A DNA stretch of 64,000 nucleotides from Bolinopsis microptera (Eukaryota; Ctenophora; Tentaculata; Lobata; Bolinopsidae), in contig NC_087072.1 in the NCBI RefSeq assembly GCF_026151205.1, positions 24,259,603-24,323,602 of the forward strand, read 5' to 3'. Under the pieces are notes generated by a model. That model was not told where the DNA came from. It ran no database searches and saw only the letters and a program-made list of their open reading frames with translations. This document shows, piece after piece, positions 1 to 64,000 of this stretch (position 1 is its first letter; each line of letters begins with the position of its first letter). Made by a program: the position numbers and the translations under genes.

Positions 1-1080
1 TATTACCGAAAATACTGCCACAATACCGTAAAATTGTAAAGAAATATTAGTGTTTTTGCCTTCCCAAGTAATCCAAGAAACAATCCCAAACGTCTTCTAG
101 TATGATAGAAGAAGTAGTTTACTTAGATGTGAGCTTAAGATGTTTATTTACATTTGTATACCTATGGAACTGTAGAACTGTATGAACTGTTGAAATCCAG
201 AGAAGGTTATTGACACTGTTCTCTTAAGGGTGCTGGCGTTTTACCTTATAATCATTCTGGAGACGGGAACGAGCATGTTACTGTTAACACTTTAACAAGA
301 GTCAAAAATACCAGCAGGGCACTCTATTGAATTCCGTAAGTGTTCTGGGCGTGAAACATTGTCTTCAGGAGAAGGAATCTGTTGCTCCAAGTTATCAACA
401 GGATAAGAAAACGGTTCACTGAATCACTTTAAATGCTTTACTGTTTAGAGGAGAATTGGTATTTGGTGCACTACTGTTCTCAGGAGAAGAAAACCCTTGG
501 TTTACTGTTTTGAAGAGAACTGGTACACTACTGTTCTCAGGAGAAGGAAACCCTTGGTCTACTGTTTTGAAGAGAACTAGTACACTACTGTTCTCAGGAG
601 AAGGAAACCAGTGGTCTACTGTTTTGAAGAGAACTGGTGCACTATTTTTCTCAGGAGAAGAAAACCGGTGGTCTACTGTTTTGAAGAGAACTAGTGCGTT
701 ACTGTTATCAGGAGAAGAAAACCGGTGGGGTCTACTGTTTTGAAGAGAACTAGTGCGTTACTGTTCTCAGGAGAAGGAAACCGTTGGTCTACTGTTTTGA
801 AGAAAACTGGTGCACTTCTGCTCCCCGGAGAAGAGAACTGATGCTCTAATATTTTCAAAAGAAAGGAAGTGGTACTTTAGCAAGATTACTGGTAAACAGT
901 AATAAAAGTCGACAATTAGTTTTTGCGAAATTTGGAAAACATTTTGGCTTTGGCCTTCAGCAGAAAAATTATCGGTTTTATCGGTTTTATCTAGATAAAA
1001 CCTACATCTTTATCTGTTTATCTAGATAAAAGATTTCATACCGATAATGGATAGCCTATTCTTGTGGCATACACAAGATT
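1..1080. repeat. Dispersed repeat copy, cut by the window edge
   Basis: This stretch matches 51060-51720 over several separate blocks, in the same order and orientation. Shared blocks include the segment with ATACTGCCACAATA, the segment around CTTCTAGTATGAT, and the end block with ATCTAGATAAAAGATTTC. The 1-1080 copy is longer because it contains a 57-bp tandem array (471-842). No coding frame with recognisable similarity is seen. It is probably a non-autonomous element, but its left end lies outside the window, so its termini are unknown. Confidence 0.7.
471..842. repeat. 57-bp tandem repeat, about 7 copies
   Basis: CTACTGTTCTCAGGAG-like blocks recur at 471, 528, 585, 642, 699, 759 and 815. 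The period is exactly 57 bp except for one 3-bp insertion. Because 57 is a multiple of three, one frame stays open for 95 codons, but the product is purely repetitive and I do not treat it as a gene. Confidence 0.85.
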
Positions 1081-1942
1081 TGTTCCATAGCTGCTTTGAT
1101 GCAGCCCAGCAGCAGCAATAATACATTAGGACTTAAACTACCTGAGCTTCCTAAAGCTTAAATTTGGTCTTAAGAGGTTATATGCGCGTTGTAGTTCTGA
1201 AATGATTATAAAAATTGTTACAATTCTAACCAGTCACAATTATGTGTCTATGCGGAAGTCAATGATATGCAGGTTTACTTTAAAACAATATGTTTCTCGA
1301 ATACTTATTCAGGATCTGTGAATATTGTGCACTGTGCACTGTGCAAGGTGCACAGTGTGCTGTGCAGCACGGCTTTACCGATTTAGTACACACCATTTAA
1401 TCTGCATCGCTGCCATGGTAAGATCCTCTTGGTTCCTGTAATGGGTTGGTTAACTGGTTATCATGTGCAGGTTGATGGTAAACCTTTCTAAAATTGGAAC
1501 TCTCACTTTAGAGTAAATATCTATATAATAGAGGAACTCTCAGCTCAGTGCTCTAGAATACCGGGAATTCTCCCTTCAGAGTAAAAACCTTACCAATACC
1601 AAGTATTTTCTTGCGAATTGTTATGTGAACCCCTCAGGCCTCAAGAATACCCAACCTTCAATAATATGAAAAGTTCGTTTAGTTGAAAATGTGTATTTTA
1701 TCGCCACCATTTATTTCTGTCTCTTTGAAAATCTATTTGATAAAGTTACTAACTCGAACATGAGGCTTGTTTTTGATGGATCATTATTAAGTTATTAAAA
1801 TCTTAAACTAGTGAAACAGCACACTAACCGACTTAAAGTGCCATTTTAAGATACATTTGACTCCGACTCATCCGAGGCTTATCTTTATAAGCAAAGGACT
1901 TTATTGGCAGAATAACCTCACGAGTCACCAATCAGTACATTA
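1081..1942. other. Intergenic stretch, no gene seen
   Basis: No coding exon is recognisable. The only structure is a short palindrome-like run at about 1325-1372 built from GTGCACTGTGCA repeats. Confidence 0.5.
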
Positions 1943-3787
1943 ATTTAGAAGGCCAGTTGGTAGATCACCGAACGGCTATAAGCCGGCTACTAACCGGCTA
2001 TAAGCCGGCTTATAGCCGGCTACAATTTTTATAGCCGGTTAGTAGCCGCTTACATTTCTGGTTGAGCGACGGCTATTAGCCGGTTATAAGCCTGCTATTA
2101 GCCGTTTTGGTATAAAAAGTGGTTATAAGCCGGCTATAAGCCGGCTATAAGCCGGTTATAAGATATTAACTCAACTACATCGTACTGAACGATAGTCAGG
2201 AGCCGGCTATAAGAAATTCAGTGAAAACGGCTATTAGCCGGTTATAAGCCGGCTATTAGCCGTTTAGGTATCGAAAGTGGTTATAAGCCGGCTATAAGCC
2301 GGTTATAAGATATTAACTCAGTTCAGTACGATGAAGTTAAGTTAATATCTTATAGCCGGCTTATAGCCGGCTTATAACCACTTTCGATACCTAAACGGCT
2401 AATAGCCGGCTTATAACCGGCTAATAGCCGTTTTCGTTGAATTTCTTATAGCCGGCTCCTGACTATCGTTCAGTACGATGAAGTTGAGTTAATATCTTAT
2501 AACCGGCTTATAGCCGGCTTATAGCCGGCTACAATTTTTATAGCCGGTTAGTAGCCGCTTACATTTCTGGTTGAGCGACGGCTATTAGCCGGTTATAAGC
2601 CTGCTATTAGCCGTTTTGGTATTAAAAGTGGTTATAAGCCGGCTATAAGCCGGCTATAAGCCGGCTATAAGCCGGTTATAAGATATTAACTCAACTACAT
2701 CGTACTGAACGATAGTCAGGAGCCGGCTATAAGAAATTCAGTGAAAACGGCTATTAGCCGGTTATAAGCCGGCTATTAGCCGTTTAGGTATCGAAAGTGG
2801 TTATAAGCCGGCTATAAGCCGGTTATAAGATATTAACTCAGTTCAGTACGATGAAGTTAAGTTAATATCTTATAGCCGGCTTATAGCCGGCTTATAACCA
2901 CTTTCGATACCTAAACGGCTAATAGCCGGCTTATAACCGGCTAATAGCCGTTTTCGTTGAATTTCTTATAGCCGGCTCCTGACTATCGTTCAGTACGATG
3001 AAGTTGAGTTAATATCTTATAACCGGCTTATAACCACTTTCGATACCTAAACGGCTAATAGCCGGTTATAAGCCTGCTATTAGCCGTTTTGGTATTAAAA
3101 GTGGTTATAAGCCGGCTATAAGCCGGCTATAAGCCGGTTATAAGATATTAACTCAACTACATCGTACTGAACGATAGTCAGGAGCCGGCTATAAGAAATT
3201 CAGTGAAAACGGCTATTAGCCGGTTATAAGCCGGCTATTAGCCGTTTAGGTATCGAAAGTGGTTATAAGCCGGCTATAAGCCGGTTATAAGATATTAACT
3301 CAGTTCAGTACGATGAAGTTAAGTTAATATCTTATAGCCGGCTTATAGCCGGCTTATAACCACTTTCGATACCTAAACGGCTAATAGCCGGCTTATAACC
3401 GGCTAATAGCCGTTTTCGTTGAATTTCTTATAGCCGGCTCCTGACTATCGTTCAGTACGATGAAGTTGAGTTAATATCTTATAACCGGCTTATAGCCGGC
3501 TTATAGCCGGCTTATAACCACTTTCGATACCTAAACGGCTAATAGCCGGCTTATAACCGGCTAATAGCCGTTTTCACTGAATTTCTTATAGCCGATACCT
3601 AAACGGCTAATAGCCGGCTTATAACCGGCTAATAGCCGTCGCTCAACAACAAATGTAAGCGGCTACTAACCGGCTATAAGCCGGCTTATAGCCGGCTATA
3701 CAAATTGTAGCCGGCTATAAGCCGGTTTATAGCCGGCTTATAACCGGCTTATAGCCGGTCGGTGATCTACCAATTTCCCATTTAGAA
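1943..3787. mobile_element. Foldback TIR element with 8-bp target-site duplication
   Basis: The 8-bp direct repeat ATTTAGAA (1943-1950 and 3780-3787) flanks an element at 1951-3779. Its ends are imperfect inverted repeats sharing TTGGTAGATCACCGA followed by CGGCTATAAGCCGG. The interior is almost wholly made of alternating direct and inverted copies of CGGCTATAAGC-type units. Higher-order blocks of roughly 470-510 bp recur (compare about 2013, 2525 and 3062), and each contains a palindromic centre near TTCAGTACGATGAAGTT. There is no open frame of interest. The 8-bp duplication fits hAT, P or Merlin-like transposition; the superfamily is not determined. Confidence 0.8.
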
Positions 3788-6700
3788 CATATCAGTCTAC
3801 TACAAACGATGAAGCAAGCAATTTTAGGTTAAAGTCGTTCATTAGGTTTGGTCGATACCTTGGTCGGCAAATTAGTACAATACCGACAAGCTTGGTCAAT
3901 ACATTTCTACCTCCTTAAAGTACTTTATTATAAAAACTGTTCTACTGAAAGCCTAAGTGTGGAACTGGAAGTAATTTAAAGCTTTTAAACGCACCCATTA
4001 ACATATATTTTTTGCTATTGTTTAAGGATGACGATCATTTCTTTCCTAAATTCCCTTTCGCACACAACAGAACAGAAGTGTAATTTTTAGATTAACTATA
4101 ACGATTAGTGAGATCCTATTGAAAATTATCCGTGAGAGCCATGTAATCAGTAACCAAGGAAACCATCGTCCTGATTTGATGATCACCCCCGTTAGAACAT
4201 ACAGTAGTAAATTAAAACCTATTTTTCATGTTATGCACATTATTTGTTTTGCATTTTTTTATTTAGTTTTACACTGTAAGAACGTTGCAAAGTACTCTTT
4301 TCAGGGTTTTGTGGGTGTGAGTACAGTTGACACCACATTTTCTGTATTCAGCAGGTTAATTGTTGTACTAGCGTATTGCATAATATCAGCTAAATTTGAA
4401 ACTTTTGCTGAGGCACCAGATAGAACCCGCAAATGGTGCAGTATTATTATTCCTCAGACTTATTACTGCAGCCATATTGCTCCTTATATTACTATTGGCT
4501 ATTCTCTGGTCACTTGTACTGTGGGAAGATCACGTGTTGTTTCTCCAATATGTTGATTAAATTCAGATATCCCGGATTATATGGATACAAAGTAAGATTT
4601 ACAACGTTGGTACTGTAAACTTTATTTGGCGATTTAGCGTACGTGTGGCAGGGATTACCCGCATATACCGTCATTTGATATCGATAGTAACGCGAGATTT
4701 TGTGTTCTGAGTAACAGCCAGAATTTCTATTGGAACATAATCATAAAATAGAATCACTGAATAGAAATATCCTCACATCATGTAGTATTAACATTGTTGA
4801 CAGATGTAATTTAAATTAGAGATCATATACAAATCATGCCCTTTTTGTCTATTTCAGCTGAATTAAGTCATATAAGTCTTCGAACAATCTTCAAGAAAAG
4901 ACATATTTCATCTGGCAATTAGCGGACTGGCGGCTAATTAATAACATGTTAACGTTATTCAATAAGTTGTTGTACAACTTAGAACGATTATATCGTTATA
5001 AGAGCTCATTTCAAAAGTTAAATTTAAAGCGCCTAGATTTAATTCAAGAGCGAAATGAACGTCGTGGGCTTACAGGTGTATAGTGTATAGTGGTTTTAAC
5101 AACACCGTATCAAGTACATGTTGCACTCTGTTCGATCTGACAACTTGACTCTGACCTCATCTTTTTGACTTTTCTTTTGAAATTTCAGCTTTTATTTTTG
5201 TTGGCTAAGTATAACAGATCTAAGTATAAGAGATCATACTTTTCCTTCTAAATACATCAAGCATGTGGTCGAATAGTCCATCATGTAGGTACTCATAGAA
5301 CCATACCATTGGTATCTTTTGTTGTTGATAAAATAAGCTATTGTACTTCGTGGTAGATATTTCAGACCTGAATATGTAACTCATTTACTAGATCATCTCC
5401 ATCTTTTTGTTGCTCAGCAACCACTTCAAGCATCAAGTTCCACATTAGTTGGTTGCAACGTGACTGCATTCTCAATTTCAAATTGTAACAATCCAAATCA
5501 TTCTTCAAATTATGCAGTGGCCCTGAATCCTCGCCACTATCCCAGAAAATCGTAATTTTCCACCTGCCGTGTGATACTGTGACTGTCTGGACACTGAAAG
5601 CTAGGGTAACATATTCTTTATCATAATCAGAGTGTACTGCAGAGAGATATGAATTGTGACTCCCTGTTAATATAATAATTCCCACTGCTCAGGCTAAATC
5701 CGGACTTCATGTTCCACGTTTTTAACACCCGTTTCGTATTACAGTCGATAAGAACCCCTAATCGCACCCAAACTGGCCTTCTCCATTCTTCTGTTTTGCG
5801 CGCCATTCAGCTCTACATATTTGACACCCTCGTGTTTTTGTCGATTGATCTGTTATATATAATAGCAATTTTTCCCGTAGGTACCCGTGATTATATTTGA
5901 TCTGATGTTGGTCAGATCATCGCATTGGGCCATACTAAATTACTAAATTATTAAATTACTAAATTTATACTCCATAGGACGGCATAACACATTATCACAG
6001 CGTTACTTTGATGGTAGGTACGTGTCTTACTCGATCTGATACCATTGTGGATGAACTCTAGGTTAATTCTTGCTCTGATTGAATCCTTCAGTCTAGTCAT
6101 TTCCAGACAGTCAGTAATATCTCCCGTGGTTGAAGGATTGAGGTTCATATTATAACTATATAATATATATTTCATACTGATAGTGGCTCCACCTTTCCTG
6201 ATATAAATCGAGCATGCGTCAAATGGCGAGCGTATAAAGGGTTCCCATACTTTAAGTTATACAATTTATTTCTTATAATTTGACTTATAATTATATTCAG
6301 TCGAGTTTGATGCTCAGAATTACGGATATCTTTGACGCGTTAAATCATACATACAATTTCATTGCTAAACCTTAAGAATATGATTTTTGAATTTCCATTC
6401 TATTTTTGACCATTTATACTGCATATTTTATGGTTAACATCACAACGAAATTGATTGTACAGTGAATGTAATTTTCGCCAAAATCTGGCGATTATTTACC
6501 CACCTTCCACCTTGAAAGATATTTCACTAAGGGTATACAAAAGATTGATGGTTTAAACTTTGATTAGTAATAGTTAGTTAGTTAAACTTAATAAGTTGCA
6601 AGGAGCAGTAACTTATATGGAGACGAAAGCCCTGTCTCAATCGTAACTACCCTGAGCTGGTAGTTCAGTGGTCAAACAAGTGGTTTACTTACTTATAGTT

Positions 6701-7480
6701 AATAAGTTATGTAGTAATTAGTACTCGAATCAACCATATATAATCAATAATCATATATATCTACCATATATAAGCCGACGACATTAGCATTAGATTAGTC
6801 GCCTCCACTCGAGCTTCATCGCTGATAAATTTGCTAAGTATCGTTTTATTTTTAGTAACAATTTTCTACTTGAGTACTTGGTAGATAAACTTTTGTTATT
6901 CTTTGATTCTTTACAGCTGGACACCCATCAAACTAAGCAGTCCGGGAGACTCTATGGCGTCAGGGGTTTCGGGCCGCAAAAAATTAGAGTATAGGGTTAG
7001 GTTAAGAAAAAATGTTTATGCCCAAATTCTAATCTTAACCCAAACCCAAACTTTAATTTTCAGAGATTCACGCCCTAAAACCCGAACTCTAGAATCCGGA
7101 CCCCCTTATAATCGAAATTCTATTTATGAACCTGAAATATTCAAGATATAAAATTGGAAGAGTGATTTGTAACTAAATGCAGTTAATACCCAATTAATAG
7201 CAGACTGGCGCAGGCTTTAATTTTAAATTTCCTGATCTAATTTTAGATTTCTTAATCTCCTTAACAAATTATTCTTTTAAAGTGCTCGTTTCCTTTGGAA
7301 TGCCTTGTCTTTAAAAATCCGGGAAATTTGTTCCTTGGAAAGTATAACATATTCATGATATTGTTCCATACAAAATTAAAAGACCACAATATATGTATAT
7401 GCCCCCTGAATAGTAAACATCGTATGAATACTTTTATATCATTATTATAATTCGAAAAATTATTTCTGTCTGTATGAATG
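3788..7480. other. Intergenic stretch, no convincing gene
   Basis: Short open frames exist (for example 4119-4556 on + and 5362-5685 on -), but none shows a recognisable domain or a coherent exon-intron structure. Base composition is AT-rich, like the surrounding non-coding DNA. Confidence 0.5.
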
Positions 7481-9124
7481 TACAGGGTGGCCCATAAGTG
7501 ACTACCCACACGCAACCTCTTAATAACTCACGTAATTCGTCTCCAAATTGCACCAAAATTTCAGAGATTATAGATATGGGTCAAACTTAGATTTCCTGAA
7601 AGTTTCGTAAGCCACGCCCAATTACAGTGGGCGTGGCGTGACACTCCCTCTTTTTCACTATTGTCTTCATAAAATGAGAACGCTTTAAGCTAAGAACTCA
7701 AAATTTTTTGCACACATTTGGCTTGATAATTGAAAACTTTTCCAAAAGTTTCAAGTTCATTGGTTAAAATATGGCTAAGTTATGACCATTTCAAAACTCA
7801 TCGGATACGTGATCCGAGCACTCAGTCAGTGATCTCGTCACTTGGTTAATGGCCTGTTTGGCTCACATGCACCGCTTGATTGGTTGCAGCCTGCTTATGG
7901 GCCGGCCTATACAGCTGACTGCACCTAAAACGCTATCACACGAATTTATGGTGGTGTCACCATTTCAGGGCTTGTTAGCCCTGCTAGTCACAGGTTCCTT
8001 ACAATCAATAAAAAGGAATGAACCATCCATTGAATCATCGAAAATGGTTCACTATCCTCCCTTTACTGCAGAACAACGATTGTTCGCCTACCTGAAGAAA
8101 GAAAATGGGGAGTTCTACCCTCAGATTAAACGACAATTTCAGATGAAATTCAACCGACCACCCCCTTGCCGGAAAAGCTGCTTTGACATTCATCACAAGA
8201 TCAAGTTTACGTTTTCTGCACACGATCGGCCAAGAGTCGGCAGAAGACGAACTGCGAGGACTGTAGAAAACATCACGATGGTTGTTGGTGACGTGATGGA
8301 CACACCTAAGATTGGCACCCGGAAACGAGCTCCTGCCTTAGACATCAGCAGAACCCTTCAGCGAATCCTAAAGCAAGACCTTTCTAACCGGGCCTACCGA
8401 ATCACAAAGAAACACAAACTTTTGGACCGTGATTTCCAATCGAGGATAGATTTCGCCAACACATTCCTGTCCAAGCAGAATGTGGATCCCTACTTTGAGG
8501 ACGAAATCTGGTACAGCGACAAGGCCATATAAACGGATATGTCAACTCCCAGAATGCAATTCACTGGGGCTCTACTAGACCGGATGAAGTGGTGGAGAGA
8601 ACGGCTTTTCCTGAAAAGGTCACGATCTGGTTTTTATCCTAAAAATTTGTGTTTCCCTTTCTAGCAAAGTCATCATCGGTATCCAATCAAAGCCTAATGA
8701 ACCTCATTAATACACGCTAACGCCTTACTCTTGATCAGATTGGGTGACGAGATCACTAATTGAGTGCAAATATCACTGACTGAGTGCTCGGATCACATAT
8801 CCGATAGATTTTAAAATGTTCATAACTCAGCCATATTTAAACCAATGAACTTGAAACTTTTGGAAAAGTTTTCAATTATCAAGCCAAATGTGTGCAAAAA
8901 ATTTTGAGTTCTTAGCTTAAAGCATTCTCATTTTATGAAGACAATAGTGAAAAAGAGGGAGTGTCACGCCACGCCCACTGTAATTGAGCGTGGCTTACGA
9001 AACTTTCAGGAAATCTAAGTTTGACCCATATCTATAATCTCTGAAATTTTGGTGCAATTTGGAGACGAATTACGTGAGTTATTAAGAGGTTGCGTGTGGG
9101 TAGTCACTTATGGGCCACCCTGTA
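7481..9124. mobile_element. Tc1/mariner-type DNA transposon, TA target duplication, long TIRs
   Basis: TA dinucleotides (7481-7482, 9123-9124) flank an element that starts CAGGGTGGCCCATAAGTG and ends with its reverse complement. The terminal inverted repeats are unusually long: about 360 bp (7483 to about 7845, against about 8740 to 9122), with scattered mismatches and a small indel. Between them lies one degraded transposase frame (8044-8532). TA duplication plus a CAGGGTGG terminus is typical of the IS630/Tc1/mariner superfamily. The element looks non-autonomous now. Confidence 0.88.
8044..8532 (+). pseudogene. Mariner-type transposase, truncated before the catalytic core
   Basis: This is the coding remnant of the element at 7483-9122. 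The frame begins sensibly at the Met of MVHYPPFTAEQRLF; an earlier ATG at 7849 is in frame but adds unlikely sequence. It shows the usual N-terminal helix-turn-helix region (TAEQRLFAYLKKENGEF), then a linker GRRRTARTVENI and a second helix-turn-helix region. It reaches the first catalytic block, which in this family reads like SDEAHF but here reads SDKAI and then stops. The next block (NGYVNSQNAIHWGS) follows in another frame, so a small deletion or frameshift removed the first-Asp region. The second half of the catalytic domain is missing. The protein cannot be active; identification to superfamily is firm, to subfamily not. Confidence 0.82.
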
Positions 9125-10340
9125 TGTATGTACGACCGCCCACGTGCAAATTAGATGAGAAATAGGAAGTTGCATAATGCATAGTTACCATGGTAACGAG
9201 GATTGTTACACGCACACGCACGTGCAAAGATTTGTGAGCGCCATTTTCGGTTTTGTGGTAATTTATACGTTGTGTTCAGTGCGAGCTACATTTCATCGGA
9301 TATATATTCGGTTGTGCGACGGGTATTTTTTGATGTGATAAAGACCGACTACCAACAAATACTACTAGCTTCCTCCCTGTGACCACAGGCTTTCTAGTAT
9401 ATTTATAAAAGTTAAAACATAATTCAAATAGCGGTCAAATTTAGTAATTTCACTCACAAGCCCATATGTGGTGAATTTATTTTCATCGTTAGGCTATGAT
9501 ACTACTTGATAACTACCTAATAACTAGGTAGTTAAGCCGACTCGAATTTTTAATTTTTCATTGAAATCTCCTAATTTGACTGTAAACTTTTACTTTGATT
9601 GTCTTTGGGATCATCACTTGTAGGCTCTGCTGAATCTACGACTTCGTTTTGGCCTCCAGTCAATTATTACAGGATATATTAGTCCTTTCCATTTTGAAAG
9701 TTCGTTATAAGCATTTATATCTAATAGTTATTGTTTAGATTCCTGTAAGAGGTGAAAAGTTTCGGCTTCAAAAATTAAGAGATGTTTAGACAATTATTCA
9801 GCATTCAATGGTACGACCATTAAAGGCACATATAATTCGGTAATCTGTTGATACACGGTTGTGGCATAGTTGTGGCACGGACTCTGCCCCGACTGATACT
9901 TGGTTTGTGCCCTGGCTGTGCCCGACCGTATTCCATCCGTGCCCAACTGCATGTACCGACAGATTTCATAGTTCTCCTAACAAACGATAGTACCAGCTAA
10001 CAGCTTGACATTCTAGTTGTACCTTACTTTTTAGATAAGACCATTATCTAACATATCCGATTTTCAAATTACTGTGTAAATCTGTACCACGTGGCACCCG
10101 GCCAGTACCAGTCAGAAAAGGTACAGTGTCATGTAATGCCACTCGTCAGGTTATTAGGTCATTTTGCCTTGAACTCTTGGAGATAAACAATAATCTTGAC
10201 AAAGCTTTCCGTGTCAATACCTCGATGGTATTTACTTTTAGCCTCTTTCTTCTCACTTTTACCTTGATTTAGAACAAGATAGGAAAGTAAGCTGATACTT
10301 GATATGAGGTGGTAACGTGGGATCCTGCTCTTCGTTGGTG
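9125..10340. other. Upstream region of the PKG gene, no clear element
   Basis: No exon or repeat with support is seen. The PKG promoter or alternative first exons may lie here, but no TATA box or other promoter motif stands out. Confidence 0.4.
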
Positions 10341-10462
10341 ATGGTGAACAGCGCTGCCATGGGCGATAAAGATCGCCGGATTACCCAGCTTTCGGAGGAA
10401 GTAAGGCGGATGAAGTCAGAAGATCAGCTAAAGTCGGAGCAAATCAGACTTCTTTTGACCAA
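10341..10462 (+). CDS. PRKG1-like: PKG exon 1: N-terminal coiled coil
   Basis: Encodes residues 1-40 plus two bases, rich in charged residues and leucines ([17 protein letters not shown]). This fits the leucine-zipper-like dimerisation helix that opens PKG proteins. The donor is AA|GTAAGA. The helix continues into exon 2 ([19 protein letters not shown]). Confidence 0.8.
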
Positions 10463-13400
10463 GTAAGAATTTTCTGAAGCCATGTAATCTAGACTAATTC
10501 GTTTATGTAATTTTGCAACACAATTTAATTAAACATCTCTATACTTCTGGAATGAAACAGACGTTTATAAATAAATTACAACAATATAATTAAATTAAGG
10601 ATCGTACATGTCTATAAAATACATGTCAACGAGCTTATTACTTCTATTCCTACGAAATATGCTTTCTAATGAGGTCTGATCGTCATCTTTTCACAGCGTT
10701 CGATGTCTGTGTGAAGGTAAATGACATCCTGTGGATCATTTACAGCATTACCTTAGTGTACAACCTTACAAAAACTACTACAAAAATATGCTTTCTCTAG
10801 ATTGTCTGTACTATAATAGCCATATTGATATGTCTGGAAAATTTGAAGAAAATCGTATATAGGAATAGGATCTGTAAAAAACACACCTGCGTTCCGCTGC
10901 GAACCACCGATTTGGAGATATTTTCTATTTTCTTGTGTTTGAAGTAATATTTTAAATTTTGCACATAGAAATTCGCCCAAAACTTGCACAGATTAACAGT
11001 CCTATAGCCATATTACTATCAGGAAAGTTTCAAGAAAATCCTATAGTAGTATCTCGAAATAATCGACTTTCATCAAATATTGTTGTAGGATCTCGACTTT
11101 CATCAAATATTGTTCCGCGGAATAAATGGAACGGAAAGTCCAACTGGATTTTGAAAACGTGATCTTTATTTATTATTTCATTACTGGGAGTGCGAGCATG
11201 AGACGACTTAATGAGAGGACAAAAACTGGTAAAATTGACCATCGCCAACTATATAATATAGATCATTAGTCATCTTTTAGGCATGGTGAAACAACGTACA
11301 TTATGCTTCAAAACAGGTATGTATCATGTTTTAATTGGGGTTTTCACATATAACTGATGAGATATAATTCAAACTGATGAGAATAATGAGATATAATTCA
11401 AACCTGTATAAATCGACTCTTTTATGGAACAGTGAACACCATTATTTAAGCTCTTCTGCTAGTCATACCATTATATACAGAGAGACAAATTGAAACGATG
11501 GGTTAAGTCAAACAATTGTTTCAATTGTTTGATTTAACCCGTCGTTCCAATTTGTATCTAGCTCTCGGCTTGCCGATTGAGCACTGCATCAGCATATGAC
11601 GCCGCCCACAACTATATACAGAAACATATCAGGAACTGTTCATAATTTTGTCTGCTCACAATTAGGGCTGTTCATTGTATTTGTTGCCAATTGTTTTATT
11701 TTGTTGCCGGGTAGGAAGACAAAGAAAGGGGAACAACTTCACCTCTGAAGGACAATCAATCTATGTGTAAAAATACAGTATTAAATACTGCACTTGCAGG
11801 CGTGTCGTCATAGGTTTGACTTTTGTTGTTTGATCTTAACACTACATCGACAATCGTTGTTCGATTAAATCGTTTTTTTTGTTTTGCTTTTAAAAAATAA
11901 TTAAATAAAACCAACACAATGGCGTAACGACCACCCCCGATACCCCACTATGCGGAGGGGGGGGGGACTTAAAAGAAAAAACGTTGGATAGGTGTTTAAT
12001 TATCCGGTCCACTAACGTTCAGTCGACGGGGCGGTCGTTACACCACTGAACTAACTAGTCGAGTAGTGACTTAGATCCAGATGGACTGTGTGTGGGCATG
12101 TTTTAAGATTCCAGAGGAACAGCACCCTCCATGTCAAGGCAGTGTCACTGACTTACTTAGTAGATGGAAGAGGCACGAAGACTATAAGAGGTCAGCATCA
12201 GATAAAATCATTCAAGTTTTATGACAGTTCCGACAGTTCTAACAACCAATTTTTATTTGTCAACATTTTGATAGATTTCCGAAAATTTGCTTCCGTTACT
12301 AAAGTCAAAGAACAAATGGTGTCTAATAGGGAGTCATGGTAACGGTATCTAATATGGGGGTTATGGTAACGGTATTCAATATGGGGGTCATGGTAACGGT
12401 ATCTAATATGGGGGTCAGGGTAACGGTATCTAATATGGAGGTCATGGTAACGGTATTTAATATGAGGGTCATGGTAACGGTATTTAATATGGGGGTCATG
12501 GTAACGATATCTAATATGGGGTCATGGTAACGGTATCTAATATGGGAGTCATGGTAACGGTATCTAATATGGGGGTCATGGTAACGGTATTTAATATGGG
12601 GGTCATAGTAACGGTATCTAATATGGAGGTCATGGTAACGGTATCTAATATGGGGGTCATGGTAACGGTATTTAATATGGGGGTCATGGTAACGGTATTT
12701 AATATGGGGGTCATGATAACGGTATTTAATATGGGGGTCATGGTAACGGTATTTAATATGGGGGTCATGGTAACGGTATCTAATATGGAGGTCATGGTAG
12801 CGGTATCTAATATGGGGGTCATGGTAACGGTATTTAATATGGGGGTCATGGTAACGGTATCTAATATGGGGGTCATGGTAACGGTATCTAATATGGGGGT
12901 CATGGTAACGGTATCTAATATGGGGGTCATGGTAACGGTATTTAATATGGGGAAGGGTAACGGTATCTAATATGGGGGTCATGGTAACGGTATCTAATAT
13001 GGGGGTCATGGTAACGGTATTTAATATGGGGGTTATGGTAACGGTATCTAATATGGAGGTCATGGTAACGGTATCTAATATGGGGGTCATGGTAACGGTA
13101 TTTAATATGGGGGTCATGGTAACGGTATCTAATATGGGGGTTATGGTAACGGTATCTAATATGGGGGTCATAGTAACGGTATCTAATATGGGGGTTATGG
13201 TAACGGTATTTAATATGGGGAAGGGTAACGGTATTTAATATGGGAGTCATGGTAACGGTATCTAATATGGGGGTCATGGTAACGGTATTTAATATGGGGG
13301 TCATGGTAACGATATCTAATATGGAGGTCATGGTAACGGTATTTAATATGGGGGTCATGGTAACGGTATTTAATATGGGGGTCATGGTAACGGTATTTAA

Positions 13401-16312
13401 TATGAGGGTCATGGTAACAGTATCTAATATGGGGGTCATGGTAACGGTATTTAATATGGGGGTCATGGTAACGGTATCTAATATGGGGGTCATGGTAACG
13501 GTATCTAATATGGGAGTCATGGTAACGGTATCTAATATGGAGGTCATGGTAACGGTATTGAATATGGGGGTCATGGTAACGCTATCTAATATGGGGGTCA
13601 TGGTAACGGTATCTAATATGGGAGTCATGGTAACAGTATCTAATACGGGGGTCATGGTAACGGTATTTAATATGGGGGTCATGGTAACGGTATTTAATAT
13701 GGGGGTCATGGTAACGGTATTTAATATGGGGGTCATGGTACCAGTATCTAATATGGGGGTCATGGTAACTTCCAAAAATCGTAATCCACCATAAACACCT
13801 TCCATTCCAAGTAAAGAAATGTTTTACAGAAAATGTATTGTCTTTCACTTCTTGAGATCGTATTACAGGCAGATCTACACAGTACGCAGCCAACAGTGTG
13901 CACGATTATAAAGTCAGAAATCCAATTTATACAATTACATGCTATTATTGATTGTTGGGTGATTAAAGCCCCTGTATCAATATTACATCATCATTTATCA
14001 GGAATAAGAGGCTCCAAGAGCAGTTGGATAAATCAAAAGCAAAAGTAGCGGAGCTAAATATAGCGGGAGTAGCAGTGGCGGGAGGAGGAGGAGGAGGAGG
14101 GGGAGGAGGAGGAGGAGGGGTGAGTCTGAATACTATTAGTGAAGAGACGGGAGGAGATGGGGATAAGACAGAGAAGAAATTACCTCGTGAGTTAAAACAT
14201 AGCTGTCAAATTGTACTGACACACTATATTAATTATGATTTAAATCGGAGTTATGTATACACATTGATAGTTTGTCTTTCGTGAACTGATAAACTTTTTG
14301 GGATGTTATATTATGATAGATTGAAGTTTTAAATAGCTTGTTTCTCAGCTGCGTCCAACAACAACAACAATGCCAGCACGCGACAGAGGGCCCAGGGTAT
14401 CTCGGGAGAAAGTAAGAAGGTTGAGGACATCTACATGAACCTTCAGGACTTTGAGAAGACAGATGAGTGAGTACATCGCTTAATAGTGCCTAATCATCTA
14501 ATTAGTCTAAACATTAAATAGAACTTTATCGATTCTACTAGAATAAGCAAGATCTTTTATCCTACACGAAATAATCGCGTATAGAAGAATCATTATTCTC
14601 CTATTCTTTCTTTGTCTCTTTTTCTTATATTTCATTGTATAACTTTCTCAGGGAAAAGAGCTCGATTGAAAAAGCATTGCTTGGAAATGTGTTCATGAAA
14701 AATCTAAAAGAATATCACATATCGGTAATAAAAACTTAAAATTTAACTCTTAGACTGTAATTTTTCTCTTTCAAAGCTTTCTCATTATATCAGTATATCC
14801 TATAATCTTTCGTATCACCCTCTCGTATTACACCATGTATAAGTATCCACCCGCCTAACCATCTTCCGCTTCACAGGAGATAGTGAGGTGCATGTATCCA
14901 GTTGATTATAATGAGGGTGACATGATTATTACTGAGGGCACCAGCGGAGATGTCCTATACGCTTTACAAGGTGATTTCATCACTCAAAACTAAAAGTGAA
15001 AGTGAAATTAGGATTGTTTCAAAATTCTTTTTTATCAGTTATCACTTATCACTTTCATATTATTTGTGGCGTCGGATTGTTTATCCCGCGATGATCTGTC
15101 TTTTGATTGATAAATATTAATTCTGGTTGGCCATTGAATTCGATCGACCTAATTTCCGGTAAAATGCCAATGATGTGGAATTCTTCATGACGAATAAGTA
15201 GACACAATTCTAATTTAATTTAATTTCTATACCATTAGAGGGACGAGTGGAGGTACAGAAAGAGGGCAAGAAGTTAGCCCAGTTCGGAGGTCCCACTGTA
15301 TTTGGAGAGCTTGCTATCCTCTATAAATGCCCTCGAACTGCATCAATTCTAGGTTAGTTGTGCTGTAGCTCTTTTGTTAGTTTGTTTTTTACATGGACCA
15401 TCTTACTATCTATAAAGCGAGACGATATATATATATTTATCTGTGCCATTTTACTGACACCACGGCATCAACTTTAACGCGAATTTCTGCAAAAACCGTC
15501 AAAGATATACAACTGAAACTTTTTTGACTAGGTCAAATGCTTTAATGGCCTCCAAATCAGCATGAAAAAATAAAACATTGGCCAAGAAATAGGAGTTTTA
15601 GAGCCCAAAATTTGGTACCACAAGTGGTGTCAAAAACGCGAATTAAATAGGTAATAATTGTTTTAGTCTCTTGAGTCTTGACGCCATTTTAGGGTTAGAC
15701 GGGTTCCTGCTAGTTATTATAAATGGGATTACTGCTGTATTATTAAAGTACTAGTGTAACCCGGCCTTCGGCCGGGATTTCACTGCCGCAGTTAAAAAGG
15801 GTAGGATAATTTACCCGTTGAGTCAAAACCCGCATTAGGTGAGCAATTCTATTCGGAGTGCCCTCACGTATCCGTCATCCGATGGTATCTTAAACAATAG
15901 TAATAGTATCTTAAACAATAATCAATAGAAATTAACCCTTAACACCACACCCGCCTATCATATTTGTGAACACGCATAACATTGTCGTATGAAAGTATGA
16001 ACTCTCTCTCTGCAGTCCAAACAGTGCCCCCTCGGCCTCCCCTAATAAGATTATAGTATAGACAGCGAATCTTGCACGGGTAACTCAATTACACTAATTA
16101 TGCAGCTACATATGCGAGCCCCGTAACTCTTACCGTTGTGCTCAAGCCATTTTATGTAACATTTGTGGTACAAAATCATCAATTAAACCACTTACCAACG
16201 ACCGATTTAAAAAACCTTTATCATTTAACTTCGTCAGAGTTTTGTCGGCACTTTACCGAAAAAATCAGTCCCGCAACTCTTACCGTTTTCTTGATTAAGC
16301 CGCTCGGAAATT

Positions 16313-16344
<32 letters not shown>

Positions 16345-19300
16345 AAAACACACATTCTGGGATTATTAGTTAGATTAATCTGATTTCGTATTTACTGCCT
16401 CGGCCATCTTTTGCCATTTTTTACACTGAAGTATAATACGAAATAAAATTGTACCGCGCTAATAATGTCATTTCACGGAACTACCAATGACGACGCTGTG
16501 TCTGCAACTGATATTTCTGCTGCTGTCTGCACGCGCTCGCGTTTGATTGAAGCAATTACCATTACTTAGTTAAACTTAATTAACCTCCTTCAGCCACGGT
16601 GCTGCATTCCCCACTTCCTGCTTCATTTGTAACCGCTCCTCCTTTTATGAGATTACATCGCCATCACCTACTTGAATACAGAGAGCTCGATTGTTGCCGC
16701 CCCATTCTTGTAAATTTAAGAGCTGTATTTATAATATAACAGAGCCATGGCGGCACTGCAACTTCATGTTGCTAATGCAGAATTAATTAAATTCGAATGG
16801 AGAGAATGCTGCTATTTACCATATTGCCATAGAAGTGCTTCTTTTGTTGATCGAGTGTACTTTAAATAGCTCTTAATATAATTATGAAAATGACATATAT
16901 GTCACACTGTTTGTATTGTTGCAAGTAGCTCTGCAAACATCTTTTAGAGCTTTAAAAACATTTCCGCGATATATATCTGTACATATACAATTAATAACCA
17001 CTATTTATGCCAGTGGTTTTTTATAACTGCCAGCCGTCATCCTGAAGCCGTACTATAGTTGTTCGCCTTATTTTGAAACTGGTCGTTTTGAGTGGCTATT
17101 TTTTAGCGCTTTAAACATTGTACTTTTCAAGAAAATTTGTGTGGTTTTTTGCAATCATTACCAACATAACAGCTTACTTCGGCTCAATTCATGCTCTAAT
17201 AACTTTGTAGTAAGATGCTCGTCACAAGACTACTCTTACTCGCAATAAAACCATCTGGTGCCCTCAAATTCAACGTATAATGGACCTTGGATTTTGAATA
17301 ATAGCTAAATTATGGTTTATTGTTGAGCCAGTACTATGACATCATTTGTACTTGTAGCCAAATACCTTTAATCAGAGATGATATCATTTTGTATTGTGCT
17401 TTGGGAGAACTAAATGATATCATTTGCATTCAGTAAACCTTAGATACGATGTGATATTAGTTTATGAAATGCTTTAGCAGAAGCAGAGGAAACTCTTTCA
17501 ACTCTATTCCAATTCTTGTTTTCTGATACTCATAGAGTCCATTCCGGTAGTCTTTAAACAATTTAAAGTTTTTGAGATCGAAACATGGTCGTTTCATTCC
17601 CCCTTCTCAAAGGTAAATACATCTAAACGCTATTTTCTTCAAAATTTGAGAATGACCTCATTTCTTGCAAACTGAATGATATTCGACATATGACAATAAA
17701 GTTTATTGCTGTCCCTAGGTACTGCACTACTACTTACTACCACATACTACCAGTTTCCACATACTGCAAAATGAGCTACTTTTCCAGCAAATGAGGCCAG
17801 TTATTTAATGTCATGTTTAAGTGTGGTATTTTCTCAGTGATTTCATCCAAAGCTAAAGTATGGGCAATATCTCGGGATACTTACCAAACTATCATGATGA
17901 AAGATGGGATTCAGAGACAGATGGATGCTCTCAAGGTTATAAATAAGTAAGTCATTCTAGTATATATTATTAGTTACCATTGAGCACGACTTAGTGAGGC
18001 TAGTGTTTTTAAACTTCTTTGGTAACTACTAGTTCTATTGAATCTGACCACTTTCTTCAGTGTCCAGTTGTTAAAGAAACTGCCAGAATCCATGAAAATG
18101 AAGTTATCGTCGAGTCTCGTCGAGGTAAATATTTATAATTAAACCATAATTTTTCCTAAAAATCTGAATACCGCTTTTTCTGTTAGCATAAGCTTGTATT
18201 TGATAACATAATTATCAGCCATCCGGCTAATTATGCACTTTAGGAAACGTACTCGAAAGGCGAATACATAATCAGACAAGGGTCGATAGGTGACACGTTC
18301 TTCATCCTTAACGATGGTGAAGTGCTGATAACAGTGATAAAAGAACCCGGCCAACCAGCAGTACCCATCAGGACTCTACAGAAAGGAGCTTACTTTGGGG
18401 AGGTCGCTCTCCTCAGGTCAGAAAATGTAGCTCTATGTTATTTATTGTTACTTAGCGTCTGCTGCCACGTCTATTGTTACGCATCTATTGTTACTTTACA
18501 TCTGTAAATTGTAATGTTTGCATACCAGATCCTTGGGTTCAATCTATTAGAATATTCAATTGTTAGAAAAAACAGTTTTGGCAAAAGTTGTTCGCATGTC
18601 ATGATTTTAATGTGAACGTAAAATATGTTGCCATTTTTCTTTTGTGTGGCCAAAATTAGACCCAGCGGAACTAAACTATTATAAATATCCACAACTTGGT
18701 AATGAGTTCTCTCAAGTACAGATAGAAGGATTGCTTTTGACAGAATCGCTGCATGCTGTCATTATCATGATCAAACTTTGAATGAAGCTTTTACTAATTG
18801 TATAGTATATACTGTATATCCGTGAGGCTGACAGTGTATAATTCCTAGAAATACCCTCTTGACTAAGCACAGTGGCTTATTTACTATTTTAATTTTATTA
18901 TGTGGTGAATAGACATTGAATAGGAAAGTAATAAAAGCCAAAGACTCAACGTTTAAAACATGTGATGGCTCACTTCCATTACTGTGCGATATGCTTAATT
19001 TACTTATAGTCGTGCGAAAAATTGGCTTGCATGTGCTTCATGAAACTAATAATTTATCAATTGATAATATTTGGTTTACATGATCATTGATCATGGCCTC
19101 CGATCTTTTTGCTTGGACAGATAATTTTAGGCGCCTTTTTGGATTAAAGAGTAGAGTTCATTCACTTGCTACTATTTCAAGGTTTTAACGTGTTTTTATT
19201 ATTGAAGTAACCTTGATATTTCGGCAGAATGGATCAATCCCGACCCACCTTAAGTGGGAAGCTTAGGTGGGAAGTTTAGGTGAGAAGTTTAGGTGGGAAG

Positions 19301-22300
19301 TTTAGGTGGGACTTAGGGGTGTAAGAATCTAGATGATGTTTTGGTAGATTTTATGTTTAGACGTAGGTTTAACGCTACGTCGATTGTTTGGACAGGGGAT
19401 AAGGAAGCACTGGTTGGTGTTTCTGTCAACTCCGCCAAGAACCCACATCCCAACTCTGTAGTTTCCTGTGATATTTACGCTTCCCAAATTTCGCCTCATC
19501 GATCTCGACAATTACACCAGGACCTCCGAGGGGGGTTGCGTTAGCGAGGAACCATGAGGAGACGAATCCTATCAGGGCAGCACGCCACACTCCGACGCTC
19601 TTCTCTGTGATACCGGTGTAGGCAGAGATTTCAACGTTGGTTAGGGATTTCGATGAGAAGTAGTAGATCAGGAGCATTAAGTGCTGGAATGGAAGGTTGG
19701 ATCCACTCAGGACACTTTTGGATCTGATGTTCCTTGTCTTCTTGCAGGGGCGTCCGCACTTCCAAATGTAGAGATCTGCTGATTTGGAGGCTGCACAAGG
19801 TGAGAGGACCATGGGACTATTGCAGGCATCACAGTTCTGGGTGGGTTTTAGAATCTGTTTGGTCATCAGGAACAATCTGGAACTGTCAACGGTTGCTGCT
19901 AGGGTCATTATCTCAAAGTGAAGTCCAAGTCTAGCTGGTTGGAAAGGCATGTTGATAGATTGTGGTTGCGGGGTAGGATGAAAATGATGATCTTAACGGT
20001 ATTTATACCATAGTGTGATTTAATGACGGGCGAAGTGAAGTGATTATCACCACAATCTGTCCTTGACAATATTCACAGACCAATCACACGATCCTCTAAG
20101 AGTCCCACTTAAACTTCCCACCTAAACGCTCGGACACTGAACTCAGCCATACGGTGAACTTCTAAGTTAAGAGTAATGTGATCCAAAGTCCCACCTAAAC
20201 TTCCCACCTAAACTTCCCACCTACACTTCCCACCTAAGCTTCCCACCTAAACTGCTCACCTAAACTGCTCACCTAAACTTCCCACCTAAACTTCCCACCT
20301 AAACTTCCCACCTAAACTTCCCACCTAAACTGCTCACCTAAACTGCTCACCTAAACTTCCCACCTAAACTTCCCACCTAAACTTCCCACTTAAGCTTCCC
20401 ACCTAAACTTCCCACCTAAACTTCCCACCTAAACTTCCCACCTAAACTGCTCACCTAAACTTCCCACCTAAACTTCCCACCTAAACTTCCCACCTAAACT
20501 TCCCACCTAAACTTCCCACCTAAACTTCCCACCTAAACTTCCCACCTAAACTGCTCACCTAAACTGCTCACCTAAACTTCCCACCTAAACTTCCCACCTA
20601 AACTTCCCACCTAAACTGATCACCTAAACTGCTCACCTAAACTTCCCACCTAAACTTCCCACCTAAACTTCCCACCTAAACTTCCCACCTAAACTTCCCA
20701 CCTAAACTTCCCACCTAAACTTCCCACCTAAACTTCCCACCTAAACTTCCCACCTAAACTGCTCACCTTAACTGCTCAGCTAAACTTCCCACTTAAGCTT
20801 CCCACCTAAACTTCCCACCTAAACTTCCCACCTAAACTTCCCACCTAAGCTTCCCACCTAAACTTCCCACCTAAACTTCTCACCTAAACTTCCCACCTAA
20901 ACTTCCCACCTAAGCTTCCCACCTAAACTTCCCACCTAAGCTTCCCACTTAAGCTTCCCACCTAAACTTCCCACCTAAACTTCCCACCTAAACTTCCCAC
21001 CTAAACTTCCCACCTAAACTTCCCACCTAAGCTTCCCACTTAAGCTTCCCACCTAAAATTCCCACCTAAACTTCCCACCTAAACTTCCCACCTAAACTTC
21101 CCACCTAAACTTCCCACCTAAGCTTCCCACTTAAGCTTCCCACCTAAACTCCCCACCTAAACTTCCCACCTAAACTTCCCACCTAAACTTCCCACCTAAA
21201 CTGCTCACCTAAACTGCTCACCTAAACTTCCCACTTAAGCTTCCCACCTAAACTTCCCACCTAAACTTCCCGCCTAAGCTTCCCACCTAAGCTTCCCACC
21301 TAAACTTCCCACCTAAACTTCCCACCTAAACTTCCCACCTAAGCTTCCCACTTAAGCTTCCCACCTAAACTTCCAACCTAAACTTCCCACCTAAACTTCC
21401 CACCTAAACTTCCCACCTAAAATTCCCACCTAAACTTCCCACCTAAGCTTCCCACTTAAGCTTCCCACCTAAAATTCCCACCTAAACTTCCCACCTAAAC
21501 TTCCCACCTAAACTTCCCACCTAAACTTCCCACCTAAGCTTCCCACTTAAGCTTCCCACCTAAAATTCCCACCTAAACTTCCCACCTAAACTTCCCACCT
21601 AAACTTCCCACCTAAACTGCTCACCTAAACTGCTCACCTAAACTTCCCACTTAAGCTTCCCACCTAAACTTCCCACCTAAACTTCCCACCTAAACTTCCC
21701 ACCTAAACTTCCCACCTAAACTTCCCACCTAAGCTTCCCACCTAAGCTTCCCACTTAAGCTTCCCACCTAAACTTCCCACCTAAACTTCCCACCTAAACT
21801 TCCGACCTAAACTTCCCACCTAAGCTTCCCACCTAAACTTTCCACCTAAGCTTCCCACTTAAGCTTCCCACCTAAGCTTCCCACCTAAACTTCCAACCTA
21901 AACTTCCCACCTAAACTTCCCACTTAAGCTTCCCACCTAAACTTCCCACCTAAACTTCCCACCTAAACTGCTCACCTAAACTTCCCACTTAAGCTTCCCA
22001 CCTAAACTTCCCATCTAAACTTCCCACCTAAACTTCCCACCTAAACTTCCCACCTAAACTTCCCACCTAAACTTCCCACCTAAACTTCCCACCTAAACTT
22101 CCCACCTAAACTTCCCACCTAAACTTCCCACCTAAACTGCTCACCTAAACTTCCCACTTAAACTTCCCACTTAAGCTTCCCACCTAAATTTCCCACCTTA
22201 ACTTCCCACCTAAACTTCCCACCTAAACTTCCCACCTAAACTTCCCACCTAAACTTCCCACCTAAGCTTCCCACCTAAGCTTCCCACTTAAGCTTCCCAC

Positions 22301-25300
22301 CTAAACTTCCCACCTAAACTTCCCACCTAAACTTCCCACCTAAACTTCCCACCTAAACTTCCCACCTAAACTTCCCACCTAAACTTCCCACCTAAACTTC
22401 CCACTTAAGCTTCCCACCTAAACTTCCCACCTAAACTTCCCACCTAAACTTCCCACCTAAACTTCCCACCTAAACTTCCCACCTAAACTTCCCACCTAAA
22501 CTTCCCACCTAAACTTCCCACCTAAACTTCCCACCTAAACTTCCCACCTAAACTTCCCACCTAAGCTTCCCACTTAAGCTTCCCACCTAAAATTCCCACC
22601 TAAACTCTCCACCTAAACTCTCCACCTAAACTTCCCACCTAAGCTTCCCACCTAAACTTCCCACCTAAACTTCCCACCTAAACTTCCCACCTAAACTTCC
22701 CACCTAAACTTCCCACCTAAACTTCCCACCTAAGCTTCCCACTGAAGCTTCCCACCTAAACTTCCCACCTAAAATTCCCACCTAAACTTCCCACCTAAAC
22801 TTCCCACCTAAGCTTCCCACTTAAGCTTCCCACCTAAACTTCCCACCTAAACTTCCCACCTAAATTTCCCACCTAAATTCCCACCTAAACTTCCCACCTA
22901 AGTTTCCCACTTAAGCTTCCCACCTAAGCTTCCCACCTAAACTTCCCACCTAAACTTCCCACCTTAACTTCCCACCTAAACTTCCCACTTAAGCTTCCCA
23001 CCTAAACTTCCCACCTAAACTTCCCACCTAAACTTCCCACCTAAACTTCCCACCTAAACTTCCCACCTAAACTTCCCACCTAAACTTCCCACCTAAACTT
23101 CCCACCTAAACTTCCTACCTTAGCTTCCCATTTAAGCTTCCCACCTAAACTTCCCACCTAAACTTCCCACCTAAACTTCCCACCTAAACTTCCCACCTAA
23201 ACTTCCCACCTAAACTTCCCACCTAAACTTCCCACCTAAACTTCCCACCTAAACTTCCCACCTTAGCTTCCCACTTAAGCTTCCCACTTAAACTTCCCAC
23301 CTAAACTTCCCACCTAAACTTCCCACCTAAACTGCTCACCTAAACTGCTCACCTAAACTTCCCACTTAAGCTTCCCACCTAAACTTCCCACCTAAACTTC
23401 CCACCTAAACTTCCCACCTAAACTTCCCACCTAAACTTCCCACCTAAACTTCCCACCTAAACTTCCCACCTAAACTGCTCACCTAAACTTCCCACTAAAA
23501 CTTCCCACTTAAGCTTCCCACCTAAACTTCCCACCTAAACTTCCCACCTAAACTTCCCACCTAAACTTCCCACCTTAACTTCCCACCTAAACTTCCCACC
23601 TAAACTTCCCACCTAAACTTCCCACCTAAACTTCCCACCTAAACTTCCCACCTAAGCTTCCCACTTAAGCTTCCCACCTAAACTTCCCACCTAAACTTCC
23701 CACCTAAACTTCCCACCTAAGCTTCCCACTTAAGCTTCCCACCTAAACTTCCCACCTAAACTTCCCACCTAAACTTCCCACCTAAACTTCCCACCTAAAC
23801 TTCCCACCTAAACTTCCCACCTAAGCTTCCCACTTAAGCTTCCCACTTAAGCTTCCCACTTAAGCTTCCCACTTAAGCTTCCCACTTAAGCTTCCCACTT
23901 AAGCTTCCCACTTAAGGTGGGTCGGGATTGTTCCATTCTACCGATATTTCCACGTCATGATTTTGTAGCTAAAGCAGATTATCTTTATTTGAAATGCATT
24001 GTTCAATGGGGAAGGGGGGGGGGAAGGGGGGCCAAGATCATAGAGCAGAGTTTTTTAAATGCACCTGAGGTCAAAACAGGTTTGAAGTTTATGGCTGGAC
24101 TGCCGAAAGCTGCATCATGTCCAAATTTGGTAAACTTTTGGGTATAAATGGTGAACATAACGCCGTAGGCGAATCATTTTTGATGATTTTGCTTGTGCAA
24201 AAGGCTTAGCTGAGCAATTTGGCACTAGGAATAATTTCCTGAAAATTTTGAAAATATACTTACAGTAATTCTAGGTCTCAAAAAGGGTGCAAAGAGGAGG
24301 AATCTTGAAACATGTTTTGAAAATTTGCTTTAAGAAATGAATTCTAGCAATGAGGAATGTAAGTTTGGACTACACTTTTCTTTAGCAGTAAAGCAATTTA
24401 GATAATGTAATGGCGGATAGGCCAAACTAGGCCAACAAATTTTGGCCCCTTTCCAAGATTTTATGGGGGTTGGTCGACCCCCTACCCCCGTCTTCCTACA
24501 CCCCTAAGTTAAATTACCCAGACATTGGAAAACTGAGAGTAACTCTAATAAAAAAGTTTCAGAAGGTTAACCACACAAAATAATTTCAGGGAGGAGCCGA
24601 GAACAGCGAATGTGATCGCCGTGACTGATAAGGTGGTCTGCTACGTGGTTGAGAGGGAAAAGTTCATGAAGCTGATCGGAGGGCTGGAGTTTGAGAAATA
24701 TAATGATAACGATATCGATATCGGGTGAGCTTTGCTATTACCCTTCATATAATGTACTTTGATCTTTTGAAGGCAGTTGTTAACCTGGTTATTCGAGTAA
24801 ATCTTGCCTATCGCTTCATTCTGCTTAACTATGTGTTGAGGTCAACTAGACTAACTACTTAACTAATTAAATACCACTTGGCACGTCTCCGTTATATGAA
24901 CTACAAGGAAATAACCCCACCCTCTCCAGTGACAAAGACAAAGATTCGGACCCCGAGCAAGAAGAGGAAAGAGAAAGATACGACAACTTCAAACTAACCG
25001 ATTTTAAGAGGGTGGCTACCTTAGGAGTAGGGGGATTCGGCAGAGTCGACCTGGTAAACTAAATCAATATTTAGATTACTTATACAATATACATACATTT
25101 ATTGTCGCGGAGACACATTTTGGGTCGCAGGATCTCAGCCAACAGGGTTGAATGTCCTGCATTGTAAAGTTGTAAGAAACAACTGCATATAAGCTCAACA
25201 ATCAACATGGATGAATGACCATAATTGACATTGTCCTCACTCAAGTGGAACGAATCGGACGTCTCCCGGTCTCCGGCGTAGAAAACATACATTTGCAATT

Positions 25301-27620
25301 TGCATTAACAAACTCCTTCATGGTTGCAGGTGAAACACAGATCAGGAGGGCAGACGTACGCTCTGAAGTCGCTGAAGAAGCAACACGTGGTGGATACCAA
25401 GCAGCAAGAGCACGTGGTGGCGGAGGCGAACATCATGAGGACTTGCAGGTTATAACAACTTTTATACTCTTATCTGTTTGCGGATATTATGAGGACTTGC
25501 AGGTTATAACAACTTTTATATTCTTATCTGTTTGCGGATATTATAGGTCAAGATAGTACTGCAGTAGGGTATCCTCATTCCTGTCATGTCCGTCTCCCGG
25601 TCATTGTCTTGTGGATAGACCTGGCGACAGAAAACCGCTTATCAAATAATTGGAAGTAACCAAATAGTTTAAACTTCAGGTCACCGTTTGTGGTACGGTT
25701 ATACAAGACGTATAAAGACTCCAGATTTGTGTATATGTTACTGGAGGTCTGTCTTGGAGGTGAACTCTGGACTAAACTTAGAGACATGTGAGATTTGTAA
25801 TATTTGTCTCCCTATCAGTGTCAGTATTTATGATTTATCCGAAGTTCGTACGAAAAAGTACCACTTACACGTCTATCGCAAATAGTTTTCCTGATCCAAA
25901 CTGACAGAAGTAAAGTTCCTAAAAGTGATTTCCAGTTTTAATTAGAAAATCTTCCAGGCAGCAGTTTGACGAGCACACGGCTAAATTCGTGGTCGGTTGT
26001 GTGGTAGAAGGACTGAACTACTTGCACTCTAAAGGAATCGTTTACCGAGATCTCAAACCGGAGAATTTACTTCTGGACGAGCGGGGATATGTCAAGATTG
26101 TCGACTTTGGGTTTTCAAAAAAGATTGGTTTCAGACAGAAAACGTGGACATTCTGTGGCACTCCAGAATATGTGTCACCTGAGATTATTCTGAACAAGGT
26201 GAGTGTAAACAAACTGTCAAGCTCAAAGCTGTATAACCAAGCTTAACCAAGCTAGTTATTATCAGTATTACACTCAATTCCTTTTGTTCTCGTTTTTATT
26301 TTTTAAACCTATAAATATTCATTTTTTCAGGGACATGATCTGTCAGCAGATTTCTGGTCTCTGGGAATTTTGATATTCGAAATACTGACTGGAAAGTAAG
26401 TATAACTGAGAAGATTCCGTAATTGTTGCAATTTGTCTAGTCTTATTTTATCCACAAAACGAGCAAATCATTGATTCGTTGTCACATAATCGCTATTATA
26501 AGTGTTGTATCGACAAAGTGAGTATCTTTTCAGTCCACCATTTTGCGGATCTGATGGGATGAAAACATACAACCTCATACTCCAAGGCATCAACATGATA
26601 TCTTTCCCCGTGACCATGAGTAAGGGTGCTGTCAACATCATCAGAAAACTCTGCAGGTAGGCGGCGTAACACACGTTATCATTATTACAATATGTTTGTA
26701 ATAGTATACTGTTCTCAGTTGAGGACACACCACCAGGAGCGATAAAAGATTAAATCTGCGGAAATTTATTATCATTTTAAGCTTTAACGAACCCGTTAGA
26801 ACCCTTTAGCAGGAACCCGTATCATATAACTCTAAACGGTGTCAAGACTCAACAAAGACCAAAATAATTATTACCTATTTAATTCGCGTTTTTGACACCA
26901 CTTGGGGGTCCAAATTTTGTGCTCTAAAATCACTAATTCTTGGCCAATTTTTTATTTTTTCATGCTGAATTGGAGGCCATTAAAGCATTTGACCCAGTCA
27001 AAAAAGTTTCAGTTGTATATCTTTTACGGTTTTTGCGGAAATTCGCTTTAAAGTTGATGCCGTGGTGTCAGTAAAATGGCACAGATAAATATATATATAT
27101 ATCGTCTCGCTTTATATATAGTAAGATTACAATATGTTTGTAATAGTATACTGTTCTCAGTTGAGGACACACCACCAGGAGCGATAAAAGATTAAATCTG
27201 CGGAAATTTATTATCATTTTAAGCTTTAACGAAGTTAAAATTGTGTTTAATGTTATTTTCAATTGCAAACAGGGAGAACCCAGCAGAAAGGTTGGGATAT
27301 CAGAAGAATGGATTCAGGGATATCAAAAAACATTTGTAAGTAAACAATTTGGTGGCCCAACATGCAAAATCATCATATTCTGATTTAACGTAGACTTTTT
27401 GAAATTACCCAAGCTCTCGCTCACTTGCTGCAACATTCTTTAATACCATCTTTCCAGGTGGTTCCAGGGATTAAACTGGGAGTCCCTTCGGTTGCAGACG
27501 ACCCAGCCCCCAATTGTACCAAACATAAAGAGTAAAGACGACCATTCCAACTTCGACCCATACCCTGACGACGACGATTATCCACCAGAGGAATTTAGTG
27601 GGTGGGATGCAGATTTTTAA
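10341..27620 (+). CDS. PRKG1-like: cGMP-dependent protein kinase (PKG I-like), complete, 18 exons
   Basis: Serine/threonine kinase activated by cGMP. Exons: 10341-10462, 14002-14186, 14349-14466, 14652-14724, 14877-14970, 15239-15352, 17838-17946, 18061-18124, 18244-18416, 24590-24724, 24930-25053, 25330-25448, 25680-25787, 25958-26198, 26331-26395, 26534-26656, 27273-27335, 27458-27620. All introns are GT-AG, all phases join, and the total is 2193 nt, or 730 aa. Order: coiled-coil N-terminus, poly-Gly linker, pseudosubstrate, two cyclic-nucleotide-binding domains, AGC kinase, C-tail ending SGWDADF. Vertebrate PKG I is about 671-686 aa and PKG II about 762. The RAQGIS autoinhibitory motif favours PKG I. 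ATG 10341 is the first in frame here; ATG 10359 (MGDKD) is an alternative. A polyadenylation signal AATAAA lies at 27679-27684. Upstream alternative first exons cannot be excluded. Confidence 0.95.
11484..11556. repeat. Near-perfect hairpin in PKG intron 1
   Basis: ACAAATTGAAACGATGGGTT and its continuation pair with an almost exact reverse complement ending CCAATTTGT. Arms are about 34 bp, with the centre near TTGTTTCAATTG. It could be a tiny MITE; no target duplication was recognised. Confidence 0.7.
11917..12048. repeat. Small element with GTGGCGTAACGACC-like inverted ends
   Basis: The left end ATGGCGTAACGACCACCCCC is the approximate reverse complement of the right end GGGGCGGTCGTTACACCACT. 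The ends resemble the CAGTGGCGTAACG termini of the hAT-like elements at 37517, 54822 and 57834, but the interior is different. No clear 8-bp target duplication is seen, so it may be a diverged relative. Confidence 0.5.
12315..13769. repeat. 27-bp minisatellite, about 54 copies, in PKG intron 1
   Basis: The unit is GGTCATGGTAACGGTATCT followed by AATATGGG, with C/T alternation in ATCTAA or ATTTAA and occasional shortened units (for example GGGGAAGGGTAA at about 12951 and 13217). The unit length is a multiple of three and lacks stops in several frames, so long open frames appear on both strands. They encode only 9-residue repeats such as MVTVFNMGV and are artefacts of the period. It lies wholly inside the first PKG intron. 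Confidence 0.93.
14002..14186 (+). CDS. PRKG1-like: PKG exon 2: coiled coil end and poly-glycine linker
   Basis: Encodes residues 41-102. It finishes the dimerisation helix and then has 13 consecutive glycines (68-80) encoded by a GGA/GGG run. Two GTGAGT sites could serve as donor. The first, at 14120, leaves phase 0 and does not fit exon 3; the second, at 14187, leaves phase 1 and joins exon 3 correctly. The earlier site is a possible competing donor. Confidence 0.85.
14349..14466 (+). CDS. PRKG1-like: PKG exon 3: autoinhibitory pseudosubstrate
   Basis: Encodes residues 103-141. A five-asparagine run precedes RAQGISGE (116-123), which matches the autoinhibitory pseudosubstrate of vertebrate PKG I-alpha (RAQGIS) with Gly/Ile at the position where a substrate carries Ser/Thr. 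By analogy this segment occupies the kinase cleft without cGMP. Donor is GA|GTGAGT. Confidence 0.85.
14652..17946 (+). CDS. PRKG1-like: PKG exons 4-7: cyclic-nucleotide-binding domain A
   Basis: Exons 14652-14724, 14877-14970, 15239-15352 and 17838-17946 encode the first cNMP-binding domain. The phosphate-binding cassette reads [15 protein letters not shown]. The Glu and Arg that contact the ribose and cyclic phosphate are present. A Thr follows the Arg (RTA), the residue known to favour cGMP over cAMP in PKG. The intron before exon 7 is about 2.5 kb and contains the dispersed repeats at 15404 and 15753. Confidence 0.92.
15404..15735 (+). repeat. Dispersed repeat family A, copy 1 (PKG intron 6)
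   Basis: About 330 bp, starting near CTTACTATCTATAAAGCGAG. It contains CTGACACCACGGCATCAACT, the run AAACTTTTTTGACTAGGTCA, and TTTAGTCTCTTGAGTCTTGA near its end. The same sequence occurs inverted at 26792-27125 and, interrupted, at 57611-61056. It has no coding capacity. Confidence 0.85.
15753..16380 (+). repeat. Dispersed repeat ending in an (ACAG)n run
   Basis: It begins near ACTAGTGTAACCCGGCCTTC and ends with an ACAG tetranucleotide run (about 16314-16345) followed by TGGGATTATTAGTTAG. The 3' part is shared with 37060-37290 (CACTTACC, GACCGATT/GACCAATT, TTTTCTTGATT, then ACAG repeats). It looks like a short non-coding retroelement or MITE; class unknown. Confidence 0.6.
18061..24724 (+). 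CDS. PRKG1-like: PKG exons 8-10: cyclic-nucleotide-binding domain B
   Basis: Exons 18061-18124, 18244-18416 and 24590-24724 encode the second cNMP-binding domain. Its cassette, FGEVALL then REEPRTANV, is split by the intron between exons 9 and 10. Glu, Arg and the cGMP-selective Thr are all present. That intron is 6.17 kb because it holds the Merlin-type transposon at 19223-23942. The domain is read on the same phase either side, so the insertion is spliced out. Confidence 0.92.
19329..19950 (-). pseudogene. Merlin (ISXO2-like) transposase, frameshifted and truncated
   Basis: The first frame (19950 down to 19426) starts [12 protein letters not shown]. It has a Cys-pair zinc-ribbon-like region (CDACNSPMV, then KCGRPC) and a helix-turn-helix-like stretch ([17 protein letters not shown]). 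It enters the catalytic domain at [15 protein letters not shown], which carries the first catalytic Asp. The homologous continuation [19 protein letters not shown] is in a different frame, so a one- or two-base indel lies near 19450. That second frame stops at 19329, before the second Asp and the third acidic/Asn residue. The missing part was probably lost when the internal array expanded. The protein is inactive. Confidence 0.85.
20189..23916. repeat. 13-bp minisatellite inside the Merlin element, about 285 copies
   Basis: The basic unit is CTTCCCACCTAAA, with recurrent variants CTGCTCACCTAAA and CTTCCCACTTAAG; the latter creates AAGCTT at many junctions. The same unit occurs in inverted orientation (TTAGGTGGGAAG) next to the left terminal repeat at 19255-19316. 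The unit resembles the inner end of the terminal repeat (CCCACCTTAAG), so the array appears to have grown from subterminal sequence. No coding potential. Confidence 0.95.
24930..27620 (+). CDS. PRKG1-like: PKG exons 11-18: AGC protein kinase domain and C-tail
   Basis: Eight exons encode residues 396-730. Visible motifs: glycine loop GVGGFGRV (428-435), ATP lysine in ALKSL (K450), helix-C Glu469 in AEANIM, catalytic loop YRDLKPEN (542-549, Tyr replacing His as usual in PKG), DFG (562-564), activation segment with [14 protein letters not shown], and the AGC C-tail motif NFDPY. All catalytic residues are intact, so an active kinase is expected. Exon 12's donor sits in a 54-bp tandem duplication, and the intron before exon 17 carries a repeat insertion with a 108-bp flanking duplication. 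Confidence 0.95.
25437..25544. repeat. 54-bp tandem duplication across the PKG exon 12 donor
   Basis: Copies at 25437-25490 and 25491-25544 differ by one base. Each contains the exon end GAGGACTTGCAG and the donor GTTATA. Use of the first donor keeps the kinase frame; use of the second adds an in-frame TAA within six codons. Confidence 0.93.
26684..27233 (-). repeat. Family A repeat copy 2 flanked by a 108-bp direct duplication
   Basis: Family A sequence (26792-27125, opposite orientation to 15404) lies between two copies of the same 108-bp segment (26684-26791 and 27126-27233) that I see as identical. The segment includes CAGTTGAGGACACACCACCA. All of it is within the intron between PKG exons 16 and 17. 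Confidence 0.9.
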
Positions 27621-27678
27621 GGCACCACACTATAACTCACAACTGATCAGAATATAAAGTGAGCTCTGCGAGTCAAGA

Positions 27679-27684
27679 AATAAA
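27679..27684 (+). terminator. Likely polyadenylation signal of the PKG gene
   Basis: AATAAA 59 nt after the TAA stop at 27618-27620. It is the nearest canonical signal on this strand. Confidence 0.6.
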
Positions 27685-29041
27685 GAAATTATGATATCAG
27701 GCTCGCGATAAACGTCTTTTTCCCGATACTGTGTATTACGGTGGATATAGCTTGTGTCGAATCAAATATTTCAGCAAGTTTTTGGAAGTAGTAAGAGTAC
27801 TGATTATAATTTGGAGTAGGTTGGAGTCGTTTTATTAGTGGTCGATATAAGATTACGTATTTGTTTACTTTGATTGATTCTAATTTAAACTTAATAAATG
27901 ATATAAATTCATATATTTTTCCTCGTACAAGAATCTATAGTCATAGATGAGGGACAACTTACATTTTAGAGTTTTTTGTTGTTGTACTCTTCATGAGGGA
28001 TTGCAATGTCAATTTTTACCCTTGTGTTCATGAAACCTTCATCTGAGACAGCAAGTTAGGTAGAATAAAAATAAAATAGCATAAAAATTTTCCTCCTTCC
28101 TTTGTGATATTTCATTTAATTTGAGATGGACGTTATTGAATTTGATTGATTATTGATCCGTTATGAACTATTGTTTTTAATCATCTTAATAACTGAACAC
28201 ACGAAATCTTACTGTCTTCTTCCTGAGTTCTTTGCGATTAAATTTATACTGTAGCACTGAAAGAAAAGGCATCAATAAAGGCACTACAATAAACGCGGAC
28301 CTGCTACAGTAAACAGATCATAAATGGACATTTCAATATTTGGCATCTACGAACAAACAGAAATACTCTGCACCACAATAATTACTACAAGTTACCAGAA
28401 TTGATGCATCAAAAATGTGAAAATAGTAAACAATTTGTTATCGCTTGTATAATTTTAAAGTAGTAAGTCAACTACAGATGGAATATGACACGATTGAGGT
28501 GCTGGAATTTTGATTTCGGTCGGAGGAAGCCCACTGCAGAATGCACAGCAGATCGGGAGAGACTCGAGGATCGAGGGACAATAGTCTTACATATGTTCTG
28601 GAATTGCCGTTCACACACTACACAGTACACATTCTCGACAATTTCCAGTCGCATGCTATTGCTACACACTACACATTCTTAAATGATAATATCAAGTGTC
28701 TAAACGTACTCCATGCTATGTGATGGTTCATGCTACCCTGATTATTATGATCGCCTAACATTTTTCTTTTGGTTTTCTGAAGTCAGTACCTCAAGTCAGT
28801 ACAATTACATACTCCTCGATGTTTGTACGATTTTGTAGTTGAGGCTATTGTAATGCGATCTCGGAAGGTATGCCTCCCCTTTGCAGTGCGAGCTAGGAAG
28901 CGGGAGCTCTGCCTTTACAGGTACGTATCGAGGATGACTCGGACCGAACATTTTATAAGTCACCATTTTTCAAAGTTTTTCTAAAAACTATTTTTGTTCA
29001 CGATTCATTTATTTATGAATCGTGTATCGAGTATTAATTCA
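27685..29041. other. Intergenic stretch, no gene seen
   Basis: No exon-like sequence. A segment beginning ATGCTACCCTGATTATTATG at about 28731 recurs in diverged form at about 29259, so these two stretches flank the palindrome at 29042-29258. Confidence 0.5.
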
Positions 29042-29258
29042 TGTTGATTCACGATGTCAATCCTTCGCAGCTCGGTGAGGCACAGTGGTGCATCTCGCCG
29101 ATCTACCGAAGTGGTTGCGAGAAGAATTATTTTATACTACTGGGTCGCGCTGCGCATCAAATAATTCTTCTCGCAACCACTTCGGTAGATCGGCGAGATG
29201 CACCACTGTGCCTCACCGAGCTGCAAAGGATTGACATCGTGATATGTATGAATCAACA
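29042..29258. repeat. Long palindrome, 83-bp arms
   Basis: The arms 29050-29132 and 29159-29241 are reverse complements with a single mismatch seen, separated by 26 bp. A short outer arm TGTTGATTC / GAATCAACA extends the symmetry. It would form a very stable hairpin; probably a foldback MITE. Both strands stay open through it, but nothing recognisable is encoded. Confidence 0.88.
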
Positions 29259-29344
29259 TGCTACCCTGATCATTATTAGCCGAAAATTTTTTTTTCGATT
29301 TTCGAAGTCCGTGCCTACATTCGGAAGGCTGTGGACGTGATTGG

Positions 29345-29490
29345 TTCCATATACTTGCGCGAATTTTCGCGGAGAACTTTAAAAATCGCGAACTGTCGCG
29401 AGGATCTGAGAAAGTCACGATTTGTCGCGGTAAACGTGAAAAATCGCGATTTGTCGCGGAGAATGGAGAAAATCGCGATTCCGCACGTGC
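29345..29490. repeat. Imperfect tandem repeat rich in TCGCGA
   Basis: Four or so units of about 35 bp built on AAAAATCGCGATTTGTCGCG. CpG density is much higher than in flanking DNA. Confidence 0.6.
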
Positions 29491-29519
29491 CACAATTTCC
29501 TTTTGTCCTTGGCGTGTTT

Positions 29520-30849
29520 ACATGACATTATTTACGTCATATTTCATTGTCATGTTAATCCTTTGCAGCTTTTGTTATATGTTGCCTCCGGTAGCTTTGC
29601 TTACGATCCCGAAAAGTAGTAATGAGAAATACAATTGTTTATGCCTTTTTTCATGGCCTTTTAATGCCAATGATAAAACTTGTGACATGTCATGGATTCA
29701 CAAAAGATGAAGTTTATTTTAAGGGGGGGGGGGTTCACCCTCATTTTTTTGTAAAACTTGGTTTCGAGATAGCAGTTGACCAACAAACTAGGACCGGTGA
29801 CCAAACTTTAGAGGGGGTCCCCGACCCCAACCGCCAAACGGTGCCCGCGGGGCAGCCACGCCCATATTTGGTCCAAATTAGGCCCAATTTAGCCAAATAC
29901 CCTGAACATGCCCAAAACCCAGATTTTAGGTCTTCTACTTGTAGCTAGTGGTCCCTTGAACTCGTATATGAATTTTCATCAAGATTGAACAACAAATGAC
30001 TGAGTTATGAGCCAAAAACCATATGCCCATATTTGGGCATACGCACCAAATTTGGTCGATTTTGGCCCATAAATTAGTCAAATATTAATATTTTTGAATG
30101 AAACTAACTTTACATGGAAGGTAAGCCTATACTACACATTCTCTACGAATATCAGCTCAGTATCTATCTAACTGTGGATTCTGTGTCCAATTAATCGCAA
30201 AAAATGAACAAAATCGCCCATACCATACCATATCTCAGTTTGCGATATTTGCGAAACTGATTTCGTTCAAAACAATAGAACTCAATAGGGTTTTAATTTG
30301 GTTGACGATGTCAACCCATCGAGATCGTTGCTCTGCGAAGCAGAGCAACGATCGACGATGCGAAGCAAGATCGACGATGCGAAGCAAGATCGACGATGCG
30401 AAGCAAGATCGACGATGCGAAGCAAGAATGCTAGTTCGCGCGGCGCGTCGAAGCGGCGAAGTCCTCCAAGGTTTTAATATTTTTAAATGAAATTTTCAGA
30501 ATCAACGTAGAATTGCATTTCGACCTGAAGTTTTGGGACAAAATTTTGAGTTAGGCCTTTAAAAAAATTTGCCGGGCATTTTTCAGTATTTGGCCGCCAA
30601 TTTTTTTAAAGGCCTAACTCTACTGTCTGGAGACTGGTCGGTTCAGAGTGGTTATCAAGTAAGCTTTGCTTAAAAACTAGGGGGTGCACGATAAAAATAA
30701 ACTTGCTCGGATTTTCTGTAAATTTTTGTACCATTGTTTTCTAAAGACTGTGAGAATTTTCACAGTGCCAAATTTGTCATACCTTTTTGGAATAATCAGT
30801 GAGTTTCGCCTATGTGCCATATTTGATGGTGCGCGGCTTTAGCAAGCAA
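29520..30849. other. Non-coding stretch with short palindrome and 19-bp tandem repeat
   Basis: At 30323-30353 GATCGTTGCTCTGC pairs perfectly with GCAGAGCAACGATC around GAA. It is followed by four 19-bp units GATCGACGATGCGAAGCAA to about 30427. The rest shows no gene. Confidence 0.6.
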
Positions 30850-31774
30850 AATTTCGTTGATTTTTGTCGTATTATTCTGTCATATCTCGACGAGCAGAAG
30901 TTCGAGCTGTTAAATCACCTTCATAACAGTAAGAGCTCATTCCCCGAACTACCCTTCTTTGCCGAAACACTGCGTTACAAAGTATCCAGTCAGGACATAC
31001 TTTATCCTGTCGAAAACGTCCGAGATCTTGGAGTTATGGTTTCAAGTGATCTTAGCTGGTCGACACACATCGGCAACATGGTACCCAAAGCAAGGAGCAC
31101 GCTATCTTGGGTATTCAGTGAGTCAGTGTGTTCAAAACTCGCGACAAGACCGTAATGTCTACTCTCTACAAGTCACTAGTAAGAAGCTTACTAGAGTATT
31201 GCTGCCCACTCTGGAGTCTGGAGCCCTACCAAGGTGACTGAAATACAGCTGATAGAGGGGGTGCAAAGAACTTTCACCAGTCGTATTGGCGGTCTTCAAC
31301 ATCTCAACTATTGGGAAAGACTCGTACAGCTTAAATTGATGTCTCTACAGCGCAGACGGGAGAGGTATATCATCCTGATGATGTGGAAGATTCTCCATAA
31401 TGTGGTACCAAACTGTTGTGATGTCAAGTTCAAGGTGACCCCAAGACACAGGGATGTAGCTGTCATACCCTTGATCATTGTCAAAGTCAAGTTCCTTACG
31501 CAACCAGTCACTGTACGACAGGTCTTTTACAGTTCAAGGACCGAAGCTGTGGAACAAAGTGCCTCACACAGTAAAGGCTGATTCATCCTTTGACATGTTT
31601 AAATGTAGTTTGTCGAACTTTCTTGCTTTGATACCGGACAACCCTCCGGTCGCCGGCTACAGCTGCAGTTGGTCAAACTCACTGGTCGATTACTCGCCAT
31701 CAAAGCATCAAGGTGGTCAGATATCTGATGACCCTTCCGGCTCCACGGATGAACTCAACGAAGTAACGAAGTAA
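30850..31774 (+). pseudogene. LINE reverse-transcriptase 3' fragment, frameshifted
   Basis: Three overlapping frames together give the C-terminal half of a CR1/Jockey-like LINE protein. The first is VENVRDLGVMVSSDLSWSTH (about 31010-31070). The next is a segment with QLIEGVQRTFTSRIGGLQHL and LMMWKILHNV. The last is RSFTVQGPKLWNKVPHTV, then SSFDMFKCSLSNFL near the end. At least two frameshifts separate them, and the reverse-transcriptase core with its YADD motif is missing. It is a dead 5'-truncated copy, as is usual for LINE debris. Confidence 0.75.
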
Positions 31775-32189
31775 GTATCTTCGATTCCTGAATATGAATC
31801 ATGCTGAAAATTTGTCAGAACCTTCTTATCATACTTAACTACCGAACCTAATTTAGTTTGGAGAGATTGGCCTTGATTAAGAGGTCTAAAAATGATAAAA
31901 TAGGTATAAATTCGTTGATAACTCAAATTCTGACCATCAAAATTGCTCAAACTAATTTAGATTTAGTAGAACATAAGTGTTTACGTAAGCTGACCAAATT
32001 TCAACAAAATTGTTATATGGGAAGTAGTTTGAACGTTCATGTGACTTCGTCATATCATTTAAATATTTGGCCGTTCTCACGTTAGATGAACAATGACACT
32101 ATTCAGTTAGACAAATATCTGGTGGGTAAACCATTGGCATTATCAATTATCAAGTAACCATTAAATTTTGTAAAGGAGTAAATAATCAG

Positions 32190-32773
32190 GTGACGGGGAA
32201 CACCATCTTTAACTTGTTGAGAATGGCGGAGATGGAAACAAATAATAATGAGCGACCTTTCGAGCCTCCAAGTATCAGGAAAACCGAGATCCTCAACAAT
32301 CCGTTTGATGATATAGTTACTAGAGATATTAAGCATAAAACTGTGAGTTTCTGCGTAACTTAAAATGTGACAAACTTTTTACCTTTATTGAACTAATACA
32401 ATGTTGCAAAAGATGGAACCAAACTTAGTTCAGAACAAGAAAAAGTTTATAACGGCGAACTGGCACCCTATAATGTCCATTACCTGCTACTAATCAAAAT
32501 TTTTGTAAGATTGACCCATCAGTTCTAATCTTAGTGATTAGTCACATATTCGCCACAGTAAGATCAATCGCCTAACATAGACTTTACAGCTAGCCAATAC
32601 ACTGGATATTTTTCTGCAAAATAAGTTTATACGGCAATCAAATGCAGGGCGAAGAGAAGAAGAAAGCAAAGAAGAAGAAAAGTTAGATGAAGGCTACAAA
32701 GAATTTCAAACTTTTGTCGTTCGGAGAAGAAGTGCAAGCTGAGGAAGACGAAAAAGAAGTCCAACGGCAACAG
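32190..32773 (+). pseudogene. CWC27: CWC27 (spliceosome-associated cyclophilin) gene fragment
   Basis: Exon 32190-32342 encodes VTGNTIFNLLRMAEMETNNN, then ERPFEPPSIRKTEILNNPFD. This matches the end of the cyclophilin domain and the linker of CWC27, a spliceosomal peptidyl-prolyl isomerase-like protein. The next exon, up to 32773, encodes ATKNFKLLSFGEEVQAEEDE, also CWC27. Its Lys-rich start (GEEKKKAKKKKS from 32648) runs in frame into TAG at 32684. Either the acceptor is the poor TTAG|ATG at 32687, or the exon carries a premature stop. The cyclophilin core exons are not visible upstream and no C-terminal exons are seen before the opposite-strand gene at 34147. I favour a partial duplicate; a real gene with exons I failed to see is less likely. 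Confidence 0.75.
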
Positions 32774-33102
32774 GTAAATATGTATTTCAAAAGATGATAT
32801 TATTTTATTTTATAAAATAATTCGTGAAGTTCTAAGAAACACATAAGTTTTATACAAGTGAAACAAGCTCATTGGGCTTTTTGATATCAGAAAAATGATA
32901 TCGAATTAATGAATGCTGTTGTAAAAAGGAACAACCGCATTATAAAGTAATGTTTTTTTTGGATTTTGGTTTTTTTTTGGTTTTTTCTTTGTTTTTGCCT
33001 CTTTTAACATTTTTTTGGTTTTTTTTCTGGTTTATGAATAATAACAAAGAATGATTAATGCATCCTATCCCATGACTGTGGTTTCTGCAATTGCTGCTGC
33101 AG

Positions 33103-33430
33103 AGTGTTTGTCAGAGCGCGAGCGTATGTCAGAGCGTATGTCAGAGCGTATGGCAGACCGTGTGTCCGAACGTGTGTCCGAGCGTATTTCAGAGCGTATG
33201 TCAGAGCGTGTGTCGGAGCGTATTTCAGAGCGTATGTCAGAGCGTGTGTCGGAGCGTATGTCAGAGCGTATGTCAGACTGTGTGTCCGAGCGTGTGCCCG
33301 AGCGTGTGTCCGAGCGTGTGTCCGAGCGTATTTCAGAGCGTGTGTCAGAGCGTGTGTCAGAGCGTATGTCAGAGCGTGTGTCAGGGCGTATGTCATAGCG
33401 TATGTCAGAGCGTGTGTTGAAGCGTATGTC
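33103..33430. repeat. 12-bp minisatellite, about 27 copies
   Basis: The unit is CAGAGCGTATGT with variants GTGTCCGAGCGT and so on. Being a multiple of three with few stops, it leaves five or more frames open on both strands (for example SVCQSVCQ). These are not treated as genes. Confidence 0.9.
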
Positions 33431-33703
33431 GGTAGACTTTTCAAACAGTAAGGCAATTATCCTGATCCCCCTGATTCTGCAGAGATAAAATGAGATTAAA
33501 TTAGGCTAAGATCCCCCTGATTCTGCAATAAGATCAGTGTTGCTTAAATTGATTTTTATAGATTGCAATTACATATTTTCAGATCAGTTGATTAGCTTTC
33601 AAGGAAAACCTATTAATGCTTGTATCACAAATGCGAAGGTGCTACAAGATTCAACAAACTTAATTCGGGTACCAAATGACTTATGAAAAGTTCATTTGTT
33701 TAA

Positions 33704-34658
33704 CTATCCATTTACCTGTTCACGAGATCTCGTTACAAGCTGTTTCGGGAACTGGCCAGCTCCACGAGATGTATTGTCTCTGATTAGCAGATTATTTTCT
33801 GAGATCGATTTACGATTTCTCTGTAACTTGTCTGTTGGGTTACTTGGATCAAATGTCACTGTCCCTGCTCCATTTGGGTAGGTGTATAGTTCGCTTTCTG
33901 ATTCATTTGATGTTACATATTCAGAGACACTTTGATCCCCTTTGTCGGTTTTCTTCTCAACTTCATTGTTTCCACAGGAGTTTATTCCATCCTCCCCTTT
34001 TGGAGGCCCTTCTTTTTTGACGACTTCTCTACCCGCCGTTATGAATTTCTTCACCCGTATGGAATCTTCACTCTCGGAGATGAAAACGAGTTCATCTGGG
34101 AAGATACTCGAAGACACGTATTTGTGTTTGCGGGCACCCAAACCTACCTAAAAGAAATTACTGTTTTACAATTTATATTAAGCATGTAACAACTAACAAT
34201 ATTTAAGCTCCAAATAGTGTTCATGAAGAGATTAAATTGCATCAAAAAAGTGATGAAACCTTGAATCAATTTGAAGTATTGTGAAATAAAATTGAAAACG
34301 AAGTTGGATCATTCTAAAATTTTACCTTTGAACGCGCTGATCTATCCCTTTCCGTTCTCGTCTTCCATATTTTTGACCTGCTAGTGCTGTCGAGAGTCCT
34401 TGAAGCAGGAAACCTTGGGTCTAGCAATCCCTGTTGTAAGGGGCCTTGTTGTGGTGGCTTTTGTTCAGGAACTTGTAGTCCCACTTCCAAGTCAATTTCG
34501 TTGAAGACCTTCGAAATTTTGTTCACTGTACGAATGTGAAGTCCGATGACGAGGAATCCTAGAGCCAATACCAATACTCCAAGAAGAATCACAGCTGCAG
34601 ATAACTGATTGATCTCATTTCCTGTGAGCACTGATGCACTTGTATTTAAGTTGACCAT
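33704..34658 (-). CDS. Unrecognised single-pass membrane protein, two exons, 258 aa
   Basis: Exon 1 is 34658-34326 (111 codons), donor AAG|GTAAAA. Exon 2 is 34147-33704, acceptor TTTTAG|GTAGG, phase 0, ending EQVNG. The N-terminus is short and polar with an N-glycosylation-like NTS. It is followed by one hydrophobic helix at about residues 22-43 (AAVILLGVLVLALGFLVIGL) and a long charged, low-complexity tail with Pro/Gln-rich (KPPQQGPLQQ) and acidic Ser/Glu-rich parts. No signal peptide or known domain is seen. The TM position suggests a type I or reverse-signal-anchored protein with a cytoplasmic or lumenal tail. Splicing coherence and a single long exon 2 argue that it is real. I do not recognise the family. 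Confidence 0.65.
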
Positions 34659-35111
34659 TGTTTTTTATGAGTTTAAGAGCAATTGGAAGTGAAAGATAAA
34701 TAAATGAGCGTGCACGCGTACCGCGCATACATTGCAGCCAACATCTCCATGGTAACCGCGGCGTCCACGTGCACACGCCAAATATGAAACACTGCCCATC
34801 GCGCGACTTGGTCTAGAGTCGGAAGGTTCATAGCAATAAAATATTGTCAGAAATTTGCTATTTCCAGCTTATCTGTTATTCCTAAGGTCAAATAGCTGCC
34901 AAAAATGTGGACTCCAGGATATATATGCTGTAGAAAAGAGTTTGAGTCAATTATTATTACGAGCGTCAAATTGGTTTGCTGGTCAACCAATTAAAAGCAG
35001 AGATTTAACCTAAATTACTCAGAATTTCAAGACACAATAAATATGCGATACCATCGGGAGTTGAAATGATTTTCAAGTTCAACAGTCTATCCTTGCACCC
35101 AAAATTTCACA

Positions 35112-35784
35112 ATGACACACGCACTTAAGTGCAAGAGAGGGGGGCTTTGTTCACATGAGACACGATAACATCAGAGACTTCATTGCAGGACTACTCAAAA
35201 TCGTGCAACATGGCGTTCAAACTGAGCTACCTCTTCGGAAAATAATAGAGGCTCAAATTCAATCTGTTGAATTCAGAAACACAGCCGATGTAGCGAGATT
35301 GGACATCAGGCGAAAGGCTAAATAAGTAAATAGCATTTAGGAGAGTTGGCCAAGGCGCCTATTTTGTTAGTGTCATATTAACAAATCCACTGTCATCTAC
35401 TATGAGTATGAAGACTTCACTGTATGACTATGAAAAAGAAAAGAACCGATCGTGCAATTATGGAGTTATAAAAGTGAAGCAGGGGACTTTTACGCCGGGG
35501 TTCTGGTTGTCAACATTTTGTTTGTTAAGTCGGAAGTCCTAAATAGGGAAAGGGAATGGCCGCGGTACTCGGTAGCCGGTAAATCGGGGCGCGATAAACC
35601 GGGGTTTTACTGTACTAAGATTGCTGAAAAAAGGTATGACTCGTACAGCAAAGTTGCCAACTGGATTCGAACCAAAATAAGTTTCAATTTCCTGACATCA
35701 ATATTAGTATGTATCAGAGGTACAAGAGCTAAAGTGAAAGACAGCTGCATTAACGAGGACTTCCATTTTTTTGGTGTTCAGTAA
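35112..35784 (+). pseudogene. Remnant of a multicopy element-encoded protein common in cnidarians
   Basis: Two blocks survive. The first, from about 35112, reads MTHALKCKRGG. After a one-base slip in the G-run it continues FVHMRHDNIRDFIAGLLKIV, and it ends ADVARLDIRR before TAA at about 35323. The second, in 35630-35784, reads KVANWIRTKISFNF, then LVCIRGTR. From memory, HALxCKxGGFVxxRHNxxRD and WxRxKISFxLLRSxxxCxRGSR are the hallmarks of a transposon-associated protein present in many copies in cnidarian genomes. I cannot name its element class with confidence. The middle is deleted or scrambled. Confidence 0.6.
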
Positions 35785-36354
35785 TGATTAAGATTTAAAA
35801 TGTTTAGTAAATTTTGAGGAGTCCTCAGTATCCTCACGTCCGACAATGGCGTTTCTCTTGTCGAGCCTAATATATGTTTTTCCCAAACAAAATTATCATG
35901 AGTCGACGTTCAGTTAAAAATTGACAAGTCAGTGTAAGTGGTGTTAATAATATTAAGCAACAGTCGCCCAAAGATAATCCTGAGTAGAATCATAAAATAA
36001 ATGGTAATCACGAAAAAATGAAAACGATTCGTCTTCAGGTGACCCGCTTGTGACTCAACTAGTTTCGGCTTCAATTACTTCTTATCTACTAATAGGTGAA
36101 GTTTTGTTTATAATAGCCGTTCAACTGGGAGCACAAACTAATCATATTTATAACAATAACTTAAACTAACAGTTGTTGCACTACTTGGAGTTTCAGGAGA
36201 TTAATCCTTAGGGAACTAATTATAATGATGGAATAAATAACACCTGATCGTACTTATTTTTCAATATTGGCTAATTGTAAACAGCAAAACATGTGCCTGC
36301 ACTTCGATATCAACTCTGACGTTTTATATTATATATTACAATTAATTGTTAACA

Positions 36355-37000
36355 ATTATTCCTGTCATCTTTAACATTGAATTAAAATGTTTTGAACTTA
36401 AATATACTTGCTGAACTACTTTCGATGAGTCTTAATGCCCGAAAACAATAAAGGGGTATAATAGTAAAGGGGGTATAATAGTAAATGGGGTATAATAGTA
36501 AAGGGGGTATAAAAGTAGAGGGGGTAAATAGTAAAGGGGGTCCGGGGTAAATAATAAAGGGGGTAAATATTATTGTGAATATAAGAGGCACGGTCATGCT
36601 TGCCAGCATTGTGATACTTCACGACAATCTGGGGTTCCAGAAAACCCACTTCCCGATACATGAAATTTTTTCCTGCAAAGTTTCAGATCTCTAACTTAAT
36701 TTTAACGTGGTTTTTAAGGCACCTGAATATGGCGATTTTGGGTTTTTTACCTAATTTCGTATAACATGCTGCAAGTGCATGGCGCGCGTATTTTGCGCAA
36801 ATTTCTTAAAAACCTCCACATAACTATTTATTATTCCTGTCATCTTTAACATTGAATTAGAATGTTTTTTACTTAAATATACCTGCTGAACTACTTTCGA
36901 TGAGTCTTAATGCCTGGAAAATAATAAAGAGGATATAATAGTATAGGGATTAGGGGGTAAATAATATTGTGAATATAACGGCAACGGTAATTTGATGTAT
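36355..37000. repeat. Direct duplication with GGGGTATAATAGTAAA tandem units
   Basis: A block starting TTATTCCTGTCATCTTTAAC occurs at about 36356 and again at about 36832 (slightly diverged), each leading into an 18-bp tandem stretch built on GGGGGTATAATAGTAAA. The segment 36600-36780 is also shared, inverted, with 60174-60360 (CACCTGAATATGGCGATTTT). Confidence 0.75.
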
Positions 37001-37059
37001 CAGTAAAGTCTCTACGACCTTTCTGGGCCAAAATACAAAAATTCGAGTGACCGCAAAAC

Positions 37060-37290
37060 CCTAGAAAAAAAAGACACTTTAGTATCACATTTGGGTCACA
37101 AAATGATCAATTAAACTTAACCACTTACCACCGACCAATTTGAAAAACCTTAATCGTTTGGCTTCGTCAAAAAATACCGAAAAAAATCAGTTTTACCATT
37201 TTCTTGATTTAAGTTTAACCATTCGTAAATTACAGACAGACAGACAGACACAGCAACACAAATACACATTTATTGAGATTATTAGTGTAG
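37060..37290 (+). repeat. Second copy of the (ACAG)n-tailed dispersed repeat
   Basis: Matches the 3' half of 15753-16380 in the same orientation, ending in a shorter ACAG run and ATTATTAGTGTAG. Confidence 0.6.
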
Positions 37291-37554
37291 ATGCTGTACT
37301 TTATCGACTATCATAGTGATTGTGATTCAAATAATGGAAGCACCATGGCACCATAACCCATCAATATTGATGTGGCCAGAGGAAATGTCTCTCATGGCAC
37401 AGAGAATTCCTCACCACTAATGACCGAATAACCAACTTCGGACAATCAACAATCCCGAAAAGGCCGGTAGCAAACAGGAACTATTATATTCTTCACTCTC
37501 CAGAGTTGCATTGCCGCAGTGGCGTAACGAAAGGCCCTGCTGACCCCGCTGTGG

Positions 37555-37700
37555 TCTTGCTAACACAATTAGGAGGACATTGCTAACACAATTAGGGGGA
37601 CATTGCTAACACAATTAGGGGGACATTGCTAACACAATTAGGAGGACATTGCTAACACAATTAGGGGGACATTGCTAACACAATAAGGGGGACATTGCTA
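37555..37700. repeat. 24-bp tandem repeat, about 6 copies
   Basis: The unit is GACATTGCTAACACAATTAG followed by GGG or GAG. It starts immediately inside the left hAT-like end. Confidence 0.85.
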
Positions 37701-37998
37701 AATGGGCACCGGCCACCGGGTATATTCAAAATTTTACTACCACGATTTTAGCAGTGAATGTTATATGATATAGGGTTTCTGAAGTTAATGGCTTGGCAAA
37801 CAAATGGGATAATTGTGATAATTTCATAATCTGAGGCATGGCTGATTTTGGTAATATTATTTTTGCATTTGTTTCTCCTTATCTACACAATGCTTTGTGA
37901 ATATGGCCCCGATTCATTGAACTTGTCAATTAAACACTAGCACTTGAATATCATTATTCAAATCGATAATTCAGAATAGTCGTATACCGAAGGTTACA

Positions 37999-39371
37999 AT
38001 GAAACTGGGGGTTTTCATCCGCGTTATGGTTGTTATGTTGGGCGGGATTACTTCCACACACGGTGAATTGAGAATATCTGATAAGGACAGCAACGTGACA
38101 CTAGGATCAGCCAACACATCTGATGCCGGAAGTTCGGATTTTAATGGGCAAAACGAAGGTATTATTTGCGTGACTTACTCACTTTTTTCGTTAACGTGTG
38201 CTATTAAATAGGCTTCATATGAGTAAAAACCTAATTAAAAATATGTTGTAGCGCCGTAACATAATATAAATAAATATAAAATATTTAAATTAAACATAAA
38301 AATTAATATAAAAATGAAAAAAAAATCTTTTCAGGATTGATTGTAATAAACAAACTTAAAAAGAGATATCCCTTCGAAGAGGTGCTTACTCCCGGAAATA
38401 AAATAGAAATCTACGGAATGTTCATTAAGAATATGAGGAAATATAATTTAAAGATATACATCAATGACGGAGACCGAACGTTATTTTATCTCTTATTTAA
38501 GCCAAAGGAGGAAATAGTGATGATGAATTCCAAGTCCAAGAAAAAAACGTGGCAAGAGGTAAGATCTCAAGGTATTAGGGGAGTCTTTCCGCAGACAATT
38601 ACCAATGGTAAAAGATTTCAAATTACGATCCGGTGTTTGGAAGACGCATTTGCGGTGTCAGTTGACAACATCTCAATTGGTCAACCGTACCCCTATCAAA
38701 AGGAGTTATACACAGCAATTGATTTGGTTTTGGGCGGAAAAAATATTCCAGCAGAACATTTTAAATGGCTCGCTATTAGAATGCCACAACCTTGTCCACC
38801 TGGGACATTTTTGGACGAATCAAGCGGAAATTGCATAACATACAGATACAGGATAGAAGGTTCCGAAAAAATTGGTAAGAAAGGAAAATCTGGTGTACAA
38901 GGACCTCCTGGAGAAGTCGGTATAGAAGGAAAATCTGGACCACGAGGAGATCCCGGGATAAACGATTTCTGTAATAATTGTTTGAGAGGTGAGCCAGGAG
39001 AAGATGGAGCTATTGGTCTCAATGGAGCTAAAGGAGCCGCTGGAGATGCTGGAACGCAAGGTGCAAAAGGAAATACAGGAGGAAATGGAATTCCCGGAAT
39101 TCCCGGAATCAAAGGAGAGCAAGGTTCACCGGGAGAAGCTGGGAAGTCAGGGGTTCCAGGAATACCGGGAATTCCGGGGAGACAAGTATCAAAGTATTGT
39201 GGAGGGAGGACCACTTGCCCGCAGTTGGGATTGGGGAGATGTTACGGCCAAAGTAGCCTAGGTTTTACACTTCAGTGTAGAGATGGGTTTGCTGCAGTCT
39301 CAATTTGGAGAAACACTCGGTTTTGGGGGCTAAAATGCTGTGAAATTATCGTTACAAATGATGGGCATTAA
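37999..39371 (+). CDS. Secreted galectin-like domain / collagen / Cys-rich protein, 398 aa
   Basis: Exon 1 (37999-38158) encodes a signal peptide (residues 1-22, cleavage near STHG) and a short acidic linker. Exon 2 (38335-39371) encodes the rest, phase 1 junction. Residues 55-203 fit a galectin fold: the LLFKPK block replaces the canonical HxNPR sugar-binding motif, followed by IVMMNSK, W-Q-E-V-R and FQITIRCLEDAFAVSVDN. A Cys-containing linker (CPPGTF) leads to about 32 Gly-X-Y triplets at 234-335, interrupted once by NDFCNNCLR. A compact domain with six Cys closes the protein (CPQLGLGRCYG through FWGLKCCE). AATAAA lies at 39407-39412. It is expected to be a trimeric extracellular matrix or defence collagen. 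The galectin assignment is by pattern, and sugar binding is doubtful because the key residues are lost. Confidence 0.85.
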
Positions 39372-39933
39372 GGACGGAGACTCAAAATCATGTGTCCTAT
39401 AATATAAATAAAGGACGTCTTCGGGGTCCTCGCTATAAATGTGTATTGAAAAAACTGGTCGGCTGAGGATGCAGAGGCTATAATAACGAGAATTTGGGCG
39501 TGTATCGAAACATTCCCTGCAGAAACTGAATTAGCCACTGCATGAGCTGTGCGGAGGAAGCTTTTTTAGCGTATAAACTGGGAATTTTCAGAGTTTATGT
39601 TATTTTTTTAATTGCTAAAAAACATATTATATTATTACATATTTTGTTTCATTTTTTCATTTCTAATGTCAAGGTTCAAAATTTTACCCATTTTAAGCGA
39701 TTATGAACTTGTCCCAGACGAGGAACCGACCAGATATCCGGCTGAATCGGAAATTTCGAAACTTTTACAATAATTTTTTTAATTTTCTGACAAGTAACCA
39801 ATGCGGAGATATGAAAATAGATTGATACCCGATAGTTTTCGGTCCAGCAGCCAAATGACAAATCCCTAGACCGGTAATCGGTTCCTAGTCGATTGTTCAT
39901 TTCATCAAATTTGTATTGTACTCATTATAGCGT

Positions 39934-40546
39934 ACTCTACAGGTACCGCGACAATTGACCCCCCGACTATTGACCCCCCCGACAATTGACCCCTATGTAA
40001 TTACATTGGGGTCAATTGTCGCGAAATCTAGGGTTTAGTACGACAATTGACCCCCCATGTAATTACACTGGGGTCAAGTGATCGGGTTAGCGTCAGGATC
40101 CTGGGTTAGGGTTAGGGTCCTGGGTCAGGGTAAGGGTTAGGGTTAGGGTTAGGGTTAGGGTTAGGGTTAGGGTTAGGGTTAGGGTTAGGGTTAGGGTTAG
40201 GGTCAGAGTCCTGGGTCAGGGTCAGGGTCAGGGTTAGGGTCAGGGTCAGGGTCAGGGTCAGGGTCAGGGTCAGGGTCAGGGTCAGGGTCAGGGTCAGGGT
40301 CAGGGTCAGGGTCAGGGTCAGGGTCAGGGTCAGGGTCAGGGTCAGGGTCAGGGTCAGGGTCAGGGTCAGGGTCAGGGTCAGGGTCAGGGTCAGGTTCAGG
40401 GTCAGGGTCAGGGTCAGGGTCAGGGTCAGGGCCAGGGTCAGGGTCAGGGTCAGGGTCAGGGTCAATTGATTAAATTATATTGTCGGGGGGTCAATTGTCG
40501 GGGGGTCAATTGTCGGGGGGTCAATTGTCGCCAACCCACTCTACAG
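39934..40546. mobile_element. TIR element with 9-bp target duplication holding telomere-like repeats
   Basis: The 9-bp ACTCTACAG (39934-39942 and 40538-40546) flanks an element at 39943-40537. Its ends are inverted and share GCGACAATTGACCCC (left) and GGGGTCAATTGTCGC (right). Several extra copies of the CAATTGACCCCCCGA motif lie just inside each end. The middle is a hexamer array. A 9-bp duplication is characteristic of Mutator-like elements but is not proof. Confidence 0.78.
40135..40465. repeat. Interstitial TTAGGG array passing into GGGTCA array
   Basis: About 11 perfect TTAGGG units (40135-40200) are followed by about 40 units of GGGTCA to 40465, with a few variants. TTAGGG is the usual animal telomere repeat. 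GGGTCA differs from it by single steps and is also contained in the element's own end (GGGGTCAATTG). The G-rich strand could form quadruplexes. Confidence 0.92.
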
Positions 40547-40558
40547 TCTAGAATCTAG

Positions 40559-40633
40559 ATCTACAAAACAGAGTACAAGTTACCGAGGGCGCCATCATGG
40601 CGCCCTCGGTAACTTGTACTCTGTTTTGTAGAT
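40559..40633. repeat. Perfect 37-bp-arm palindrome
   Basis: The arms 40559-40595 and 40597-40633 are exact reverse complements around a single C. They contain TACCGAGGGCGCCAT and its mirror. It lies within the right hAT-like end. Confidence 0.93.
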
Positions 40634-40780
40634 ACACACTTTTTTAGAGATTTTACCGGCGTATTCTCTAAAATCACCTAATTTGTTCAATTTTAGGGAG
40701 GGGCACCAAAAGGGGAGGGGGTGCCAACAGGGGGCGCTTTTTTCGGCAGGGGGGCGCCAACAGGCAACGTTACGCCACTG

Positions 40781-43700
40781 TGCATTGGTATCTTAAATAA
40801 TAACAACGATAATCGATTATTCTCAAAACACTTTCCAGCATGTTTAGCTCGAAATTTAGTGGTGAAATGAAGTCACTCAACTCTCAAGACTGAGGTCTGA
40901 GGACATCATCAGATGTTAATGTCTTAGCTTTTCTTGTAAATTTCACGTACCTAGCTCAAATAGCGCGCACTAAAGCTGTCATATTTTGTTGCACTACCCG
41001 CTCACAGCAAGGCAACTCTATACAAGTTTGTTTTTGCGCGTTACCTTAACACTTCATTTGGATCGTGACCGGCCTATTATCTCAGGTTTAAATTGCATGA
41101 AATGGACTAGAATTGGGCCCGCAATACAATAAGCAAGTAGCTGCTATGGCAACCAAATGATGAAGCACAATGAAGCACAATTGACAATGATTAACGTAAA
41201 CAATAATGAGTGACTAGCCAAGGCCTGTCTTATTCAGAGACACTCGCTGAGAACTCGATCACAGGATATTCTGCCCTCTTTGCGGATGAAGATGTCAGCA
41301 TTATACTTCTTGGCCCATACTTTAGAAGCGAGACCTTCCCCAAACACATAATTATAAAATGGTAAAACATCAATTGTTTTGAATGAAACTAATTTTATAC
41401 AATAGGTAAACCGGTAAATTTTGTGTGATAGGTAAACCTATAATAACCATTATCTATTATTAATAGCTTCGCCCTCTTTTTTTCTTTTCTTTTTTAAAGA
41501 GGCTGGGCCTGAATGGCCCACTAGAGGATAGCATGTGGATGCTATGCCTGCATCTGGGGTATGGCAACCCTGCGGTGGAGGTTGCCGGAGAAAGTGAATA
41601 GTGGAGGTAGTGTGAGGAGTCATAAAGGGACACTTCAGTGCCAGCTGGGTGTGGAAAAGGAAGATGAGCTAAGAGTAAGACAAGGTTTGAGTTGTCTCTA
41701 TGTCACACCGGTCTGGTCCAGCTCCTCTGGCTCAATTAAACGTTTGGTGCGGTTTGCAAGATTGACAATAGTGGAGATGTGTTGGTTGTCATTGACGGAG
41801 AAGTAATAGTCCTGGAAATAGTGCCCTCTTATTTGTGCAATAGCCGGGCACTCAGGCACTGTCCAAGAAAGTGTGAGACAGTCTTCTCTTCGTCGCTTCG
41901 CCCTGTAGTAAGCATATCACATTAATTTGGTGAGCTGAGGAATAAAAAGCCCGCTTGTGATTCTAAGGCCATTTATTTAACTGATATGAAGTACACACAG
42001 GAAGATTATCCCTCGAATAATGAAATTTACCCTATAAAAATAACCTACCTGACAGGCCCACATATACAGAACTGTCTAAATAAGTGTAGCTCCATAGCTA
42101 AATTTAACTCAAATACGTACTCAATTAGTTCAGGAACTTGGCGCCTGGGTGACTGTGTGAGCTTGAGGCACGGAGGTCTGGTGGCTACTACAGAGTCACG
42201 TATTCGCTACTACAGGGTCACGTGCTACTACAGGGTCACGTGCTACTACCTACAGAGTCACGGGCCAGGAGGTCACGTGGTTACTACAGGGTCACGTGCT
42301 ACTACAGGGTCACGTGCTACTACAGGGTCACGTGCTACTACCTACAGAGTCACGGGCCAGGAGGTTACGTGGTTACTACAGGGTCACGTGCCAGGGCTTG
42401 TTAGACGAATTTAGCCCACATAGAACGGAGCTCTGTCAAATTATATTCTGTCATCCTGTCTTGAACTGGTTACATACGGGTTTAATTTATGCCAAGCTCT
42501 CTTAACTATGTCAGGATCATGTTTGCCTGTAGTTATCGGACAGAATTTCTTAAAAGTACCATTTGACATTTGCAATCGGACTGGTTTTGAACAGGCTAGA
42601 TTTATGCCAAGCACTCTTAATAGTGTCAAAAGCTAGACATATTTGAATGATTTGAAGTTTTGACAGAATGGTACTTCTGTAGCACCTTAACCTGATTATC
42701 TTGTTACCTACACTAGAAACTCTACCTTATTTGTTCAGAGAATATTAAAATGTTGACACTTTTAAGGAAAATTCTCAGCTAACCGTGCAGTTTGACCATC
42801 TGCACTCTACAGTACAATTAGACTATCGGCAACTCATTTGAAGTGTAGCTAGACTATCTGCAGCTAAGTTTACTCTAATGCATTTAGACTGTCTGCATAT
42901 TCTAACTGCACGATGGTCGCCCCTGGCAGTCCAAAATTCCAGTTTCTCCCTCCTTGCATCTTCTTCAAGATTTATACTGTTACATATTTTCAAAAATTCC
43001 GGGACCTCGCCCCCTGAGGCCTGACTAACTTGCTGAACTAATCATTTCACATTGCTATAGTTAAATCCTGAAAGATCTGTAAAATTTCACATACATATTT
43101 GGATATATCCGAACATGTATTCGGCAGTAGTGGAAGGAGATGATAAGTTATTGGAATCTTTCCAAGTGTATCGCCCTCTTGTACTACCAATAACCAATAT
43201 TAACCGTATAACAAGCATGAACTAACTATTCTTTACATCTAAGAGAGCCTTTGTAAGGAGTTTTAATTTATTTCATTCATCCACTCTCATCCCATTTATC
43301 GCTTTTAATGCAAACATTTGAATTAATGTGGCCAGCAAATCAAACTTTGGCGTTAAAAACAGATACACCCGAATTTTCAAAGATACTGTAGAATACATTC
43401 AAAACATACATCACAGTTTTATATACAGAATGGAACAACAATACAAAAGAGGAAGATAACCTTGCAAATTATGCAAAATACGCAAACTATGCATGAATTC
43501 CATGCAACGTCGTAAGAAAAACAGATTATTTTCAAAGTACCGGACCATATAAAAATCTGACAAGATAAACCCAATACATTTAAAAAATAAAGAATATCAT
43601 CAAAAAACCATGCAAGCAAAAGCAAATAACAGACAATTATTAACTGGAGTTTTCTATTGGTCGAACTAGTCGTTCTCCCTAAGAAAATTACAGACAATTC

Positions 43701-43808
43701 ACTATCCAATTAATTAACAAATTAATTAACTAACCAATGTTGGCCGAACTAGTCTCAATGTCGACTTCTACGTTCTACGCATCGACATCGACCAGTGCGA
43801 CCGGGCTA
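40781..43808. other. Intergenic stretch with a GGTCACGTGCTACTA tandem repeat
   Basis: At about 42180-42385 units of about 15 bp (CTACAGGGTCACGTG) form a short array containing repeated CACGTG E-boxes. Near 42440-42640 two diverged segments share ATGCCAAGC(A/T)CTCTTAA. No gene is recognisable. Confidence 0.5.
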
Positions 43809-44789
43809 TTAAAAACACACCGTTTCAGTGATCATGTTCCTATCGTCCAATGTGAGGAGTACACAACCATTCATAGTGGAACACATGACTGAACCATCAG
43901 GATAGGATATCAAGTCTGTTATGCAGCCCATACCAGGGAGACGTTTCTCCAGAATGCACTCTCGTTTTGAAATGTCCCACAACTTCACCAAACTGTCTTT
44001 AGATCCAGATATAACGACGTTGCCGCTAGAATTAGACAAGAATTTAACACAGTTAACCCCTTGCTCATTTCCACGCAGATCCCCCAGTAGTTTCTTAGAG
44101 CGTACATCCCACAAACTCACCTCGCATCCCGAGCCGTTAAACCCGTTACTGCCAGTAACAATACAGTTACCAGTACTGTCCACATCACAGCAGGTCTGTA
44201 TGTAGTGTTTCGTGGGGTACACGTGTATGAGCTGCAGATTCCTTGTGTCCCACAATCTAACTCTCTTGTCCTCGCTTGTTTGGACCAGAATGTTCTCGTT
44301 AGGGATGAGTTTCATTGCAGTTATCAAGTTTCTGCTCTCAGCTATTGAGTAGAGCAGCTTGCCGGTCTTGATGTCCCAGGCGTTTATACAGTTGTCCCGT
44401 GAGCCGGATAGTATCCTAGTGTTATCAGGTGTTATGACTACAGCTGTAACTACTAGGGAGTGGCCGGGGAACAGTGTAGCGGTGGTGCCGTTCCAAAGTC
44501 TTACATTAGTGTCTCTACACCCGGTAACCACACCATTGATCAGAGGAGCATTCTCTAATGCAGTGACTGCCTTGCCGTCATGTCTCATGTATGCCTGTAC
44601 TTTTCCAGTGCTGTAGTTGAAGATGGTGGCGTTACCATCACCCCCGGCAGTGACGACAGTGTGCTTTTGTTGCGAGGGTGCCAGACAGTTCACTGATCCC
44701 TGGTGCACTTTACTGTACCGGTGCACGCAATCCCGGCGCTCTGTTGTCGTGTCACCCTTACCTCCGCGCGGCGCGAGTGGTGGCTGCTT
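43809..44789 (-). CDS. WDR31: WDR31 homologue (ciliary WD40 protein)
   Basis: One open frame encodes a WD40 propeller that aligns along nearly its whole length with WDR31. Markers are TPDNTRILSGSRDNCINAWD, ILVQTSEDKRVRLWDTR, KHYIQTCCDVDSTGNCIVTG and the Cys-containing GFNGSGCEVSLWDVR. It ends TETVCF, as expected for the family's C-terminus. Homology extends upstream to RYSKVHQGSVNCLA (about 44720). The start is unresolved. There is no ATG in this frame before a TAA at 44790-44792. An ATG at 44800 opens MGSKSSHH, which looks like WDR31's Gly2 N-terminus, but it is one frame off. A GTAAGG donor-like site lies between. A further upstream exon, a frameshift or an assembly error are all possible. 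WDR31 acts with intraflagellar transport in cilia; ARL3 lies just upstream on the same strand. Confidence 0.88.
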   Translation of the reverse strand, partial: KQPPLAPRGGKGDTTTERRDCVHRYSKVHQGSVNCLAPSQQKHTVVTAGGDGNATIFNYSTGKVQAYMRHDGKAVTALENAPLINGVVTGCRDTNVRLWNGTTATLFPGHSLVVTAVVITPDNTRILSGSRDNCINAWDIKTGKLLYSIAESRNLITAMKLIPNENILVQTSEDKRVRLWDTRNLQLIHVYPTKHYIQTCCDVDSTGNCIVTGSNGFNGSGCEVSLWDVRSKKLLGDLRGNEQGVNCVKFLSNSSGNVVISGSKDSLVKLWDISKRECILEKRLPGMGCITDLISYPDGSVMCSTMNGCVLLTLDDRNMITETVCF

Positions 44790-45422
44790 TTAGAGCCCAT
44801 GCAGCTCGTGAATAGCTTCATTACACATCAACCTACAACAAGAAGATTTAGAAGTGAAATAAGTAAATAGAGCGATACAGAAGTCTGTAAAGATTGAGAC
44901 AAATTAATGATCGACTGGAAATTTTAGGCATTTCAAATTGGGAGGAAGCCAAGAAGGACACAAATAATTACAACAAATTCAAACATGTAAATAGTAATAC
45001 TAGATTACAATGATAATTAGCAAGGCAGCGCGAAACGTTACCATGTCATAATCAATACAGGATCTCTCAGATACTATCTTACAAATTGGTGTTTAGTTTT
45101 ACAGCTCGGTGGCAAAATAGCTTAATATGGAAGTTTATTCGATAAACAAGCGTATAAAAATGACATACAATTTTACGAATGATATCTTCATGTTTGACTG
45201 TGTCCATAGTTAGAATAATCTGTAACTGTCTCGCGTGAACAATAATGGAAGTACAAAGTAGGTACAGCGGTAACAACAATCTAGCAAGTACGTTTTCCCA
45301 TTTTTTTCTCAGTTCAACATGCGGACAGGTATGGAGTAAATTCACGAATAGATTTGTCCCGCAAATACTACTTGAAATTATTGATCATCTTCTTGTCGTC
45401 TCAATTTGCTCCGTAAGTTTGG

Positions 45423-48400
45423 TTACTTCTTCTTGGGTGTTCCAAGACTGTTGTACACCCACTCCATTCCATCCTGGGAGATAACCGGAGTGTTGTTTGT
45501 TGAGCAATTTCAAAGCTATTTCAAGGAATTGTCTTAGCCAGGTATAAGCCGATCAGAAAAGCATTACGAAAACATTAAGACATAAAGCGTGAGAATCAGG
45601 AAAATAATATGACAAGCATGAAAGCATTTCTAGAATAAACAAATATTACAATTTGTGACAAATACGCTACGTTTTAATTACATGTATCAATTATCACTAG
45701 TCACGATCTACGACTGTGTAATGTAGACTGAGCACGAAATGAGAGTCTCCATAAAACAACATCAGGTAATGTCGACGTTTTGGCTACATGTGCCTTTGTT
45801 ACAGACGAATGTCGAAACTACAGTTTATGTATCTGCAACACACGATGGTTAAGGGGGCCGGGGGGGGGGGTTGATGAAGACCCCCCCTGCTCCCTTAACC
45901 TCTCACTTCGTCCTCGGTATACAATCATGAGATGGATCAATGACAAGTGTTACGGATTATAGTTCTATATACCTTGATTCCTTCCTTGGTGAGAGCGGAG
46001 CAAGCCTGGATCTGCCATTGCCTGTCTCTTATAGCCGAGGATAGTTGCAAATCATTCGCAATCTGCAACAGATATTTAGTGTAAATACATGGCAAATGGT
46101 AAATATAAACATTATAACGTACTACGTAGGGATAAGAGATATATATCAATATGAGATTAAAAATTATCCGCGTTTACAAGTCACCCTTCTGATACCAAAA
46201 CAAAAGAAATGCGACCTCATAATCTAAAACTTAAATCAGTAAGGTTGCAGATTAAATACAATGTTGAGGAGTCAGGCGGAGGAAGTCTCTACCGCCGCAA
46301 CAAACGCGTGACAGAATATCAAGATAAATGAGTAAATATTGCTACGGACTGATCTCGGGACTTCGTGTGTGGTAAAGCTTTTAGTGTCAGCTCGTAGACA
46401 AGACAAACGTCACTTAGCGGCATTATATTTCGGAAAAATTATTGGGCGTCGATTTGGCAGGTAGCTCCTTGATTACCCACTTTAAGTTGATTGGGGAACT
46501 TAAAGTATTCATGATATAGACGGAAAAAATTACACAGAACTAACCGGTCTTTAATTTTAATGATCTAAAAAAATAGATCTGGTTAAATACTAAAAGTTTA
46601 AAACTCCTTAACAATATATAATACGTTCTTTGAAATAGGACGGTTGTACACTGTACAGTTGTATTTTACTCCAATTTTAAATCTTATTCTAATACCATTT
46701 TATTCCGTAAAAACTGTGAATTGACTTTGAATTGACTGTGAATTATAAAATAATACGATTATATATATAGATATAAGCTTCGAGGTGTCACAATAAAAGG
46801 CAAATTGGCAGCTCTATGTTATAAACTTTTGGGTGCTGAAAGAGACGAAATTTTAATGGGATCCATTAATAAAAAATGTCGAGTATCCTACGTATTCACC
46901 CTCTGACCTCAGTTGACCATTTATTTATAAACTGATATTGCGCAATTTCGAAGTTCCCTGAATCGCAATATTACAGATTAAGTTGGTCTCTGCTAAGTTT
47001 TTTCAGAGGTGGGGTCACATTTTGACGTACATCCCCGTTTTACCAGCATCACCTACTTAGAAGCTTCGTGACTTAGTGAGAGAACAAATCAACATGTGAC
47101 TCGTTCAACAAAGTAGCAATAAGAAACTGGTTCCATCACCAAGGAGGACCTCTCAACACCAGATCTAATTAAGGTAATAATAAGACTGATCTATATTTGG
47201 GATATTATAATAACCTCGCTAGGTTTAGCTGATTTGAAGAGATCCTGTTTGTTAGCGTATATCAGGACAGGTACTTTGCTGAGTTTCTCTTCCTCCAACA
47301 GTTCCAGTAACTCCTCTCCTGTCTCGTCGAATCTCTTCTTGTCTGAACTGTCTATAACGTATATCTGAACAAAAACAATGGTTATTTTAACCAATGTCAA
47401 TAACGTATATCTGAATAAAAAACAATGGTTATTTTAACCAATGTCAATAACGTATATCTGAATAAAAAACAATGGTTATTTTAACCAATGTCAATAACGT
47501 ATATCTGAATAAAAAACAATGGTTATTTTAACCAATGTCAATAACGTATATCTGAATAAAAAACAATGGTTATTTTAACCAATGTCAATAACGTATATCT
47601 GAATAAAAAACAATGGTTATTTTAACCAATGGCAATAACGTATATCTGAATAAAAAACAATGGTTATTTTAACCAATGTCAATAACGTATATCTGAATAA
47701 AAAACAATGGTTATTTTAACCAATGGCAACAAGTAACAACGAATAAATGGTATTTCCCCTCTCATGGTAATAACAGCCGTCAAATAATTTTTTATTATAT
47801 CGCTTATAAGTTATATTGTGAAGTTTGCCGTGATCCTTCATTAAGTAATCACATCAAACTTGAAAGTTATTTACATTCTATCGCAAGAAATATCTTTTGT
47901 GCCGTCAGCCTTTATAAAAAAATAACTGATTAAGTAACCCACGAAAAACTGGCCGCTATCAAAAAATGTGTCCGCTTATTGTTTCATGTAAACGATCAAA
48001 ATGCAGGCACTAGCCATGAGTGAGAGTTTGTCCAACTCCATTGTCGACTGTAAGCCTCTATGCATGACCATAGTTACCAGGGGAGTTTGAGACGCAAAAA
48101 CACCATTTTCCGGCAGTGTCAAAACAGTACAAGTTTCTATTCGGTACACAATATATTTACAAGTACAAATCCGGCCTAAATATATATTTTTAATTCAGCT
48201 TACTATACAGCTTACACCATCAAAAGGAGTAGACGTACTTTAATGGTATTACACATCAACCGAATCGATGAACAATCAACGGGATGTTAATCACTTAATC
48301 ATTAACATAGATTTTAAAATGTGAATCTCCATTCTCCATCAATCCATACTACGAGTAACAAAGAATTCCTGTTACCATGACATCACGTCAGATGTACAAT

Positions 48401-50772
48401 AAGAGTTAATCAGTGCACAGTGCGTAGGGCCGATCAAACAATTAATTCAGCTCAAACTATCGAAATGGGTGCTCGCCATGATTTTATCAACTGGATATCT
48501 ATAAAGTGACTGTAATACCTTCAGTTACCAAGAGAGCTAGAGATCACGAAGGGGCATCGAATATATATATGTATGAGAGTAAAAGACCAAATTCATAACA
48601 TTAATTTTAGTGGTAGTTTCAAAACAAAAACTAGGGAAAACTTCTTTCGGGAACACAATAGAATTACACATAAAATTGCGGCCTAAAATTTCAAGGTTTA
48701 TCAACTGAAATAGTGAGCAATTATAGAAATGGTAAACACAAAACAGTTATTAAATACTAATTATAGAGATTAGAGACTGCATGTCAAAATCGACTCAGAC
48801 TTTAAGTCGCCACGAATTTTGTAACGATTGTAAGTAGTAACAGTATGGGGCCATCTATCTTCTCCTACATTTTTTGAGCAATCATCCTTAAACTTTCAGG
48901 ATATGTTCTAGGGCTCATTTAGAAGAGATGAGCCGGACAGAATTTTAAGGTAGGCCTTTAAAAAATTTTTACTCGATTTTGAAAATCTTGGACCTCAAAA
49001 AATCATCAAAAAACGAGGTTTGAGGGTGATTGCTAAAAAAATGTAGGAGAAGATAGATTTTTAGACTCGATTTTTAGGCGTGCCATCAAAAATCGCTCGT
49101 GCAATACAATTACACACATGTGCTGACCTTTGACTGGCAATAATTTCGGCTAGGAACAATATTTTTCCATGGGATCAAAACTTCAAAAGCATCTAATAGA
49201 TATCACTCCTCTCTATTAAAAACAACTAAAAAGTCGATTTTGAGAAAATTTCCTTGAAGACCCCCCTGCCCCCTTAAGTTGATATGAAGTTGATTTGAAG
49301 TAGATATGAAGTAGATATGAAGTTGATATGAAGTTGATATGAAGTTGATATGAAATTTATATTAAGTTGATATGAAGTTGATATGAAGTTGATATGAAGT
49401 AAATTCAAAATAACGGTAAAAATTCCCCCTAGCGCTGTTGACAGGTATAACCAATCTTAACCGCTATTAAACTGAGAGCACTCTAGCTCAATATTTCAGG
49501 ATTTGTTTTACTTCAGTATTTATCAAATATCAACACTATACTCGCTACAAGACGAGTATTATATATTATACTAAGCTGTATTTTGAACCATTTAAAATAA
49601 ACTGTGCGCAATCTGCTCATATTATATGTTAATTTTGCTCTTGTTGCCGCTTCTGCGACGGGAGTGCAAGGTGGCAAGATAAGCACAATTCAGGTTGTAT
49701 TATATCTAAGTTAAAATAAGTGCAATGTAAATTAATGATACTGACCAGCACATCCGTATTTTCAAAGTAATTCTTCCAGTAGGGTCGGATCTTCTTCTGT
49801 CCTCCGATATCCCACACATTCAACTTGAAACCGGTTGTAGCAACAGATTTGATATTAAATCCCTGAAAAGAAAACATTAAATTGTATCAATAAAAAGGAT
49901 TGTTTGCTCGCACTGAAATGACAGGGATGAACAGGGAATAGGGATGAATGAAAATGAACGGTTATATTTTCGATATTCTATTGAATATTAAGTCGTGATC
50001 GTCCAAGGAGAGAAGTTAAAGGAGCGATCAAGCAATTATGATCATAAATGGGTATTCCTGTCTGAAAGTTGTGGGATAACCTTTTAACCTATTAACATAC
50101 GTCAATGCTCTCAAAAAGTGGTGGGAAAATATGTTAATATATATGACATATGTCAAGATTTTAACCTTCATGCACGAAGCATGAACGATGAAGATGTATC
50201 TAGGTTGTCCAAACTAATCACTTCCCGAATCGGTCAGCCATGGGGCTAAAAGATTGGCAGCATGGCTGCACAGATCATGTCTTATAAGGCCAGAATGACG
50301 CAGCTATCTAGCCAAAATAATATAATTGTGAATATGAGGAAACCGACATGGACAATATTTTAGCCTAAGTTGCTAAATCATCGTTGCATTAATATATGGA
50401 GGAGATTATTTTAAGAACTGTCACAGCATATGGCAAATTTCAAGATTTAGGTTCAAGCTATCGGTAACAACCTGGGTGGGCATGATGTGGGTGATGTCTT
50501 CATCAGCGAGGGCCTTTAGGATGGTAGTTTTTCCTGCATTATCCAGTCCCAGCAATAATATCCTGACCTCTCGATCCGTTTCCTTCTGGAACCTTCTTAG
50601 AAGGGACAGCAGGCCCTGAGAAATTAATCATTTTCTGATTTAAAATAGTGAGAAAAATAAAATACATCATCTATGAAAATAAAATACATAATGTATGAAA
50701 ATAGATGATACTTTTTCAGAGAATACTTTTTTGTTCCTGAAGGAACCGTCAGAATAAATATTAGCTTACCAT
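45423..50772 (-). CDS. ARL3: ARL3, small ARF-like GTPase, complete, 6 exons
   Basis: Exons: 50772-50770 (ATG only), 50615-50472, 49862-49746, 47364-47215, 46062-45973, 45473-45423. All introns are GT-AG and all junctions phase 0, giving 184 aa (182 in human). GTPase motifs are complete: GLDNAGKT (24-31), Thr48 in MPTQ, WDIGGQ (66-71), NKQD (126-129) and SAL (160-162). The chain ends TPKKK. ARL3 releases lipidated cargo from carriers such as UNC119 and PDE6D inside cilia; RP2 is its GTPase-activating protein. The first coding exon is a lone ATG followed at once by GTAAGC, so the splice fixes the start. A 47-bp tandem array duplicates the exon 4 acceptor (47355-47729). WDR31 follows about 620 bp downstream on the same strand. 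Confidence 0.95.
45847..45900. repeat. G-rich/C-rich hairpin in the last ARL3 intron
   Basis: GGTTAAGGGGG and its reverse complement bracket a G-run and a C-run. A similar C-rich motif with CCCCCTTAAG lies at about 49261-49277 in the intron before exon 4. Confidence 0.6.
47355..47729. repeat. 47-bp array of duplicated 3' splice sites, 8 copies
   Basis: The functional acceptor of ARL3 exon 4, with the first bases of the exon, is repeated seven more times upstream in the intron (copies start at 47355, 47401, 47448, 47495, 47542, 47589, 47636 and 47683). On the minus strand each unit carries TTGTTTTTTATTCAG then ATATACGTTAT. A decoy acceptor would encode IYVID and then reach TAA within the unit. 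Confidence 0.93.
48853..49057. repeat. Inverted repeat with about 31-bp arms
   Basis: TATCTTCTCCTACATTTTTT (48856) pairs with AAAAAAATGTAGGAGAAGAT (49036) over arms of about 31 bp with one or two mismatches, separated by about 140 bp. It lies in the ARL3 intron between exons 3 and 4. Confidence 0.75.
49276..49402. repeat. 11-bp tandem repeat, about 11 copies
   Basis: The unit is AAGTTGATATG, with variants carrying GTAGATATG. It lies in the ARL3 intron. Confidence 0.85.
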
Positions 50773-51059
50773 TAAAAACTGGAATCTGTACTATAACCTA
50801 TAAAAATCAAAATCATTAGTTTTAGACAGATTAAACTCTAAAACAGGGAGGGCTGCACCTTTATAATTAAATAGACAAAACGATAAAATTGGAAAAACTT
50901 TTTTTTGCTATCCAATCTGGTAAACGTGACTGATAATTATCACACATAATTTGTTAAAAAGGTTATCTGTTTATCTAGATAAAACAGTTGTGGCAGTCAG
51001 TACTCATCAAACGATAAAATCGGACTATTAACACACTATTAACACACTATTAACACACA

Positions 51060-51720
51060 AGTATACAAATTCACTAGAAATTACAGAAAATATTGCCACA
51101 ATAAAGTGAAATTTGTAGGAAAATCATCAAGAATACTAGTGTTTTTGCCTATCCTCATTCCCAAGTAATCGAAGAAACAGTCCCAAACATCTTCTAGTAT
51201 GATGAAAGAGCCAGTTCACTTGGACGTGAGCTTAAGAGGTTTGTCTGCATTTGTATCCTTATGTAAGACCTCAGATATTGCTGATATATTGCCACTGATA
51301 TTGCTTTCTTGAGGAAGTTGCTGGCATTTTATCTTACAACCATTCTGGAAACGGGCACCAGCATGTTACTGTTAACAGGAGTCAGGACTACCGTAATCAA
51401 CTCAGGAATTTTGCTAGGGGGTGATACATTGTCCTCAGGATATGTTCTTCCAAATCGTCTACAGGAGAGGGAAACTAGTCACTGTTGCTCTACTGTTTTC
51501 AAGAGAAGAGAATTTGTACACCACTATTTTCAGAAGAAGGAAACTCGGTGTTCTACTATTTTTGTTTTACTTTTAAAAAAATTTTTTTACTTCAGAAGAA
51601 TTATTTTATCAGTTTTTAAATCTAGATAAATCCCAAATCGTTACCTAGTTAAATCTAGATAAAAGATTTCGTACCGATAATGGAAAACCTAATTTTGTCC
51701 ACACTTGTGGCCAAGATGGC
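51060..51720. repeat. Dispersed repeat copy 2 (matches 1-1080)
   Basis: Same family and orientation as the window's first kilobase, but without the 57-bp array expansion (only about one unit remains around 51500). It lies between the ARL3 5' end and the 3' end of the LINE. Confidence 0.7.
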
Positions 51721-51785
51721 AAAATAAAAAACGCCATAAAAAACATCCAATTCCAGCACAACACATTTCTACTACTATGTCGGAG

Positions 51786-54725
51786 CTAAGTCCGATCTAC
51801 GCCAGAAAACCCCCTCCATATATCCCTGTCCCGCATCAGGGTTCGCAGTTCCTCTTTAGAGTTTGTCCCAACTTCCTTCAGTAACATAGACAAGTAGCTT
51901 TGTCTTGGTCGGCCTTGCTGTGCTCTACCGTGCGTAGGTTCCCATAAGACTAAATCACTGGCAAGTAGCTCAGGATGTCGGATGCAGTGTCCCGCCATTT
52001 TTAATCTCCTGCTTCGTAACTTGTTTGACAGCCTTGGGAGGCTACCATACAAAGTTATATTGCTGACCTTGTCCTTCCATGAGATACCCAGCACCATACG
52101 CAACATCTTTGTGTATGTCCCGTCCAAACTTTTCTCTTGAGCCTTTGTCAGTGTCCAGGTTTCTGATCCGTAGAGCAGTACTGATTCACAAGCCGCTATG
52201 AACAATCTAATCTTTAGGCTCTTTGAAAGTTTGGATTTCCAGATATCCTTCAGTCTATGTAGGGCACCCCACGCTTTTCCCTTTCTAACCCTTATCTCCC
52301 TATCTGTGCTCTCAATCCAGGAGCCTAAGTAGATGAAATCATCTACATTTTCTATGGCTTCCCCGGATCGACTTTGTAGGTCGCTAGATCGATCCTCCAT
52401 ATTCAGTGTCATGACCTTGGTCTTGCCTTCGTTTATGTGTAGTCCCACGCTTGCTGCCGCCGATTCTACTCTGAGCAGGAACTCGTTAGCCTTGTCCATG
52501 TCCTCAGATATAAGTGCTATATCATCTGCAAAGTCCACATCGGTGATGATCTTGGGCCCCACTCTTCTGCTTTTTCTACGTTCGAGGGTGAGTCCAAGTC
52601 GCTCCGCATCATCGCCTATGGCTTGCCTCATACAGTAGTCGATGACTATTGCAAAGAGGTAAGGTGCTAAGGTATCACCCTGTAACACACCTGCAAGTAT
52701 CTCGAACAATTCAGTTTCTCCGTCTGGAGTTAGGACTTTGGCCATTGTCTTCTCGTACATGAGCCGTATAAGCTGCACGATTTTGACTGGAATGCCGTAA
52801 GCTTCTAGAATCTTTAGCATTTTCCCACGATGTACACTGTCGAAAGCCTTCTTAAAGTCTATAAATGTCAGAACAGCTGGCAGTTTCCGACTCTTGACAC
52901 CCTCTATAAGACGTCTCAGTACCAATATCTGTTGAGTTGTTGACCTTCCTGGTCTGAATCCATTCTGGTTTCTACGCAGAATTGTCTCGATTTCTGGCTT
53001 CAACCGGTTTAGAACCATCTTGTTTAGAGACTTGGCAACTAGGGATGACAAGCTTATTCCCCGATAGTTCATTGGTTCGCTAAGGTCGCCCTTCTTTGGA
53101 ATTGGTATGATGTTGGCAGTTGACCATTGGTCTGGTTTCTCACCTTTCAATAGAGCATTGTTACAGAAGTCTAAGACAATTTGATCAAGGTCGCATCGTT
53201 TTAAGACTTCTGGGGCTATGTTGTCGTCACCCCATGCTTTCCCTTCCTTTATGCTGGACTTTGCTTTTCTGTACTCATCCAACGTAAACGGTTCTGTTCC
53301 GATATTCAGAGGTGGGTGGACTGGATCAATATCCTCTTCCGCGTTCTCTACCGTCGGTGGTGAGCCGAGAAGAGTAGCAAAATAGTCCTTCCATTTCTGA
53401 ACCCTTTCCGTTGGTGAGTTTCCCTTGATTTTGCCAGTATATGATGGAGCTTTACCTGTGATCTTGTTGATCATGGTCCAGCTTTTAGCATGTCTGCCCT
53501 GCCAACTTGCTTCCTCCAGTTCCCGGACCTGCCCCTCCAGCAGGTGCTCTTTGGCTGCTTGATAAGCATCGCCTAGCTTCTGTTTGCCCTCTTGGACAGC
53601 TATTCGGTTGTCTTCTGTAGCATCTGAGTGGTATTTTATGCTACATTCCCTCAGCTTCAGCCTGGCAATTTCAACACTTGGAGTCGCTGAGATTTTACAT
53701 CTTTTCTTTTTCTCCTTTTCAGGTAGTAAAAGTCGAGAAGTTGTCCTATTCGCATCAATAAAGCATTGGTACCTTTCTGTTGCCGTCTGATCATCCTTTT
53801 CAAGTATGGAAAAGCGGTTTTTAACTTCCACTGTGTACCTCTCTTGTAGAGCGATATCAGTTTTAAGTTTAGACCAGTCCAGAACCGGAGCCCTCTTCTC
53901 CGTCTTGCTTATCCGTAGACTAAGCTTTACCCTTGCTACGACTACTCTGTGATCCGAGCCAATACTGTGGAAACTACCATATGCTTCGGAGTTCTTGACG
54001 GAGTTCCGCCATTTCTTCCGGCAAATGATGAAGTCGATTTGAGATTTACTTTGACTCATATCTGAGAGATATGTCCAGAGTTTACCTCTTTGCTTCTGAA
54101 ATCTGGTGTTTGTGATTTCTAGCTGTCGCTCCAACAGCATATCCTCTAGCAGTCTACCATTTCGGTTTGCTGGACCCTTGTGGAAGGATGTCCAGTTTCC
54201 TGATGATGAGACATGCGCATTGAGGTCTCCTACAACGAATAGTAAGTTGTGGGCTGGTATCTGGTCGATGGCACCACCAAGGCTGTCGTAGTAGTTTTCT
54301 GCTTCGTCGACAGTCGCCCCCTCTGTCGGGCTATAAGTCACAATAACAGTTGTGACCGGGTTCCCTGCAAAGTTGGCTACCATCGTCCTCCTGTCATGTG
54401 AGTATACACTAATCAATGAGTTGAATACTGTCTTTTTGTCCAAGACAATACCAACCCCACCAGCAGCCGCCCCATTGCTGGTTCTCCATGCCGAAGTTGT
54501 TATGAGGTGAGAGCTTCCAAGATCTTGATACTCGATTTCAGTGCTATGTACTACCCGATGCTCCTGAATGCCCAAAATATGTACGCCACTATCCCTCATG
54601 CATACACCCAGCTCACATTTCTGTGGAATTAATCTGTGGATTCTCTTGCAATTAGCATCATTTGATTTGAGTAGATAGTAATTTTTGAGCGATGACTTAC
54701 AGTCACCAACTGTACAAAAGGCCCT
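51786..54725 (-). CDS. LINE ORF2: AP-type endonuclease and reverse transcriptase
   Basis: An uninterrupted frame of 937 codons from the first Met (54599), open back to 54725. The N-terminal part is an exonuclease-endonuclease-phosphatase domain with GIQEHR (catalytic Glu), VVGDLNAH and the terminal SDHRVV. The centre is a reverse transcriptase with MNYRGISLSSL, NGFRPGRST, FIDFKKAFDSVHR, GVLQGDTLAPYLF and the catalytic FADD. The C-terminal part ends DIWRGFSGVDRT. The overall layout fits an RTE-like or related APE-type LINE; clade not certain. Homologous sequence upstream of the first Met (RLIPQKCELGVC) ends at a TAG (54726-54728), so the 5' end is truncated or the start is non-standard. The lack of any internal stop indicates a young copy. 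Confidence 0.92.
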   Translation of the reverse strand, partial: RAFCTVGDCKSSLKNYYLLKSNDANCKRIHRLIPQKCELGVCMRDSGVHILGIQEHRVVHSTEIEYQDLGSSHLITTSAWRTSNGAAAGGVGIVLDKKTVFNSLISVYSHDRRTMVANFAGNPVTTVIVTYSPTEGATVDEAENYYDSLGGAIDQIPAHNLLFVVGDLNAHVSSSGNWTSFHKGPANRNGRLLEDMLLERQLEITNTRFQKQRGKLWTYLSDMSQSKSQIDFIICRKKWRNSVKNSEAYGSFHSIGSDHRVVVARVKLSLRISKTEKRAPVLDWSKLKTDIALQERYTVEVKNRFSILEKDDQTATERYQCFIDANRTTSRLLLPEKEKKKRCKISATPSVEIARLKLRECSIKYHSDATEDNRIAVQEGKQKLGDAYQAAKEHLLEGQVRELEEASWQGRHAKSWTMINKITGKAPSYTGKIKGNSPTERVQKWKDYFATLLGSPPTVENAEEDIDPVHPPLNIGTEPFTLDEYRKAKSSIKEGKAWGDDNIAPEVLKRCDLDQIVLDFCNNALLKGEKPDQWSTANIIPIPKKGDLSEPMNYRGISLSSLVAKSLNKMVLNRLKPEIETILRRNQNGFRPGRSTTQQILVLRRLIEGVKSRKLPAVLTFIDFKKAFDSVHRGKMLKILEAYGIPVKIVQLIRLMYEKTMAKVLTPDGETELFEILAGVLQGDTLAPYLFAIVIDYCMRQAIGDDAERLGLTLERRKSRRVGPKIITDVDFADDIALISEDMDKANEFLLRVESAAASVGLHINEGKTKVMTLNMEDRSSDLQSRSGEAIENVDDFIYLGSWIESTDREIRVRKGKAWGALHRLKDIWKSKLSKSLKIRLFIAACESVLLYGSETWTLTKAQEKSLDGTYTKMLRMVLGISWKDKVSNITLYGSLPRLSNKLRSRRLKMAGHCIRHPELLASDLVLWEPTHGRAQQGRPRQSYLSMLLKEVGTNSKEELRTLMRDRDIWRGFSGVDRT

Positions 54726-54821
54726 CTACACAACTACTCTTGGCATACCCTCCCCCTTCTAATGTAGAGAAACAAATTTTGGAGAAACAAATTTTTAATT
54801 CTATCCCATATTTACAATCAT

Positions 54822-55038
54822 CCCCTTTTGGCGCCCCTCCCTAAAATTGAACAAATTAGGTGATTTTAGAGGATACACCAGTAAAATCTCTAAAAAAGTG
54901 TATTTCTAGAGTAAAACGCGCAGTTTTGCTAGTACCTCGTTAAGTTTTTCAAAATCGTCCCACATTCAAACGATGATTTTGCGCCCCCTAAGATGGCGCC
55001 CCACAGCGGGGTCAGCAGGGCCCTTTGTTACGCCACTG
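54822..55038 (+). mobile_element. hAT-like MITE, left end missing
   Basis: Matches the right 200 bp of the complete copy at 57834-58100, from GGCGCCCCTCCCTAAAATTG to the terminus TTGTTACGCCACTG. It lies just upstream of the LINE's truncated 5' end. Confidence 0.85.
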
Positions 55039-57610
55039 TTGTCATTAAGGATCAGAAAATGATCAACTAAAAATGAGAAGGTTCTGTGTGAAATCGGCGA
55101 GAAGCCTATTATAGGCAGGAACTGCTGTCGACTTGGAGCTCAGAAAGAAAATGTCTCCAGACCAGTCAACAGTCAATTCCACGTTGAACAGCTCTGATCA
55201 TACAACCAAGGTGATCAGAAACACCAGCAAACTGTACACACTAAGTAAAATACAATTTTAAGTAAAATACAATTTTTATTTTCCACAGAAGAATCAATAC
55301 ATATTGAATTATATATATCCGATAATTCCATTAATAATCATTAAAAGTTGCTTTGTCATTTGTAAAATCAAAAACGAAAAGCCGTACGCTGAACGCGCGC
55401 AGCATCTTTTCTGTAGCTGCCTAACTTGTAGCCGCTAACATCAAAGCCGCCGCGCACGCCGAGTGCTGGGGTTCATTCTCATTGACAATTAAACTTGGTC
55501 AAAGATATTTATATACAATTCCTAAATTAAATCAATAATCATGTTAATATGAGTATTCAACACTACTCGACAACAAATATCTGCCAGCCCATCGACGATT
55601 CAGTCGCCGAAACAAAAATCAAATGTTTGCTTTTTCGTTTCGGGAACTGTTTGAACTCAGTATTATATCCGACTAATCATACTTTATAATGGTTAAAAAC
55701 AAAGTAGAAAGATTTTCCTGGATGGGCCGGCATTCGCAACCGCGAAACAATTTGAGTACGACAAACGATGACACCACCACCAGCCCTTAATTGATAAGTC
55801 CATGGGGGACGGGATAAAGTAAAATTTGTAATTTCATATTGCCTATAACGATTGTGAGTTATGACGGACTTAACTGTACGGGTCAACTACTAAAACTGCA
55901 TTGTATACTATCTTAATCATTATACTGGACATGATATGACGAAGTATCTTAAGCAGCACTTTATACCTCCACTTAGAACTTGATTAGTCACGAACAATAG
56001 AATCATTATAAATCAATACAATAAAACATTTTGATCAATAAATGCCTAGCAGCACCAGACAGCGGCCGTGTACCTTTTTCGACTCCATACCACGGAGTCC
56101 CTGATGGACTTTTGTTTACTTTTGTTAATAATTTGACCGCAACCTTTCTTTCTCGAAACACAAATCCTACTGTACTTCATTACAGTATTAAGATAATATA
56201 AAGCAAATCATGTGAATATATGACTACGAAATAGATCTATAGATTTGTCCATAATATTTAATACCGTATTGATGGTTTTGAATTTTGTATATTGAATTTT
56301 AATGTGAAGCGTTTACTCTTCCCCCTCGGCAATTAATTAGAAAGTAAGATTAATGACAATAATTGCCAAATGACGTAGTAGATATAGATGTTCAATGTTG
56401 TAGAGTGATTTCAAGAGTAGTGGTCCACAGGGGTCCGAAAAAGCCGTACAGGCACTTGGGTCCTTATCCTTGTCACTAGTCCCAATTGGATTCACTTTAC
56501 ACAAAACATGAACGTTTACAATTTAGTCGTACACATTGGCACGATATTTATTAGAAAGCAAACATTATAAAATAATACGTGCGTGCGCGGCTTGAGCCGC
56601 GCCGCATAACAATTTATGCGTTTAGGGGCTGGAGTACGCGTGTTTACAGATTAATGAATTGTTGCATTGTAAATATTTAAAGTTGACGATATATTATGAT
56701 TAGATTTAATAGTAAATTTTTCCAAGCTGACTTTGGACTTAGGTAAAATTATAATTTATTTATTTTAAAGAAAAAACCACGGATAGTTTTAAATTTACAT
56801 AGTCGTATAACTATAATCAAGTTAATCCTGTTTTCAAGAATGCGCGGCTTTGGCGGCCAGTTATTGACTTGTACATAAAATTGAATTTTAAATAGAAATG
56901 TGAATGTATTAAAATTTAAAACTTTCAAAACGGAGGCTTATAAATATTATTATATTATGATTGTAAAATAAAGGATAAAATTTTAAATTTGTTTCACTAA
57001 AAATTTGTTTCACTATCACCTATCACCTAAGTTACTTTGCATATACTGCTTCTAGTTACACGCTAGCGATCTCAGTTGAGGGGTATATATCAGTGTACAC
57101 TGTATATCTTATCTGCACTGATAGATCTGTCGGGAAATATAAATGATAAAGCTTACACCAAGCTAGTAGAACTTGGCTGAGACTGAAACGAATTACTACA
57201 GAGCCTGACAAGTTTCATAGTATTACGAACAATATAGTGGTTGCGATAAATTCATTAATATAAATAATTCGTGGATCTGTAAACGTGGAAAATCTGCTTC
57301 GCTAATTCGCCACAACTCCCTGAGAGCACATATTAGATGTACTAGAATCCATTGGAAAGGGCATTGTTACTTCATTATCACGATCCTGCCAATAAGGCTT
57401 CTGGAGGCTGGAGCTTCAGTGAACTTGTACACTACCGATGAGGGGCAAAAAATACTTATAATCATTATAACAAAAGGATTATTATATTAGAGTTGAACGT
57501 AATACTTTTACATAACACCTGTGGTTCTACCAACGACAAGTGGAATGATAAGAAAGGAGAACACCTTTTTTTCGATCTTACTGATAAGCTATCGAAAAAA
57601 TCTGGTCAAT
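55039..57610. other. Intergenic stretch, no gene seen
   Basis: AT-rich, with many TAAAATTTAAA-type runs. No exon-like sequence, transposase or RNA gene is recognisable. AAGTAAAATACAATTTT is tandemly duplicated near 55245. Confidence 0.5.
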
Positions 57611-57833
57611 CTTACTATATATAAAGCGAGACAATTTATATGGATGGATCCATATCATTTAACTGACACCACAGTATCAACTTTAACGCGACTTTCCGCA
57701 AAAACCGTTAAAGATATACAACTAAAACTTTTTTGACTGGGTCAAATGCTTTAATGGCCTACAAATCAGCATGAAAAAATAAAAAATTGGCTAAGAAATA
57801 CGAGTTTTAGAGCCCAAAATTTGGACCCCCAAG

Positions 57834-58100
57834 CAGTGGCGTAACGTTGCCTGTTGGCGCCCCCTGCCGAAAAGGCGCCCCCTGTTGGCGCCCCTCCCTA
57901 AAATTGAACAAATTAGGCGATTTAAGAGGATACGCCGGTAAAATCTCTAAAAAAGTGTGTATCTAGAGCAAAACGCGCAGTTTTGCTAGTACTTTAGTTA
58001 AGTTTTCGAAATTGTCCCACATTCAAACGACGATTTGGCGCCCCCCTAAGACAGCGCCCCCCTGCACAGCGGGGTCAGCAGGGCCCTTCGTTACGCCACT
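57834..58100 (+). mobile_element. Complete hAT-like MITE, 267 bp
   Basis: Termini CAGTGGCGTAACG and CGTTACGCCACT are flanked by CCCCCAAG (57826-57833 and 58102-58109), an 8-bp target duplication (9 bp if the adjoining A is counted). The paralogous empty site is visible in family A copy 2, where GGGGGTCC (inverted) is continuous. The interior has GGCGCC-rich segments and an inverted CAAAACGCGCAGTTTTG. It is non-coding. Confidence 0.93.
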
Positions 58101-58359
58101 ACCCCCAAGTCGTGTCAAAAACGCGAATTTAACAGGTTATAATTATTTTAGTGGGGGGGTGTCACGTCCGTCTATGTCCGCTTGTCTCATAGAATCCAAA
58201 AAGGACAGGACATAGGCGGACATAGGCGGACATAGACGGACATAGGCGGACATAGGCGGACATAGACGGACATAGGCGGATATAGGCGGACATAGGCGGA
58301 CATTAATGGACACCTAAATTGCTAAATAAAATGTTCAATTTTGCTGTTATAGGGGGATC

Positions 58360-58908
58360 ATGTTTTTTGTCCGTTCTGTACCCTTTGGAAAAGTATGGTT
58401 GTCCGGTAAGAAAATTTCCCTTGAAAGAAAGCTGAGGTTATATGATGCTCAAGTTGTATCTGTATTGATTTACAACTCAAATAGTTGGAGTCCTAAGAAA
58501 GCAACCATGGAGAAAATGGACACACTCCATCGTAGACACCTCAGGTCCATTTTAAACATCAAATGGCCTAAAGGTATGATAAGCAACAAAGCATTGTATG
58601 AAAGGTGCAAAGTTGAAAAGTTATCCAAGCGTATTGAACACCAGCGGTGGAAGATGTTTGGACACATTCTCAGGAGTATGGAGAACACCCCAGCCCAAAC
58701 GGCTCTCTCTTTTGCTATTGAATCAGATAATTTATTCATTGGTAGATTGGGGAGACCTAGAATGAACTTGTTATCGGTTTTAAGAAGTGATTTAAGTAGT
58801 AGAAATTTGCAAATGGACAACTTGCATGAATTGAACGAAATTAGAGATATAGCTGCATGCAACAGATGTTGGGAAAATCTTTTTCAAGGGTACAGTTTAC
58901 CGCATTAA
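58360..58908 (+). pseudogene. LINE reverse-transcriptase C-terminal fragment carried in the TIR element
   Basis: The open frame of 182 codons contains LERKLRLYDAQVVSVLIYNS, MDTLHRRHLRSILNIKWP and RWKMFGHILRSMENTP. These are the thumb and C-terminal region typical of APE-type LINEs. The reverse-transcriptase core is absent. It resembles the fragment at 62036-62452 more than the intact LINE at 51786. Its uninterrupted frame inside a non-coding element is unusual. Confidence 0.8.
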
Positions 58909-59049
58909 GGTATTTTTAAGAATCATTTTTGTCGGTAAGATCCTGTTTTATAATAATAATAATGTACCCTATATTTTCAAAACGGACAAAAAATAGAGCG
59001 GACAAAAACGGACAAAAATGGACAAAAACGGAAAAAAATGGAAATAAAA

Positions 59050-60770
59050 TTTAGATGCTTCCTCCTCCTACTCTTCCTCCTCCTCCCCCTGGGTCTTCCT
59101 GATCTTCCTCAGTCCTCTTCCTCCTCCCCTCCTTAGTCCTCCTTCTACTCATCCTCCTCGTCCCCAGTCCTCCTCAACAGTCCTCCTCCTCCCCAGTCCT
59201 CCTCCTCCTCCTGAGTCCTCCTCCTGGGTCCTCCTCCTGGGTCCTTCTCCTCCTCTTCATCCTCCTCCTCTTCCTCCTCAGTCCTCAGTCCTCCTCCTCA
59301 TCCTTCTCCTCAGTCCTCCATCCTCCTCCTCAGTCCTCCCCCAGTCCCCCTCCTCCTCCTATTCAGTCCTCCTCCTCCTCCTCCTCCTTCTCAGTCCTCC
59401 TCAGTCCTCCTCCTCCTCCTCCTCCTCTTCCCTCTCAGTCATCCTCCTCAGCCATCCTCCTCAGTCCTCCTCAGTCCTCCTCAGTCCTCCTCCTCCTGGG
59501 TCCTCCTCCTCCTCTTCATCCTCCTCCTCTTCCTCCTGATCCTCGGTCCTCAGTCCTCCTCCTGGGTCCTCCTCCTCATCCTTCTCATCAGTCCTCCTCC
59601 TCCCCAGTCCTCTCCCAGCCCCCCTCCTTCTCCTCCTCCTATTCAGTCCTCTCCTCCTCCTCCTCCTCAGTTCTCCTCAGTCCTCCTTCTCATTTCTCCT
59701 AAGTCCTCCTCCTGAGTCCTCCTCCTGAGTCCTCCTCCTCTTCCTTCTGAGTCCTCCTCCTGAGTCCTCCTCCTCCTCCCTCTCAGTCATCCTCCTCAGT
59801 CATCCTCCTCAGCCATCCTCCCCAGCCATCCTCCTCAGCCATCCTCCTCAGTACTCCTCAGTCCTCCTCCTTCTCAGTCATCGTCAGTCCTCCTCCTCAG
59901 TCCTCCTCAGTCCTCCTCCTCCTACTGGGTCCTCCTCCTCCTCCTGGGTCCTCCTGGGTCTTCCTGATCCTCCCCAGTCCTCTTCCTCCTCCCCTCCTCA
60001 GTCCTCCTCCTACTCTTCCTCCTCGTCCTCAGTCCTCCTCATCAGTCCTCAACAGTTCTCCTCCTCCCCAGTCCTCCTCCTCCTCCTGGGGCCTCTTCCT
60101 GGGTCCTCCTCCTCCTGGGTCCTCCTCCTCCTGGGTCCTCCTTCTCCTCCTCAGTCCTTCTCCTCCAATTAAAATACTCGCCAGCACTGTTATACGAAAT
60201 TCGGTAAAAAACCCAAAATCGCCATATTCAGGTGCCTTAAAAACCATGTTAAAATTGAGTTAGAGATCTGAAATTTTTCAGGGCGTCTAGACGTTGACAA
60301 AATCGACTGCAAAAAAAGTTTCAGGTTTCAGGAGCATCGGGAAGTGGGTTTTTTAGAACCCCTGAGAGGGAGGAGGAGGAGGAAGATGACTGAGGAGGAG
60401 GAGAAGTCCTCCTCCTCCTCAGTCCTTTTCCTCCTCCTCCTCCCTCTCAGTCATCCTCCTCAGCCATCCTCCTCAGCCATCCTCCTCAGCCATCCTCCTC
60501 AGTCCTCCTCCTTCTCAGTCCTCCTGAGTCCTCCTCCTGAGTCCTCCTCCTCCTCAGTCATCCTCCTCAGTTCTCCTCCTCCTCCTCCTAGGTCCTCCTT
60601 CTGGGTCCTCCTCCTCCTCCTCCTCCTGGGTCTTCCTGATCCTTCTCCTCCCTCTCAGTCATCCTCCTCAGTCATCCTCCTCAGTCATCTTCCTCAGCCA
60701 TCCTCCTCAGCCATCCTTCTCAGCCATCCTCCTCAGTACTCTTCAGTACTCTTCAGTACTCTTCAGTCCT
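59050..60770. repeat. TCC/AGTCC pyrimidine-rich low-complexity tract
   Basis: Two blocks, about 59055-60165 and 60400-60770, of CCTCCTCAGTCCTCC-type repeats with strong strand asymmetry. They are separated by a unique segment shared, inverted, with 36600-36780. Serine/proline- or glutamate-rich open frames across it are repeat artefacts. Confidence 0.92.
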
Positions 60771-60774
60771 CAAA

Positions 60775-60945
60775 ATGTTTGTCCGCTAATGTCCACCAAT
60801 GTCCGCTAATGTCCACCAATGTCCATCCAAGTCCGCCAATGTCCGTCCGGGTCCGCCAACGTCCGTCCGAGTCCGCCAATGTCCGTCCGAGTCCGCCAAT
60901 GTCCGTCCGAGTCCGCCAATGTCCGTCCGTGTCCGCCAATGTCCC
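60775..60945. repeat. 20-bp array GTCCGCCAATGTCCGTCCGA
   Basis: Several units next to the right end of the TIR element. They contain the GTCCG core that also forms its terminal repeat. Confidence 0.85.
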
Positions 60946-61528
60946 AAAAAACACGTCCGTTGTCTCATAGAATCCAAAAAGGACAGGACATAGGCGGACA
61001 TAGACGGACATGACACCCCCCCTTTAGTCTCTTGAGTCTTGATACCATTTTAGGGTGATCATCGCCCTTAGAGGAGAAAGAGGATTTAAAGAATAAAAGT
61101 GCTGTAAAAAGCAGACTTAGACACAAATTTAGAGCCTCATTGAACCTACATCAATTATAGGGTGAGTGGAATGTACTACCCGTATGAAACCCTTAAAAAC
61201 TCAATCACAAAAATTTGTCATACTATGTCTGAAAAAGCTTGTTGGCACTTTAAGATTTCGGAGGAGCTGTAGATCTTTATGGAACCACTGCTTTTAGTTT
61301 TTACAAATTGCTATAAACCCAAGAATACCATACCCTTAACGATTTCATTGTAGTTCTTTCAGAATTAGTGGTTGCTGTTTAAAGATTTTTTGCTATGTTG
61401 CCTTCTTCAGTAGTATTGTCTTGGTGATCATGTGCACATGCACCCTTAACTTTTAGAATAAGAATAAGATGCTGTAAACTTATCTACATCCCATTTCTTG
61501 ACTACTGAGCTCTAAGCTGTTTTAATAC

Positions 61529-62452
61529 TTGATACTATCATGCAAGCTTTTCACTCTTGTCCTAGCAGGAGCTCTTATAGAACTACGCCATCGACTAGCA
61601 GAGTCTCCCCCACACATACCCAATCCCCCTATTTCAAAAGAAGGTATGCCACTGGAGTCAGCGTATTCAGATGATTGTAACTTCATGAACGTGGAAAAAG
61701 AATCCTTAGAAGCTATCCTACCAATAGCTAAGGAAGTCTTCAAGGAGTTTAACCTGTTCATTAACACAGAGAAAACATAATTTACCCATGTTTTCCTCGC
61801 TCCTGTTGGAGAAACAATCCCTGGTCGTGATGATACCATGTTACGTGGAAATGAAGATTGGCGGAAGAGTAAGATTCTTGGGTCATTGTTGTGTAGTGAA
61901 AGTGATATATAGCTGCTCGATGCATTGCTGGGAACAATGCCTTCTATAAGTTCACCAAGATCTGGTCTCAGCAGAATATCTCCGTTTCCAGAAAGATAGC
62001 AGTATACATACGAAGCCCAAATTGTATCAATCATCATGTACAATTGCAATAGTTGGTTTCCTACTGCAAAGTCACTAGAAAAACTAGACATTTGCCATAG
62101 AAAACACCTTAGATCATTACTGAACATTTATTGGCCTCATGGAACAATATCCAATGCAAACTTATACCTAAGATGTAACTCAGTTAAGCTATCAGATCGT
62201 GTCCCTAAAGCAAGGTGGAAGCTCCTAGGTCATATCTTGCGTAGTGCTGATGACTCCCCCGCTGCATTAGCGTTAAAGTTTGCTGTCACAACAAACTGTA
62301 AAGGGTGCGTCGGTGCGCATCGTAAGAATTTGTTCAAGATTATTGTGAATGATTTGACCCGTAGAGGTTTAAAACTTAACTCTTTGAATGATCTTAATAA
62401 GCTTAAGATATTAGCCGATGATCATAGAGTTGCTTGGAGAAACAAATTTTAA
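61529..62452 (+). pseudogene. LINE reverse-transcriptase remnant
   Basis: A first frame (to 61780) holds AYSDDCNFMNVEKESLEAIL, a variant of the catalytic YADD motif, followed by FNLFINTEKT. After frameshifts and stops, a second frame (62036-62452) gives NCNSWFPTAKSLEKLDICHR and RWKLLGHILRSADDSP through to WRNKF. The 5' half is absent. It ends about 240 bp before the urocanate hydratase start codon. Confidence 0.8.
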
Positions 62453-62695
62453 CTCTAGCTGTCTTGATCTGTACTGATCACCATTTTAGGATGACTTGAT
62501 TTCTTTTAGGGGTTTTGAATATTTTAATGGTGTAAACAGTTTCTTAATATCATGTCCGCAACCTAAAAATTACATTATAAATACTGAGTGTATCACTTGT
62601 CATGCTGCACATCACTAGAACTCGTTAAATATCCCAAATACTAAACCTAAATAGTGTTAATTTCTAATAACCACAAACAGACTTTTAGTGCTAGT

Positions 62696-63096
62696 ATGGA
62701 TCTTGTCGAGCTGTGTTCTGGACTTCAAGTTAATCCACTCCCGCCACCAAGAGAGAGATGTTCAAATGTAGCTCATGCTCCCAACAGGAACCATAATCTC
62801 AATCCCAGTGAAAGGTACTTTTAATCAAGAATTGTATTAATTCTTTTGTCTGGTAATACGATTTTGATAGATTATTCATCAATATCACAGTAACGATTCT
62901 GTAATAATTACTATTGAGCTTTCTTATTCTAATTCTTTCAATTGTGCTAAATAACTAATACAACTTACTTCGTATCATTTTTCAGAATCCAGGCAATCAA
63001 AAATGCTCTGCGGTATTTCCCTAAGGAGTGTCACAGCGAACTGGCTGCAGAGTTTGCAAAAGAACTGGACGATTTCGGTCATATCTACATGTACAG
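62696..63096 (+). CDS. UROC1: Urocanate hydratase, first two coding exons
   Basis: Exon 1 (62696-62814) encodes MDLVELCSGLQVNPLPPPRE, then HAPNRNHNLNPSE. Exon 2 (62986-63096) encodes IQAIKNALRYFPKECHSELA, then GHIYMYR. Both match the N-terminus of animal urocanate hydratase, which converts urocanate to imidazolone propionate in histidine breakdown. Introns are GT-AG and exon phases agree. The third exon, expected to follow MYR, is not found in the remaining 900 bp, so the gene either continues outside the window or is only a fragment. The NAD-binding core is not in view, so activity cannot be judged. Confidence 0.85.
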
Positions 63097-63633
63097 GTCA
63101 GTGTAGTTTATGATTTATCAACTTAAATTATAATCACCTATATATAATGTACATATATACCTATTATCCTTATCCTTATTATTATTCTGTAAAATATCCT
63201 GGGACAAGGACATATAAGAGCAATTTGATATAACCTTAGCCTCGTGCGGTAAATAGCACAATCGGATGGGTAGAGCCTTTGCTTTTGCAACACTTTTTTC
63301 TGCAATTACACAAGAAGAGGAATCACAAAGAATTCATTTTGTAGAGTGTAAATTATAAACAGCATTATATCAACAATCGTCATATCATACTTAATTAACC
63401 TTTTTTTGATTCTGAAACTCGTAAGTTAAACAAGAATTAATAAATATCAGCGGTGCTTCACTAAGTGACAGAATTTAAATAATTTCCTAGATCATATCAA
63501 GTCAAGTTCAACACTATAACTATTCACTACTTAATCAGTTAATCTCATACTAATGTTAAATCTTTAAAATAAGTTCCATTATAAGTATTAACTTAGTTAG
63601 TATTAACTTAACTAAATATTTATTTTATTAACG

Positions 63634-64000
63634 CTAATGTTTGTGTTCGTTGCAGTACTTCGCGATCATATCCATGACATGGTAATCAAGTTGACCAATA
63701 GACGGTGCCATGCCCGAGCAGGCTGAGTACCCAGAGTGCATTATCGTCTTCTCTCCTTTTAGGTGTCTGCAGATTGGGCATTCATAACATCTAATATTTA
63801 TATTCAACTTAATTAAATTGTAAAGTATAAACTTTGTGTCCATTCTCTTACCATGTGCAAAATTTTTTATATTGGACTCTTCAATTCATGTTGTTTTACC
63901 CAAATTTGAAATATCGTGTCCATACTCACTTGATTCCCACTGCATGACCGATCTCATGGGTCAGTATATCTTTTAGAACTGCATAAGCTGTCACGTGGGT
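63634..64000 (-). CDS. Metzincin-like zinc metalloprotease, last two exons
   Basis: Exon 64000-63930 (cut by the window edge) encodes AVLKDILTHEIGHAVGI, the HExxHxxG zinc-site helix. Donor AA|GTGAGT joins the last exon 63790-63634 in phase, encoding KCYECPICRHLKGEKTIMHS, then GMAPSIGQLDYHV, ending NEHKH. TIMHS looks like the metzincin Met-turn. With this splice the third zinc ligand position (HExxHxxGxxH) is Cys rather than His, and a CYECPIC cluster follows directly. Either this is a divergent family or a small exon is missed. The gene lies antisense, downstream of urocanate hydratase exon 2. Confidence 0.7.

Follow-up and report, generated by a model that had tools for sequence, protein, structure and literature searches.

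Tip repeats and variable arrays in four terminal-inverted-repeat elements of a 64-kb stretch of the Bolinopsis microptera genome

Results

Four elements with terminal repeat arrays

In the 64-kb stretch of Bolinopsis microptera DNA analysed here (the window), we found elements with terminal inverted repeats (TIRs) and target duplications at four places, E1 to E4, each representing a multi-copy TIR family and each holding tandem arrays that we confirmed to be real. We consider them to be, more probably than otherwise, non-autonomous cut-and-paste transposons with inherited tip iterons that move with the element and vary in number. The duplications measure 8 bp in E1, E2 and E3 and 6 bp in E4 (Table 1); this agrees with the earlier note on this DNA, except that it gave 9 bp for E3, where the family data support 8 bp and the extra base agrees with the initial G of the tip by coincidence.

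As a control, flanking inverted repeats were sought within 1.2 kb of 15 of the larger tandem arrays of the window. Long inverted arms (scores 26-46) were found around the arrays of E1-E4 only; nine of the other 11 arrays gave inverted-repeat scores of 11-16 and two gave none, with a 6-bp duplication at one of the 11 and an 8-bp duplication at none. The scan itself recovered the duplications of E2 and E4 only, those of E1 and E3 coming from readings of family copies.

Table 1. Coordinates of the elements, their target duplications and their internal features in the window.
Feature	Positions	Strand	Remarks
E1 left target duplication ATTTAGAA	1943-1950		right copy 3780-3787; exact 8 bp in 4/6 complete copies read
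E1 foldback-like TIR element	1951-3779	+	tips GGCCAGTTGGTAGATCACCG / GGGAAATTGGTAGATCACCG
E1 462-bp module, twice in tandem	2578-3494		contributes to the about twofold usual length of the window copy
E2 left target duplication GATATTTC	19215-19222		right copy 23943-23950
E2 non-autonomous element, predicted Merlin type	19223-23942	-	coding remnant on - strand
E2 left 13-bp terminal array, 5 units	19247-19311	-	tandem-repeat reading
E2 188-aa open piece of predicted Merlin-type transposase	19429-19992	-	similarity to longer genomic frames
E2 right 13-bp terminal array, 286 units, expanded	20189-23915	+	tandem-repeat reading
E3 left target duplication ACTCTACA	39934-39941		right copy 40538-40545
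E3 TIR element	39942-40537	+	tips GGTACCGCGACAATTG / GGGTTGGCGACAATTG
E3 left 15-bp terminal units (CGACAATTGACCCCC)	39948-39995	+	repeat and family reading
E3 inner hexamer array	40084-40464	+	telomere-like GGGTTA part left; GGGTCA part adjoins right boundary
E3 right 15-bp terminal units	40479-40531	-	repeat and family reading
E4 left target duplication TTTAGT	58147-58152		right copy 61023-61028
E4 TIR element	58153-61022	+	tip G-run + TGTCAYGTCCGTCTATGTCCGC
E4 left terminal-motif array GGACATAGRC	58208-58303	+	inverted relative to tip
Insertion in window E4 copy	58384-58964	+	not in other E4 loci compared
E4 TCC/CTCAG array	59060-60737	+	largest E4 array; unrelated to tips; interrupted 60167-60400
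E4 right array of GTCCGCCAAT-type units	60780-60944	+	9-13 units in six other copies

Classification of the elements

Tips starting with GG and target duplications of 8-9 bp serve as criteria for the Merlin superfamily (PMC8101967). In E2, 14 of the 15 ends found start with GG (12 of these 14 reading GGCAGAATGG) and all four complete copies read are flanked by 8-bp duplications, three of them scored by eye. The 188-aa remnant of E2 shares 46-47% identity with longer frames at other genomic loci, the two tested of which carry PF12762, and coding similarity in other frames reaches as far as about 19317. The remnant itself matched nothing in Pfam or PDB. Judged by this remnant, E2 is a predicted Merlin-type transposon, broken and non-autonomous.

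E1 and E3 also combine a GG tip with duplications of this length, by which both are probably Merlin-like MITEs, a provisional assignment drawn from tip and duplication length alone. E1 has the long, internally repetitive TIRs of foldback-like elements (the ends of E2 are likewise arrays): its left 200 bp match the inverted right end at 82% over positions 7-163 and are built of 11-bp units, and its interior consists mostly of 11-bp units of the CGGCTATAAGC type that run in both directions. Its ends occur 168 times genome-wide at up to 2 mismatches, with at least 39 end pairs, spanning 243-3032 bp, among 100 places listed; the five complete copies read besides that of the window measure 769-937 bp, and an exact duplication is absent from two of the six. 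E3 ends number 961 at up to 1 mismatch. Its duplication is exact at 8 bp only in 12 of 27 complete copies, at 9 bp in 4 and at neither in 11, so that 8 or 9 bp are seen in 16 of the 27; the control across loci gave 0 of 702 at 8 bp. The longest copies located span 3.0 kb in E1 (C7:6622174-6625205) and 2.5 kb in E3 (C2:8109930-8112418). A tblastn search with two Merlin open frames against the window and the loci read, to which these two do not belong, found no match in E1 or E3, nor was a transposase found in the copies of E1, E3 or E4 that were read.

E4, with 787 ends in the genome when up to 1 mismatch is allowed, differs. Its duplication is exact at 6 bp in four of the seven complete copies scored (the window copy, L046, L080 and L081), measures 5 bp in L079 and is absent by the same scoring from L034 and L037, and a Merlin assignment was rejected on the 6-bp length versus the 8-9 bp of Merlin. 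A link between the E4 end at C1:7186308 and the Merlin match at C1:7187719 was also rejected, as that match sits between two M3 tips. The four elements, which the earlier note took to be unrelated, may thus share an affiliation as far as E1-E3 are concerned, with E4 standing apart. The insertion in the window copy of E4 looks by eye like a LINE 3' end, with AAT as tail and GTACCCT as duplication; its reading frame had no Pfam match.

Iterons in coding Merlin relatives

Tip repeats are also present in coding members of the superfamily in the same genome. In all nine Merlin loci examined (L085-L093, with open frames of 236-320 aa), an iteron motif lies just inside the GGCAG...CCCGAC left tip; these iterons are palindromic and family-specific, with TGGTCCATGGACCA and TGGTCCGCGGACCA as the motifs of the two families. 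Duplications of 8 bp flank the three loci of this set with both ends found (3/3), the two open frames tested, noted above for their identity to the E2 remnant, carry PF12762 (DDE_Tnp_IS1595), and of the 43 Merlin matches on C1-C5 no fewer than 18 are enclosed by M3 end pairs, counting exact tips only. As these coding relatives carry a few motif copies inside their tips, repeats of this kind belong to the normal make-up of the elements.

Variation between copies

Among copies with intact duplications, the comparison that the earlier note had proposed, array lengths differ widely. The four complete E2 copies have arrays of 4 to 286 units, and the inner array of E3 ranges from 14 to 103 hexamers in the 12 copies with exact 8-bp duplications (hexamers of the 15-bp units left out), in a sample biased towards the window copies, to which the loci read are the best matches, and with long arrays whose lengths are taken from the assembly and may be in error. 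Copies of E1, E3 and E4 differ in length and have inner sequence in common, and the arrays have therefore been mobilised with their elements, one of the two outcomes that the earlier note had foreseen.

Where the variation lies differs between families. In E3 it is mostly in the hexamer array, the largest of the element, of whose GGGTTA and GGGTCA units only GGGTCA is in common with the terminal motif. In E4 its main visible source is the TCC/CTCAG array, and the left terminal-motif array hardly varies (among the 30 best-matching distinct loci, 21 have 9 units and the other 9 have 8), which speaks against our model. As a correction to the earlier note, the largest array of E4 is not made of the terminal motif, and that of E3 is related to it through GGGTCA only.

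In E2, ordinary ends have about 4-7 units, and three ends are expanded, to 25, at least 114 and 286. The left/right counts are 5/286 in the window copy, 7/4 in L010, 6-7/5 in L013 and 25/6 in L014, with at least 114 on the right in L015; further E2 ends lie at C10:3380207-3380322 and C6:3034970. The expanded arrays are each dominated by different variants: CCCCACC units make up 9 of 25 in L014, with one in the window copy and none in L015; TCTCACC units make up 6 of 114 in L015, with one in the window copy and none in L014; and TCCCACTTAAGCT (32 units) and GCTCACC (17) occur among the 286 units of the window array and in neither of the other two. The window array is built of repeated blocks, with 13 occurrences of the nearly tip-adjoining unit pair C-B against 2.6 in shuffles (maximum 9) and 7 repeated ten-unit blocks against 0.22 (maximum 4). 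Each expanded array was seen once, so that growth after insertion, which we would assume, is inseparable from growth in an earlier donor.

The ends of E2 are also rearranged. Of the five left ends read besides that of the window copy, three are inverted right ends (L010, L013 and L016), and two (L011 and L016) continue into sequence without counterpart in the window copy. The inverted left ends match what template-switching repair would leave, which suggests such a route. The left end of the expanded window copy keeps its coding remnant and has no footprint of inverted end or filler.

Telomere-like arrays

At least five of the nine long TTAGGG arrays on C1 lie inside E3 copies, the other four being outside the E3 copies located with an incomplete list of E3 ends.

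Discussion

In the model that we favour, iterons would be an inherited part of the element, at or just inside the tips, and move with it, most likely serving as extra binding sites for the transposase. Because the units are tandem, and inverted at one end relative to the other, short blocks of them could be copied and the unit number changed in this way, through unequal exchange, slippage, or misaligned or template-switching repair of the gap left by excision. Most copies would keep few units, and occasionally a single end of a single copy, such as that of E2 in the window, would expand alone.

Iterons might instead be neutral and bind nothing, the arrays being ordinary slippage minisatellites whose likeness to the tips arises because tips are the conserved part of a MITE. 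We regard this as unlikely, albeit the strongest competitor: the variable array of E4 (TCC) and most of the variation in E3 (hexamers) involve non-terminal motifs, and 11 of the 15 window arrays tested have no detectable TIR element around them, but two coding Merlin families carry different palindromic motifs at the same place, a pattern that slippage alone does not predict. Growth solely during excision repair, by abortive gap repair, is still less probable. The inverted replacement of left ends and the filler in E2 copies are what it would produce, yet the most expanded copy, that of the window, lacks this footprint beside its coding remnant, and slippage or unequal exchange would yield an identical array. 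The suggestion of gap repair or slippage in the earlier note is supported in so far as repair-like events are visible at E2 ends, in data that do not separate slippage, unequal exchange and gap repair. Its broader idea of one general process that converts transposons into minisatellites is not supported, given the low-number repeats already present in coding Merlin relatives, the near-fixed left array of E4 and the concentration of E4 and most E3 variation in TCC and hexamer arrays.

That pre-existing, non-transposon satellites contain the ends by chance, or were captured by transposons, appears very improbable. Four of the nine TTAGGG sites on C1 fall outside the E3 copies located, so that a single capture of telomere-like DNA by E3 is conceivable (the list of E3 ends being incomplete); against this reading, the arrays of E1 and E2 and the 15-bp arrays of E3 begin inside the tip and are present in ordinary copies, many of them bounded by duplications. 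Unrelated satellites that happen to contain the ends, which the earlier note had named as the finding that would overturn its view, are accordingly disfavoured for E1 and E2.

Close precedents for the tip iterons of our model exist. Galileo, a P-superfamily transposon of Drosophila with 7-bp duplications and at most 3 tandem units of about 210 bp, resembles the elements here in its long, internally repetitive TIRs, whose unit number is not the same at both ends of one copy, and also in the recruitment of internal sequence into TIRs; its repeats hold secondary transposase sites, as the iterons here would (PMC3573991). It belongs to a different transposase superfamily, and the units here are 10-15 bp long and number up to 286; the duplications here, of 8, 8, 8 and 6 bp, do not have the 7-bp length of Galileo and the P superfamily (PMC3573991). 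In Tetris, a foldback transposon of Drosophila virilis, the repeat unit has a stretch in common with the outermost part of the TIR and multiplies within the element, with satellite arrays that reach 66 copies; it differs in its 220-bp unit, in being a single element and in that its transposase was not found (PMC4079207). Merlin elements have GG tips and 8-bp duplications, their families in Symbiodinium carry tandem repeats that differ between copies, as here, and Merlin matches are reported from three ctenophore genomes; the main text of that study does not contain 'subterminal' or 'palindrom', and its passages on the repeats do not present them as derived from a terminal motif (PMC8101967). 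The Xenopus MITEs Xstir and miDNA4 bear tandem repeats, variable in number for miDNA4, but according to a review their units stem from internal sequence or from a captured repeat and not from the tip (PMC12628747). Our search, outside which most subscription journals fell, found no paper joining the Merlin superfamily to subterminal repeats, or Merlin MITEs to telomeric tandem repeats. New here, within the scope of that search, are the parallel design across families of one genome, in at least one transposon group other than those of flies, and a mobile element that holds at least five of nine long TTAGGG arrays on one chromosome.

We tentatively propose, as a possibility short of even, that in Merlin-type elements family-specific palindromic iterons, as putative transposase-binding sites, co-evolve with the transposase as a recognition system and that the Merlin-like E3 is a main carrier spreading interstitial TTAGGG. 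If true, the number and sequence of iterons would be an evolving component of the recognition system, and a DNA transposon would act as a vehicle for telomere-like DNA along chromosomes. In several families of this genome, low-copy 'seed' arrays stand beside hugely expanded copies, which allows the origin of a satellite in the tip of a transposon to be traced, and the coding Merlin relatives supply a testable reason for the seeds in the form of putative binding sites. Should a large share of the interstitial TTAGGG DNA belong to E3, arrays of this kind would not have to indicate old chromosome fusions in this animal.

Terminal-iteron elements and their target duplications

The occurrence of terminal-motif arrays within the four TIR elements of the window is real, and the elements are best read as terminal-iteron transposons, with short motifs repeated in tandem at or just inside their tips. 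Inverted tips and target duplications bound all four, as the earlier note had described, except that the duplication of E3, put there at 9 bp, is 8 bp long. Among 27 complete E3 copies it is exact at 8 bp in 12, at 9 bp in 4 and at neither length in 11, with 0/702 in a cross-locus control. Exact duplications of 8 bp were found in 4 of 6 complete E1 copies, and of 6 bp in 4 of the 7 E4 copies scored.

Features of the four elements and neighbouring repeats (window positions)
Feature	Positions	Target duplication	Remark
E1	1951-3779	ATTTAGAA	
27-bp array, 54 units	12318-13769		no surrounding TIR element found
E2	19223-23942	GATATTTC	
E2 open piece, 188 aa	19429-19992		minus strand
E3	39942-40537	ACTCTACA	8 bp
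73-bp inverted repeat	40560-40632		very short loop, directly right of E3
E4	58153-61022	TTTAGT	
E4 tip, G run	58153-58159		between duplication and TGTCAC
Insertion in E4	58384-58964		not seen in other copies compared
Insertion in E4	60167-60400		interrupts TCC array; not seen in other copies compared

As a control, 15 of the larger arrays in the window were screened for flanking inverted repeats. Scores were 26-46 for the arrays of E1-E4, and for the other 11 they were 11-16 in nine, with none in two, so most of the minisatellites screened lie outside detectable TIR elements and the arrays of E1-E4 inside them.

The earlier note had proposed gathering every copy of each element; in the genome searched (264.65 Mb; window at G000:C1:24259603-24323602), this was carried out in part, on the loci that best match the window copies rather than on a random sample: 8 for E1, 10 for E2 (E2 array units being present in 8) and 30 each for E3 and E4 (three of the latter also as longer stretches), with 40 of 133 (E1), 40 of 596 (E3) and 40 of 976 (E4) candidates scored. 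Genome-wide, end patterns matched 168 ends for E1, 15 for E2, 961 for E3 and 787 for E4, and reversed patterns 0-1. Among the 100 exact ends listed for each of E1, E3 and E4, 39, 34 and 42 pairs of neighbours at most 8 kb apart face each other. No neighbours within that distance point away from one another, and same-strand neighbours number 4 (E1) and 1 (E4). Between the ends listed, lengths run from 243 to 3032 bp (E1), 238 to 2489 bp (E3) and 1199 to 6521 bp (E4), a wide spread behind near-identical ends which indicates that the interiors vary.

E2 and its Merlin relatives

On sequence grounds, E2 is classed as a Merlin-type transposon. Its open piece, which itself has no match in Pfam or PDB, shares 46-47% identity with longer frames elsewhere in the genome, and the two of these tested both carry PF12762 (67.4 and 57.7 bits; cut-off 27). 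Twelve loci of Merlin relatives were read, of which L082-L084 are again E2 copies. In the coding families M2 and M3, with open frames of 236-320 aa (nine loci read), the tips GGCAGTYTACAAGAAGCCCGAC and GGCAGTATCGAGATAGCCCGACC, respectively, directly give way to a palindrome, TGGTCCATGGACCA or TGGTCCGCGGACCA, repeated 2-5 times; the three loci with both ends found have 8-bp duplications, and of the 43 Merlin hits on C1-C5, at least 18 lie between M3 tips. E2 has the same layout, GGCAGAATGGAACAATCCCGACC followed by 13-bp units, so tip-adjoining iterated motifs occur in all three related families, with family-specific motif sequences. At G000:C10:3380207-3380322, a pair of facing E2 tips 116 bp apart represents an element shrunk to its ends, and in the E2 copy L084 (the same as L011) the open frame enters a repeated peptide, GIFRGLGSRGS, apparently filler within the element.

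Ordinary E2 ends carry 4-7 units, and expanded arrays 25 (left end of L014), at least 114 (right end of L015) and 286 (right end of the window copy). CCCCACC units make up 9/25, 0/114 and 1/286 of these, respectively; TCTCACC units number 0, 6 and 1; and 32 TCCCACTTAAGCT and 17 GCTCACC units occur in the window array and in neither of the others. Each expanded array therefore has different dominant variants, which are almost, but not completely, private. A unit pair nearly identical to the tip-adjoining pair of ordinary copies appears 13 times in the window array versus 2.6 expected, and 7 ten-unit blocks repeat versus 0.22 in shuffles; the array therefore grew through the copying of short blocks. 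The 8-bp duplications are kept in all four complete E2 copies read, including the window copy and L014, and the simplest reading is that E2 arrays grew in place. Array growth is occasional and copy-specific.

Besides that of the window, five E2 left ends were read. In three (L010, L013, L016) the array is followed by the right subterminal sequence in inverted form; judged by eye and from match extents, L011 and L016 go on to enter sequence that the window copy lacks. L014 passes from the array directly into the interior, and the left end of the window copy carries coding remnant without inverted replacement. Gap repair with template switching between the inverted ends would leave such replacements, and this repair route may operate at E2 ends. 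Galileo is described as recruiting internal sequence into its TIRs (PMC3573991).

Arrays of E1, E3 and E4

E1 interiors are built largely of GGCTNNNAGCC-type units in both orientations, 27-68 per copy in six complete copies, and three inner marker sequences are present in 8/8 loci. At 1829 bp, against 769-937 bp for the other five, the window copy exceeds the rest in length, and it contains a 462-bp module in duplicate.

The E3 terminal motif is found at both ends in 27/27 complete copies, most of which share one inner-array layout: GGGTTA units lie mainly on the left, and most copies have a GGGTCA block toward the right boundary; in the window this block passes into GGGTCAATTG, a stretch that belongs to the terminal motif. 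That array length differs among copies with intact duplications, one of the points of the earlier note's check, is borne out here, with 14 (L067) to 103 (L072) hexamers across the 12 exact-8-bp copies, excluding GGGTCA within terminal units. Of the 9 C1 sites that have at least six exact TTAGGG units, at least 5 are within E3 copies; the E3 copies located on C1 cover about 10.8 kb of 26.2 Mb. As assembled, C1 has no such TTAGGG site in its first 2.4 Mb or its last 0.6 Mb. Five copies with at least 70 GGGTCA units each (L056-L060) stand within 280 kb near one end of C2 (G000:C2:126-404 kb) and, because their flanks are shared, look like segmental copies rather than separate insertions. Four others (L055, L065, L066, L077) have one common flank, ..ACCGTCCTGAGCTT / CTAAGCTT.., and there E3 probably rides inside another repeat.

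The left terminal-motif array of E4 numbers 9 units in 21/30 loci and 8 in 9/30, a constancy favoured by the way the loci were chosen, namely by resemblance to the left end of the window copy; the right one has 9-13 units in six complete copies. Length varies mainly in the TCC/CTCAG array, whose flanks are common to the copies compared. Of the insertion that interrupts this array in the window, 101 bp match window positions 36672-36771 at 94% in opposite orientation. The G run at the tip varies from 7 to 31 across 30 loci (L019-L048).

With its 6-bp duplications and no known transposase, E4 counts against a single general process turning all four elements into minisatellites, as the earlier note had envisaged. 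E1 and E3 may belong to Merlin. The terminal-iteron design, already known from Galileo and Tetris, is here found in one Merlin-type family and probably in two Merlin-like families, and its iterons are putative transposase-binding sites.
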